Position numbers and translations under genes: made by a program. Source: Bolinopsis microptera (taxonomy: Eukaryota > Ctenophora > Tentaculata > Lobata > Bolinopsidae). From it: 64,000 nucleotides of DNA. Of the stretch, positions 1-64,000 are shown piece by piece. How positions within the stretch are numbered: position 1 is the stretch's first letter; each line of letters starts with the position of its first letter. The notes below the pieces were generated by a model. It made no database searches. It had not been told where the DNA came from and worked only from the letters and a program-made list of their open reading frames with translations. The stretch lies in assembly GCF_026151205.1 (NCBI RefSeq), contig NC_087084.1, forward strand, positions 15,702,322 to 15,766,321, written 5' to 3'.

Positions 1-1
1 C

Positions 2-349
2 AATGGATGCTACACTAGAATGCTCCGGATGGCCTTGAACATACGTTGGCCGCAAATCATCAACAACAGTGATTTATACGGCAACATCCCCAAGCCATCA
101 GCGATGATAGCCTCCAGAAGAATGAGACTGGCTGGACATGTAGCCAGGCATGACGACCTTCTGGCAAACCAACTTCTGTTCTGGGACCCTCAGCATGGAT
201 ACAGGAGACCGGGGAGGCCCCACCTTACGTTTCTGGACATGCTAAAGAAGGACACCAGCCTTTCCTGTGTTGAAGAGATAAGATCTGTTATGCTTGACCG
301 CGACGTGTGGCGAGGAATTGTAGTTGCTCGGACCAAGAAGCCGACTTAA
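2..349 (+). mobile_element. 3' end of a non-LTR retrotransposon (LINE) reverse transcriptase ORF
   Basis: The frame is open from base 2 to the TAA at 347-349 and is cut by the window edge. The roughly 115 residues match the segment that follows the RT domain in many LINE polyproteins: an NGCYTRMLRMAL start, then RRMRLAGHVARHDD, then RRPGRP, and finally a DRDVWRGIV block near the C terminus. This is the end of the protein only; the catalytic RT and endonuclease parts lie outside. An AT-rich tail follows (350-440). No poly(A) or target-site duplication can be assigned from one end. The element lies upstream of the 70-bp array, so it probably sits in the long first visible intron of the ODF3-like gene, or just outside that gene. 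Confidence 0.85.
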
Positions 350-456
350 GTCAGTAAGTCAATTTATATAATTTATATAATATAAGTGAATAAACAGGTT
401 TTTGTAAATTCTAAGATATAATCCTTTATTATTTTGTAACCAATTTTTCTTTTCAG

Positions 457-3400
457 TAAAGGACCCCTCACCTCGTCCAGCCCCTGACCAGTATTTCTAT
501 TTCAGTAAACACGCCCCGGTTTACAGAAAGGACCCCCTCACCTCGTCCAGCCCCTGATCAGTATTTCTATTTCAGTAAACACGCCCCGGTTTGCAGAAAG
601 GACCCCCTCACCTCGTCCAGCCCCTGACCAGTATTTCTATTTCAGTAAACACGCCCCGGTTTGCAGAAAGGACCCCCTCACCTCGTCCAGCCCCTGATCA
701 GTATTTCTATTTCAGTAAACACGCCCCGGTTTGCAGAAAGGACCCCCTCACCTCGTCCAGCCCCTGACCAGTATTTCTATTTCAGTAAACACGCCCCGGT
801 TTGCAGAAAGGACCCCCTCACCTCGTCCAGCCCCTGACCAGTATTTCTATTTCAGTAAACACGCCCCGGTTTGCAGAAAGGACCCCCTCACCTCGTCCAG
901 CCCCTGACCAGTATTTCTATTTCAGTAAACACGCCCCGGTTTGCAGAAAGGACCCCCTCACCTCGTCCAGCCCCTGACCAGTATTTCTATTTCAGTAAAC
1001 ACGCCCCGGTTTGCAGAAAGGACCCCCTCACCTCGTCCAGCCCCTGACCAGTATTTCTATTTCAGTAAACACGCCCCGGTTTGCAGAAAGGACCCCCTCA
1101 CCTCGTCCAGCCCCTGACCAGTATTTCTATTTCAGTAAACACGCCCCGGTTTGCAGAAAGGACCCCCTCACCTCGTCCAGCCCCTGACCAGTATTTCTAT
1201 TTCAGTAAACACGCCCCGGTTTGCAGAAAGGACCCCCTCACCTCGTCCAGCCCCTGATCAGTATTTCTATTTCAGTAAACACGCCCCGGTTTGCAGAAAG
1301 GATCCCCTCACCTCGTCCAGCCCCTGACCAGTATTTCTATTTCAGTAAACACGCCCCGGTTTGCAGAAAGGACCCCCTCACCTCGTCCAGCCCCTGACCA
1401 GTATTTCTATTTCAGTAAACACGCCCCGGTTTGCAGAAAGGACCCCCTCACCTCGTCCAGCCCCTGACCAGTATTTCTATTTCAGTAAACACGCCCCGGT
1501 TTGCAGAAAGGACCCCCTCACCTCGTCCAGCCCCTGACCAGTATTTCTAATTCAGTAAACACGCCCCGGTTTGCAGAAAGGACCCCCTTACCTCGTCCAG
1601 CCCCTGACCAGTATTTCTATTTCAGTAAACACGCCCCGGTTTGCAGAAAGGACCCCCTCACCTCGTCCAGCCCCTGACCAGTATTTCTATTTCAGTAAAC
1701 ACGCCCCGGTTTACAGAAAGGACCCCCTCACCTCGTCCAGCCCCTGACCAGTATTTCTATTTCAGTAAACACGCCCCGGTTTGCAGAAAGGACCCCCTCA
1801 CCTCGTCCAGCCCCTGACCAGTATTTCTATTTCAGTAAACACGCCCCGGTTTGCAGAAAGGACCCCCTTACCTCGTCCAGCCCCTGACCAGTATTTCTAT
1901 TTCAGTAAACACGCCCCGGTTTGCAGAAAGGACCCCCTTACCTCGTCCAGCCCCTGACCAGTATTTCTATTTCAGTAAACACGCCCCGGTTTGCAGAAAG
2001 GACCCCCTCACCTCGTCCAGCCCCTGACCAGTATTTCTATTTCAGTAAACACGCCCCGGTTTGCAGAAAGGACCCCCTCACCTCGTCCAGCCCCTGACCA
2101 GTATTTCTATTTCAGTAAACACGCCCCGGTTTGCAGAAAGGACCCCTCACCTCGTCCAGCCCCTGACCAGTATTTCTATTTCAGTAAACACGCCCCGGTT
2201 TGCAGAAAGGACCCCCTCACCTCGTCCAGCCCCTGACCAGTATTTCTATTTCAGTAAACACGCCCCGGTTTGCAGAAAGACCCCCTCACCTCGTCCAGCC
2301 CCTGACCAGTATTTCTATTTCAGTAAACACGCCCCGGTTTGCAGAAAGGACCCCCTCACCTCGTCCAGCCCCTGACCAGTATTTCTATTTCAGTAAACAC
2401 GCCCCGGTTTGCAGAAAGGACCCCCTCACCTCGTCCAGCCCCTGACCAGTATTTCTATTTCAGTAAACACGCCCCGGTTTGCAGAAAGGACCCCCTCACC
2501 TCGTCCAGCCCCTGACCAGTATTTCTATTTCAGTAAACACGCCCCGGTTTGCAGAAAGGACCCCCTCACCTCGTCCTGCCCCTGACCAGTATTTCTATTT
2601 CAGTAAACACGCCCCGGTTTGCAGAAAGGACCCCCTCACCTCGTCCAGCCCCTGACCAGTATTTCTATTTCAGTAAACACGCCCCGGTTTGCAGAAAGGA
2701 CCCCCTCACCTCGTCCAGCCCCTGACCAGTATTTCTATTTCAGTAAACACGCCCCGGTTTGCAGAAAGGACCCCCTCACCTCGTCCAGCCCCTGACCAGT
2801 ATTTCTATTTCAGTAAACACGCCCCGGTTTGCAGAAAGGACCCCCTCACCTCGTCCAGGCCCTGACCAGTATTTCTATTTCAGTAAACACGCCCCGGTTT
2901 GCAGAAAGGACCCCCTCACCTCGTCCAGCCCCTGACCAGTATTTCTATTTCAGTAAACACGCCCCGGTTTGCAGAAAGGACCCCCTCACCTCGTCCAGCC
3001 CCTGACCAGTATTTCTATTTCAGTAAACACGCCCCGGTTTGCAGAAAGGACCCCCTCACCTCGTCCAGCCCCTGACCAGTATTTCTATTTCAGTAAACAC
3101 GCCCCGGTTTGCAGAAAGGACCCCCTCACCTCGTCCTGCCCCTGACCAGTATTTCTATTTCAGTAAACACGCCCCGGTTTGCAGAAAGGACCCCCTCACC
3201 TCGTCCAGGCCCTGACCAGTATTTCTATTTCAGTAAACACGCCCCGGTTTGCAGAAAGGACCCCCTCACCTCGTCCAGCCCCTGCCCAGTATTTCTATTT
3301 CAGTAAACACGCCCCGGTTTGCAGAAAGGACCCCCTCACCTCGTCCAGGCCCTGACCAGTATTTCTATTTCAGTAAACACGCCCCGGTTTGCAGAAAGGA

Positions 3401-4506
3401 CCCCCTCACCTCGTCCTGCCCCTGACCAGTATTTCTATTTCAGTAAACACGCCCCGGTTTGCAGAAAGGACCCCCTCACCTCGTCCAGCCCCTGACCAGT
3501 ATTTCTATTTCAGTAAACACGCCCCGGTTTGCAGAAAGGACCCCCTCACCTCGTCCAGCCCCTGACCAGTATTTCTATTTCAGTAAACACGCCCCGGTTT
3601 GCAGAAAGGACCCCCTCACCTCGTCCAGCCCCTGACCAGTATTTCTATTTCAGTAAACACGCCCCGGTTTGCAGAAAGGACCCCCTCACCTCGTCCAGCC
3701 CCTGACCAGTATTTCTATTTCAGTAAACACGCCCCGGTTTGCAGAAAGGACCCCCTCACCTCGTCCAGCCCCTGACCAGTATTTCTATTTCAGTAAACAC
3801 GTCCCGGTTTGCAGAAAGGACCCCCTCACCTCGTCCAGCCCCTGACCAGTATTTCTATTTCAGTAAACACGTCCCGGTTTGCAGAAAGGACCCCTCACCT
3901 CGTCCAGCCCCTGACCAGTATTTCTATTTCAGTAAACACGCACCGGTTTGCAGAAAGGACCCCCTCACCTCGTCCAGCCCCTGACCAGTATTTCTATTTC
4001 AGTAAACACGCCCCGGTTTGCAGAAAGGACCCCCTCACCTCGTCCAGGCCCTGACCAGTATTTCTATTTCAGTAAACACGCCCCGGTTTGCAGAAAGGAC
4101 CCCCTCACCTCGTCCAGCCCCTGACCAGTATTTCTATTTCAGTAAACACGCCCCGGTTTGCAGAAAGGACCCCCTCACCTCGTCCAGCCCCTGACCAGTA
4201 TTTCTATTTCAGTAAACACGCCCCGGTTTGCAGAAAGGACCCCCTCACCTCGTCCAGCCCCTGACCAGTATTTATATTTCAGTAAACACGCCCCGGTTTG
4301 CAGAAAGGACCCCCTCACCTCGTCCAGCCCCTGATCAGTATTTCTATTTCAGTAAACACGCCCTGGTTTGCAGAAAGGACACCCTCACCTCGTCCTGCCC
4401 CTGACCAGTATTTCTAATTCAGTAAACACGCCCCAGTTTGCAGAAAGGACCCCCTCACCTCGTCCAGCCCCTGACCAGTATTTCTATTTCAGTAAACACG
4501 CTCCGG
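457..4506 (+). repeat. 70-bp tandem array, left block (~58 units): copies of a splice acceptor plus exon start
   Basis: Head-to-tail units of 70 bp run from just after a pyrimidine-rich acceptor (…ttttcttttcag, ending 456) to the 5' LTR of the Ty3 element. Each unit holds a pyrimidine-rich acceptor (tttctatttcag) followed by bases identical to the start of the ODF3-like exon at 18182. The copy diverges from the real exon right after 'gaccagtattt': there the array returns to ctatttcag and the true exon continues. Units differ by rare substitutions (cca/tca, cca/cct) and 1-bp losses in the C run. In-frame stops appear when units are read through, so the array is not coding. Short open frames in it are artefacts of the period. 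Confidence 0.95.
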
Positions 4507-5447
4507 TGTAGTTTTGTAGTCCTCAGTATAGGTTTTATTTCACTTTGTAATATTTTAATTCATCGTTTTTTTGCCACTTTTATTTTAATGTTATCTCACG
4601 TTTCTATTTCATATTCGTACATTTACTTTCTTATCTTTAGTTCGTTCGGCCGTTTGTTTATTTATCACATTTTTACGAGCCCTTTTTTAGAGATAAGGGA
4701 GAGATTTTGGGAGATAGACACTTCTGTAAAGGTAACCGAACATTCGTCGGGTTTTGAGTTATAAAGTTTCGACCGTTATACGAGAGCGTTTTATTTGGTA
4801 CAGTACACTAAATTTAAGTCTTGTTTAAAATACAGACTCCGGCAGCCTTCCACCTTTCTTGTTTTTAAACAGACTGAGTCATCGCATCGCAGTTCACCGG
4901 GGTTCACTGTCAGATCTACGTGCAGCCACTACCGCGAGTTGCTGAGTCCTCATCTCCTCGTTTACCGGGAGTTTAAATATTAGGTTTGTATCTTGTTTCA
5001 GACAGGTGCATCCGTAGCTCGTTTTATACAGTTGCGTTTATTTGACTCCTCGTTCATCGGGAGCAGTATATTTTAGCTTTTAGTGTTAATTCCTCGTTTA
5101 CCGGGAGTTTAAATATTAGGTTTGTATCTTGTTTTAGACATGTGCATCCGTAGCTCGTTTTATACAGTTGCGTTTATTTAACTCCTCGTTCATCGGGAGC
5201 AGTACATTTTAGCTTTAGTTTTAATTCCTCGTTCATCGGGAATTGTCACTATATTACCAGCACATATCTCGTTTAAAACAGATATATCGTTCCTTACTCC
5301 TCGTTTATCGGGAGCAGTTTATTAGGTTTTAGACCTTGTTTAATACAGGTTCAGTTAGTTCTAGTCGCCCTATCCTTTGACCAGGGAGCGCCCCGTTAAG
5401 GCCAGTCAAGCCGGTTGCCGTGTAATAGCCGTTTCGTTTTTACACCA
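4507..5447 (+). repeat. 5' long terminal repeat (941 bp)
   Basis: Begins tgtagttttg and ends ttttacacca. It matches 12367-13306 with one substitution (near 5137) and one 1-bp length difference in a T run (near 5077). Internally it carries related segments built on 'cctcgttta/tcgggag' modules, including a roughly 150-bp imperfect duplication. Such LTR-internal repeats often hold promoter elements, but I cannot assign a TATA box with confidence. Confidence 0.92.
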
Positions 5448-5449
5448 TC

Positions 5450-5467
5450 TGGAGGCCGTAATAAGTG
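5450..5467 (+). other. Probable primer binding site of the retrotransposon
   Basis: TGG starts two bases after the LTR end, the usual spacing for a site complementary to a tRNA 3' CCA end. The following bases (aggccgtaat) would pair with the primer tRNA acceptor arm. I cannot name the tRNA without a tRNA set from this genome. Confidence 0.6.
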
Positions 5468-5473
5468 GTCGAT

Positions 5474-6835
5474 ATGGAAAGTCAGGGTAGTACGCTAGAG
5501 CTGCAGGCGGATATTACAAGCTTGAAGAAACAAAGAGCTGATGTGAAAGAACAAATCAGCAGGGCTGAGGCCAGTCTTAATGAACTGGAAACAGATGATA
5601 TAGGTCCTATCAGAGAGAGGAAAATCGCGTTGTATGACATGGAAAAAGAGTTCAAACGAATAGGGAAATCCCTGGCTGAGAACACAGAAAGGTTGACTAA
5701 TATGACGGTCAATGCTAAGGTTGAACTCAGTAGACCAGCTGTCAAAAAGGAAGCTGCTGATTGGTTACATGACGACTCTGAAGTTAGTGTGGGCTTACCA
5801 GAGCTGAGTTGGCCACAGGAGAGAGCTCCACGTCAGTTCCACGGGAGTAAAGCTCCTCGTTACAGAAAAGGGGATGATTTTAGTAACTTTCTGCTGCGCT
5901 TTGAGCATCATGTCAGACTCTCCGGTATATGTGACAACCTAGATCTCAGAATCAGCGGATTAGTGGAGGACAATTCTCTGTTCAAGAAGATCTCTAACTT
6001 TCAGTTTACTGGGGAGGAAAAAAGAGATATTAAGAGATTTATTTCTGCCGTTAAGACTAGGCTTTTCCCATCGACTGACACCCGGATAATGAGGACTAAG
6101 TTTGGTCGCATGAAACAGGAGACAGGAGAGTCAGTCGAACAGTTTTCGGAGCGAATACGTGACAGCGCGGAGATTATATTCTCGTCAAGACTAGAGCGAG
6201 AAGGAGCCGCTGTGACCGCCTTTATTTCTGGTTTATCTAACACAGCGATAAAACGTAGACTGTTGCAGATGGGAGACAGTGAAGATGAAAATCTGGATCA
6301 CGTGACACAAATCGCAGTACAAGAGGAGCACATCTCACAGGCTCTGGAGGAGCAAGATGACAGTGTTTCACCGGTGGAGGAGTTCTCTGGAATGCCATTG
6401 TTCGGAGTTGGGAGCGAACCAGTGCCGGAAATTACAGGCTGTCAGAAATGTGGTAAATCGGGTCACGTGTCAGAAAACTGTTGGGCAGGAATCACTTGTC
6501 AGTTGTGTGACAAGACCGGGCATGTTGCCCGAGTTTGTAGAGAGATGGGTACAGCCAGCATTCCCAATAGAGGAAGAGGTGGATATAGGACGGGAAACTC
6601 CACTGCACCTCCAGCTCCAAGAGGGAGAGCTGTCGTATGTTATGGTTGTCAGCAAGTGGGACATTACAGGAGAGACTGTCCGTCAAATAGATCTGGTACT
6701 TGGGGAAGTCGGGTTGAACGCCAGGGTGAGATGTTACCGGGGCAACACCAACAGATGAACTACCAGAATGAGCATTTAAACGGGTACGCGACTGGTTCAA
6801 ACCTGACCAATTACAGTCGCGGAGGAAGGTTCTAG
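5474..6835 (+). CDS. gag: Ty3/gypsy Gag (capsid-nucleocapsid)
   Basis: A 453-residue protein starting at the ATG of 5474. The N-terminal ~80 residues look like a charged coiled coil (ELQADITSLKKQ). The middle is a capsid-like region with FLLRFEHHVRLSG and QFSERIRDSAEIIFSSRLEREGAAV-type helices, written here as short landmarks only. The C-terminal part has three CCHC zinc knuckles (CQKCGKSGHVSENC, CQLCDKTGHVARVC, CYGCQQVGHYRRDC) that bind genomic RNA. It ends in a Gly/Arg-rich tail at TAG 6833-6835. The pol frame overlaps its 3' end in the -1 frame, so Gag-Pol is expected to arise by frameshifting. This reading frame is intact, unlike pol. Confidence 0.9.
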   Translation: MESQGSTLELQADITSLKKQRADVKEQISRAEASLNELETDDIGPIRERKIALYDMEKEFKRIGKSLAENTERLTNMTVNAKVELSRPAVKKEAADWLHDDSEVSVGLPELSWPQERAPRQFHGSKAPRYRKGDDFSNFLLRFEHHVRLSGICDNLDLRISGLVEDNSLFKKISNFQFTGEEKRDIKRFISAVKTRLFPSTDTRIMRTKFGRMKQETGESVEQFSERIRDSAEIIFSSRLEREGAAVTAFISGLSNTAIKRRLLQMGDSEDENLDHVTQIAVQEEHISQALEEQDDSVSPVEEFSGMPLFGVGSEPVPEITGCQKCGKSGHVSENCWAGITCQLCDKTGHVARVCREMGTASIPNRGRGGYRTGNSTAPPAPRGRAVVCYGCQQVGHYRRDCPSNRSGTWGSRVERQGEMLPGQHQQMNYQNEHLNGYATGSNLTNYSRGGRF

Positions 6836-9800
6836 AATTAGAGCCAGATAGTAGTCAGGTTAATGCAGTGTCGTGGAAACATATTTTGATTCAAGGCCTT
6901 TGCAAAGGTGCTGATGTCCTCTTTTTCGTAGATAGTGGGTCAGCTGTTAGCATTGTTTCTACGGGGCTGGTAAAAAAGCTTGGGTTGGAGGAGAACGTTG
7001 GTACTTGTAAGATGGTTCTGAAGTCGTTTTCTCAGGACACGATACCGATCAAGGGCCGTGTTCGGATGGACATTGTTATAGCTGGAGGTCACTTTTCTCA
7101 TGATTTTATAGTTACAGACCTATTAGATACTGAATTTCTTATAGGGGATGATTTTCTCAGGACCAATAAGATAGTATTAGACTATAAGAAATGCCAACTA
7201 ACCCTGGAAGACGGCAATAGTATCGGATTCAGAAAGAAGCCTACTAACGTAACTGTGAAGGATCGGCTCAAGATCAGATGTGCGAAGGTGACTGTGATTC
7301 CGCCAAACACAGCCCAATTTGTAGGAGGCCGAATCCAGGCAAAGGGCGGGAGTTATCAGGGCATCACGGAACCGCATTGTAGAAATGGGTTGCAGCGTAC
7401 AGGCATTTTGATGGCTACAGCAGTAGTCCACTCCCGCGGTAAATTTGTCCCGGTGAAATGCATCAACGCCACCGACAGGCCCATTCAAATATTTAGAAAC
7501 ACTGTCATAGGACATTTAAAACCGCTAGGGGATCATCACATGATACACGGTGTTAAGATAGTAAAGCCTGAGGCTGAAGCGATACACAGGGACGTTTCCG
7601 GGATTCAGGACGCTACAGGTAGCGAGAGGGTACCTGATAGCAGCTGCACTGACCGGTGGACTAAGAAGGAACTGTTGAACAAGAGCTTGAAACTTGACGA
7701 GGTCGAAGCAGAGATGACAGCTAGTGACCGGGAGCGTCTTGAGCAGATAATCTGGGAGCATAGAGGGTGTTTCTCAAGAAACGAGTTTGATATCGGGTGT
7801 TGTACAGAGTTTGAGACTGAAATAAAACTGAAGGAGGGGACATCACCTGCCTGGACTACGCCCATCCCGACGGCCTACAAGCTCAGAGACGAAATGGACA
7901 GGCAGATAGACCAGATGGTCAAGGTTGGTGTAGTGGAACCAACGTTTGAGCCCAGTGAGTTTAACTCTCCCATTTTTCTGGTAAAGAAGAATACACCTGA
8001 CCAATGGCGACTTGTAGCTGATCTTAGAAATCTTAACAAGGTATGTCTAGATGAGAAGTATCCCTTGCCTAACTTGAACCACGTGCTAGACACGATAGGA
8101 GCAGATACGTTGTTTTCAAGTTTCGACCTCAGTAAAAGCTTCTGGCAGGTTCCGTATTCTAAGGAGTCAAAGAAAATGACCGCATTTCTTTACAGGGGCA
8201 AGTCATATTGTTGGGCTAGAATGATTATGGGGCACAAAACTCTAGTAGTGCATTTTCGAGGATGATGTACAAGTTGCTGGCCACTATTCCCATCGATCAG
8301 CTAATTTTCTTTATAGATGATCTATTTTTGAGCTCTACATCGGTGGAGGATCATCTTAACAGGCTAGAAATACTACTAGGAAGGTTGATGAGTGCCAATT
8401 TAAAGCTCACCCCCAAAAAGTGCGAGTTACTAAAGAGGAAAGTGACATTCGTAGGTGTATCTGTTAGTGATGAAGGAATACAGATCACAGAAGACCGGAT
8501 CAAGGACTTGCTTGAGTTACCTGTTCCTACTACTAGTAAGAGGGTCCAAGAGGTGCTAGGAGCCCTAAACTATGTTCGGAAGTGGATCCCGAACTATAGT
8601 AGGTTAGCGAGACCGCTTCACCAGCTTACTGCTAAGGATACCAAGTTTGAATGGAGCAGTGAGTGTCAGAGAGCATTCGAGGAGCTGAAAAACGCAGTAG
8701 CCCAGAGCACTATCTTAGCTATTCCAGATACCAGCGACCCTTACAAGTCATACCAGGTTCAGGTTGACGCTAGCAAACATGGGTACGGTGCCACACTCTC
8801 ACAGGAACTTCCAGTTAACGGGGGAAGAGAGAGGAGAATAGTTGCGTTCTACAGCAAGGCGGTCCCACAGTTTAAGAGGGAACGTAGCCAGACTCAGCTT
8901 GAGTTTGATGCGATGGTATTGGCCATTCAACATTGGAAGATGTACCTGAGAAATACGGAGTTCAAAGTTTTGACAGATTGCAAAAGTTTACTATCGGCTA
9001 CTGACTCGTTGTTTTCTAAATCTGATCCGTCTCTCATCAGAAAGTGCCAGGAACTAGCCAACTTCACCTTCTCAATAGAGCATGTAGAGGGCAAGAAAAA
9101 CACGCTTTGTGACTTCTTGAGTAGATTCCCATTCAGGAGGAAGACAGTTGACATGGGATGTCAGACGGAAGTGGTAGATACTGATAAGGGAGGACACATA
9201 GGGCTTGATAAGTGTTCGCGAAATGATGAACGCAGGTCTACTGCACAAGAACTTACTGGAAGAGTTAGTGCTTGTGGTCGTGAAATTGAATCGCCCACGG
9301 TTAAAGCTGAGGAAAGATCTGGTTGCAAACCAGAGGGGACAATAAGCGAGGAATGTGAAATGAAAAGAGTTCCCAGTGAGTCAGAGATTATAATTGACAA
9401 TGCTGACTATACGTTGACTTTGAGTGATGCGATAGAGGATGTCGCAGAGACAGTATCTCGAGAGGGTTCTGATTTGGAGCTGCAGGATGAAGTTACAGAC
9501 CTGCAACTTTTGTTTGAAAGAGAGCATGATGGAACTGTCATACTAAGAAAGACTGAGCCGGAAACACAGAGAACTCCAGGATGTTACTGTAATCATTTGG
9601 AAGCACCCCGTGACAAAAAGAGTCACAAACCTAAAAAACAAGTAACCTTTGCCATTTCTCAGTCTGCAGCAGAACCAGTCACTCAAGTTCTTCCCGATTT
9701 GGACGATATTAGAAGGGAACAGGAAGCAGACTCCATTCTTAGTGTTGTTAAAGATTGGGTGGTTGCTAAGCAACGGGGAATGGTACAGGTTAACAGAACT

Positions 9801-11432
9801 CCTGAAAGATTATTATCATATTGGAAGCAATTTAATCTGATAATATTGGAAGACGGGCTCCTCAAGAGAAAATGGGTAAAAAGGAATGAAGATGAGACAC
9901 GTTACCTTATCTTAGTGCCAGAAAGGTGTGAAGAAAATATCATGAGACTGTTTCATGAAAATATTACGTACTGTCACCCGGGTGCTAACGCTTGTGTTGC
10001 GAAATGCAGACAGTACTTCTACTGGCCAAAAATGGAAACAGAATTTGATCTGTTTGTCAAAGCGTGCGTCAAATGTGGGGAGATGAAACCACCTAGAGCT
10101 TACCTAAAAGCCCCCTTGAATCACATCATGTTCCACAATTTTAACGATGCAATCATAGTCGATCACATAGTGCCCAGTGCCACTAAAAGAACGCCTCGTG
10201 GGTATCGCTATATCCTGACTATCTCTGATGCATGGTCGAACTATGTGGTGGCAGTGCCGGTGCGCACTCAAACTGCAAAGGAGAACATTGCGGCTATCAT
10301 GAAGAACTGGATCTGGAGATTTGGTGTCTGTCGAGAGATTATTGTGGATAATCACCCAGGATTCAGAGCTGAGTTTTTCGGCGAGGTTTTTAAGGCCCTC
10401 GAATGTAAAAAAACTCATGGGACCTCATACAAATCAGCGAGTACAGGACGTGCTGAGAATAACAACAAGCGGTTAAACACTGCCCTCCGCACTTGTCAGC
10501 CCGATAATAAGGAACATCTCTGGGATCTATACTTAGATAAGGTCACATTTGCCCTTAACTGTTCCAAGAATCGCAGAACTGGATTTTCTGCTCACAAAAT
10601 GATGTTTGGAAGGGAGGTTAACCTACCATTGACTTTTGTGATGGGGACAGCGGAGAAGGTAGAATCCGAGGGAAACAGTACTGTTGCGGCAGCTGTTTAC
10701 AAGAACCACATGGAGCTAAAGAGAATCATCTGAAAGGTTAGGAAGCAGTCCCAGATAGATTTTGGCTATGCAGCGAAACAGCACGATCGCAACCTACACG
10801 GACCCTACTTCAAGGAGGGTGATCATTGTTTTGTACTGGTGCAGTATCCCAGACATAAGTTCGAGCCAAGGTTTCGTGGACCATTCAGAATCACAAAAGT
10901 GATAAATGACCACCTGTACGTCGTCGACTTAGGACAGGGTGTGGAAAAGGTCGTTAATATTTGCAAAATGAAGAGATTTGAGACAAATAAGTATTCACGT
11001 CGGACCCCAGAAAAGCCTAAGGAACCTGATGAACCTCGTAAGAGCATGAAAGGAAACACATATATCGACATAGATAGCAGTAGTGATGACGACCAGGAAG
11101 AGGAATACTGGGGGACTCCGCGTCGAAAAGCACAAGACAAGCAGATAGTGATTCAGAGCGATGATGCTCAGTCAACGACACGATCTACACCAAGAAGGTT
11201 GCCCACACCTCCAACAAGCTTGTCGGGAGGAAGTGTATCTCATTCACCACGACCTAGGACATTATCGCCTACCACCTCGTCAGCGTCGACAGAAGGGGCT
11301 ACATCGGTCGTGCAGGACTTCTTTACTCCACCACGAGAAAACGTGACGCCAGAACAGGAGACTCAACGAATAAGAGGATATAACCTGAGGCCACGTAACG
11401 ATCTACGTCCGCCTGACTATTTCAGACTTTAG
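6772..11432 (+). pseudogene. pol: Ty3/gypsy Pol (protease-RT-RNase H-integrase), broken by one frameshift and one stop
   Basis: Domains in order: aspartic protease with FVDSGSAVS (active-site D at about 6931); reverse transcriptase with a SSFDLSKSFWQVP block (about 8115) and FFIDD in place of YMDD (about 8307); RNase H with VDASKHGYGATL (about 8765) and a later LTDCKSLL; integrase with an HHCC-like zinc region (about 9955-10080), catalytic-type D (IIVDH), D (IIVDN) and E (GRAENNNK) residues, then a C-terminal tail rich in Ser/Thr/Pro. The frame shifts by one base near 8238-8243 within RT, before the FIDD motif. An in-frame TGA (10731-10733) interrupts the integrase C-terminal region, and the frame then stays open to TAG 11430-11432. 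The two breaks make this copy non-autonomous unless they are sequencing errors. Confidence 0.9.
6775..6781 (+). other. -1 ribosomal frameshift slippery heptamer TTTAAAC
   Basis: In the gag frame the bases read CAT TTA AAC, giving the X XXY YYZ heptamer T TTA AAC. A -1 slip moves ribosomes to TTT AAA CGG, exactly in the pol frame. The nearest upstream stop in the pol frame is TGA at 6769-6771, so the heptamer lies two codons into the window where the slip can work, and gag continues only to 6835. UUUAAAC is among the most efficient known eukaryotic -1 slip sites. I did not find a convincing downstream pseudoknot by eye. Confidence 0.8.
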
Positions 11433-12210
11433 TAGTATAGGATTTCTGGGACGTTTTAATCTCGTTTTAGACAGACTGATATCAGCCCAGTCCTTGCTCT
11501 GTACCGTGTACTGTTGCACTTGTTATTTGACAGCTAAACTGTTTGTAAACATGATGGGGATATTATGTTGTATGCTGGATATATTGAAGGATATGCTTGT
11601 TGATATTAACTACATGCACTGGAGTCTGGGCTTTGTTACGGCCGAATTCTTCTGGGATCTTTACCTCATTCTCCGTCAGAGGAGAACCGCGAAAGAAACT
11701 GCTTATGAAGACGTCTAGAAACTTACGGAAGAAGAAACGTACAAGAAATCTCGTCTATACATCTTGGGAGTGCCTCTTGTTTGATACAGAGTGCCATCAT
11801 CATGGGAGTGCCTCTTGTTTTAAACAGAGTGCCATTTTATTTATTTGTTTTGATAAGGGGACAGATAATGATATGGTATTTCATTGGTATTTTGAGACTT
11901 ATTTTTTAAAAATTTTATTGGATATTTATTATTGATTGTATTGTAGTGGGGATTTAGTCAATTCGCATCCAATCTATCGAGTTTATTTGTTTTGATAAGG
12001 GGACAGATAATGATATGGTATTTCATTGGTATTTTGATATTTATATTTTTAAATCTTATTGGATATTTATTATTGATTGTATTGTAGTGGGGATTTAGTC
12101 AATTCGGATCCAATCTATCGAGTTTATTTGTTTTGATAAGGGGACAGATAATGATATGGTATTTCATTGGTATTTTGCTATTTATATTTTTTTAAATTTT
12201 ATTGGATAAA
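11433..12210 (+). other. Retrotransposon 3' non-coding region with ~141-bp tandem repeats
   Basis: After pol there is no recognisable domain. A short hydrophobic frame (ATG at about 11549 to 11718) is not similar to anything I know and could be chance or an env-like remnant. From about 11835 a unit of about 141 bp, carrying gataaggggacag, is present three times with the last copy truncated. The purine-rich 'aagggga' could act as a polypurine tract, but none lies directly next to the right LTR. Confidence 0.6.
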
Positions 12211-12366
12211 AGTAAACACGCCCCAGTTTGCAGAAAGGACCCCCTCACCTCGTCCTGCCCCTGACCAGTATTTCTATTTCAGTAAACACGCCCCGGTTTG
12301 CAGAAAGGACCCCCTCACCTCGTCCAGCCCCTGACCAGTATTTCTATTTCAGTAAACACGCTCCGG
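12211..12366 (+). repeat. Two 70-bp array units between the element interior and the right LTR
   Basis: These units match the array units before the left LTR, including the variant 'cgctccgg' directly before TG of the LTR at both ends. A normal insertion would place only element sequence here. The segment indicates recombination between array units or a second LTR sitting at the same array position. Confidence 0.85.
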
Positions 12367-13306
12367 TGTAGTTTTGTAGTCCTCAGTATAGGTTTTATTT
12401 CACTTTGTAATATTTTAATTCATCGTTTTTTTGCCACTTTTATTTTAATGTTATCTCACGTTTCTATTTCATATTCGTACATTTACTTTCTTATCTTTAG
12501 TTCGTTCGGCCGTTTGTTTATTTATCACATTTTTACGAGCCCTTTTTTAGAGATAAGGGAGAGATTTTGGGAGATAGACACTTCTGTAAAGGTAACCGAA
12601 CATTCGTCGGGTTTTGAGTTATAAAGTTTCGACCGTTATACGAGAGCGTTTTATTTGGTACAGTACACTAAATTTAAGTCTTGTTTAAAATACAGACTCC
12701 GGCAGCCTTCCACCTTTCTTGTTTTTAAACAGACTGAGTCATCGCATCGCAGTTCACCGGGGTTCACTGTCAGATCTACGTGCAGCCACTACCGCGAGTT
12801 GCTGAGTCCTCATCTCCTCGTTTACCGGGAGTTTAAATATTAGGTTTGTATCTTGTTTCAGACAGGTGCATCCGTAGCTCGTTTTATACAGTTGCGTTTA
12901 TTTGACTCCTCGTTCATCGGGAGCAGTATATTTTAGCTTTAGTGTTAATTCCTCGTTTACCGGGAGTTTAAATATTAGGTTTGTATCTTGTTTTAGACAG
13001 GTGCATCCGTAGCTCGTTTTATACAGTTGCGTTTATTTAACTCCTCGTTCATCGGGAGCAGTACATTTTAGCTTTAGTTTTAATTCCTCGTTCATCGGGA
13101 ATTGTCACTATATTACCAGCACATATCTCGTTTAAAACAGATATATCGTTCCTTACTCCTCGTTTATCGGGAGCAGTTTATTAGGTTTTAGACCTTGTTT
13201 AATACAGGTTCAGTTAGTTCTAGTCGCCCTATCCTTTGACCAGGGAGCGCCCCGTTAAGGCCAGTCAAGCCGGTTGCCGTGTAATAGCCGTTTCGTTTTT
13301 ACACCA
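12367..13306 (+). repeat. 3' long terminal repeat (940 bp)
   Basis: Matches the 5' LTR except for one substitution and one 1-bp indel. It is followed directly by 'gaaagg', an internal position of the 70-bp unit. The near identity argues for a recent insertion or for gene conversion between the LTRs. Confidence 0.92.
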
Positions 13307-16300
13307 GAAAGGACCCCCTCACCTCGTCCAGCCCCTGACCAGTATTTCTATTTCAGTAAACACGCCCCGGTTTGCAGAAAGGACCCCCTCACCTCGTCCA
13401 GCCCCTGACCAGTATTTCTAATTCAGTAAACACGCCCCGGTTTGCAGAAAGGACCCCCTCACCTCGTCCAGCTCCTGACCAGTATTTCTAATTCAGTAAA
13501 CACGCCCCGGTTTGCAGAAAGGACCCCTCACCTCGTCCAGCCCCTGATCAGTATTTCTATTTCAGTAAACACGCCCCGGTTTGCAGAAAGGACCCCCTCA
13601 CCTCGTCCTGCCCCTGACCAGTATTTCTATTTCAATAAACACGCCCCGGTTTGCAGAAAGGACCCCCTCACCTCGTCCAGCCCCTGACCAGTATTTCTAA
13701 TTCAGTAAACACGCCCCGGTTTGCAGAAAGGACCCCCTCACCTCGTCCAGCTCCTGACCAGTATTTCTAATTCAGTAAACACGCCCCGGTTTGCAGAAAG
13801 GACCCCTCACCTCGTCCAGCCCCTGATCAGTATTTCTATTTCAGTAAACACGCCCCGGTTTGCAGAAAGGACCCCCTCACCTCGTCCTGCCCCTGACCAG
13901 TATTTCTATTTCAGTAAACACGCCCCGGTTTGCAGAAAGGACCCCCTCACCTCGTCCAGCCCCTGACCAGTATTTCTAATTCAGTAAACACGCCCCGGTT
14001 TGCAGAAAGGACCCCCTCACCTCGTCCAGCTCCTGACCAGTATTTCTAATTCAGTAAACACGCCCCGGTTTGCAGAAAGGACCCCTCACCTCGTCCAGCC
14101 CCTGATCAGTATTTCTATTTCAGTAAACACGCCCCGGTTTGCAGAAAGGACCCCCTCACCTCGTCCTGCCCCTGACCAGTATTTCTATTTCAATAAACAC
14201 GCCCCGGTTTGCAGAAAGGACCCCCTCACCTCGTCCAGCCCCTGACCAGTATTTCTATTTCAGTAAACACGCCCCGGTTTGCAGAAAGGACCCCCTCACC
14301 TCGTCCAGCCCCTGACCAGTATTTCTAATTCAGTAAACACGCCCCGGTTTGCAGAAAGGACCCCCTCACCTCGTCCAGCTCCTGACCAGTATTTCTAATT
14401 CAGTAAACACGCCCCGGTTTGCAGAAAGGACCCCTCACCTCGTCCAGCCCCTGATCAGTATTTCTATTTCAGTAAACACGCCCCGGTTTGCAGAAAGGAC
14501 CCCCTCACCTCGTCCTGCCCCTGACCAGTATTTCTATTTCAATAAACACGCCCCGGTTTGCAGAAAGGACCCCCTCACCTCGTCCAGCCCCTGACCAGTA
14601 TTTCTATTTCAGTAAACACGCCCCGGTTTGCAGAAAGGACCCCCTCACCTCGTCCAGCCCCTGATCAGTATTTCTATTTCAGTAAACACGCCCCGGTTTG
14701 CAGAAAGGACCCCCTCACCTCGTCCAGCCCCTGACCAGTATTTCTATTTCAGTAAACACGCCCCGGTTTGCAGAAAGGACCCCCTCACCTCGTCCAGCCC
14801 CTGACCAGTATTTCTATTTCAGTAAACACGCCCCGGTTTGCAGAAAGGACCCCCTCACCTCGTCCAGCCCCTGACCAGTATTTCTATTTCAGTAAACACG
14901 CCCCGGTTTGCAGAAAGGACCCCCTCACCTCGTCCTGCCCCTGACCAGTATTTCTATTTCAGTAAACACGCCCCGGTTTGCAGAAAGGACCCCCTCACCT
15001 CGTCCAGCCCCTGACCAGTATTTCTATTTCAGTAAACACGCCCCGGTTTGCAGAAAGGACCCCCTCACCTCGTCCAGCCCCTGATCAGTATTTCTATTTC
15101 AGTAAACACGCCCCGGTTTGCAGAAAGGACCCCCTCACCTCGTCCAGCCCCTGTCCAGTATTTCTATTTCAGTAAACACGCCCCGGTTTGCAGAAAGGAC
15201 CCCCTCACCTCGTCCAGCCCCTGACCAGTATTTCTATTTCAGTAAACACGCCCCAGTTTGCAGAAAGGACCCCCTCACCTCGTCCAGCCCCTGATCAGTA
15301 TTTATATTTCAGTAAACACGCCCCGGTTTGCAGAAAGGACCCCCTCACCTCGTCCAGCCCCTGATCAGTATTTATATTTCAGTAAACACGCCCCGGTTTG
15401 CAGAAAGGACCCCCTCACCTCGTCCAGCCCCTGACCAGTATTTCTATTTCAGTAAACACGCCCCGGTTTGCAGAAAGGACCCCCTCACCTCGTCCAGCCC
15501 CTGATTAGTATTTCTATTTCAGTAAACACGCCCCGGTTTGCAGAAAGGACCCCCTCACCTCGTCCAGCCCCTGACCAGTATTTCTATTTCAGTAAACACG
15601 TCCCGGTTTGCAGAAAGGACCCCCTCACCTCGTCCAGCCCCTGACCAGTATTTCTATTTCAGTAAACACGCCCCGGTTTGCAGAAAGGACCCCCTCACCT
15701 CGTCCAGCCCCTGATTAGTATTTCTATTTCAGTAAACACGCCCCGGTTTGCAGAAAGGACCCCCTCACCTCGTCCAGCCCCTGATCAGTATTTATATTTC
15801 AGTAAACACGCCCCGGTTTGCAGAAAGGACCCCCTCACCTCGTCCAGCCCCTGATCAGTATTTATATTTCAGTAAACACGCCCCGGTTTGCAGAAAGGAC
15901 CCCCTCACCTCGTCCAGCCCCTGACCAGTATTTCTATTTCAGTAAACACGCCCCGGTTTGCAGAAAGGACCCCCTCACCTCGTCCAGCCCCTGATTAGTA
16001 TTTCTATTTCAGTAAACACGCCCCGGTTTGCAGAAAGGACCCCCTCACCTCGTCCAGCCCCTGACCAGTATTTCTATTTCAGTAAACACGCCCCGGTTTG
16101 CAGAAAGGACCCCCTCACCTCGTCCAGCCCCTGACCAGTATTTCTATTTCAGTAAACACGCCCCGGTTTGCAGAAAGGACCCCCTCACCTCGTCCAGCCC
16201 CTGACCAGTATTTCTATTTCAGTAAACACGCCCCGGTTTGCAGAAAGGACCCCCTCACCTCGTCCAGCCCCTGACCAGTATTTCTATTTCAGTAAACACG

Positions 16301-18181
16301 CCCCGGTTTGCAGAAAGGACCCCCTCACCTCGTCCAGCCCCTGACCAGTATTTCTATTTCAGTAAACACGCCCCGGTTTGCAGAAAGGACCCCCTCACCT
16401 CGTCCAGCCCCTGATTAGTATTTCTATTTCAGTAAACACGCCCCGGTTTGCAGAAAGGACCCCCTCACCTCGTCCAGCCCCTGACCAGTATTTCTATTTC
16501 AGTAAACACGCCCCGGTTTGCAGAAAGGACCCCCTCACCTCGTCCAGCCCCTGATCAGTATTTCTATTTCAGTAAACACGTCCCGGTTTGCAGAAAGGAC
16601 CCCCTCACCTCGTCCAGCCCCTGACCAGTATTTCTATTTCAGTAAACACGCCCCGGTTTGCAGAAAGGACCCCCTCACCTCGTCCAGCCCCTGACCAGTA
16701 TTTCTATTTCAGTAAACACGCCCCGGTTTGCAGAAAGGACCCCCTCACCTCGTCCAGCCCCTGATTAGTATTTCTATTTCAGTAAACACGCCCCGGTTTG
16801 CAGAAAGGACCCCCTCACCTCGTCCAGCCCCTGACCAGTATTTCTATTTCAGTAAACACGCCCCGGTTTGCAGAAAGGACCCCCTCACCTCGTCCAGCCC
16901 CTGATCAGTATTTCTATTTCAGTAAACACGTCCCGGTTTGCAGAAAGGACCCCCTCACCTCGTCCAGCCCCTGACCAGTATTTCTATTTCAGTAAACACG
17001 CCCCGGTTTGCAGAAAGGACCCCCTCACCTCGTCCAGCCCCTGACCAGTATTTCTATTTCAGTAAACACGCCCCGGTTTGCAGAAAGGACCCCCTCACCT
17101 CGTCCAGCCCCTGACCAGTATTTCTATTTCAGTAAACACGCCCCGGTTTGCAGAAAGGACCCCCTCACCTCGTCCTGCCCCTGACCAGTATTTCTATTTC
17201 AGTAAACGCGCCCCGGTTTGCAGAAAGGACCCCCTCACCTCGTCCAGCCCCTGACCAGTATTTCTATTTCAGTAAACACGCCCCGGTTTGCAGAAAGGAC
17301 CCCCTCACCTCGTCCAGCCCCTGACCAGTATTTCTATTTCAGTAAACACGCCCCGGTTTGCAGAAAGGACCCCCTCACCTCGTCCAGCCCCTGATCAGTA
17401 TTTCTATTTCAGTAAACACGTCCCGGTTTGCAGAAAGGACCCCCTCACCTCGTCCAGCCCCTGACCAGTATTTCTATTTCAGTAAACACGCCCCGGTTTG
17501 CAGAAAGGACCCCCTCACCTCGTCCAGCCCCTGACCAGTATTTCTATTTCAGTAAACACGCCCCGGTTTGCAGAAAGGACCCCCTCACCTCGTCCAGCCC
17601 CTGACCAGTATTTCTATTTCAGTAAACACGCCCCGGTTTGCAGAAAGGACCCCCTCACCTCGTCCTGCCCCTGACCAGTATTTCTATTTCAGTAAACGCG
17701 CCCCGGTTTGCAGAAAGGACCCCCTCACCTCGTCCAGCCCCTGACCAGTATTTCTATTTCAGTAAACACGCCCCGGTTTGCAGAAAGGACCCCCTCACCT
17801 CGTCCAGCCCCTGACCAGTATTTCTATTTCAGTAAACGCGCCCCGGTTTGCAGAAAGGACCCCCTCACCTTGTCCTGCCCCTGACCAGTATTACTATTTC
17901 AGTAAACACGCCCCGGTTTGCAGAAAGGACCCCCTCACCTCGTCCAGCCCCTGACCAGTATTTCTATTTCAGTAAACACGCCCCGGTTTGCAGAAAGGAC
18001 CCCCTCACCTCGTCCTGCCCCTGATCAGTATTTCTATTTCAGTAAACACGCCCCGGTTTGCAGAAAGGACCCCCTCACCTCGTCCAGCCCCTGACCAGTA
18101 TTTCTATTTCAATAAACACGCCCCGGTTTGCAGAAAGGACCCCTCACCTCGTCCAGCCCCTGATCAGTATTTCTATTTCAG
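13307..18181 (+). repeat. 70-bp tandem array, right block (~70 units), ends at the true exon
   Basis: This continues the same acceptor-plus-exon-start unit up to the real acceptor (cag ending 18181). Between about 13440 and 14650 the units form a higher-order repeat of four (279 bp, including one 69-bp unit), marked by the variants 'agctcctgacc', 'taattcag', 'ctgatcag' and 'caataaac'. Further multi-unit periods, marked by 'gattag', 'tttata' and 'cacgtccc', are visible at 15290-17500. The most divergent units lie at the right edge near the exon. Confidence 0.95.
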
Positions 18182-20580
18182 TAAACACGCCCCGGTTTGC
18201 AGAAAGGACCCCCTCACCTCGGCCAGCCCCTGACCAGTATTTTCCAGCTGTTAAACCATCAGGACCATCTTTTTCTTTCGGACACAAGCTCGGGGAAGGA
18301 AGTGAGAATATTTAAAAAAACATTCCGTTAAAATTTATGTTATTATAGTAACCATAGTAACCATAGTAACTATAGTAACTATTATTATAGAGGTATCTGG
18401 TAAAATCTAATGTTGGGTTTCTAGAACAGCTTCCTTACTATAGTTACTATGGTTACTATAGTCACTATAGTTACTACAGTTACTATATAGTTACTAGCTT
18501 TCTGTATTTCTCAGTAAATGAAGTTGGTCCTGGTAGAACGAGTTGGGAAAAGACTTGGTTTGCTTCTTCTGATGTGTGGAAAATAAAAACAGACTTTGAA
18601 AAAAAAGTAAGATGTTTAATTATTATAATATTGTCACTTCAGTGCAATATATCGAGATTTTATTTGTCTGGCTCACTCAATGTCAAATCATGTGCTCGAA
18701 ATGTTCAAGGTTATCATCCAGCATAAATAAGAAAATTATGAGCAAATTTAGTTAGGAATTGTAAAATTTCACACGATTTGTCATTTTCGTCGAATCTTGA
18801 TCTTTGGCGTGATATTTTGTGATGACAATTTAAATTGCTTTCTATAAAATTAATTTCCTATCAGTGGCCAGAGATTGGAAGTCACGAGTGTGAACTAAAC
18901 TTTATGGGGAAAAGACTTCCGTTTCTCAGAGCTGGACCTTCCCCCTCTTTCGGGGCCAAGTTGCTGGACATTGCCTTCAAGAAAAGTTAGTTGTTGCTAC
19001 GGTAACTAAAAATCGCAAAATTTGTTAATAGTTTATATGATAGGGCATGGTTCGTGAAGAATGCAGAAGTATCACTAAAGAAATATGCGTGTAGAATGTA
19101 GATCTTACATGGTTACAACAATTTCTGTAGCGTCTTAAATAGATTACCTGAGAGCACGAGGAAAACAAAGCAGGGCCCATAAACTATTAAGTATGAACAT
19201 TTTCCTAATATAATATAAATCGTGTCAGCTCTGTGTCATTGTTAATAATATAATAACGATGTGTTGGCCAAAACGTTCAGTGTAGTATTAAAGTACTAAT
19301 CTTAGTATCAACAATAACATAAACTGCCTTTGAAGTGATGATTTCAATATCATAATGCATGCTATAAGATATCACCACCATAGTAGCGACCAGTTCTTTA
19401 ATCTTTTATACCCGTGAATTTAATATACGGTGTGGGAATCAAAGTTTGATCCATGGAAACTCGTCGGTAAATAAAATGTTAATCTTGTTAAAATTCATAC
19501 CGGAAATAGAGAGGAACGAACTTTCAATTTCAGCGTGCCATTTTCTAAGAATTGTGAATGCATCCACTGCATCTATTGCATTTTTGTAGAATTATCGTGT
19601 GGCGCGAAATAGATATTATTATACAAAATACAGCGCGCAGCATCCACCATAGCAACAATGATGATCGATAGGGCAAGGCATTCTCAGTTGACACATTAAC
19701 CACACTTGACCCTATTGAAGTAGGGTGGAATATAAATAAAATTTCAACCAGTCTCGAATTTCAGTTCTTACTGAACTATCCTTGCAGAAGAAGCTGTGCC
19801 GAGTCCGATGGCCTACAATACAGGGGGCTCAGTGAAACATCTTTACAAAGCTTCTCCTAGCTTCACTATCGTCAGGAAGGATTACTCGCAAGAACGCTGG
19901 GTCAAGAACAGTAAGTTTAGCTAACATATAAACATATTATAAAGGAGCAGCTATATAGCTAACATATAAAGGTAGATAAATCATAGCTATAGACACTATT
20001 CTGCGTTAACACGATTGACTGTGGTTACCTTACATTTTAAATCTGAGCATAACAAGCACTTGATCTTGTTATATGCTCACTCCCTCCAGGAGAAGTGTAT
20101 ATATTTCACTATATTTCACTGTATTTCACTATATTTCACTGTATTTCACTATATTTTACTGCATTTCACTATATTTTACTGTATTTCACTGTATTTCACT
20201 ATATTTTACTGCATTTCACTATATTTTACTGTATTTCATTGTATTCCACTGTATTTCACTGTATTTCACTATATTTTACTGTATTTCACTGTATTTCACT
20301 ATATTTTACTGCATTTCACTATATTTTACTGTATTTCACTGTATTTCACTATATTTTACTGCATTTCACTATATTTTACTGTATTTCATTGTATTCCACT
20401 ATATCTCACTATATTTCACTGTATTTCACTGTATTTCACTGTATTTCACTACCTCCACTCTCTTCAGAAGAAGTACCTGGACCGGGACAGTACGCTCCGA
20501 ACGTAAAAGCTGTCAAACCTAAAACTCCAGCATTCTCCTTCGCCAGACCCTCTCCTACCTTCATCCAACCCTGCTCTTAG
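18182..20580 (+). CDS. ODF3/SHIPPO-like sperm-tail PG-rich repeat protein, last five exons (5' part not seen)
   Basis: Exons with consistent phases: 18182-18301, 18515-18606, 18865-18985, 19788-19910 and 20468-20580 (TAG). All introns are GT-AG. The joined product has repeated STPGR-type motifs: SPRPAPDQYFPAVKP with GPSFSFGHK, NEVGPGR, AGPSPSFGAK, VPSPMAYN with SPSFTIV, and a final VPGPGQYAP with TPAFSFARP. This family (ODF3, CIMAP, SHIPPO) binds axonemal microtubules in cilia and sperm tails, and many members consist of little else. About 190 residues are visible. The upstream exons must lie before the 70-bp array, so the intron 5' of 18182 is at least 17.7 kb, against 0.2-0.8 kb for the others. 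The acceptor for the first listed exon is the last of about 130 tandem copies; earlier copies lead to stops. Confidence 0.75.
20101..20451. repeat. Intronic ~10-bp tatttcact minisatellite
   Basis: Degenerate tandem copies of 'tatttcacta/g' fill the last intron of the ODF3-like gene. The plus strand is pyrimidine-biased and holds many acceptor-like tracts without AG. Long open frames arise in several frames only because stops are rare in the unit; none is a gene. Confidence 0.9.
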
Positions 20581-21170
20581 GTAATGGTTACTAAGGTTAC
20601 CAAGATAATGGTTACCAAGAGAACGGAGTGATCAACATTACTTGGTGTTAAAATTTGTGTCAGACTTCCAATATCAGATTCAAACATTTAAGAGTTCCCT
20701 GTTTAAAAGATGTCATCACTGCCAAATAAAACCACAGATTTTCTTGAGATTTATGAAGACTTTTTACTTACAAATAATCTTTGTCAGCTTCAATGATTTT
20801 TCTCATTTGCTTGATTTCTGATAATGAATAAAGAGTGTTATTTTTTACTAATCAAAAATTAAGACATGTTTTAAAAGACATACAATAAAAGGTATACAGG
20901 TAATAAAAGACAAGTGCTTACCTAGATCTCCTACCTCCAAAACATCGGTTGTTGTCAAAATAGAAATTAGCACTATTACAGTGCACTTGCTGATGAGGCA
21001 GGGAAAAGTACGTGTGTTGCTATGGTAACTGTTGGTGTGTTGGTGTAGGCGGCGGGTTGATTAGTGCTAATTAATACTAATTTTAATGGGGAGTCAGCAG
21101 GAAGCTGCTGATTAGTTCTACTTTCTCTCCGGCCAGTCCTTGAGCGACTCACGGTTCTGCAATGTAGTGC

Positions 21171-22044
21171 TAGTGTTACTATGGATACAGTAGTGTTACT
21201 ATGGATACCTGTATTTGTGCTACGGTTACTATGGATACCTGTTATATTTGTGCTACTGTCACTATGGATACCTATATTTGTGCTACTGTTACTATGGATA
21301 CCTGTATTTTTGCTACTGTTACTATGGATACCTGTATTTTTGCTACTGTTACTATGGATACCTGTATTTGTGCTAGTGTTACTATGGATACCTGTATTTT
21401 TGCTACTATTACTATGGATACCTGTATTTGTGCTAGTATTACTATGGATACCTGTATTTTTGCTACTGTTACTATGGATACCTGTATTTTTGCTACTGTT
21501 ACTATGGATACCTGTATTTTTGCTACTGTTACTATGGATACCTGTATTTTTGCTACTGTTACTATGGATACCTGTATTTGTGCTACTGTTACTATGGATA
21601 CCTATATTTGTGCTACTGTTACTATGGATACCTGTATTTTTGCTACTGTTATTATGGATACTTGTATTTTTGCTACGGTTACTATGGATACCTGTATTTG
21701 TGCTAGTGTTACTATGGATACCTGTATTTTTGCTACTATTACTATGGATACCTGTATTTGTGCTAGTATTACTATGGATACCTGTATTTTTGCTACTGTT
21801 ACTATGGATACCTGTATTTTTGCTACTGTTACTATGGATACCTGTATTTTTGCTACTGTTACCTTACCATGTATATTTGTATTTTTGCTACTGTTAAGTG
21901 TTACTATGGATACTTGTATTTTTGCTACTGTTAATATAGATACTTGTATTTTTGCTACTGTTACTATGGATACTTGTATTTTTTGCTACTGTTACTATGG
22001 ATACCTGTATTTTTGCTACTGTTACTATGGATACTTGTATTTTG
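21171..22044. repeat. 30-bp minisatellite (actatggatacctgtatttt core), ~29 units
   Basis: Regular 30-bp units, with g/t and t/c variants, continue to 21870. After that the spacing becomes irregular. The period is divisible by three, so two frames stay open for over 200 codons, but the products are pure repeats with no domain. I treat them as non-coding. Confidence 0.92.
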
Positions 22045-23702
22045 ATGGTTTAAAGATTAACGAGAAACTAGTTGACGAAAAATCTTCGTTCAAATATTAC
22101 CCTAAATTTTCATAACACCTTTGATTTTAAACAAAATTACATCGCAACTTCGTACTTTTGCTTCACGAAAACTCTCGGATATAGGAAATGTGATATACCG
22201 TGAAAAAGCAGATTTTATTCCCAATTTGTATATTTCTTCGATAAAAATATCTCTCTAAAATTCGGGGTTCCAGTTTTATTCCTATTTGCTCTAATGTTAC
22301 TAATCAGAAAGTAACGGCACACTGCACACGAACTCTTCAGATCAACAGTTTTAAGTATTCCTGATCGTTTAGCTTTAGTTTGTACCCGTGCCACCATTAC
22401 AATTGGTTGCTAGGTAACTGTTGCTAGGTAATTACAATTGGGCTAAACTGTAAATGTGAGCTGCGAGCTGCGTGCAGTAGGCATGGTAACAAGATAACCC
22501 GGGGTAGACGAGATTCACATTTCCTGGTCACGTGGTACAATTGTGTTGCTAGGTAACTAGTGATGCTGTCATCTTATTAGTTGCTAAACTGTCACGTGAG
22601 TAGTCATAGTACCGCGATTAGATTGTCGGATTTCTCACTGTTGTGTCTCCGCTATTTCGTTCGTGCTTATCCTGCTTCTGTTGCTAGGTAACTGTTGCTA
22701 GGTAACTGTTGCTAGGTAACGTGCGTATCCTGCTTGATTATCCAAACTATTCTACTCTTCAACTGTAGGTGATATTCCCGATCATTACCGTTTAGACAAA
22801 GTGCAATATTAAATATCATCGCCAGAATTATTCACTGACGGAATCCTGTGTAATATTGTGTAATCCTGTGTAATCCTGTGTTGGCTGAAACATGTCTGCA
22901 GAAGTATTAGTGTATTTTTACCGAAAAGAACTAGCATTTATACAATACACAGATTATATAAGATATTATAAAGATAAAACAGCTTGAGACTAGTCTAGGA
23001 TGGGAAATTTTTCACCTGGTCATGGTTTTTGTCTGTACAAATTGAGGCTACATAGTTTGATATTTAAATATTTAGCTGCATCTCATTGCCTAATGTTTAA
23101 GAACAGAACAAACTTGTAGTTGTCAAACGCAAATTTTATTGCTTAATTTTAGCATTATTATAGTATTAGTAATAATAATATAAGGGTTTGGGCTGGATTA
23201 CGTTTAACGACATAACAAGGAATACAAGGAATAAAAGGAATACAAGGAATACAAATTTAAAATCTTAAGTTACAATAGTAACTGTTAAGATAATGACAAT
23301 ATCATAAGATTTAAATTTATTATATTAATATAACTTAAACTAAAGTGAAAAATAAAGATTTTGACGACTGATCCTAATGGCCAGAATGTAGTAAAACTAA
23401 GTTACAATATTTAGTTAGTGGGTCCTCTACCTGCTACCTACCTCTCCCTATAGTCTACCAATGAGTTAGGATGAAACATCAAACATTCGTGAGGTTTACC
23501 CAATTCTAAAAGCCTATTCTTACCATTTTATTTTCTTCTTAATTAATTATTACAACAAAGAAACTTTTTCGACTCATTTAAAACGGATGATGAAATGACA
23601 AATTTAAAAGTTGAAATCATAAAATTGTAATTTTGCCAAACAAGACCGATTCAATTGAAAAATGAAAAACTTCTTTCACAGTAATGATTTCTGATGATCT
23701 CA

Positions 23703-23776
23703 GTATTACGTCACTGTCGACGTCACACCTACTATAGATTAGCGCAACACGTGACGTCACTGGTGATGTCACACTA
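23703..23776. promoter_or_regulatory. CRE-like (ATF/CREB) site cluster upstream of the fusexin-like gene
   Basis: Three TGACGTCA-type cores lie within 60 bp: TTACGTCA (23706-23713), CGACGTCA (about 23718) and GTGACGTCAC (23751-23760). A further GATGTCAC sits at about 23764, and CACGTG overlaps the third core. A 24-bp segment containing 'ctatagattagcg' is repeated. The cluster is about 0.9 kb upstream of the ATG at 24654, on the side expected for a promoter or enhancer of that gene. That it regulates the gene is inference. Confidence 0.45.
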
Positions 23777-24653
23777 TAGATTAGCGTAACCATGGTAACA
23801 CGTGATACCCCCATTAGGAGATCTAGTAAACGAGCACTGTAACGAGCGAGAATCCCCTCCAGTGGGATAACCAGCGAGCAGTTAATTAGTTAATTAGTTA
23901 ATTAGCAATTAGCTAATGGTGGAGGTGATGAATTATCCCGCGTTCTGCTGGCGCGGTGTACACGGTATCCTAGCAACGGTGTGTACTAGTATTTTTAGAA
24001 ATTAGATTGTGTCATTAACACAGAGTTACAGTAAAATACACGTTTCCATAGTAACACGCGCTTTTCACACGCTTCCTAAAAATAGTCTAATTAACAATAG
24101 TTCCTTACCCATTTTTACTGTACTACCACTTTTTACTGTGCCACCAATTTTACTGTGCCACCAATTTTACAGTGGTGCCATTTTCTTTGCCAAATTGTTT
24201 GATGACTTTCGTTTTTCGTCTGTGTTACCAGGGTTACTGTGTTCTAAACAGTAAATAATAATAACAGACGATAATTTGTTTTCTGACGGGAGATATGCAT
24301 TAAATGGTCGTGTGGAATTACAGTTGTTCACTTGACTCGCTGTTAGTGTTGTACTACTACTAGTACTACTACTACTAGTACTCGCTGTTGTTTTTGTACT
24401 ACTAACACTAGTGGCTTCAGTTTCAGAATAGTTTGATCTTATTTTTTGAAGGGCGTTGAGACTTTAATTTTAATTTTGGCGTTGGATTGTGGACAAAATA
24501 AGATTAAAATACAAAGCTTCATTCAGGAAACTTGTTTTCCATCCCAATTCCCATGTTTATACCCTAGTACTACTACCATGTTTAATGTTTATAAATGCAA
24601 GATGACACGTGTAAGACAGTAAGTAACTGTAAGTAACCCTCTCCCCCTCAGTG

Positions 24654-26074
24654 ATGAGTAATGTGATGTTGAGAGTGCTCCCCCTCCTCCTCTCCCTGCT
24701 CCCCGGCTACCACGCTGTGTTCCCTGCCCGGTGTACACACCCCTCTGGTACACTGACAGGGGAGATCGAGTTAGAGTCACGTGACGGCAGTCAGGATAAA
24801 GTCACTAGAACTGTTATCAGTAGTAATATAGCACTGGATGAGACGTTGTGTTACAAGATTACTTATAACTTTACTAAGAGAGATGGGAGACAAGAAACTA
24901 AGAGAGTTCTGTACACGCTAGAGTATGATAATCTTAAACACGTGTACAACTATAAGAACTCTTACGAGTTCGCTATTCCCTCCACTGATATGACTTGTTG
25001 GTGTGACTGTCCTGGGGGCAGTAACCAGTGTGACAGTGATACTAACTCTTGTGGAAAGTAAGTATAATAACCAGTATCCTAGCAACCAGTATCCTAGCAA
25101 CCAGTATCCTAGCAACCTCTTAGAAGTATCTTAGCAACCACTTAGAAGTATCTTAACAACCATTGAGTAAAATCCTAGCTAGCACTGAGTTGTATCCTAG
25201 CAACCACTTTCTGTTTTAGCAACTATCTAGTAGTATCCTAACAACCACTTTAAATAACAGTTGTCATGGTAACACTATATTACAGTAACAGTTGTCATGG
25301 TAACTCTATATTGCAGTAACAGTTGTCATGGTAACACTATATTTCAGTAACAGTTGTCATGGTAACACTATATTTCAGTTACAATAAGAACGAAGACACG
25401 TGTGTAAACTGGTATGAGGACGGACAGACTCTAGACGGTTGTGTGTGGATAACAGGCTCAGGACAGAGTTGCTGCAGTTTGAACATAGAGCGGTTCTCGG
25501 CAGACACTTTTAAAGCAGTGGAGATCTCCAGTCCTATAACACGTGCTCAACTGAGACTGAACGTTATCAACCTGGATACCAGCCAGAAACTGGTTAAAGA
25601 TAAGATTTATAACGTGGATCTAGATACTGGCACCACTGCAGATGAGCTGGGTAAATAGTTGTTGTGGTAACAATAACAGTACTTTACATTTATAGTCTAT
25701 TCAACCTTTACATTTTACAAAATAAAGATACAGTCTAAACTCCCTCACTCTTACTTACCCTCTAACTGACCCCCTCCCCCTTACTTACCCTCTAACTGAC
25801 CCCCTCCCCCAGTGACGCTAAATATCGCCACGTCCAGTACATCCAGTCTCCTGCCAGCTGGATGGTATTTTGGCAGGAGGGGGTCCGGCGAGCTGAAAAC
25901 TAACGTCAAGATCAACGGGTAAACATTTTAGTTTTAGGTGTATTACAATCATTACACTATAATATGTATCTAGTTAAGTTCTAAATAACAAATAGCTAAC
26001 ACAGCCCTAACGCCAAATCTCCCTCACTAGCAAATTTAAATAAGAGTAGATGTAATTCCTGAGTATAACAAGTG

Positions 26075-26153
<79 letters not shown>

Positions 26154-26158
26154 AATTG

Positions 26159-26189
<31 letters not shown>

Positions 26190-28654
26190 AAGTATATTTC
26201 AGGTTGAACGAGTGGAATATGAACAAGTTAGGCTGGTTTAAAATACAGCACGGCTTTGAGACGATCAGGAAGAGTACTGTCAGAGATGCTTTCTCGGCAA
26301 CGACTCAGAGTTGCGGGGAGAACCAACTAAACACAAGTAAGTTTACAAAACCGGTTACTAAGATATCCTGGCTACCTGGTTACCTGGTTACCTGGTTACC
26401 TGGTTATCTGGTTACATGATTATTTTGTACTACAGCTGATTTGTGCCATAAAAATCGAATAGTTAATGTGAGAAATGTAATAACGACGAATTCTAAACCC
26501 AGATTTTGCTGCAAACTACTACGACAGGTACCCCACTGAAGCAGAGACAGTGGAATCCTTTCTTTTTAGTAAGGTAATCACTTTCATTTTCTCTTTAACA
26601 TAATGATTATTTTCACATTCTTTTAAGTAAGAAATCATCTTCGCTTTCTCTTAGCGAGGAATCACTTTCTATTTGGCAAAATGAACACCATCACTTCTCA
26701 TCTCATGTTCTGGTAAATGAGATGTAAAATTGAGCAGGTAGACCGAGTGATCAGAAACGACAGTTCGCGACAAGTTGTAGCTTATCACCGGACCTCTCCC
26801 CGACTTGACATCACCCTTACTTTCAACGAGCAGAGTGATGTGACCTTCCTATACGATGAGAGCTATTTGGAGGACTTTCACGGAGCAGTATTCCTGGACA
26901 AATATTCCAACAGATATCTCAATATTACATTGATAGGGGGGAGTGGCAGCATTGTGGGTACTATAAAGGTTAGTACAACAGATACCTCAATATTACATTA
27001 ATAGGGGGGAGTGGCAGCATTGTGGGTACTATAAAGGTTAGTACCTTCACTCGCATCCTTTTTAAAACATTAATTTGTATAACAATTTAACTAAATATTT
27101 ATAATATACACTAAATTTATCATAATATTGTCTATTTTATTAAATCCCCGCAGAACCACCAGACAGAGGGAGATAATATTGTCTATTAATTTATTAACCT
27201 CCGCAGAATCACCAGACAGAGGGAGATAATTTCTACGTTTATATTCCCAGCGTCAGTAAACTTCCTTATCAGAAGTTTGTTAGAATCAGCTCTACTTGTA
27301 GACAAACTGAAGAACTGATGAAGACTGAAGTGTGCGTCAAACCACTGGGCCCTGAAACTAAACGTCTTTGTAAACAGGTACTGTCACCATGGTAACATCA
27401 CAAGTCACCATGGTAACATCACAAGTCACCATGGTAACACCACAAGTCACCATGGTAACACCACAAGTCACCATGGTAACACCACAAGTCACCATGGTAA
27501 CATCACCATGGTAACACCACAAGTCACCATGGTAACATCACAAGTCACCATGGTAACACCACAAGTCACCATGGTAACATCACCATGGTAACACCACAAG
27601 TCACCATGGTAACATCACAAGTCACCATGGTAACACCACAAGTCACCATGGTAACACCACAAGTCACCATGGTAACACCACAAGTCACCATGGTAACACC
27701 ACAAGTCACCATGGTAACACCACAAGTCACCATGGTAACATCACAAGTCACCATGGTAACACCACAAGTCACCATGGTAACATCACCATGGTAACACCAC
27801 AAGTCACCATGGTAACACCGCAAGTCACCATGGTAACATCACCAGTCACCATGGTAGCATCACCATGGTAACACCACAAGTCACCATGGTAACACCACAA
27901 GTCACCATGGGAACACCACAAGTCACCATGGTAACATCACCATGGTAACACCACAAGTCACCATGGTAACACCACAAGTCACCATGGGAACACCACAAGT
28001 CACCATGGTAACATCACCATGGGAAAATCACCAGTCACCATGGTAACATCACCAAGCACCGAGTATCTTTATCACTACCAAGTAACCATAGTTACCGCTA
28101 CTTAGTAACCATAGTTACCACTACACACTGCACAGGTTATCTGTTTGGAGGATGAGAACCGGAACTTTGTTTTACCAGAGGACGATATAAAGTACGAGAA
28201 AGCAGAGTATGACGATATCCTGTCTCTAACGACGTGGGGGAAGTACCTGAACCCAATACAATGGTTCAGCGGAGGGAAGCCGGGTTGGGTGGAGGGTGTG
28301 GTTATAGCTGTCTTCCTGCTTCTCCTCTCAATACTAGTGGGCATTATTGTTAAACTAGTCCGCGTCTTTAACTGCATCTTCAAGTGTCTGACGTGCTGTA
28401 GGAAGTCTAAAGACAAGTACGCTAAGGTGAGAGAGAGGGCCCTGCACCGGAGGGGGGCTGGGGACAAGGTTAAAAGTGTGGTGGCCTCTAAGAGACCCAA
28501 CTCTAGGTCCCTCGTTAGGGAGGATAGTTTAACAGACGATTTACATTACATAGTTGTTAACGACAATACGCAGGAGAATGAATATGAGACGTTACCCGGA
28601 CGTGTTAGATTTAATAGTAACCAGTTCTTCACTAGTAAGAAGTGGGCCTTTTAA
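24654..28654 (+). CDS. Fusexin-like type I membrane protein (EFF-1/AFF-1-type cell-cell fusogen candidate)
   Basis: Eight exons join in phase: 24654-25057, 25379-25650, 25813-25918, 26203-26336, 26503-26573, 26738-26968, 27207-27377 and 28136-28654 (TAA), giving 635 residues. There is an N-terminal signal peptide (VLPLLLSLLPGYHA), then a Cys-rich beta-type ectodomain with CWCDCPGG followed by further Cys and a SCCSLNIE block. One transmembrane helix (VVIAVFLLLLSILVGIIV, encoded at about 28296-28350) leads into a Cys/Lys cytosolic segment and a tail of about 105 residues. Size, topology, the CxCDC and CC motifs and the strand-rich repeats fit the EFF-1/AFF-1 branch of fusexins, the class II-like fold that merges plasma membranes. 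HAP2/GCS1 is the main alternative, and an unrelated receptor-like protein is possible. I could not align it here. Introns carry splice-junction duplications at three places. Confidence 0.58.
25255..25378 (+). repeat. ~31-bp acceptor-containing tandem copies before fusexin exon 2
   Basis: Four consecutive copies of 'taacagttgtcatggtaac' followed by an acceptor (ctatatttcag or close variants) lie directly before exon 2. Only the last acceptor, ending at 25378, continues the reading frame. Confidence 0.85.
26072..26193. repeat. (GTGAAA)n microsatellite in fusexin intron 3
   Basis: About 20 units of the hexamer precede the acceptor of exon 4 (26201-26202). The same hexamer recurs at 61485-61545 inside an adhesion GPCR intron, and as short runs of its complement (tttcac) in the carboxypeptidase introns. 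Confidence 0.92.
26909..27230 (+). repeat. Duplicated donor and acceptor junctions of fusexin intron 6
   Basis: The last ~60 bases of exon 6 with its donor (aag|gttagta) are copied once, at 26977-27042. At the other end of the intron a ~54-bp block with acceptor ccgcag and the first 24 bases of exon 7 is present twice (27128-27180 and 27181-27230). Using the outer copies gives an in-frame stop, so the inner junctions 26968 and 27207 are the functional ones. Confidence 0.85.
27384..28060. repeat. Minisatellite of caccatggtaacaccacaag units in fusexin intron 7
   Basis: About 30 units of roughly 21 bp, with occasional shortened units (catcaccatgg), fill this intron. The 'ccatggtaac' core is part of the GTTAC/GTAAC theme found across the window. 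Open frames on both strands consist only of repeats. Confidence 0.92.
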
Positions 28655-28830
28655 CAGTGAATAATGCTAGTTAGTTATTTAGTTAGTTAGTTAGTTAACA
28701 GTAACTAATGCTAGGCACTAGTTTAGTTATTAAGTTAGTTAGTTAACAGTAACTAATTCTAGTTAGTTATTTAGTTAGTTAGTTAACAGTAACTAATGCT
28801 AGTTTATAGTTGTCAAGTTACTACGAATTA
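28655..28830. repeat. ~50-bp repeats after the fusexin stop codon
   Basis: Three copies of a unit containing 'agttagttatttagttag' and 'aacagtaactaatgctag' begin directly after the TAA, within the expected 3' UTR. I see no clear AATAAA signal close by. Confidence 0.8.
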
Positions 28831-28896
28831 TCTAGAGATTAGGACAATTAGTTACAAATTTATCTGATGAATATTTGTTAAGCAGTAATGAACGTT

Positions 28897-29202
28897 ATTG
28901 TTACCTGGTTACCTGGTTACCTGGTTACCTGGTTACCTGGTTACCTGGTTACCTTGTTACCTGGTTACCTGGTTACCTGGTTACCTGGTGACCTGGTGAC
29001 CTGGTTACCTGGTTACCTGGTTACCTGGTTACCTGGTTACCTGGTTACCTGGTTACCTGGTTACCTGGTTACCTGGTTACCTGGTTACCTGGTTACCTGG
29101 TTACCTGGTTACCTGGTTACCTGGTTACCTGGTTACCTGGTTACCTGGTTACCTGGTTACCTGGTTACCTGGTTACCTGGTTACCTGGTTACCTGGTTAC
29201 CT
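28897..29202. repeat. (TTACCTGG)n array
   Basis: About 38 near-perfect 8-bp units, with a few 'gacctggt' variants. The opposite strand reads ccaggtaa, so every unit holds a CAG|GTAA string. The array is intergenic. Confidence 0.95.
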
Positions 29203-29319
29203 AGATCATGTCTAAACACAGGGAAACATTTTCAGAGACCAACTTGGTTAAACACAAAGATGTATGTGAAACGAAAAGGCTCGGAATGTTCTAACGATTC
29301 CTCTTAAGAAGATCATGAC

Positions 29320-30530
29320 GCCCACACTAGCGCGTTGTCATGGTGACGCGTGATGTCACGTGATGTGTTGTCATGGCGACGTCATGTCACGTGACGTCAC
29401 ATTGCATGGTGTGTTGTGTGTGCATCTTATGAGCCTTTTCTAAGTTATTTTATTTTTACTTCTTCCCGTCCTAGCTAATTAGTTTATGCGGAAGAAATAT
29501 TTACAGTTAATTTTACGTTTTCACTTTGTAGGTATAATTTAACGCTAATTTGCATATAGTTTTACCAGTCAATTAAACGTATCAATTTATTTATTGTCAT
29601 AATTTGATTGGACTATTTTCTACATTTGCATAATTTGATATTAATTTAATCGCGGTTTCCAATCCCCAAGTGCATAATTACACAAATAATTGGACTTTCC
29701 TGGTAGTGCATATTTGTGAACTTAGATGAAATAACAACGGAAGTTCATTTGTGTATTCATTCTTTGTGGATCAGGATAGCATATCAAATTTAAAAAATCA
29801 TTGAGAACGAAATGTTTGAGAGGTAAGTATTTTAAATTTTAATGTCAATAATCAACCATGGTTTGAAATTGTAAAGATGTTGATTGTTGTAATGGACAGT
29901 TGGAATGTGATGAGTATTTGGAATTCATTGATATTTGAAATAAAACGTTACAGATTTGTAAATACCATAAAATTACAGTTAGGATCGGTCACATATTTGT
30001 TAGGCCCCTTATGAACTGCCCTTTATTTGTTACCTGGTTACCTGGTTACCTGGTTACCTGGTTACCTGGTTACCTGGTTACCTGGTTACCTGGTTACCTG
30101 GTTACCTGGTTACCTGGTTACCTGGTTACCTGGTTACCTGGTTACCTGGTTACCTGGTTACCTGGTTACCTGCCCTTTATTGACCCCTCCCTCTCGTTAC
30201 ATTAGTTAAGCATGTTTTACACTTTACAGTGACGTACAAGGGTGGAGTTTTAATAAAATGTTATAAAATTCTAAAGTTTAATTCATTGAATTGCAAACAG
30301 TTTGATGGAATAAATAAACATTGTGAGCTATTGCATTTTATTTTATCACAAATTACAAAACATTTTTGAAATAACAGCTTTAAGAAAAGTAACTTTTAAA
30401 GGTTCGATTGCTCACTAGCACGTTGTCTTGGTGACGCGTGATGTCACGTGATGTGTTGTCATGGGAACGCGTGATGTGACGTGATGTGTTGTCATGGTGA
30501 CGCGTGATGTGATTAATGATATCAGTATTA
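29320..30530. promoter_or_regulatory. Paired CRE/E-box clusters (29320-29405 and 30415-30510) with AT-rich spacer
   Basis: Both ends carry related segments built on 'cgttgtc(a/t)tggtgacgcgtgatgt' and CACGTGA. The left one also has TGACGTCA at 29392-29399 overlapping CACGTG (29388-29393). The AT-rich DNA between them has no supportable gene, plus a ttacctgg array at 30027-30172. Regulatory function is inferred from motifs only. Confidence 0.35.
30027..30172. repeat. (TTACCTGG)n array
   Basis: About 18 uninterrupted 8-bp units. The flanking text 'tgccctttattg' occurs on both sides (about 30016 and 30171), so the array sits between two copies of a short direct repeat. Confidence 0.95.
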
Positions 30531-30825
30531 TTAGAATTTAGAGAACAGTTTTAATATGAGATAATTTTATATTTATGCTGATGATAATGCGAATTAAATT
30601 TTCTTACCTTAATCTCAACTAGTTTTTTACTTAAAATAACTCGTTTTACTTTTAGTTCCTTATTAATTTCGAAAATGAAATAAGTAGTTTTATAAATCAT
30701 AAGTTTGTAGTTTTTTTCGGTAAATGGTTAGTTAAATAACTACATATTTTAGTTTAGTTTAATTTAACTGGCATAGTTAGTAGTCATATTGATTAAGTTA
30801 CTAACTGGCGTTCTAGGACCCTGGT

Positions 30826-31085
30826 TACCATGTTGCCCGGTTATCCCCAGTTACCCAGATTACCCGGTTACCTGGTTACCCGGTTACCCGGTTACCCGGT
30901 TACCCGGTTACCCGGTTACCTGGTAACCTGGTTACCCGGTTACCCGGTTACCTGGTTACCCGGTTACCCGGTTACCTGGTTACCCGGTTACCCGGTTACC
31001 TGGTTACCTGGTTACTCGGTTACCTGGTTACCCGGTTACCCGGTTACCTGGTTACCTGGTTACCCGGTTGGTTACCCTGGTTACC
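30826..31085. repeat. Mixed TTACCCGG/TTACCTGG array
   Basis: About 30 units alternate irregularly between cccgg and cctgg forms. It is followed by a 'cgcagctccgtttcataatg' segment that also follows the smaller array at 31410-31525. Confidence 0.92.
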
Positions 31086-31888
31086 CGACGCGCAGCTCCG
31101 TTTCATAATGATCCATATTTATTATTTATTTATATAAATGTTTGCTGTGCATCAGTTTGTAGCTAGTATCTTAAACTTAAAACTTAGCCGTTGAAAGAAA
31201 AAATTCTAATTTCCGGTCGACTGTGGGACTATTTTAGCCGAAGTAAAAAATGTGGCTTAGATCTAGTTCTATTGCTGCAGAGAGAAAAGGCTCTGTTAAC
31301 GTTGGTACTTTGAGTACGCCAGGTTCTGTAGTTAGTTTAGATTCTGTAGGCCGGGTGGTGTAGTGGTAACACGGCCGGGTGGTGTAGTGGTAACACGGCC
31401 GGGTGGTGTAGTGGTTACCTGGTTACTCGGTTACCTGGTTACCTGGTTACCTGGTTACCTGGTTACCCGGTTACCCGGTTACCCAGATTACCTGGTTACC
31501 TGGTTACCCTGGTTACCCTGGTTACCCGAAGCGCAGCTCCGTTTCATAATGATCCATATTTGTGAGAGAAACGACTCAAACAAGCCATAGATTAGCTTTT
31601 CAGATATATATTTTGCTGTGCATCAGTTATAAAATTCGTTATGTTGGTCTATACAATTTGTAGCTAGTACCTTAAACTTAAAGCTTAGCCGTTGAAAGAA
31701 AAAAATTATAATTTCCAGTCGACTGTGGGACTTTTTTAGCCGAAGTAAAAAGTGTGGCTTAGTTGCTGCAGAGAGAGAGGGCTCTGTTAGCGTTGGTACT
31801 TTGAGTACGCAAGGTTCTGTAGTTAGTTTAGGTTCTGTAGGCCGGGTGGTGTAGTGGTAACACGACCGGGTGGTGTAGTGGTAACACG
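31086..31888 (+). repeat. ~440-bp tandem duplication, two copies
   Basis: Copy one (about 31080-31420) and copy two (about 31525-31888) share 'cgcagctccgtttcataatg', 'tgctgtgcatcag', 'ctagta(t/c)cttaaactta', 'gactgtgggac' and 'ggctctgtta(a/g)cgttgg'. Each ends in copies of 'ggccgggtggtgtagtggta', the head of the SINE. They differ by small indels. This is a segmental duplication that includes part of the SINE head and an array edge. Confidence 0.85.
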
Positions 31889-32262
31889 GCCGGGTGGTGT
31901 AGTGGTAACACGATCGCCTCCCAAGCAGAAGGCCCGGGTTCTAATCCGGTCAGATGCAAGTCGGCCAGTTACCAAGCTGTGATTTGGTACAGCTTCTGCT
32001 GGTGATACGCACTCTCTGGCTCGTAGGACTAACCCCCCTACAGCTAGTATAGTGCCTCGGCACAGAGTGGCTTAGGGTTAATGAAAAGGAGATAAGCACC
32101 TCCGGCCATCCCAACTCTCGGGAGAGACCTGCCCTTGTATCTTGTTGTTGTAGGTATTGTAGGAACTGTAGGTATTGTAGGAACTGTAGGTATTGTAGGA
32201 ACTGTAGGTATTGTAGGAACTGTAGGTATTGTAGGAACTGGACTGGAGTTCCAGGTACAAGA
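31888..32262 (+). mobile_element. tRNA-derived SINE
   Basis: The head looks like a decayed tRNA gene: a Pol III A-box-like segment (tggtgtagtggtaac, about 31895-31909), a cctcccaagc anticodon-loop-like part resembling tRNA-Gly(CCC), and a B-box-like ggttctaatcc (31937-31947). Stem pairing is poor: there are mismatches in the anticodon and T stems and no acceptor pairing, so it is not a functional tRNA. A body of about 200 bp follows and ends in an 18-bp repeat tail (gtaggtattgtaggaact, five units, about 32150-32240). The head is present in two extra partial tandem copies just upstream. Confidence 0.7.
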
Positions 32263-32270
32263 TAACTCAG

Positions 32271-33620
32271 ATGGGCGGAAGTAATGCTGGTTACCTGGTT
32301 ACCAAGGGTGGAAGTAATGCTGGTAACCTGGTTACCAAGGGTGGAAGTAATGCTGGTTACCTAGTTACCAAGGGTGGAAGTAATGCTGGTTACCTAGTTA
32401 CCAAGGGTGGAAGTAATGCTGGTTACCTAGTTACCAAGGGTGGAAGTAATGCTGGTTACCTAGTTACCAAGGGTGGAAGTAATGCTGGTTACCTAGTTAC
32501 CAAGGGTGGAAGTAATGCTGGTTACCTAGTTACCAAGGGTGGAAGTAATGCTGGTTACCTAGTTACCAAGGGTGGAAGTAATGCTGGTTACCTAGTTACC
32601 AAGGGTGGAAGTAATGCTGGTTACCTAGTTACCAAGGGTGGAAGTAATGCTGGTTACCTAGTTACCAAGGGTGGAAGTAATGCTGGTTACCTAGTTACCA
32701 AGGGTGGAAGTAATGCTGGTTACCTGGTTACCAAGGGTGGAAGTAATGCTGGTTACCTGGTTACCAAGGGTGGAAGTAATGCTGGTTACCTAGTTACCAA
32801 GGGTGGAAGTAATGCTGGTTACCTGGTTACCAAGGGTGGAAGTAATGCTGGTTACCTGGTTACCAAGGGTGGAAGTAATGCTGGTTACCTGGTTACCAAG
32901 GGTGGAAGTAATGCTGGTTACCTGGTTACCAAGGGTGGAAGTAATGCTGGTTACCTGGTTACCAAGGGTGGAAGTAATGCTGGTTACCTGGTTACCAAGG
33001 GTGGAAGTAATGCTGGTTACCTGGTTACCAAGGGTGGTAGTAATGCTGGTTACCTGGTTACCAAGGGTGGAAGTAATGCTGGTTACCTGGTTACCAAGGG
33101 TGGAAGTAATGCTGGTTACCTGGTTACCAAGGGTGGAAGTAATGCTGGTTACCTGGTTACCAAGGGTGGAAGTAATGCTGGTTACCTGGTTACCAAGGGT
33201 GGAAGTAATACTGGTTACCTGGTTACCAAGGGTGGAAGTAATGCTGGTTACCTGGTTACCAAGGGTGGAAGTAATACTGGTTACCTGGTTACCAAGGGTG
33301 GAAGTAATACTGGTTACCTGGTTACCAAGGGTGGAAGTAATGCTGGTTACCTGGTTACCAAGGGTGGAAGTAATGCTGGTTACCTGGTTACCAAGGGTGG
33401 AAGTAATGCTGGTTACCTGGTTACCAAGGGTGGAAGTAATGCTGGTTACCTGGTTACCAAGGGTGGAAGTAATGCTGGTTACCTGGTTACCAAGGGTGGA
33501 AGTAATGCTGGTTACCTGGTTACCAAGGGTGGAAGTAATGCTGGTTACCTGGTTACCAAGGGTGGAAGTAATGCTGGTTACCTAGTTACCAAGGGTGGAA
33601 GTAATATTCTGCAGAGATAG
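32271..33620 (+). repeat. 33-bp tandem array (~40 units) with a continuous open frame
   Basis: Units of 33 bp encode GGSNAGYLVTK in one frame from an ATG at 32271 to TAG 33618-33620. Substitutions are few (ctagtt/ctggtt, gct/act) and there are no indels. It includes the ttacctggttacc core. There is no signal peptide, unique domain or flanking coding sequence, and the array follows a SINE tail, so I favour non-coding. The complete lack of indels could reflect youth or selection on frame. Confidence 0.85.
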
Positions 33621-33689
33621 GGAGGGACACATACCGAACATTCTAACGGACACTTGTCCGGTCTCCCAGCAGGAACCTGTCCTTACAGT

Positions 33690-33980
33690 GGGCCTAACCA
33701 ATCAGAGAGCTCTATTCTGGTCAGCTGCCCCAACCTGACCAATCAGAGACCTGTATTTGACCTGGCTGAAGGTTCGTGGAGCAGAAAAGAGGGGTATAAG
33801 AGGAACTTGGAAACTACTACATGGGGGTAGACTGTAAAGATAACCCCACCCTCTACCCTTAGATAACGCACTAAAATAAACTCAAGAGATATATATATAG
33901 AGTACAGAAGCCAGGGAGAGAAGCCTCACTCTGATCACTAGCCAATAAGAAGCCTGCATTCTGGTAGTTGACCAATCAGG
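33690..33980 (+). promoter_or_regulatory. CCAAT/TATA promoter-like cassette without a recognised gene
   Basis: CCAATCAG boxes lie at 33698 and 33739, a TATAAG box at 33795-33800, and CCAAT boxes again at 33942 (CCAATAAG) and 33972 (CCAATCAGG). The spacing of the first two to the TATA-like box (50-100 bp) fits an NF-Y-dependent core promoter on the plus strand. I see no open frame or RNA gene downstream before the satellite at 34174. Confidence 0.3.
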
Positions 33981-34173
33981 AGGCTGTTTTCTAGTCACGT
34001 GACTTAGTACGTGCACAGGACCCTGATCTCCTGTAAATTGTCAGATATAACTTCTAGTGTTGTCCTGGTAACAGTAGTGTTGTCATGGTAACTTCTAGTG
34101 TTGTCCTGGTCGCTCGTCTTCCTTTTGTCTGCTTCCGATGCACTTCCAGCCGTAGCCATGCAACCATGCAACC

Positions 34174-35525
34174 GGGCAAACAGGTAACCAGGCAACCAGG
34201 TAACCAGGTAACCAAATGATCGGGTAACCAGATGACCGGGTAACCAGGTAACCAGGTAACCAGGTAACCAGGTAACCAGATAACCAGGTAACCAGGTAAC
34301 CAGGTAACCAGGTAACCAGGTAACCAGGTAACCAGGTAACCAGGTAACCAGGTTACCAGGTAACCAGGTTACCAGGTAACCAGGTAACCAAGTAACCAGG
34401 TAACCAGGTAACCAGGTAACCAGGTAACCAGGTAACCAGGTAACCAGGTAACCAGGTAACCAGGTAACCAGGTAACCAGGTAACCAGGTAACCAGATGAT
34501 CGGGTAACCAGCCGTGGCCCGTGGAGAGACGACTCACTTTTCCACTGCTTAGTGCGAAATAAATCATTAAGTTTTAGTATTTCACAGAATAGTCTGCAAC
34601 ACGAAATGTATCTCCTGTTGACAACCGGGCAAACAGGTAACCAGGCAACCAGGTAACCAGGTAACCAAATGATCGGGTAACCAGATGACCGGGTAACCAG
34701 GTAACCAGGTAACCAGGTAACCAGGTAACCAAGTAACCAGGTAACCGGGTAACAAGGTAACCAGGTAACCAAATGATCGGGTAACCAGGTAACCGGGTAA
34801 CCAGGTAACCAGGTAACCAGGTAACCAGGTAACCAGGTAACCAGGTAACCAGGTAACCAGGTAACCAGGTAACCAGGTAACCAGGTAACCAGGTAACCAG
34901 GTAACCAGGTAACCAGGTAACCAGGTAACCAGGTAACCAGGTAACCAGGTAACCAGGTAACCAGGTAACCAGGTAACCAGGTAACCAGGTAACCAGGTAA
35001 CCAGGTAACCAGGTAACCAGGTAACCAGGTAACCAGGTAACCAGGTAACCAGGTAACCAGGTAACCAGGTAACCAGGTAACCAGGTAACCAGGTAACCAG
35101 GTAACCAGGTAACCAGGTAACCAGGTAACCAGGTAACCAGGTAACCAGGTAACCAGGTAACCAGGTAACCAGGTAACCAGGTAACCAGGTAACCAGGTAA
35201 CCAGGTAACCAGGTAACCAGGTAACCAGGTAACCAGGTAACCAGGTAACCAGGTAACCAGGTAACCAGGTAACCAGGTAACCAGGTAACCAGGTAACCAG
35301 GTAACCAGGTAACCAGGTAACCAGGTAACCAGGTAACCAGGTAACCAGGTAACCAGGTAACCAGGTAACCAGGTAACCAGGTAACCAGGTAACCAGGTAA
35401 CCAGGTAACCAGGTAACCAGGTAACCAGGTAACCAGGTAACCAGGTAACCAGGTAACCAGGTAACCAGGTAACCAGGTAACCAGGTAACCAGGTAACCAG
35501 GTAACCAGGTAACCAGGTAACCAGA
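34174..35525. repeat. Two (CCAGGTAA)n arrays in a ~1-kb duplicated module
   Basis: Arrays at 34174-34505 and 34628-35525 are separated and followed by a near-identical 140-bp non-repeat segment ('cgtggcccgtggagagacg…'; 34510-34625 and 35540-35655). The second array has about 90 essentially perfect units after an irregular left edge. Plus-strand units read CAG|GTAAC. Long minus-strand frames through both arrays are repeat artefacts. Confidence 0.93.
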
Positions 35526-35805
35526 TGATCGGGTAACCAGCCGTGGCCCGTGGAGAGACGACTCACTTTTCCACTGCTTAGTGCAAAATAAATCATTAAG
35601 TTTTAGTATTTCACAGAATAGTCTGCAACACGAAATGTATCTCCTGTTGACTTCCACTCGGTCTAAACATTGTAAACTTTTTGTGAATTAAAAGAAGCCG
35701 AAAGAAGTTACTAGGCCAGCTAGGGTGGTTTAAACGGTTTCCCGTTCATCTGATTGAGTGGACCAAGCGGATAAATAAACCCAATAAAGTCCTAACCTTG
35801 TTTCT

Positions 35806-35932
35806 ATATCACTGTAACACTGTAACACTATACCACTGTAACACTGTAACACTGTAACACTGTAACACTGTACCACTGTACCACTGTACCACTGTACCAC
35901 TGTACCACTGTAACACTGTAACACTGTACCAA
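35806..35932. repeat. (CACTGTAACACTGTACC) tandem repeat
   Basis: About 14 units of 'actgtaac' or 'actgtacc', again with the GTAAC core. Intergenic. Confidence 0.9.
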
Positions 35933-36073
35933 GGTAAGTGCACTGACAGATCTAAAAACGGATAGACTTTATCTAAAGGGACATAATTCTGAACGCTAGG
36001 GCCTCCAGCGTTCAATTAGTGTCCGTTCAAATTAAGTCCGGTAAGTTATGTGGTTGATTGAGAGGTCGGGGAT

Positions 36074-36480
36074 TACACAGGATTTACACAGGATTTACAC
36101 AGGATTTACACAGGATTTACACAGGATTTACACAGGATTTACACAGGATTTACACAGGATTTACACAGGATATACACAGGATTTACACAGGATTTACACA
36201 GGATTTACACAGGATTTACACAGGATTTACACAGGATTTACACAGGATTTACACAGGATTTACACAGGATTTACACAGGATTTACACAGGATTTACACAG
36301 GATTTACACAGGATTTACACAGGATTAACACAGGATTTACACTGGATTTACACAGGTTTTACACAGGATTTACACAGGATTTACACAGGATTTACACAGG
36401 ATTTACACAGGATTTACACAGGATTTACACAGGATTTACACAGGATTTACACAGTATTAACACAGGATTTACACAGGATT
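36074..36480. repeat. 11-bp ggatttacaca minisatellite
   Basis: About 37 units of 11 bp with very few variants. Both array edges are followed or preceded by 'gtgcactgacag' segments (35938 and 36481), so the array lies between two copies of a short direct repeat. Confidence 0.93.
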
Positions 36481-36654
36481 GTGCACTGACAGGTCTAATA
36501 ATAGATTCTAATTAGCAGGTGACAGTCTTGCTTGTGTAAATAACTGCAGACATGCACTCAGCACTGTGTTATTTAGTGTATTTAGTGTTGTGTTGTTTCT
36601 CTAAAACTAACACTGCAAAATGTTGGAATGTATTTCTTATCAGTGTACAATTTA

Positions 36655-36780
36655 CAGGGAGGTATTTGCTCCTTTATAATATTTAATGTACAGGGAGGTA
36701 TTTGCTCCTTTATAATATTTAATGTACAGGGAGGTATTTGCTCCTTTATAATATTTAATGTACAGGGAGGTATTTGTAGA
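36655..36780. repeat. 35-bp repeat (ggaggtatttgctcctttat), ~3.5 units
   Basis: Three full 35-bp units and a partial one. The inner string 'gctcctttataatattta' recurs singly at about 36995, 37473 and 37962, so part of this unit is dispersed over 1.3 kb upstream of and within the carboxypeptidase gene. Confidence 0.88.
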
Positions 36781-37448
36781 GCTAGCACTTCTCCCGTATT
36801 TCATTGCTACCTACCTTAGGCCAGGGTTTTACCCCACAGTCATTAAGTCATTAGCCCTGTGCAATGCTTATCAGCTTCAGCTAATGATAATTAATAATTG
36901 TTCCCAAATCCTGCACCACACTGTATGAAACTGAACAAGTTTTCAAATTTATTATATTTCAACGCTCGTCACTGCTAACCGTGGCCTTTTATTTGCTCCT
37001 TTATAATATTTTTTGTTGTTTAACAGTTTGATCTTGTTTCTAATTTCGTTGAGGGTCCTTTGTTCTATTATCTAGATATCCTAGTATCTTTGACATACGA
37101 GTAGTAGTCTTGACATGAGTATTACCTACGTTAAATATTATAAAGGAGTATTACGTTTTACTTAATTGTTTCTTATCTGAGTCTGCAATTTTGGCAAAAG
37201 GAAGCTAAAACAGGGCACAGGGACAAAACTTCATGTGTTGGTTGTTAAACTACTCATATAATCTCATGTTGCGATATTACGTTAGGCTGCTTTTAACTGT
37301 TAAATTTTAGCGGGAATTAAGGACAGAAATTTGCCAAATTTTCCGGTCTTAAGTCCTTCCGGCCAAAGTTTTCCGGTCGTGAGTTCTTCCGGCTCTAACT
37401 GTTTCCTTTGAAGACCAAAACAATATCAGACAAATATGCGGATAAGGT

Positions 37449-37514
37449 AGACAGTGGCGTAACGTTACCATTGTTGCTCCTTTATAATATTTACCATTTG
37501 GTACGCCACTGTCT
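37449..37514. repeat. Short inverted repeat with 13-bp perfect arms
   Basis: agacagtggcgta (37449-37461) and its exact complement tacgccactgtct (37502-37514) flank a loop that carries the dispersed 'gctcctttataatattta' string. It could be a tiny MITE-like element or a hairpin. It lies about 190 bp upstream of the carboxypeptidase ATG. Confidence 0.7.
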
Positions 37515-37700
37515 GACCAACTGATTACAAAAAAAATTCTGACGACTGTAATTGGGGAGGGAATTTTAAAAAGGAGGGTTGTATAAACCTTTGTTTGCTT
37601 GGCTTTGTCTCTCAATTTCTATGTGCGTTGCTATGTACGTTGCTATGTGCGTTGCTATGAGATAATAAATAACACCGATGATTTACTCTCAGTGTTCAGA

Positions 37701-40700
37701 ATGATCAGAGGTCTTTTCCCCTTTCTACTCTTAATCCATTCAACAGCTACTTCTTATAAAGGGTAAATAAACTTGTAATTGTTTACTGAGTTTCAACGTG
37801 TAAATATTGATTTGATTCCTTGTTGAATTGCTAAATATTTGGGATTTATTTTTAATGGAGCGAAACTTTCAAAATGTTTACAATTTATTCTTGGAAATGA
37901 TTGATATTACTTTTACCTTATACATTATTTGATCGGAAATTACGTGAGTGCATACTACTGCTCCTTTATAATATTTAATGTACTACTGCCCGCCCAAAAT
38001 AAGGTCAAATGGTATCTAGTGTAGTCACAGGGGGACTATAGTGCACTATAGTCCACCTGTGTAGTCAGGTCTAACTCTTTAGCACTCCTGACAAATAGTG
38101 AAATATTACAAGAGATTTTAACACATTTGAGCCCAGGGAGAAAGTTTACAGACTAGCCCTGGCGACAGAGAGGGATGTTGAGGACGTTTTTAGTTTTATT
38201 GAACATACTCGAGATTATGTGAGTACCACTACCACAGGAAGATTATTATTTTAGTTTTTTATGACTAGGATTTTTGCTCACCGGTACGTTTTCCAATATA
38301 CCGACCATTGAGGCAGAGCCCAACATTTTGTCATTTTTTAATGATTAATAAAACAAATATTTTAATAAAACAAATATTTATTTTTACGGCACAATCAAAC
38401 AATATCAATAATAAATAAATCAGGGGAGGTTTGAAGAGGTTTCAAGTGCCGAAGGCCACTGCTTATCTTTAGGATTTGAGAGTGATCTGTGCTTAAAACC
38501 CCCTCAACCATCCACTACGTCAATATACTTATTATACAATTAATATAGAAAAATATGATTATTTAAGCTAAACTTGCTTATTGGTCTAATTTGGTGACAT
38601 AGGAGAGCCCAGTTGAGTTTTAGTTTAGGTTTGTGTTTTAAATCATAGTTTGAAAGGTTAGCCATGTTTCATGGCAGAGAGAGATATCATGTGTGCAGAG
38701 CCGTACCGGATGTAGAATTTGAGATATAATATAGATTAGTTACCATCTATTATGGTTTTGGAGGGTGTAGGTCGCCCCCTGCCCCCTCTTCCTAAACCCC
38801 TGCCTAAGCTTGTTGAAGTAATATATTCAGTTAGCTGATTATCTGATTAGCTGATTAGCTGTTTAGCTGATTAGCTGATTATCTGATTAACTGATTAGCT
38901 GATGAGCTGATGAGCTGATGAGCTGATTAGCTGATTTGCTAATTTGACCCGATATAATATCCCAGTTAGATTATTGGTCTACGGAGTTGCATGTCGGAGG
39001 ACATGTTGATGTTCGGTTATCAAAACAGCAAGCTCAGCTCCTGGAAACTCAGCAGCTGCATAACATCTCATATTCTGTTCAAATAGATGATATCCAGAAA
39101 CTTCTCAGTCGGAGTGGAAGGTAACGGCTGTTTTTCTTCTAATATTAAAATCATCTAACTATCGTATATTTAGTATCCTTACTGATATACAAATACTTAC
39201 TAATTTCACTCATTTTAACGAATTTTGTATTATTAGCAGCAGGACGAAACGCTCGAGCGATGTTGACTACGTTTATACGAAGTACAACAACGCAGCAGCT
39301 ACCCACAGAGAGATGTACCGATTAGCAGCCCTGCACCCCAACATTACTAGACTTGTGGGCGTCGGGAGTACCCACCAGGGCAGACCTCTCCTAGTCATGG
39401 AAATAGTGGTAAATACCCTCCTCCCTCCTCCCTCCTCCCTCCTCCCTCCTCCCTCCTCCCTCCTCCCTCCTCCCTCCTCCCTCCTCCCTCCTCCTCCTCC
39501 CTCCTCCCTCCTCCCTCCTCCCTCCTCCCTCCTCCCTCCTCCCTCCTCCCTCCTCCCTCCTCCCTCCTCCCTCCTCCCTCCTCCCTCCTCCCTCCTCCCT
39601 CCTCCCTCCTCCCTCCTCCCTCCTCCCTCCTCCCTCCTCCCTCCTCCCTCCTCCCTCCTCCCTCCTCCCTCCTCCCTCCTCCCTCCTCCCTCCTCCCTCC
39701 TCCCTCCTCCCTCCTCCCTCCTCCCTCCTCCCTCCTCCCTCCTCCCTCCTCCCTCCTCCCTCCTCCCTCCTCCCTCCTCCCTCCTCCCTCCTCCCTCCTC
39801 CCTCCTCCCTCCTCCCTCCTCCCTCCTCCCTCCTCCCTCCTCCCTCCTCCCTCCTCCCTCCTCCCTCCTCCCTCCTCCCTCCTCCCTCCCTCCTCCCTCC
39901 TCCCTCCTCCCTCCTCCCTCCTCCCTCCTCCCTCCTCCCTCCTCCCTCCTCCCTCCTCCCTCCTCCCTCCTCCCTCCTCCCTCCTCCCTCCTCCCTCCTC
40001 CCTCCTCCCTCCTCCCTCCTCCCTCCTCCCTCCTCCCTCCTCCCTCCTCCCTCCTCCCTCCTCCCTCCTCCCTCCTCCCTCCTCCCCTCCTCCCTCCTCC
40101 CTCCTCCCTCCTCCCTCCTCCCTCCTCCCTCCTCCCTCCTCCCTCCTCCCTCCTCCCTCCTCCCTCCTCCCTCCTCCCTCCTCCCTCCTCCCTCCTCCCT
40201 CCTCCCTCCTCCCTCCTCCCTCCTCCCTCCTCCCTCCTCCCTCCTCCCTCCTCCCTCCTCCCTCCTCCCTCCTCCCTCCTCCCTCCTCCCTCCTCCCTCC
40301 TCCCTCCTCCCTCCTCTCTCCTCTCTCCTCCCTCCTCCCTCCTCCCTCCTCCCCCTAATAACTAATGATTTCAGGGAACAAATAAGGAGAGGAACTGCCC
40401 GATGGTGTGGGTGGATGGAGGTCTCCACGCCAGAGAATGGATCACTGTGGCTGCTTCAATGCTCTTCATTAAGAAGCTGTTAGATGGCTACGGGACTGAT
40501 GACTACATAACTGACTTGCTTGATAAAACCAAGTTTGCGATTCAGCCGCTGGCGAACCCGGACGGTTACGCATACTCCTGGAATAGTGAGAGACTCTGGA
40601 GGAAAAATAGATCACCTACTTCTGTAGCCTGGTGCAAGGGAGTTGATCTGAACCGAAACTTCGACATTAACTTTGGAGGTGAGCCATGGTTTCAAATTTC

Positions 40701-41547
40701 CTACTTTCACTTCCACTTAAACTACTTTCACTTTCACTCTGATTGCTGGTTATAAATAAGATAAACTAACTGTTGGCATGGTAACAATAAGATAAACTAA
40801 CTGTTGTCATGGTAACAGGACCAGGGGCTAGTGATTTCTCCTGCTCTGAGATCTACAACGGCCCCAACGCGTTTAGCGAGCACGAATCACAAGGAATAGC
40901 TCGTTACCTGTCCAGCGTGAGACACAAACTGCTGGCCTACTTCTCCTTGCACTCTTACGGGCAGATGTGGCTCACACCTCTCAGTTACACCAGGAGGAAG
41001 GTTGAGGACCGCTCCGCACATGTGAGATCCTCATTTCTACTTTCACTTTCACTTTCATTTCGAGTTTCGTTCACTCTCCTCGTTTACAATGCTGTGGTTT
41101 AATAAGTTTACTGTCTCACAGTTGGACGTTGCTGACCACGCTACACGGGCAATAAGAGAGCTGACCGGACATCGGTACTCTTACGGACCTGCCACAGTGC
41201 TCATGTGTGAGTTGCTTCGCTTTCACTTTCACTTTCGCTTCTACTATCCATATCAAATATTACATGTGTAGTGCTACCTTCAGCTAACTTAAACCCCTCT
41301 AGACGTGACGTCAGGAGACTCCTCTGACTGGGTGTACTCGGAGTTGGACTGTTCGCACACGTACGGGATAGAACTAGGAGATCTGGGACGGTACGGATTC
41401 CTCCTCCCTCCCTCTCATATCAAACCAGCGGGGAAGGTGGTGTCAGCCGGAATACTCTCCGCAGTGGAGTTCATCGCGACCAGCCCCACCAACCTTACCG
41501 GCAGGAAGCGTCTCCGCAAGTTTCGACGGAGGAAATGGAAAAGTTAA
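37701..41547 (+). CDS. Secreted M14A zinc procarboxypeptidase
   Basis: Eight exons in phase: 37701-37762, 38137-38218, 38966-39120, 39240-39408, 40375-40678, 40819-41021, 41122-41206 and 41303-41547 (TAA), giving 434 residues, the usual length for preprocarboxypeptidases A/B. A signal peptide (MIRGLFPFLLLLIHS) is followed by an activation propeptide (KVYRLALATERDVED to SVQIDDIQKLL) and a processing region with KR. The catalytic domain keeps the zinc ligands HAREW (H69, E72) and LHSYG (H196), the substrate-binding Arg in RLWRKNRS, LNRNFD (N144, R145), Tyr248 in MYVTSG, and Glu270 in YGIELGDLGRYGFLLP. The residue at the specificity position before DW (bovine 255) is Ser, not Ile (A type) or Asp (B type). 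A basic tail follows the domain. The Tyr248 codon is split by intron 7. Confidence 0.93.
39415..40353 (+). repeat. (CCCTCCT)n polypyrimidine array in carboxypeptidase intron 4
   Basis: About 134 units of 7 bp form roughly 940 bp of pure pyrimidine on the coding strand, with only a few length variants (ctcctcctcc, ctccctccctc, cccctcc, ctctctc). The complementary strand is all purine (GGAGGGA). The tract ends within about 20 bp of the acceptor for exon 5, so it doubles as a giant polypyrimidine tract. Confidence 0.97.
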
Positions 41548-42631
41548 ATGATATTGGTTGTTTTGCGGAGTGGTTGTGAGGCGTTGCTTGGCAACACTAA
41601 CGAAGTGGGTGCTCGACTTTTGATCTCAGCTTTTCATGTCCTTTCGTTATTTTTAATCCTTAGTTGCAAAACGATGAACGCTGAATTAATTTATATATTT
41701 ATTACATTGAAATATTTGATATTTTGATACATGTACAAATAAGATATTGAGTGTCGATGGCTAACCCCATGCTGCACGCAATAACAACATTAAACTCATT
41801 TTATTCTCTTGAGGTAAGTACCGTGATGTGAGTTGTTTAACTTTCACTTTCACTTTCACTATCCATTAACTAACTCATTTTATTCTTTTTAGGTAGGTAC
41901 CGTGTTGTACTAAACCGTCCCCCGTAAATTCGAACTTTCCTTTTTCTTGACGACCCTGAAATTGATAATTTAGTCAGAAATTATTTAGTATACGAAAATA
42001 ACATTTCCAAGACTTTATTATTATTCAAACCTGAGTTTGCAGTGGATCTATTCCGAAAAAAAACAGGCTCGAAGCGTGTTCCAATGAAACGATTCTTTTC
42101 TTCAATTGCAAGGAAACAGTCACCTACTTGAGGTTGCTTAGTTACCTGTTTGAGATTGCTAAGTTACCTGTTTGAGGTTGCTTAGTCACCTGTTTGAGGT
42201 TACTAAGGTACCTGTTTGAGGTTGCTAAGTTATTTTTTTGAGGTTGCTAAGCTCTAAGGTACCTGTTTGAGGTTGCTAAGGTACCTGTTTGAGGTTGCTT
42301 AGTTACCTGTTTGAGGTTGCTTAGTTACCTGTTTGAGGTTGCTTAGTATATTCCCCGAGGCAACAGCCCCAGCTAACCCCTCTATTAAGTCCCCAGTTTT
42401 TATTCTAACCAGATTACGTTTATGCTTCTTCGTTAAACTTCCTTTTCTATCCTGCAAGTCTGCAGACTCCTGGGTGGGGATATCTTTACAACAACAATAA
42501 GCAAGCTATATTATCTTTACAACAACAATAAGCAAGCTATTAAGCTATATTATCTATACAAACTGCTAATAATAACGTTAAAAAGAAGCAATACAAATTA
42601 CTTAATCCTGCCCTGGTACTAGACATTTCTC
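41548..42631. other. Intergenic region between convergent genes
   Basis: The 3' flanks of the carboxypeptidase (+) and the minus-strand terminal exons meet here. It contains about ten units of 'gaggttgcttagttacctgtt' (about 42125-42350, roughly 22 bp), a tandem 'acaacaataagcaagctat' pair (42480-42540) and otherwise AT-rich sequence. No gene is supported. Confidence 0.6.
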
Positions 42632-43206
42632 TCAAACCTCAGGGATGTCCTGCAAGTTATCCTCCTTGTGTCTGACACTGTTAACATATCTCTTAACATT
42701 CTCCTTGACACTGTTAAGAGTGGAAGATAACACTCCGGGCGGGTCGGGAGGGTGAACTGAGGGGGCTAGAGTGGAGCCACTGTACGCTCTTACACCTCCT
42801 ATAGTCGGCTTAGGGGGACTAGGCGCTGAAATATACAGAGTTTCCAGGGTTACCAGGGTTACCAGGGTTACCAGGTGGAGCCACTGTACGCTCTTACACC
42901 CCCTATAGTTGGCTTAGGGGGACTAGGCGCTGAAATATACAAAGTTACCAGGGTTACCAGGGTTACCAGGGTTACCAGGGTTACCAGGGTTACCAAGGTT
43001 ACCAGGTGGAGCCACTGTACGCTCTTACACCCCCTATAGTTGGCTTAGGGGGACTAGGCGCTGAAATATACAGAGTGAAAGTGAATTCTTTGAAACTGCA
43101 CTGGGGTTAAAACGAAATTAATAGCTTTCTAGTTTCTATTATCTTCTATAGAAACTCTTTTCAAATACTCACCTCGTGTCCTTTTGAAGGGCTCCCTTCT
43201 TGACGT
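42632..43206 (-). CDS. Two terminal coding exons of unknown gene or alternative 3' end of the scaffold gene
   Basis: Exon 43173-43206 (34 bp, acceptor ttttacag, donor gtgagt) splices in phase to 42632-42825, which ends at TGA 42632-42634. The product ends TSRREPFKRTRAPSPPK…KHE-type text: Pro/Ser-rich, then a short helix-like VKENVKRYVNSV. I recognise no domain. It lies just downstream of, and on the same strand as, the EVH1-like scaffold gene, whose last exon has its own stop at 43515. I found no obvious in-phase donor joining them, so this is either an alternative 3' end or another gene. The exon start is present in three tandem copies (see 42826-43075). Confidence 0.45.
42826..43075 (-). 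repeat. Two extra copies of an acceptor plus exon start, separated by (TTACCAGGG)n
   Basis: The block 'tggagccactgtacgctctt…ctgaaatatacagag' (exon start plus acceptor on the minus strand) recurs at about 42875-42942 and 43009-43076. The copies are separated by 'gggttaccagggttacc' runs. Copies share 'ccccctatagttgg' against 'cctcctatagtcgg' in the exon proper. Confidence 0.88.
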
Positions 43207-43514
43207 CTGTAAAATAATAAAGTCAGGATTGTAAAAGATCCAAATTAATTAAATGAATAAAAGAACTAGTCGAGAGAAAAAGCAGATTTGGTCAAAATTG
43301 TAAATTGGCATGAAGGGCGTTGATTTTTAGATTTTTAGCCGCTTTTCTATTAAGACAGAGACAAATATTTTGGTGTAATCATATTCGAATTCAAAAATTA
43401 TAAACAATCTACAAAAATGTAACTTAACAAACGGATCTTCTAGCTACTAAAATCAACAAACATTAATCAATAAATCTAAATCCACAAATAGATAAAACGA
43501 TAAAAGGATGGTAG

Positions 43515-46500
43515 TTAGCCGAGATTCTCTAAAGACCTCTTAATAAAGCCAGGATTGTACTTGTCCAGCAGCTGATGCAGGTTCATGTCCCTAATGTCAT
43601 GCTCGTACGTGCCAGGGTTACCAGGGTTACCAGGGTTACCAGGGTTACCAGGGTTCATGCCCCTAATGTCATGCTCGTACGTGCCAGGTTCTGAAACCTT
43701 GCTTCTATTTGAGGCACGGTCTGACCCAAACAAGGACCGGAGAGAGCCTGACCTGTTGAGTGAACCTGATAAGGACTTCTTAAGCTTCTTGAAGAGAGGG
43801 TGACCTGTTAAGTAACCAGTAGCAGTCTGTCCGGGTTTCTTGGAGAGGTCGAAGTCGAGGGAGTTAGCTCTGACTAGGTCGTTAGCGTGCTCAAGCTCCC
43901 TGTTCAGGTCTCTGATGTCTTGTAGAGATTGGAAACCTCTGTGTTTCAGCAGAGCTAGCTCTGGAACTCTTTCCACGGAGTGTTTTCTTCTTTTATTGAA
44001 CGAGTTTTCTCTGCTGGGAATGTAAGACAAGGTTGTCACCTCTTCATTTTCTTCTTCTTCCTCGTGTTCATCTTGTTTTAGCTGTGCGAACCTTGGGAAA
44101 CTGTACTTCGGACGTTTCTTAAGGATTCGGGAGAAGAAACCAGGTTTTCTAGCAGAAATATTAGGGTGCTCGTTTTCTTTTCCGTCAGCCTCCTCTTCAC
44201 TGAGATGGTGTTTAAGCATTTCTATCTCTGATCTGAACTGGTTCTCCTCCTCCTCCTCCTTGAACTTATCTTCCCATTGATCGTCTAGCTTTGTTTTGGT
44301 TAGTTGATCCCACACATTGTGTTTACCATCAGGAGAGTTTAAGTGTAGCCGGGGTAATATCACCTTTTCCATCACCCTCTCCTCTGCTAATGAGTCAGCC
44401 ACACTCCTCTTCAGACGGGTGCTCCCTTTTCTGAAGTGTTTAGCCAGTGTGTTCATTAAACCCTCCTCATCTGACAATATTCCCCCTGATCTCTTGGGTC
44501 TGGTGGAGATGTTCTCCTCGTCCGACTCAGTAGAGTCTGAGGAATGAGAGTAATACTCCTCAACTCTTTTCTGCTTGTTCTTCTTCCTCCTGGCTAGGTA
44601 TTCTTTAACTTTCTTCATGATGAACTCTTCAGATAGAGACACAGAGGAGCCGCTAGTCAAGCTGCTATCTGACGAACTGTCAGAACTGTCAGAGCTGTCT
44701 GAACTGTCTGAACTGGAGTCAGAAGAGCTGGATTCGGTAGAGCTGGTTGGATAGTTAGCTGACTGGTTAGTATAAGACTGGTGTTTGAGAGCAGGACCCC
44801 GGCTTCGTCCTTTCCTGGTCCACCAGTCATCGTCTGAGTGGGGACCACTATCAGTGGGGAAGTGAGGTCTCCTAGCCCTGTTCTCACTCATAGAGCGCTG
44901 CAGGAGGGGGCGCCTCTTCCTCAGGTCCCCCCTTAACAACTTCTTCTGTTGTATAGCTTCCTCTATCTCCAGAGCAAGCTGCCGCTTCAGATCTGCAGTG
45001 GTTGGTTTTGTGGGAGAGTGAGAACTCATTATCTCCTGGGTGAGTAAACGAGTATACTGAGCTACCTCCTCATCAGTGTCTCCTCCTTCTTTCTCCTCTT
45101 TCCTCCTTAGAGACGATCTCAGTTTCCTACGTGGCTGTATCTCGTGCAGATTAGGGTAGAAGTTACTGGTGTCTCCGGTGGGAAGGATAGCCTCGCTCAT
45201 GCTCCTCAGGTTAGGATACCTGGTGTCCTCCATCCTCTCCAGAGGAGGACTGTCTGCTCGCTCTATTGCATCACTAATCCTCTCACTATTGTTGAGGGAG
45301 GTGAGGAGTGTGGATATATGGTCTCCTTTGCTGAGGGGAGGGGTGTTTTCTGCAGGGAGGGACATGTCAGGAGGGTAGTGAGACTCTGTCTCCGGTACTG
45401 AGGTTCTGGGAGTAATGATAGACTCAGCATTATCAGCCTCCTTCACCAAAGTGTTGATATCCCTGCCTATCTGCACCGGTATCTGCTCCCTCCTACTCTC
45501 CAGGAACCTAACAGACCTGTTGCTAGCTCTGTTCCTCATACTACCCCCTACTGATCTAATACTGCTGCGTTTAAAGGACCGTCTCATACCCGGGTCCTCA
45601 CTTCTGGAATCAGGGACTGAGTCCTCTAGTTTAGGATAAAGCTGACTAACCTGCTCTACTGGGAGGGACTCCTCCTCTCTGGGTCTGCTAGGAGGGGGAG
45701 GAGCAAGACGAGATTTGCCGTGTGAGGAGACAGGTTTGAGGGGCTGCCCAGGAAGAGGGTCAGCAGGGTTGGAACCACAGCTACTTGCACCAGTCACAGC
45801 ACATCCTTGTTGAGGAGGGGTCTCTTCTTGAGGTCGGGGAGCAGGGGGTACAGGATGACCGGGGGCCGCAGTGTTGGAGTGTTGGGGAGGGTAGGGTGCA
45901 GGGTAACCACTGTACATGGGAGAGTATGGATAGTAAGGGGAGGGGTGTCTGTTGCCCCACATGTCCACCATTGGAGCCTGGTACATCCCTCCGAACATCT
46001 GGTTGGGGGGATACCCCGGGTACTGGGTAGTAGGTCCTCCTGGGTATGGGGCTGGGTTTGTTCCTGAGGGGTGGTTAGGAGGTAGACCTGGATGGTTGGC
46101 TGCAGGAGGAGGCTGGTAGGTTGTTTGAGGTTCTACTTTAGGTGGGGTCAGCGATGCAGGTTCTGGCATTTCAGGATAGAGTTGTTTGTTACCATGGTTA
46201 CCAGAGAGAGGGTTCCTGTGCTGCGCATACATTGCCTTAGCTTTTTCAAACTCAATGTCCTGAATAGTGTCACGGCGGGGAGGGGTCCATTGTTTCCTCA
46301 TTTTAGAGAAGTCCCCAGCTGAATCAGGTATATCTCCTCCAGACAAGGGCCCAGGGTTGGGATACAACTTGTTCTTCTTCAGAGACCTGACATGTTCTTT
46401 TATCCGCCCTATAGTGTCTCTTAAAGGACTCTTATTTGGCTCTGGGTCTGAATCCTCTGTTTTCTCCCTGATATAGGGAGAACCTTTAGAGACAATGTCT

Positions 46501-49500
46501 CCTCTGGATCTAGAGACGTTGTCTCCCCTGGAGACGAGGTCCTCATCAGGAGGGATCCTCTCTGCGTGCCTCTGCTTGTACCAATCTCTAGTATAGGGCA
46601 GCCCCTCGAACCCACAGTCCCCACAATCTGCCCAATCCTTCTCATCACTCCAAAACTCGTGCGCTTTTACTGAAAATCGGAACTTTTGTTAAACAGGGTT
46701 TTACACTTTCAACACTACTATATATATTAAGTAGTTTGAGTTATATAGATCTCTGATGATAATTATTTGAAGACTTCAAGATCATACCTGTGTAGTCGCA
46801 TTCCCCCATCAAAATTAGATAAATGCAGAAAGCCCGATTTTAGGCGTCTAATGTAAAACTTTTAAAACAATTGTATTAACAATAATTTAAATAATAATTG
46901 TTAATACAATTGTATTAACTACATATTACAATACAATTATACTAACCAGGGTACTTCTGCCGAATAATAACGAACTCGGAGACTTGTGATCCTATAACTG
47001 TAATTGTCATGTCCAGCAGCTGGGTCTTGTTATTCCGACTGGGAGGGTAGGTCACAGGTTAGTTACCATGGTAACAGGTTAGAGTACAACTCTTATCTAC
47101 AAGATGCAACTTATTATGGGGCACCGAGTAAGTCACCAGGTCACTTTAAAGTTCAATACCTGATGTTTCTATTACTCTATTAGCTAGACTATAATGTTAG
47201 TTAAAGTGTAAACGTTGAAGGAGAACTACCTTACTATGGTTACAGTTAGTGATGGTTACCATGGTTACAGTTAGTGATGGTTACCATGGTTACAGTTAGT
47301 GATGGTTACTATGGTTACAGTTAGTGATGGTTACCATGGTTACATACCTTACTATGCTGTGCATCATCTTATCCAGCTTGTATTTGTCACAAAGGTAGAT
47401 AAACATTTCTTTTATAGTGATGTGAGGACTCATCTCCATGACAACCTTGTTACCAACCGGCAGGTGACACGTCACTTTTATAGCCTGGTTAAAATATATC
47501 TGTTGTATAACTATCAATAACGTGAAATATCTACAAAATTTACAAAAATCTATATACTTTTTAACAAACAATAACTTGAAATATATAGCTAGGATACAGT
47601 TAAATTATTTATTACATAGTTGTGTGGAAAGTAAATTAAAACTAGAATACTAACTGGTGGGATAGGAGGCCCCTTGTTGTGAACTAGAATACTAACTGGT
47701 GGGATAGGAGGCCCCTTGTTGTGAACTAGAATACTAACTGGTGGGATAGGAGGCCCCTTGTTGTGAACTAGAATACTAACTGGTGGGATAGGAGGCCCCT
47801 TGTTGTGAACTAGAATACTAACTGGTGGGATAGGAGGCCCCTTGTTGTGAACTAGAATACTAACTGGTGGGATAGGAGGCCCCTTGTTGTGAACTAGAAT
47901 ACTAACTGGTGGGATAGGAGGCCCCTTGTTGTGAACTAGAATACTAACTGGTGGGATAGGAGGCCCCTTGTTGTGAACTAGAATACTAACTGGTGGGATA
48001 GGAGGCCCCTTGTTGTGAACTAGAATACTAACTGGTGGGATAGGAGGCCCCTTGTTGTGAACTAGAATACTAACTGGTGGGATAGGAGGCCCCTTGTTGT
48101 GAACTAGAATACTAACTGGTGGGATAGGAGGCCCCTTGTTGTGAACTAGAATACTAACTGGTGGGATAGGAGGCCCCTTGTTGTGAACTAGAATACTAAC
48201 TGGTGGGATAGGAGGCCCCTTGTTGTGAACTAGAATACTAACTGGTGGGATAGGAGGCCCCTTGTTGTGAACTAGAATACTAACTGGTGGGATAGGAGGC
48301 CCCTTGTTGTGAACTAGAATACTAACTGGTGGGATAGGAGGCCCCTTGTTGTGAACTAGAATACTAACTGGTGGGATAGGAGGCCCCTTGTTGTGAACTA
48401 GAATACTAACTGGTGGGATAGGAGGCCCCTTGTTGTGAACTAGAATACTAACTGGTGGGATAGGAGGCCCCTTGTTGTGAACTAGAATACTAACTGGTGG
48501 GATAGGAGGCCCCTTGTTGTGAACTAGAATACTAACTGGTGGGATAGGAGGCCCCTTGTTGTGAACTAGAATACTAACTGGTGGGATAGGAGGCCCCTTG
48601 TTGTGAACTAGAATACTAACTGGTGGGATAGGAGGCCCCTTGTTGTGAACTAGAATACTAACTGGTGGGATAGGAGGCCCCTTGTTGTGAACTAGAATAC
48701 TAACTGGTGGGATAGGAGGCCCCTTGTTGTGAACTAGAATACTAACTGGTGGGATAGGAGGCCCCTTGTTGTGAACTAGAATACTAACTGGTGGGATAGG
48801 AGGCCCCTTGTTGTGAACTAGAATACTAACTGGTGGGATAGGAGGCCCCTTGTTGTGAACTAGAATACTAACTGGTGGGATAGGAGGCCCCTTGTTGTGA
48901 ACTAGAATACTAACTGGTGGGATAGGAGGCCCCTTGTTGTGAACTAGAATACTAACTGGTGGGATAGGAGGCCCCTTGTTGTGAACTAGAATACTAACTG
49001 GTGGGATAGGAGGCCCCTTGTTGTGAACTAGAATACTAACTGGTGGGATAGGAGGCCCCTTGTTGTGAACTAGAATACTAACTGGTGGGATAGGAGGCCC
49101 CTTGTTGTGAACTAGAATACTAACTGGTGGGATAGGAGGCCCCTTGTTGTGAACTAGAATACTAACTGGTGGGATAGGAGGCCCCTTGTTGTGAACTAGA
49201 ATACTAACTGGTGGGATAGGAGGCCCCTTGTTGTGAACTAGAATACTAACTGGTGGGATAGGAGGCCCCTTGTTGTGAACTAGAATACTAACTGGTGGGA
49301 TAGGAGGCCCCTTGTTGTGAACTAGAATACTAACTGGTGGGATAGGAGGCCCCTTGTTGTGAACTAGAATACTAACTGGTGGGATAGGAGGCCCCTTGTT
49401 GTGAACTAGAATACTAACTGGTGGGATAGGAGGCCCCTTGTTGTGAACTAGAATACTAACTGGTGGGATAGGAGGCCCCTTGTTGTGAACTAGAATACTA

Positions 49501-52500
49501 ACTGGTGGGATAGGAGGCCCCTTGTTGTGAACTAGAATACTAACTGGTGGGATAGGAGGCCCCTTGTTGTGAACTAGAATACTAACTGGTGGGATAGGAG
49601 GCCCCTTGTTGTGAACTAGAATACTAACTGGTGGGATAGGAGGCCCCTTGTTGTGAACTAGAATACTAACTGGTGGGATAGGAGGCCCCTTGTTGTGAAC
49701 TAGAATACTAACTGGTGGGATAGGAGGCCCCTTGTTGTGAACTAGAATACTAACTGGTGGGATAGGAGGCCCCTTGTTGTGAACTAGAATACTAACTGGT
49801 GGGATAGGAGGCCCCTTGTTGTGAACTAGAATACTAACTGGTGGGATAGGAGGTCCCTTGTTGTGAACTAGAATACTAACTGGTGGGATAGGAGGCCCCT
49901 TGTTGTGAACTAGAATACTAACTGGTGGGATAGGAGGCCCCTTGTTGTGAACTAGAATACTAACTGGTGGGATAGGAGGCCCCTTGTTGTGAACTAGAAT
50001 ACTAACTGGTGGGATAGGAGGCCCCTTGTTGTGAACTAGAATACTAACTGGTGGGATAGGAGGCCCCTTGTTGTGAACTAGAATACTAACTGGTGGGATA
50101 GGAGGCCCCTTGTTGTGAACTAGAATACTAACTGGTGGGATAGGAGGCCCCTTGTTGTGAACTAGAATACTAACTGGTGGGATAGGAGGCCCCTTGTTGT
50201 GAACTAGAATACTAACTGGTGGGATAGGAGGCCCCTTGTTGTGAACTAGAATACTAACTGGTGGGATAGGAGGCCCCTTGTTGTGAACTAGAATACTAAC
50301 TGGTGGGATAGGAGGCCCCTTGTTGTGAACTAGAATACTAACTGGTGGGATAGGAGGCCCCTTGTTGTGAACTAGAATACTAACTGGTGGGATAGGAGGC
50401 CCCTTGTTGTGAACTAGAATACTAACTGGTGGGATAGGAGGCCCCTTGTTGTGAACTAGAATACTAACTGGTGGGATAGGAGGCCCCTTGTTGTGAACTA
50501 GAATACTAACTGGTGGGATAGGAGGCCCCTTGTTGTGAACTAGAATACTAACTGGTGGGATAGGAGGCCCCTTGTTGTGAACTAGAATACTAACTGGTGG
50601 GATAGGAGGCCCCTTGTTGTGAACTAGAATACTAACTGGTGGGATAGGAGGCCCCTTGTTGTGAACTAGAATACTAACTGGTGGGATAGGAGGCCCCTTG
50701 TTGTGAACTAGAATACTAACTGGTGGGATAGGAGGCCCCTTGTTGTGAACTAGAATACTAACTGGTGGGATAGGAGGTCCCTTGTTGTGAACTAGAATAC
50801 TAACTGGTGGGATAGGAGGCCCCTTGTTGTTAACTAGAATACTAACTGGTGGGATAGGAGGCCCCTTGTTGTGAACTAGAATACTAACTGGTGGGATAGG
50901 AGGCCCCTTGTTGTGAACTAGAATACTAACTGGTGGGATAGGAGGCCCCTTGTTGTGAACTAGAATACTAACTGGTGGGATAGGAGGCCCCTTGTTGTGA
51001 ACTAGAATACTAACTGGTGGGATAGGAGGCCCCTTGTTGTGAACTAGAATACTAACTGGTGGGATAGGAGGCCCCTTGTTGTGAACTAGAATACTAACTG
51101 GTGGGATAGGAGGCCCCTTGTTGTGAACTAGAATACTAACTGGTGGGATAGGAGGCCCCTTGTTGTGAACTAGAATACTAACTGGTGGGATAGGAGGCCC
51201 CTTGTTGTGAACTAGAATACTAACTGGTGGGATAGGAGGCCCCTTGTTGTGAACTAGAATACTAACTGGTGGGATAGGAGGCCCCTTGTTGTGAACTAGA
51301 ATACTAACTGGTGGGATAGGAGGCCCCTTGTTGTGAACTAGAATACTAACTGGTGGGATAGGAGGCCCCTTGTTGTGAACTAGAATACTAACTGGTGGGA
51401 TAGGAGGCCCCTTGTTGTGAACTAGAATACTAACTGGTGGGATAGGAGGCCCCTTGTTGTGAACGACCCAGATCTCCCTGATATTAAGATTCCCCACACT
51501 ACTGCTGACTGTGAAGTGGGGAGGCAGTGGGTTGTATCTGTTAGGTCTGATCTCTATCCAGGCTGCAGGGTTGTCTACTTTGTTACTCTTCCTTATGGCA
51601 GCTAGTAGTTGCCCCATTGTCGTCCTAGTGATAGTTACCATGGTTACAAAGTTACTTTGTTACTCTTCCTTATGGCAGCGAGTAGTTGCCCCATTGTCGT
51701 CCTAGTGAGGGAACCACTTTATTTGATTTACTTAACTTACTAGTTTACTAGTTACGTAAGGACTAAACATTATCGAGTAGGAGACAAAACAACGACCTGG
51801 TATCCGTGCAAACAAAAGTGCTCTTTTAATACTAACCTCCTATCAACCTTAACATAACACTTCCTTTCTTTTCCTTTAGCGTCAGCAGGTAAATGTACCT
51901 TCAACTTTACTGTCTCCTCAGGAACACCTGTAACCATGGTTACATTTAATGATAGTTATCATGGTTACAGTTAGTGATAGTTACCATGGTTACAGTTAGT
52001 GGTGGTTACCATGGTTACAGTTACTGATGGTTATCTTGGTTACAGTTAGTGATGGTTACCATGGTTACAGTTAGTGATGGTTACCATGGTTACAGTTAGT
52101 CATGGTTACCATGGACCATGGTTACAGTTAGTGTATAGTGATGGTTACCATGGTTACATACCTTGCTTTGCGTGGTGTCCTTCAGGCAAATCAACCAGTT
52201 CTTTAGCAGGAGCCTTTCGTATCACGTCTCTTACGTCGTCAAAAAACTGCAACACAAATTTAATATTATATAATTATATATCACAATAAAAACCCTAACA
52301 GATTTAAAACAAATCCAGGCCTAACAGTAATTGTCAGGTCTGAAGTACATTGTAACGAAATAAATTATGCTGATTAACTCTCCTGGTTAGCCATGTTAGT
52401 GATGGTTACCATGGTTACCATTAGCTCACCTGGTTAGCCATGTCCTTGGTTTTGAATCTAATTCCCATAGTTTCGCTGAAGGCCTCATCTACCATACGAA

Positions 52501-53539
52501 CGAAGGTTTCTTGTCGGGACACCTTTAGAGAAGCTAATATCCTCATCTCTATCTTCAGCTTCTCATCTGGAGGGAGATATTACAACATAATACTAACTGT
52601 AACCATGGTATCATCATAGCAGTTTCTAACACTATTACAAAAGTATTATAAAAGCACACAAATATCTAACCCTGGCATGTAACCATGGTAACTAACCCTG
52701 ATAAGCCCAGACCCTGTAGACGAGTTCGTGTTTGTTCTGCACCTTGACCAGCTGTAAGAAGAGGAAGGTTAGTGTCTTAACGTGTAAGGGAATATGGTTA
52801 CTAGGTTACTAACTGGTTACTAGGTTACAAGCTGGTTACTAGATTACTAGCTGGTTACTAGATTACTAGCTGGTTACTAGGTTACTAGCTGGTTACTAGT
52901 TTACTAGCTGGTTACTAGGTTACTAGCTGGTTACTAGGTTACTAGCTGGTTACTAGGTTACTAGCTGGTTACTAGGTTACTAGCTGGTTACTAGGTTACT
53001 AGCTGGTTACTAGGTTACTAGCTGGTTACTAGGTTACTAGCTGGTTACTAGGTTACTAGCTGGTTACTAGGTTACTAGCTGGTTACTAGGTTACTAGCTG
53101 GTTACTAGGTTACTAGCTGGTTACTAGGTTACTAGCTGGTTACTAGGTTACTAGCTGGTTACTAGGTTACTAGCTGGTTACTAGGTTACTAGCTGGTTAC
53201 TAGGTTACTAGCTGGTTACTAGGTTACTAGCTGGTTACTAAGTTACTAGCTGGTTACTATGTTACTAGCTGGTTACTAGGTAACTAGCTGGTTACTAGGT
53301 TACTAGCTGGTTACTAGGTTACTAGATGGTTACTAGGTTACTAACTGGTTACTAACTGGTTACTAGGTTACTAACGTGTAGTAGAGACGTGGTTGTCAGG
53401 GCAGAATGTGGTTACTAGGTTACTAGCTGGTTACTAGGTTACTAACCTGTACGGAGAGGAAGGTCCGAGCTAGAGGCAGCCACTTCTTCTCCTCTCTCTC
53501 AAACACTACCCCGGTGTAGAGACCTAGCACGTGTGTCAT
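43515..53539 (-). CDS. EVH1-like scaffold with ubiquitin-fold segments and a long disordered Ser/Pro-rich tail
   Basis: Nine exons in phase: 53539-53447 (ATG), 52751-52697, 52566-52430, 52246-52162, 51927-51837, 51624-51435, 47484-47348, 47038-46947 and 46669-43515 (TAA), giving 1344 residues if the first donor in the 42-bp array is used. Residues ~1-125 resemble an EVH1/WH1 (PH-like) domain: W-P near the start, RVWAYQ, a repeated strand pattern, GIRFKTKDMANQF. Two segments then look like ubiquitin/RBD folds (VKLKVHLPADAKG to IREIWVV; IKVTCHLPVGNKV to MHSI). The last exon encodes 1050 residues of low complexity: Pro/Tyr-rich near its start, many RS/SP sites, a Ser/Asp run at about 44640-44750, and acidic and basic clusters. 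An actin or membrane-signalling adaptor is plausible but unproven. Confidence 0.7.
43590..43690 (-). repeat. Coding duplication flanking an in-frame (TTACCAGGG)n run
   Basis: Inside the scaffold's last exon a ~35-bp block encoding GTYEHDIRxMN is present twice. Between the copies lies 'ccagggttaccagggtta', read in frame as (NPG)n on the minus strand. The arrangement is the same as the intronic duplications at 42826-43075 but here it is translated. Confidence 0.88.
46670..47347 (-). repeat. Introns 7-8 of the scaffold gene, with 26-bp gttacagttagtgatg repeats (47228-47345)
   Basis: About 4.5 units of 'ggttacagttagtgatggttaccat' lie next to the donor of exon 7. The same 26-bp unit recurs next to exon 4's donor at 51930-52160, so two introns of this gene share one satellite family. 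Exon 8 (46947-47038) interrupts the stretch; the rest is AT-rich. Confidence 0.8.
47641..51462 (-). repeat. 42-bp array, exactly 91 units, each containing an exon end plus splice donor
   Basis: 3822 bp equals 91 x 42 with no insertion or deletion, and I see only about three substitutions. On the minus strand each unit reads HNKGPPIPPVSILV. The first unit contains the best donor for exon 6 (ccacca|gttagt, exon end 51435), which is in phase 0 with exon 7 at 47484. Each further unit repeats that donor with the preceding coding bases. The unit is 14 codons without a stop, so a donor in any unit would add whole 14-residue blocks in frame. Alternatively the whole array could be one giant exon, but its far end lacks a good donor before a stop at 47589. 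Confidence 0.93.
51577..51712 (-). repeat. 57-bp duplication of an acceptor plus exon 6 start
   Basis: 'ttgttactcttccttatggc…gtcgtcctagtga' occurs at 51577-51635 (true exon 6 start, acceptor cactag) and again at 51650-51707 in the intron. The copies differ by one base. Confidence 0.9.
52797..53365. repeat. 19-bp ggttactaggttactagct array in scaffold intron 1
   Basis: About 30 near-perfect units. The same family recurs at 63010-63130 and 63420-63905 in the adhesion GPCR, 10 kb away. The complement contains GTAACC and CTAGTAAC strings. Confidence 0.93.
53373..53415. repeat. Shard of an adhesion GPCR exon end/donor, 10 kb from its source
   Basis: 'gtagtagagacgtggttgt(c)agggcagaa' matches the 3' end and donor of the GPCR exon at 63912 and its copies at about 63690 and 63820. 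It is embedded here in the ggttactagg satellite of the scaffold's first intron. Confidence 0.8.
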
Positions 53540-54423
53540 GTCTTATAACAGGTGAGTCATGTCCCTTTACTTACTGTTTATAATATGGTTAGGAGGATTT
53601 AGTAAATAAGGGTACGAGCAAATCCGTACAGTTTCTACTTAAAAGAGATATTGTGTAAAGAATAAATTACACTCATAGGTTCAAATGAAATGTTTAATTT
53701 TTGAATAACGATAAAAGAGGATTTTAACTATTACTGAAACCAGTTTAGTACATCACAATATCAAAGTACTTAACGAGAGCCTGAAGCTCCAACAAGAGTA
53801 GACAATATAACGAGCCGGTTTGTTTACTTCCTCGAAAAAGTCTTCTTTGAGCTGGGTAGGTAGGACTACATACTATATACTGTATACTATATACTGTATA
53901 CTATATTATATACTATATACTAGTAGCAGTACTGTATACTATACTACATGCTGCACACTGTATACTAGTAGCAGTACTGTATACTATACTACATGCTGGG
54001 TAGTTATATAAAGGACCGTACTGCAATATAATACATTTCCATGCAACTATTAAATGTTATTGTACCACCCCACAGGGCACTGAATATAATCAACTTTCAT
54101 AATAAAGAGACAACAACGCCTCAGGGTCTCAGAGCACTGAATACGCTGGCACACGCCCTGTATATGCTTGAAGATGATTGTGTGACTCGTACGCAGTGGT
54201 CACGTGAACCTACCAGTTCGACGAATTACTGTCACGTGACACCCCGTATTACTGATTTCGAGGAATAACTGTCACACTGATAAGGACATTAGCCCCCGAC
54301 ACCGTGAGAAATCTGCCCTTGCCTAGCGGCCTCATGATCTTCAGGGTACTGATTTCATAGTTTAGGCAAAATTTAATTTTAAGTTGTGTTATGTCGGCAT
54401 TCCCAATTCTTTTTGCTTGGGCT

Positions 54424-54858
54424 TAGTGACCGGTGGGCTCAGTACAGTGGCCGGTGGGCTCAGTACAGTGGCCGGTGGGCTCAGTACAGTGGCCGGTGGG
54501 CTCAGTACAGTGGCCGGTGGGCTCTATACAGTGGCCGGTGGGCTCAGGACAGTGGCTGGTGGGCTCAGTACAGTGGCCGGTGGGCTCAGTACAGTGGCCG
54601 GTGGGCTCAGTACAGTGGCCGGTGGGCTCAGTACAGTGGCCGGTGGGCTCAGTACAGTGGCTGGTGGGCTCAGTACAGTGGCCGGTGGGCTCAGTACAGT
54701 GGCCGGTGGGCTCAGTACAGTGGCCGGTGGGCTCAGTACAGTGGCCGGTGGGCTCAGTACAGTGGCCGGTGGGCTCAGTACAGTGGCCGGTGGGCTCAGT
54801 ACAGTGGCCGGTGGGCTCAGTACAGTGGCCGGTGGGTTCAGTACAGTGGCCGGTGGCG
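54424..54858. repeat. 21-bp ggctcagtacagtggccggtg array, ~20 units
   Basis: Perfectly phased 21-bp units with a few substitutions leave four frames open for over 110 codons. All of the products are short-period repeats. There is no evidence of a gene. Confidence 0.93.
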
Positions 54859-55221
54859 TAACGTTGCTTGTTATAGCCATGGGTTTTAACCAGAATAAAC
54901 GTTAACTGACTAAAAGTCACGTGTGTAACTTATAATGCTCTTACATTAAAACATTAAGCACACTAACCTGCTCTACTTAATGCACCCTCCGTGCTCACTG
55001 TTAATTACTTAATAGCAGCTCACATCTGTATTTAATCTGTATTTAAGTGCTTATTCATGACTTCCTAATCGTTATAGAGAGTAAAAATAAGCGAGGTGCC
55101 GGAAAAGCCTGAGTAGCAGCTCACATCTGTAGTTATTAGCTAGAGTTATTAAGTTATTAATCACTCAGGGTGTGTAAAACATTAGTAGGACTATAGTGTG
55201 TGTAAAACAGAGGTGTACAAG

Positions 55222-55512
55222 ATAAAGAGACAGACGGACAGACGGACAGACAGAAGGACGGAAGGACGGACAGAAAGAAAGACGGAATGACGGACAGAAA
55301 GAAAGACGGACAGAAAGAAAGACGGATAGACGATTAGACGGACAGACGGACAGACGGAAAGAACAAAATGACGGAATGACGGACAGATATACGAAAAGAC
55401 TGATAGACGGACAGACATTCAGACGGACAGACATTCAGACGGATAGACGGAAGGAGCAAAAGGACAGAAGAACGGACAGACGGAAGGACGGATAGGCGGA
55501 TAGACGGAAAGA
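55222..55512. repeat. GACGGACA/GACGGAAA degenerate array
   Basis: Purine-rich, roughly 8-bp units of gacggaca, gacggaaa and agaaagac. The complement is CTTTCTGTCCGTC-like. Non-coding. Confidence 0.9.
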
Positions 55513-56050
55513 GCCACAATTTTGATTTTGCAACAGCTGTGAAATTGACTTAGCGTATTATACTATTAGTATTATCCACCTACTTAGTACTTAATTTTGA
55601 ATTGAAAAGTAAAATACTACTGTTAAACCCAGAATATTCAAATATATCATATCATTCAAATATATTATTGTCATAATGCGTCATGAAATATAATTGAAAA
55701 TAGTCGTCAAATTATCAATGACGAGCATAAAGATTAAATTATAACTAAACACTAAAAACACATGAATTAAAAATAAAATCGTATTAACCTTTATGAAGGT
55801 TCGATACTATAAAAATGGTTAACTTTTAAAATATTAACTCTTTCGATTTGATCAGCGAAAGCTAAGTTAATAATTTGCTTTCTTCAATAACTTAATTAAG
55901 TTAATAATTTGCTTTCTTCAATAACTTAATAAAAATAACTGATTTAAAAACATTTCCTTGCGGACTATTCGATCAGAATAGCAAAGCTATTGTCCTATTG
56001 TTTTATTAGAGTCTGTTTAATTTAATATAAATCAACTAAAAGTATTCAGT

Positions 56051-59000
56051 CTAAAGATTAGCGTTATCGTCCTTTTTAGCGGGGAACTCTGCTGCGTTAG
56101 AGTACGTGTGGTCAGCTTCCTGTTTGCTGGTGGAAGCGTTCGCGTACACATTAGTAGCAGTACTCGCTCCACCGCCTGATTTGGGAGCAGCTGCTGTGTT
56201 CATTCCTAACTTCTCTAGCCAGAAGCTCTTTACTCCGTCGTTTAGAAGCACGTAGAATACGAATACGAATATTCCCTGAAGTTAGTTGTCATAGTAACCG
56301 TGGTAGTTTCAGTGTTTTTAAAAAGCAAGTCAAGCTTAACTTAAATTAATAAAATAATGTCTAATTTATAATATTGAAAAAGTACTACAGACAGGGGATT
56401 TACCTGAGAAGCGTTGAATACGATGAAGAGATACTGGAGTGTTATCTGGAGACCGGGAGCGGGAATGTTCATGAAAACTCCTAACACCCACCCTGTACCC
56501 AGCAGCACCATCACTCCCACTGCTGCTTTCATCTGTCTCTGTAGGAGGGAGCGTTAATATCACCATGGTAATAGTTAATATTGTTATTTAGTTACTATAG
56601 TAACTACAGGGGGGAGCGTTAATATCACCATGGCAATAGTTAATATTGTTATTTAGTTACTATAGTAACTACAGGGGGGAGGGTTAGAATCACCATGACA
56701 ATAGGAAATATTGTTATTTAGTAACTATAGTAACTACAGGGAGGGGGGTTAGAATCACCATAGCAATAGTTAATATTGTTATTTTAGTAACTATAGTAAC
56801 TAAATAACCACTTATACTTTATCAATGTGAGCATGAGAACGTCTGATTTATAAAAAATCCTTAGAATGAGTGACTAACTAACCATTAATTGTTCTTTATC
56901 ACTGAGATTGGCGTTCTTTGAGTTTCTGATGACTTTGAGGACGAGCCCGAAGAAGACGAGGTTCACTATTATTGCAAGGATGAGAGGGCCGAAGAAGAGC
57001 GCATAGAAGTTTATTGTTCCTGGCTTAAGGAAACACCTGAAATAGTAGTTCAGTTAGTTTATATGGAAATAGATTTAAAACTTTCATAGTTAGGTTGATC
57101 AAGAAGACAATTAATTTTGATGAAATTAACACTCAGATATGTAAGAAGCTTCAGTATAAGTAATGTAAGTTATGTAAGTTATGTAAGATACAAGTTATTT
57201 GAATTATTTAAGTTATTTAAGTTATTTAAGTTATTTAAGTTATTAAGTTAGTTAAGTTATTTAAGTTATTTAAGTTATTTAAGTTATTTAAGTTATTTAA
57301 GTTATTTAAGTTATGTAAGATACAAGTAAGTCTCTAAGATTACTCACATGGTCTCAGCCATGTACTGGTGATCAACTACCTCCACCCCTCCCACTGTGAT
57401 CTTCTTGGTGAAAGCGAAGTAGCCGGCTAATGGAAACACTATTGGTACTCCTGAAGAGAGAGAACTGGTTAAGAATATCACATACTACTTTACTACTACA
57501 AATATGGGATTAAGATAATTAGATATATCCACTGGACATTCTCAGCCAAGCTCATAGAGGAAAACATAAAGCGAACTATTGTATTGATTCCACAAACTTA
57601 CCGTAAGCAACGAGGTTGAATTTGAGCATGTAGTTAGAGATGTGAGATCCGAATACCTGTACCAGAGAGAGGTACATGAGGAATCCTTCAATCATAGTCC
57701 ACATAAAGACGACTAGCCACATGTAGTGTTGTAGCATCGTGTACACTGCGCAACCTATACTCTTCTGAAAACAACACCTTTATAGCAACTTTACTACACC
57801 GTTACTACACCTTACTACACCTTACACGGCGCAACCTATACTCTTCTGAAAACAACACCTTTATAGCAACTTTACTACACCTTTACTACACCTTACACTG
57901 CGCAAACTATACTCTTCTGAAAACAACACCTTTATAGCAACTTTACTACACCTTTACTACACCTTACACTGTGCAACCTATACTCTTCTGAAAACAACAC
58001 ATTTTTAACACCTTTACAACACCTTACACTGCGCAACCTATACTCTTCTGAAAACAACACCTTTTTAACACCTTTACAACACCTTACACTGCGCAACCTA
58101 TACTCTTCTGAAAACAACACCTTTTTAACACCTTTACTACACCTTACACTGCGCAACCTATACTCTTCTGAAAACAACACCTTTTTAACACCTTTACTAC
58201 ACCTACACTGCGCAACCTATACTCTTCTGAAAACAACACATTTTTAACACCTTTACTACACCTTACACTGCGCAACCTATAATTTTCTGAAAACAACACC
58301 TTTTTAACAACTTTACTACACCTTACACTGCGCAACCTATACTCTTCTGAAAACAACACCTTTTTAACACCTTTACTACACCTTACACTGCACAACCTAT
58401 ACTCTTCTGAAAACAACACCTTTTTAACACCTTTACTACACCTTTTTAAACCGGTATATATTTAGATTGAATAACTCTGCTTGAACGTTACAAAAACTAA
58501 CAACACTCGCTGTATTTTCTATTAAAGTAATGTTAATTAATAGTAAGTAACTATAAGTTATTAAGAAAAGTAATGCTAGTTAATAGTAGTTACTATACTA
58601 GTTATTATTAGTTTACAGTAAGAATAAGTAGTTTACCAGTTGTATGAGACCAGTGTTATCTGCCTTGATGAAGATGTCCTGAAGGAGGAAGAGAAGAGAG
58701 GCTAATAACAGAGCTATAGAGAAGCAGATGTTAACTTTAGCTGAGCGGGTAGTCACTATCGCTGAAGCTGGGGAGGGAGTGTTAGTTACTATGACAACTG
58801 TTACTATAGTTACTTATCTTGCTCACGCTCTCTTAATGAGACCGAAAGTTGTTATGTCTCTATATAGCCAGGGAAGAGAGTATAATATGGAAGAATATGA
58901 AGGAGCATAAAACTACCTGGTAAAATGAGACCAATAGTTGCTATGAGGCCCAGGACGGACCCTCCTAGGAGAATCTGTGACATCAGAGACTGAACCTCTA

Positions 59001-61489
59001 AATATCCTGGGTCTATCTCTTCTGCAGCCTGAAATATAGCAGTATTAGTATTAGTAGTAACCTGAGATATAGCTTCTTGTAAATCATCAGTGTAATAGTG
59101 TAAGGGTCTCTCCAAAGTGATCAGAAGAATTATATTCTGAGTGAGCCATGTAACTATAGCAATTGTTATAGTTACTATAACAACTATATCAACTATAGCG
59201 ATTGTGATAGTAACTATAATAACTATAGTAACTATAACAGTTGTCATAGTAACTATAGTAACTATAGTAACTATAATAACTATAGTAACTATAGGAGTTG
59301 TCATAGTAACTATAATAACTATAGTGACTATAGCAGTTGTCATAGTAACTATAATAACTATAGTAACTATAGTAACTATAATAACTATAGTAACTATAGC
59401 AGTTGTCATAGTAACTATAATAACTATAGTGACTATAGCAGTTGTCATAGTAACTATAATAACTATAGTAACTATAGTAACTATAGTAACTATAGTAACT
59501 ATAGTAACTATAGTAACTATAGTAACTATAGTAACTATAGTAACTATAGTAACTATAGTAACTATAGTAACTATAGTAACTATAGTAACTATAGTAACTA
59601 TAGTAACTATAGTAACTATAGTAACTATAGCAGTTGTCATAGTAACTATAGTAAGATTACTCACCATGAGTACAGCAAAGCTAGTGTTATGAGAACAGGA
59701 GCACACTACGCCGGCCTCCACAGCACTGCTATCGTATATAGTCTCACATCCATCTGTCTTCCACTCCGCCTGGGTTATTTATTGTTAATATTAGTAATAA
59801 TATAAACGTTATTTGTACAGTTACACGAATTACCAGGTATGTTAACGGGTGATAAAATATTTGTCGACGAGTCCAACTCGGCGCGCGTCCTGGTAGGTTA
59901 TAAACCTACTACCAGGTATGAGATGATTATAGTAAGATAACATTGTTGTTGTTTATTTACTGTTGCAGCCTTGTTATTGTTTACTTACCGTTTCAGCCTT
60001 GTTGTTGTTTACTTACCGTTTCAGTCTTGTTATTGTTTATTTACCGTTTCAGCCTTGTTGTTGTTTACTTACCGTTTCAGCCTTGTTATTGTTTACTTAC
60101 CGTTTCAGCCTTGTTGTCGTACCAAGCACATATGTACTTTATTTGAACTCTCCTATTCCCCATCTTCTTCATATTGTTAGCTGTGTCTCCCTGAGTAAGT
60201 GATGGTTATCTATACTGGTAACCATGGTTACAGTTAATTATACTGTGTCTCCCTGGCGAGCATATTCTGTGTTAACAGAATAATATTATCACTCAAATGA
60301 ACTTATTGATGAATAACGAGGCAGTTAACTATACTCCCAATCTGAAAGTTAGGCTTGATAACTAAACTCACAATCTGAAAGTTAGGCTTGATAACTAAAC
60401 TCACAATCTGAAAGTTGGGCTTGATGTAGAGGTTGAGCACGAAGCCGGCCTCCTGCTCTCCTACGTCTATCTCAAGAACCACAGAGTTTACAAACTTCAA
60501 GCTCTCTGCAGCTTCAGCCCCCTCTGCAGGGTCGAACTCGTCTTTAAGATCGCTCCACAGGGTGTCCCTCACTTCACTGGTAGAGTTCCCGGCTGGTAGT
60601 GGGCCGGTACTTTTAGTGGGGAAGAAAGCGTCCCCGGAGATTAGAACCACTGACATTTCTTTTATCCCCGTCGCGGAACCGATCTGAGATAAGGTTAATT
60701 TCAGGGACTAATTGGTTACTTAGTGACTAATTGGTTACTTAGGGACTAATTGGTTACTTAGTGACTAATTGGTTACTTAGTGACTAATTGGTTACTTAGG
60801 GACTAATTGGTTACTTAGTGTCTAATTGGTTACTTAGGGACTAATTGGTTACTTAGTGACTAATAATTGGTTACTTAGTGACTAATAATTGGTTACTTAG
60901 TGACGTGAACTAGTTCACTGACTTCTAAATCCACCAACTTACTCACAACTACTTAGTAGACAGTACTTACCGCAATAGAGGGCTGTCTTGGTTTACCCCC
61001 CTCCTCGCCCCCACCACCAGGTTGTCCCAACTGAGTCAGATCCTTAGCGTCCGGTAGGAAGAAGGAAATATCTTTAGCTCCGTCCTCGTTCTGCACTTTC
61101 ATTATCGCTACGTTAACTGACTTTATCAGCTTGTTAGATACTGCTGTCCGCTTAGCAATCTCTTTTATGTTAGCAACCATCCTGGGGTACAATTGTTACT
61201 CAAAATTACTGCACAAATAGTACTAAGAAAGTTGTAATTTGAAGAATTAAAAGTATTAAAAACGAAAAATCCCTTACTTTTTGGATATTTCTTGTTTTTG
61301 AGCAATGTCGTCGGTAACCAGATCTCCAGCTGCCATGGAACTTACTGCTGACACTATGTTTTCTGTTGCTGCCTCACTCACTGTCAGAATAGCACAATTT
61401 TATAATTATAACATTAATACAAGTTTTATTTGATACAAGTTTTATTTGATTATATCATATCTAAAACATTATGTCTCCACAAGGAAGTG

Positions 61490-61538
<49 letters not shown>

Positions 61539-64000
61539 AAGACAAACTAACCCTCAGTAGCAGATTGTGCTATCTTCTCCAGAACGTCCGCAGCAGCTGC
61601 AATGTCCCCGATCCCAGCGGCTCCCTCGCTGGCAAAATCGTTCAGTTGACTGGAGGCGTCGTCTGTATTTTCAGCTGTTATTTCCTGAAGTTAATACATG
61701 TTAGGTGCCGTGTTAGCTGCCGTGTTAGGTGCCGTGTTAGCTGCCGTGTTAGGTGTTATATTAGGTGCCGTGTTAGGTGTTGTATTAGGTGCCGTGTTAG
61801 GTGTTATATTAGGTGCCGTGTTAGGTTTTATATTAGGTGCCGTGTTAGGTGCCGTGTTAGGTGTTATATTAGGTGCCGTGTTAGGTGCCGTGTTAGGTGC
61901 CGTGTTAGGTGCCGTGTTAGGTGTTATATTAGGTGCCGTGTTAGGTGCCGTGTTAGGTGTTATATTAGGTGCCGTGTTAGGTGTTATATTAGGTGCCGTG
62001 TTAGGTGCCGTGTTAGGTGCCGTGTTAGGTGCCGTGTTAGGTGCCGTGTTAGCTGTCGTGTTAGGTGTTAAATTAGCTGTCGTGTTAGGTGCCGTGTTAG
62101 CTGCCGTGTTAGGTGTTATATTAGGTGCCGTGTTAGGTGTTATATTAGGTGCCGTGTTAGGTGTTATATTAGGTGCCGTGTTAGGTGCCGTGTTAGGTGT
62201 TATATTAGGTGCCGTGTTAGGTGTTATATTAGGTGCCGTGTTAGGTGCCGTGTTAGCTGCCGTGTTAGGTGTTATATTAGGTGCCGTGTTAGGTGCCGTG
62301 TTAGGTGTTATATTAGGTGCCGTGTTAGGTGCCGTGTTAGGTGCCGTGTTAGGGGCCGTGTTAGGTGCCGTGTTAGGTGCCGTGTTATATTAGGTGCCGT
62401 GTTAGGTGTTATATTAGGTGTTATATTAGGTGCCGTGTTATGTGTTGTATTAGGTGCCGTGTTAGGTGCCGTGTTAGGTGCCGTGTTAGGTGTTATATTA
62501 GGTGCCGTGTTAGGTGTTATATTAGGTGCCGTGTTAGGTGTTATATTAGGTGCCGTGTTAGGTGCCGTGTTAGCTGCCGTGTTAGGTGTTATATTAGGTG
62601 CCGTGTTAGGTGTTATATTAGGTGCCGTGTTAGGTGTTATAGTAGGTGCCGTGTTAGGTGCCGTGTCAGAGGTAAGGGGAAGTTTCATTTGGAATCAAAC
62701 AGAAAAGGAATTACTTTAATTTAAAGTAAAGAAGAAGTATATCACATTAAATACCTCAGTAAGTGCCTCAATCTTGGCAGTATTAGGTGTCTTGATGCAG
62801 TTGTAGGTGGGTTTTATAGCAGCATCCGTCTCAGATATCAGCTCACAGGAGAACTTAGCTTTAGGTTTCAGGTTCGTCGTAGGATCAGCTTCGTCGTAGA
62901 GACAATCCTTCTCCTCGCTCTTCCCTGCTCTCATAAAGCTAACGTCCTGGAACAATCCGTACACACTGTCCACATCCTGTTTCGTGCACGCTACTCCTTC
63001 ATCAGCTGGGGTGGTTACTAGGTTACTAAGTGGTTACTAGGTGGTTACTAGGTTACTAACGCTACTCCTTCGTCGGCTGGGGTGGTTACTAGGTTACTAG
63101 CTGGTTACTAGGTTACTAACGCTACTCCTTAATAAGCTGGGGTGGGAGGTTAGTTAGTTGTTAAACTTAGTGATCCACCATATCTATCAGTATTGAAACA
63201 TAGGAGGATGAGTGAGGAAGAGAAGTGAAAGGGAAAGTTCCTAAGATCAACGAGGACTTACCGACACACTTCTGCCATTGTAGCTCGTTGACCCCCGCCT
63301 CCTTCATCGTCCCCTCTTCTTCACACGGTAAACAAATTGTAGCTTTCTCATCAGAGTGATCCCCATTCGGACACAGCGTACACTCTGTCAAACCATCTGA
63401 AAGAGGGGCGTTTATTACTAGCTGGTTACTAGGTTACTAGCTGGTTATTAGGTTACTAACACAGCGTACACTCTGTCAAACCAGCTGAAAGAGGGGGCGT
63501 TTATTACAGGTGCTAGATTAAAGTAGAGCTACTAACTAATACTTAAAACTATCATAATAAGCAGGTTGCTACAGTGTAAGGTTATCATAGTGATCATGTT
63601 ACTGTCCTAACGTGTAGTGGTTGTGAGGGCAGAATATGGTTACTAGGTTACTAGCCGGTTACTAGGTTACTAGGTGGTTACTAGGTGACTAACCTGTAGT
63701 AGAGACGTGGTTGTGAGGGCAGAATAAGGTTACTAGGTTACTAGGTGGTTACTAGGTTACTAGGTGGTTACTAGGTTACTTGCTGGTTACTAGGTTACTA
63801 GCTGGTTACTAGGTGACTAACCTGTAGTAGAGACGTGGTTGTGAGGGCAGGATTTGGTTACTAGGTTACTAGGTGGTTACTAGGTTACTAGGTGGTTACT
63901 AGGTGACTAACCTGTAGTAGAGACGTGGTTGTGAGGGCAGGATTTACAGAGCCCCTCGTCACTGTACTCCCCAGCTACACAGATTCTGCACGTGCTGGGT
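56051..64000 (-). CDS. Adhesion G protein-coupled receptor (GAIN/GPS + 7TM), 5' end outside window
   Basis: Sixteen exons in phase, from the right edge: 64000-63912, 63396-63262, 63005-62755, 61684-61552, 61380-61278, 61181-60971, 60683-60405, 60190-60101, 59769-59665, 59028-58917, 58767-58637, 57764-57602, 57450-57348, 57036-56883, 56538-56404 and 56275-56051 (TAG). About 806 residues are visible. The N-terminal part has TNFR/GCC2-GCC3-like Cys modules (CRICVAGEYSDEGLCKSC; CTLCPNGDHSDE). A GAIN region follows, ending in the GPS with CAWYDN, EWKTDGC and CSCSHNTSFAVLM: cleavage is expected at HN|T, leaving a TSFAVLM tethered agonist. The 7TM domain has the TM3 Cys (IGCAVY), WTMIEGFLMYLSLV, ECL2 CFLKPG, GPLILAIIVN (TM5), GTGWVLGVF (TM6) and YLFIVFNASQGIFVFVFYVLL (TM7), given in parts. 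The cytosolic tail is short. Confidence 0.92.
56540..56800. repeat. ~62-bp intronic repeat next to the TM6 exon acceptor, four copies
   Basis: Units of 'ggagcgttaatatcaccatg…' ending 'tagttactatagtaactacagg' start at the acceptor of exon 56404-56538. They include the intron side of the acceptor but not clear exon bases. Each holds the palindrome gttactatagtaac. Confidence 0.88.
57160..57330. repeat. (TTATTTAAG)n array in an adhesion GPCR intron
   Basis: Nine-base units with a few 'tatgtaag' variants. Minus-strand units read CTTAAATAA. Intronic, between the exons at 56883-57036 and 57348-57450. Confidence 0.9.
57735..58440 (-). repeat. 11 copies of the acceptor plus start of the TM3 exon
   Basis: The sequence 'cgcaacctatactcttctga', which on the minus strand is the acceptor ttttcag and the first codons of the TM3 exon (KSIGCAV), is repeated ten further times at 60-82 bp intervals up to 58440, each with an intron spacer of 'acacctttttaacacc' type. 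One copy has a changed base at the exon start ('attttctga'). Only the leftmost copy continues into the real exon. Confidence 0.93.
58768..58916. other. Short adhesion GPCR intron between the TM1 and TM2 exons
   Basis: A 149-bp intron with a small 'ctatgacaactgttactatagttac' segment related to the tatagtaac satellite in the next intron upstream. Nothing else is seen. Confidence 0.5.
59145..59655. repeat. (TATAGTAAC)n array in the intron after the GPS exon
   Basis: About 50 units of 9 bp, with interspersed 'agcagttgtcatag' variants. Units are nearly self-complementary across junctions (gttactatagtaac). Open frames of IVTIVT on both strands are artefacts. Confidence 0.95.
59943..60115 (-). repeat. 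Five copies of an exon end plus splice donor (exon 60101-60190)
   Basis: 'acttaccgtttcagccttgt' contains the complement of exon end GCTGAAACG and donor gtaagt. It is repeated about every 30 bp from 59943 to the functional donor at 60101. The spacer is 'tattgttt' or 'tgttgttt'. Confidence 0.92.
60325..60425 (-). repeat. Three copies of an exon end plus donor (exon 60405-60683)
   Basis: 'actcacaatctgaaagttag' contains donor gtgagt and the complement of the exon end NFQI. It occurs at 60405 (functional), at about 60371 and, with a changed donor (actccc), at about 60337. The period is 33 bp, so downstream copies stay in frame. Confidence 0.9.
60700..60905. repeat. 19-bp ggttacttagtgactaatt array in an adhesion GPCR intron
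   Basis: About ten units between the exons at 60405-60683 and 60971-61181. The complement reads AGTCACTAAGTAACC. Confidence 0.9.
61705..62670. repeat. 12-bp gtgccgtgttag/gtgttatattag array, ~80 units
   Basis: A two-variant 12-bp satellite fills the intron between the exons at 61552-61684 and 62755-63005. On the transcribed (minus) strand each unit contains CTAAC or CTAAT, a branch-point-like string. Frames are open only because the period is a multiple of three. Confidence 0.93.
63005..63912 (-). repeat. Junction copies and ggttactagg satellite in the first visible adhesion GPCR introns
   Basis: Acceptor plus exon start of 62755-63005 ('gctactcctt…agctggggtgg') recurs at about 63060 and 63120. 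Acceptor plus exon start of 63262-63396 ('cacagcgtacactctgtc') recurs at about 63460. Exon end plus donor of the exon at 63912 ('ctaacctgtagtagagacgt') recurs at about 63690 and 63820. Between the copies lies the 19-bp ggttactagg satellite. Confidence 0.88.

Follow-up and report, generated by a model that had tools for sequence, protein, structure and literature searches.

Exon–Intron Border Repeats in Other Genomes

According to the available parts of the literature, tandem minisatellite-like duplications of exon–intron borders are known as "mirages", and were described in the amphioxus Adh3 gene and then in globins (PMC3087553, PMC3902484). They occur at both 5' and 3' borders, have units of 10–160 bp and an unstable length, and carry splice signals in many of their copies (PMC3087553, PMC3902484). 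Somatic instability is reported for Adh3; splicing was regular by RT-PCR, the mechanism is called unclear, and one amphioxus mirage was apparently misassembled in a draft genome (PMC3087553). The globin genes concerned are BflGb6 and BflGb9, and mirages are also reported for TnC, with a likeness drawn for PGBD5 (PMC3087553, PMC3902484). Among related cases, human segmental-duplication paralogues carry variable internal tandem repeats at exon–intron boundaries (PMC2812944), and in the potato RdRp gene a duplication across an intron–exon boundary made a new intron (PMC4974935). A review treats tandem genomic duplication as a way in which introns arise (PMC3443670), and the small tandem duplications that result from fill-in at break ends are presented as an established mutation class (PMC8355091). 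In a short search that covered passages on introns and tandem repeats in three ctenophore genome papers (PMC11797021 and PMC10232365 among them), no mention of such repeats was seen.

The repeats of the window, i.e., of the whole 64,000-nucleotide stretch of Bolinopsis microptera DNA analysed here, are a dense new instance of this known kind; the initial annotation, which knew of no named class for them, was wrong on this point. As in amphioxus, the tandem unit spans the border (at 11 of 83 tested junctions), donors as well as acceptors are affected, the units are of similar size (28 to 104 bp), and copy number is unstable, which is seen here between paralogues only (6.2 versus 23.2 copies at one junction, 10 versus 20 decoy copies at another). 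In the available sections of the reports, the mirages of amphioxus, a cephalochordate, are described for one gene at a time and with few copies (6 and 3 in the BflGb6 haplotypes), whereas in the ctenophore there are several per gene, with up to about 131 copies, at 7–13% of the tested junctions. Regular splicing was demonstrated in amphioxus by RT-PCR, while here it is the reading frame that suggests it. The name "mirage" can be extended past the cephalochordates, to which its use is confined in the literature found. The human repeats, as far as the source was available, are likewise boundary minisatellites that vary between recent paralogues, but they are tied to exon/intron modification with RNA support (PMC2812944), whereas the exon–intron structure of the adhesion GPCR pair studied here is unchanged. 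The duplication described for potato (PMC4974935) crosses the boundary and copies the splice signals, as here, yet in our single gene pair both GPCR copies keep 16 matching exons in the stretch compared.

Sequence, Gene Models and Tests

The contig that carries the window is 16.35 Mb long, and the genome totals 264.65 Mb in 232 contigs. Most of the window was read directly; inside its two largest arrays (~13.5–17.8 kb and 48.5–51.3 kb), the analysis was by TRF and script only. TRF was run on the window, and five gene models were built by hand, all of which are open from end to end: a partial ODF3/SHIPPO-like gene, an EFF-AFF fusexin, an M14 carboxypeptidase, an adhesion GPCR whose 5' end is cut off by the window, and a scaffold-like gene. 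Pfam searches matched EFF-AFF (PF14884; E-value, 5.5e-72), Peptidase_M14 (2.2e-84), 7tm_2 (3.3e-29) and GPS (6.3e-9) in the GPCR, and SHIPPO (2.4e-6) in the ODF3-like protein; the WH1 and Ras-binding (RBD) matches of the scaffold protein are weak and lie under the curated cut-offs. The fusexin gene is a complete member of the EFF-AFF family (24652–28654); EFF-AFF proteins occur in ctenophores. Rfam at the gathering threshold and ARAGORN gave no matches in the window, and positions 1–350 presumably represent the end of an open frame resembling a non-LTR element.

In the main junction test, 12 exon and 8 intron bases were used as a query, and a copy at most 3 kb away with at least 18 of 20 identical bases was scored; a stricter symmetric test used 15+15 bases and at least 25 of 30 identities. 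The reversed query served as a control. The outside sample of 240 kb consisted of 200 kb upstream of the window and four 10-kb stretches of other chromosomes, in which junctions were taken from an ab initio exon finder trained on the window's own genes (30 of its 35 window predictions scoring at least 10 were exact, these being the training genes themselves). The 204 outside junctions belong to predicted exons that score at least 10 and of which less than 30% is occupied by arrays with at least three copies; the rest of the predictions were discarded ahead of the count.

Junction-Spanning Repeats in the Window

The largest array spans an acceptor of the ODF3/SHIPPO-like gene on the forward strand (457..18242), where TRF and the gene model define a 70-bp unit with 131 matches. 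The unit consists of about 60 bp of exon and about 10 bp of intron with CAG, and its final copy is the exon at 18182. An LTR retrotransposon (4507–13305), which has gag-pol-like reading frames and is not part of the array, is inserted in it; two 70-mer units stand at 12209–12367, directly before the 3' LTR, and at a lag of 7860 this place is matched by the sequence that precedes the 5' LTR. The retrotransposon was considered as a source of the 70-mer and rejected, as six 3-kb loci at LTR ends elsewhere contain no match to the unit.

In the fusexin gene, also on the forward strand, TRF and the junction test revealed two duplications in one and the same intron: a 68-bp unit present twice at the exon 6 donor (61 bp of exon plus gttagta; 26908..27044) and a 53-bp unit present 2.1 times at the exon 7 acceptor (24 bp of exon; 27122..27230). 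The remaining cases are on the reverse strand. A terminal exon at 42771..43080, recognised by reading and TRF, has three copies of its acceptor with about 55–58 bp of exon, separated by GTAACCCTG-type repeats; two of them were scored as decoys, and this exon (~42.77–43.08 kb) is not among the 83 tested junctions. In the scaffold-like gene, the exon 6 donor carries 91 copies of a 42-bp unit, in frame and open throughout (47640..51464; TRF and junction test), and the exon 6 acceptor is part of a 58-bp direct repeat with a 19-bp spacer, i.e., a lag of 77 (51575..51709; junction test). At its exon 3 donor, reading and the family caller showed a 12-bp exon-edge repeat (52383..52441) with GT after the exon-proximal copy only.

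In the adhesion GPCR gene, TRF and the junction test both revealed arrays at the exon 12 acceptor (units of ~60 bp, 10 local decoys; 57741..58445), exon 8 donor (28 bp, 6.2 copies; 59943..60117), exon 7 donor (33 bp, three copies; 60326..60425) and exon 1 donor (~90 bp; 63617..63945). A 39-bp direct repeat with a lag of 88 was detected by the junction test at the exon 2 acceptor (63370..63496), and the exon 3 acceptor has three copies of ccccag plus 16 bp of exon (62986..63145; reading and junction test), each decoy being followed by gttagtaacc. At the exon 8 acceptor, cag and a 10-bp exon edge were read twice (60181..60252). The edge of the exon 1 donor also has a non-tandem copy (28 of 30 bases) in intron 1 of the scaffold-like gene (53366..53395, reverse strand), 10.5 kb from its source and within a GTTACTAG-type array, the same type of array being present at the source. 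The M14 carboxypeptidase gene is free of junction-spanning repeats.

With the main test, a local copy of exon edge and splice site was found at 11 of the 83 junctions of the five models, at 5 of 41 donors and 6 of 42 acceptors, compared to none of 83 with the reversed query; the stricter test retained 8 of 83. Two shorter cases, the scaffold exon 3 donor and the GPCR exon 8 acceptor, fall below the main test. Unit lengths in the window range from 28 to 104 bp, while nearest lags reach 206 at GPCR exon 3 and 119 among the duplications present only in the GPCR paralogue described below. Thus, the initial annotation was right that the repeats contain the exon edge with its splice site, which was found at every gene it had named, that both donors and acceptors are affected, and, apart from one copy at the upper end, in its range of copy numbers (2 to about 130, against 2 to about 131 here, the 70-mer being the highest).

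In the outside sample, the main test scored a copy at 14 of the 204 junctions predicted ab initio (7 of 102 donors and 7 of 102 acceptors), again compared to none of 204 with reversed queries. Nine of the 14 cases are in predicted genes with Pfam matches (three in cullin, one in AARP2CN, which is TSR1-like, three in TRPM and two in EDC4), one is in an adjacent stretch with no Pfam match, and four are in exons with neither Pfam nor other support. Since both counts stand against zero in the controls, the structures are real and present beyond the window, which bears out the earlier claim that short segments of exon–intron borders have been duplicated repeatedly.

Placement of Duplications Relative to Splice Junctions

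The repeats are probably best explained by ordinary small tandem duplication, placed nearly at random in short introns and followed by array expansion. Small tandem duplications (~20–120 bp) would be frequent and almost randomly placed in gene bodies. The initiating lesion may be a staggered break with fill-in followed by end joining, or replication slippage. As introns are short once their arrays are collapsed, a sizeable share of the duplications would cover a splice junction; such a duplication would leave the exon-proximal donor or acceptor beside an intact exon and would be tolerated if the spliceosome keeps to that copy. With two copies present, slippage or unequal exchange could make the array grow or shrink, and selection would remove most exon-internal duplications.

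TRF arrays make up 45.8% of the window, compared to 36.1% of a 264-kb region and 20.7, 25.8, 0.8 and 14.9% of the four stretches on other chromosomes. Of the 17,959 intron bases of the gene models, 11,375 lie in such arrays, compared to 389 of the 10,266 exon bases; tandem repeats are therefore the bulk of intron length, and the initial annotation had named such duplication as a main source of it. Its wider claim, that the minisatellites across the window had grown from splice junctions, does not stand, because most intronic arrays lack an exon edge: by TRF coordinates, only 5 of 36 non-redundant arrays in 41 introns span a junction (the intron of the 70-mer is not among the 41). Reading adds three arrays whose overlap is hidden by the period or end reported by TRF and two arrays missed by TRF, and the exon edge is absent from the AAGTGA, CCCTCCT, GTTACCTG, CCATGGTAAC and similar arrays.

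At the same threshold, repetition in the window was found at 42 of 2,124 exon-internal positions, 11 of 83 junctions and 1,798 of 3,311 intron-internal positions; the outside values were 39 of 4,832, 14 of 204 and 1,200 of 6,120 (flanking 200 bases). The event-weighted density at the curated acceptors is 0.048 in the last 10 exon bases, 0.036 in the first 10 intron bases and 0.160 at 40–60 bases into the intron. The rise from exon to intron is not strictly monotone, and donors reach a plateau at about 0.10–0.12. Neither in the window nor outside does the profile have a peak at the junction itself. On the acceptor side the maximum lies 40–90 bases into the intron, with lower values beyond (0.099 at 160–200 in the window; a fall from 0.060 to 0.032–0.036 outside), which speaks against strictly uniform placement.

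For comparison with chance, a null model was used in which each intron is first reduced to a single copy of every array and the duplicated segment is then placed on it at a random position (median collapsed length ~190 bp for 56 duplication families). A junction-blind caller replaced a placement test based on TRF only, as the result of the latter depended too much on the period that TRF reports. Over window and outside sample together, 18 of the 56 intronic families span a junction compared to 11.4 expected (P = 0.014). The outside families contribute 9 versus 5.10 (P = 0.036; seven stretches, six with a Pfam match, the seventh, at 88.7–90.05 kb of the joined string, being one that we take to be NUDT9-like), and the window alone contributes 9 versus 6.34 (P = 0.13). 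Two spanning cases visible by eye, the fusexin exon 7 acceptor and the scaffold exon 6 acceptor, were missed by the caller.

The most serious alternative is that a junction-biased process duplicates the borders, for instance through repair at AG/GT-rich sequence or through breaks or R-loops that accompany transcription or splicing. The excess of spanning families, with the two missed cases in addition, leaves room for a mild bias of this kind. However, the density profile lacks a junction peak, and the window by itself gives no significant excess, whether short-period arrays are collapsed, left uncollapsed (9 versus 5.93, P = 0.088) or the TRF-based test is used (5 versus 4.41, P = 0.46). The excess is modest at most and could be produced by unequal decay of copies, as spanning duplications may stay recognisable for longer if their exon copy is under selection. 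A dedicated junction bias therefore appears quite unlikely, and the junction-targeted source proposed in the initial annotation is not borne out, since the profile has no peak at the junction and random placement predicts 11.4 spanning families among 56, compared to 18 seen. The frequency with which duplications hit splice junctions is close to, or somewhat above, what is expected for short introns.

Comparison with a Paralogous Adhesion GPCR Gene

A second adhesion GPCR gene is located about 92–93 kb downstream (C13:15850224-15859417). In the stretch compared, the two genes share 16 matching exons with 96.9% exon identity, and 46 of 373 fourfold sites are changed, a silent divergence of about 12%. 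The exon 3 acceptor duplication and the exon 8 acceptor exon-edge repeat are present in both genes, as is, on reading, the exon 2 acceptor duplication, which a 1-base gap hides from the test (1 in the window copy versus 0 in the paralogue). Reading also showed one degenerate copy of the exon 1 donor duplication in the paralogue, compared to the expanded array of the window gene. Copy number is equal at the exon 7 donor (three in each) and differs at the exon 8 donor (6.2 versus 23.2) and the exon 12 acceptor (10 versus 20 decoys).

Three junction duplications are found in the paralogue exclusively: at the exon 2 donor (lag 64), the exon 13 acceptor (lag 119, with GGTAACTA filler) and the exon 14 donor (lag 42). 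Thus, 3 of 30 junctions are duplicated in one GPCR copy only, a rough rate which comes from one gene pair and counts gains and losses alike. Two clean differences are confined to introns: intron 10 has a 57-bp duplication in the paralogue, and intron 14 has a 65-bp array in the gene of the window. Introns 2, 9 and 11 also hold arrays whose make-up differs between the genes; these were left out of the count. The comparison shows turnover of the repeats between the paralogues. Three of the five clean differences span a junction, which would fit a junction-biased process, but about two are expected by chance (same formula, own arithmetic).

The paralogue also bears on assembly error, by which a long-read consensus would have duplicated or misplaced units. 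The B. microptera assembly that is probably the source of the window was made with wtdbg and pilon (PMC10232365), so that the number of copies in big arrays is uncertain, and the apparently misassembled amphioxus mirage provides a precedent (PMC3087553). Nevertheless, the repeats occur at many separate loci, their copies differ by point changes, and the two GPCR genes have arrays with the same units at the same junctions. Assembly error is therefore a very improbable source of the structures.

Growth in Place and the GTTAC Motif

In a whole-genome search, which scores the best candidates only and skips very common words, the 70-bp, 42-bp and 68-bp units matched their own locus only, while the 60-bp GPCR unit also matched the paralogue about 92 kb downstream and, weakly, C4, C9, C11 and C12. 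As three of the four units searched match their own locus only, these grew in place, and for the 70-, 42- and 68-bp units no single element dispersed over many introns, as expected of introners, was observed.

A GTTAC/GTAAC core is common to many arrays, with differing linkers and often with periods of 8–10 bp; of the 254 non-redundant arrays in the 264-kb region, which comprises the window and the 200 kb upstream, 74 have it in their unit. At least two GTTAC/GTAAC words were found in 111 of 436 spacers, compared to 179 of 872 controls taken next to them and 394 of 5,000 windows chosen at random. Slippage at GTTAC-rich sequence, suggested in the initial annotation, thus finds little support, and such filler was rejected as a motor of duplication, its presence in spacers reflecting mostly local composition.

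This core, together with the exon edge copied 10.5 kb away, might suggest that a mobile minisatellite, or an element akin to introners, was inserted at the junctions. However, the junction units derive from the neighbouring exon, three of the four searched matched a single locus only, and GTTAC is just a little more frequent in the spacers than in the adjacent sequence, so that insertion of an element is highly unlikely.

Decoy Splice Sites and Reading Frame

The decoy copies retain GT or AG in 289 of 294 cases. When variant columns are compared, with copies chosen blind to the dinucleotide, the dinucleotide varies in 4 of 36 columns versus 41 of 324 elsewhere (Fisher P = 1.0); there is no sign that the decoy dinucleotides are eroded or specially conserved, and selection for or against decoy sites, considered as a candidate, was rejected. 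If raw cells are counted and the two biggest arrays are left aside, 1 of 148 dinucleotide cells is variant compared to 62 of 1,332 cells elsewhere, an apparent conservation that was discounted because copies of one array are not independent.

Several lags or units in the window are not multiples of three (68, 53, 70, 28, 88, 71 and 77), while others are (90, 33 and 42). A single open frame of 1,356 codons takes in the 91 copies of the 42-bp scaffold array, each of which would add 14 residues; the 33-bp array of the GPCR is likewise open, and in both arrays every copy keeps the frame. The earlier assertion that only one copy continues the reading frame consequently fails for these two arrays. 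At the several lags that are not multiples of three, distal sites would shift the frame, which suggests that the exon-proximal site is the one used. That selection retains the decoys as a store of alternative splice sites, a notion favoured by the retained dinucleotides, the raw-cell contrast and the open 42-bp array, is hardly credible, as by columns the dinucleotides vary like other positions and several units are not multiples of three.

Ordinary tandem duplication with array expansion thus remains the preferred explanation. A stronger proposition, in which a process of this lineage favours borders over other short-intron sequence, junctions turn over at about the rate of silent sites (3 of 30 versus 46 of 373) and the spliceosome picks the exon-proximal site among up to about 130 nearly identical ones, is unlikely as a whole. 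The rows of near-identical splice sites, in which little but position differs, constitute a natural experiment in site choice, and at the sampled density one genome could supply many tests of splice-site competition. They also show how intron length, and potentially new exons and introns, could build up via ordinary tandem duplication.

Two minor observations were made on reading the sequence. At 63461–63484 and 63105–63130, duplicated partial exons of the GPCR gene are flanked by cag and gttagt, one of them being 24 nt (8 codons) long; judged by these flanks, the two segments could serve as mini-exons. In addition, the large coding exon of the scaffold-like gene contains a duplication with (GTAACCCTG)n at 43580–43700 in which the frame is kept, NPG and TYEHDIR being repeated in the protein.
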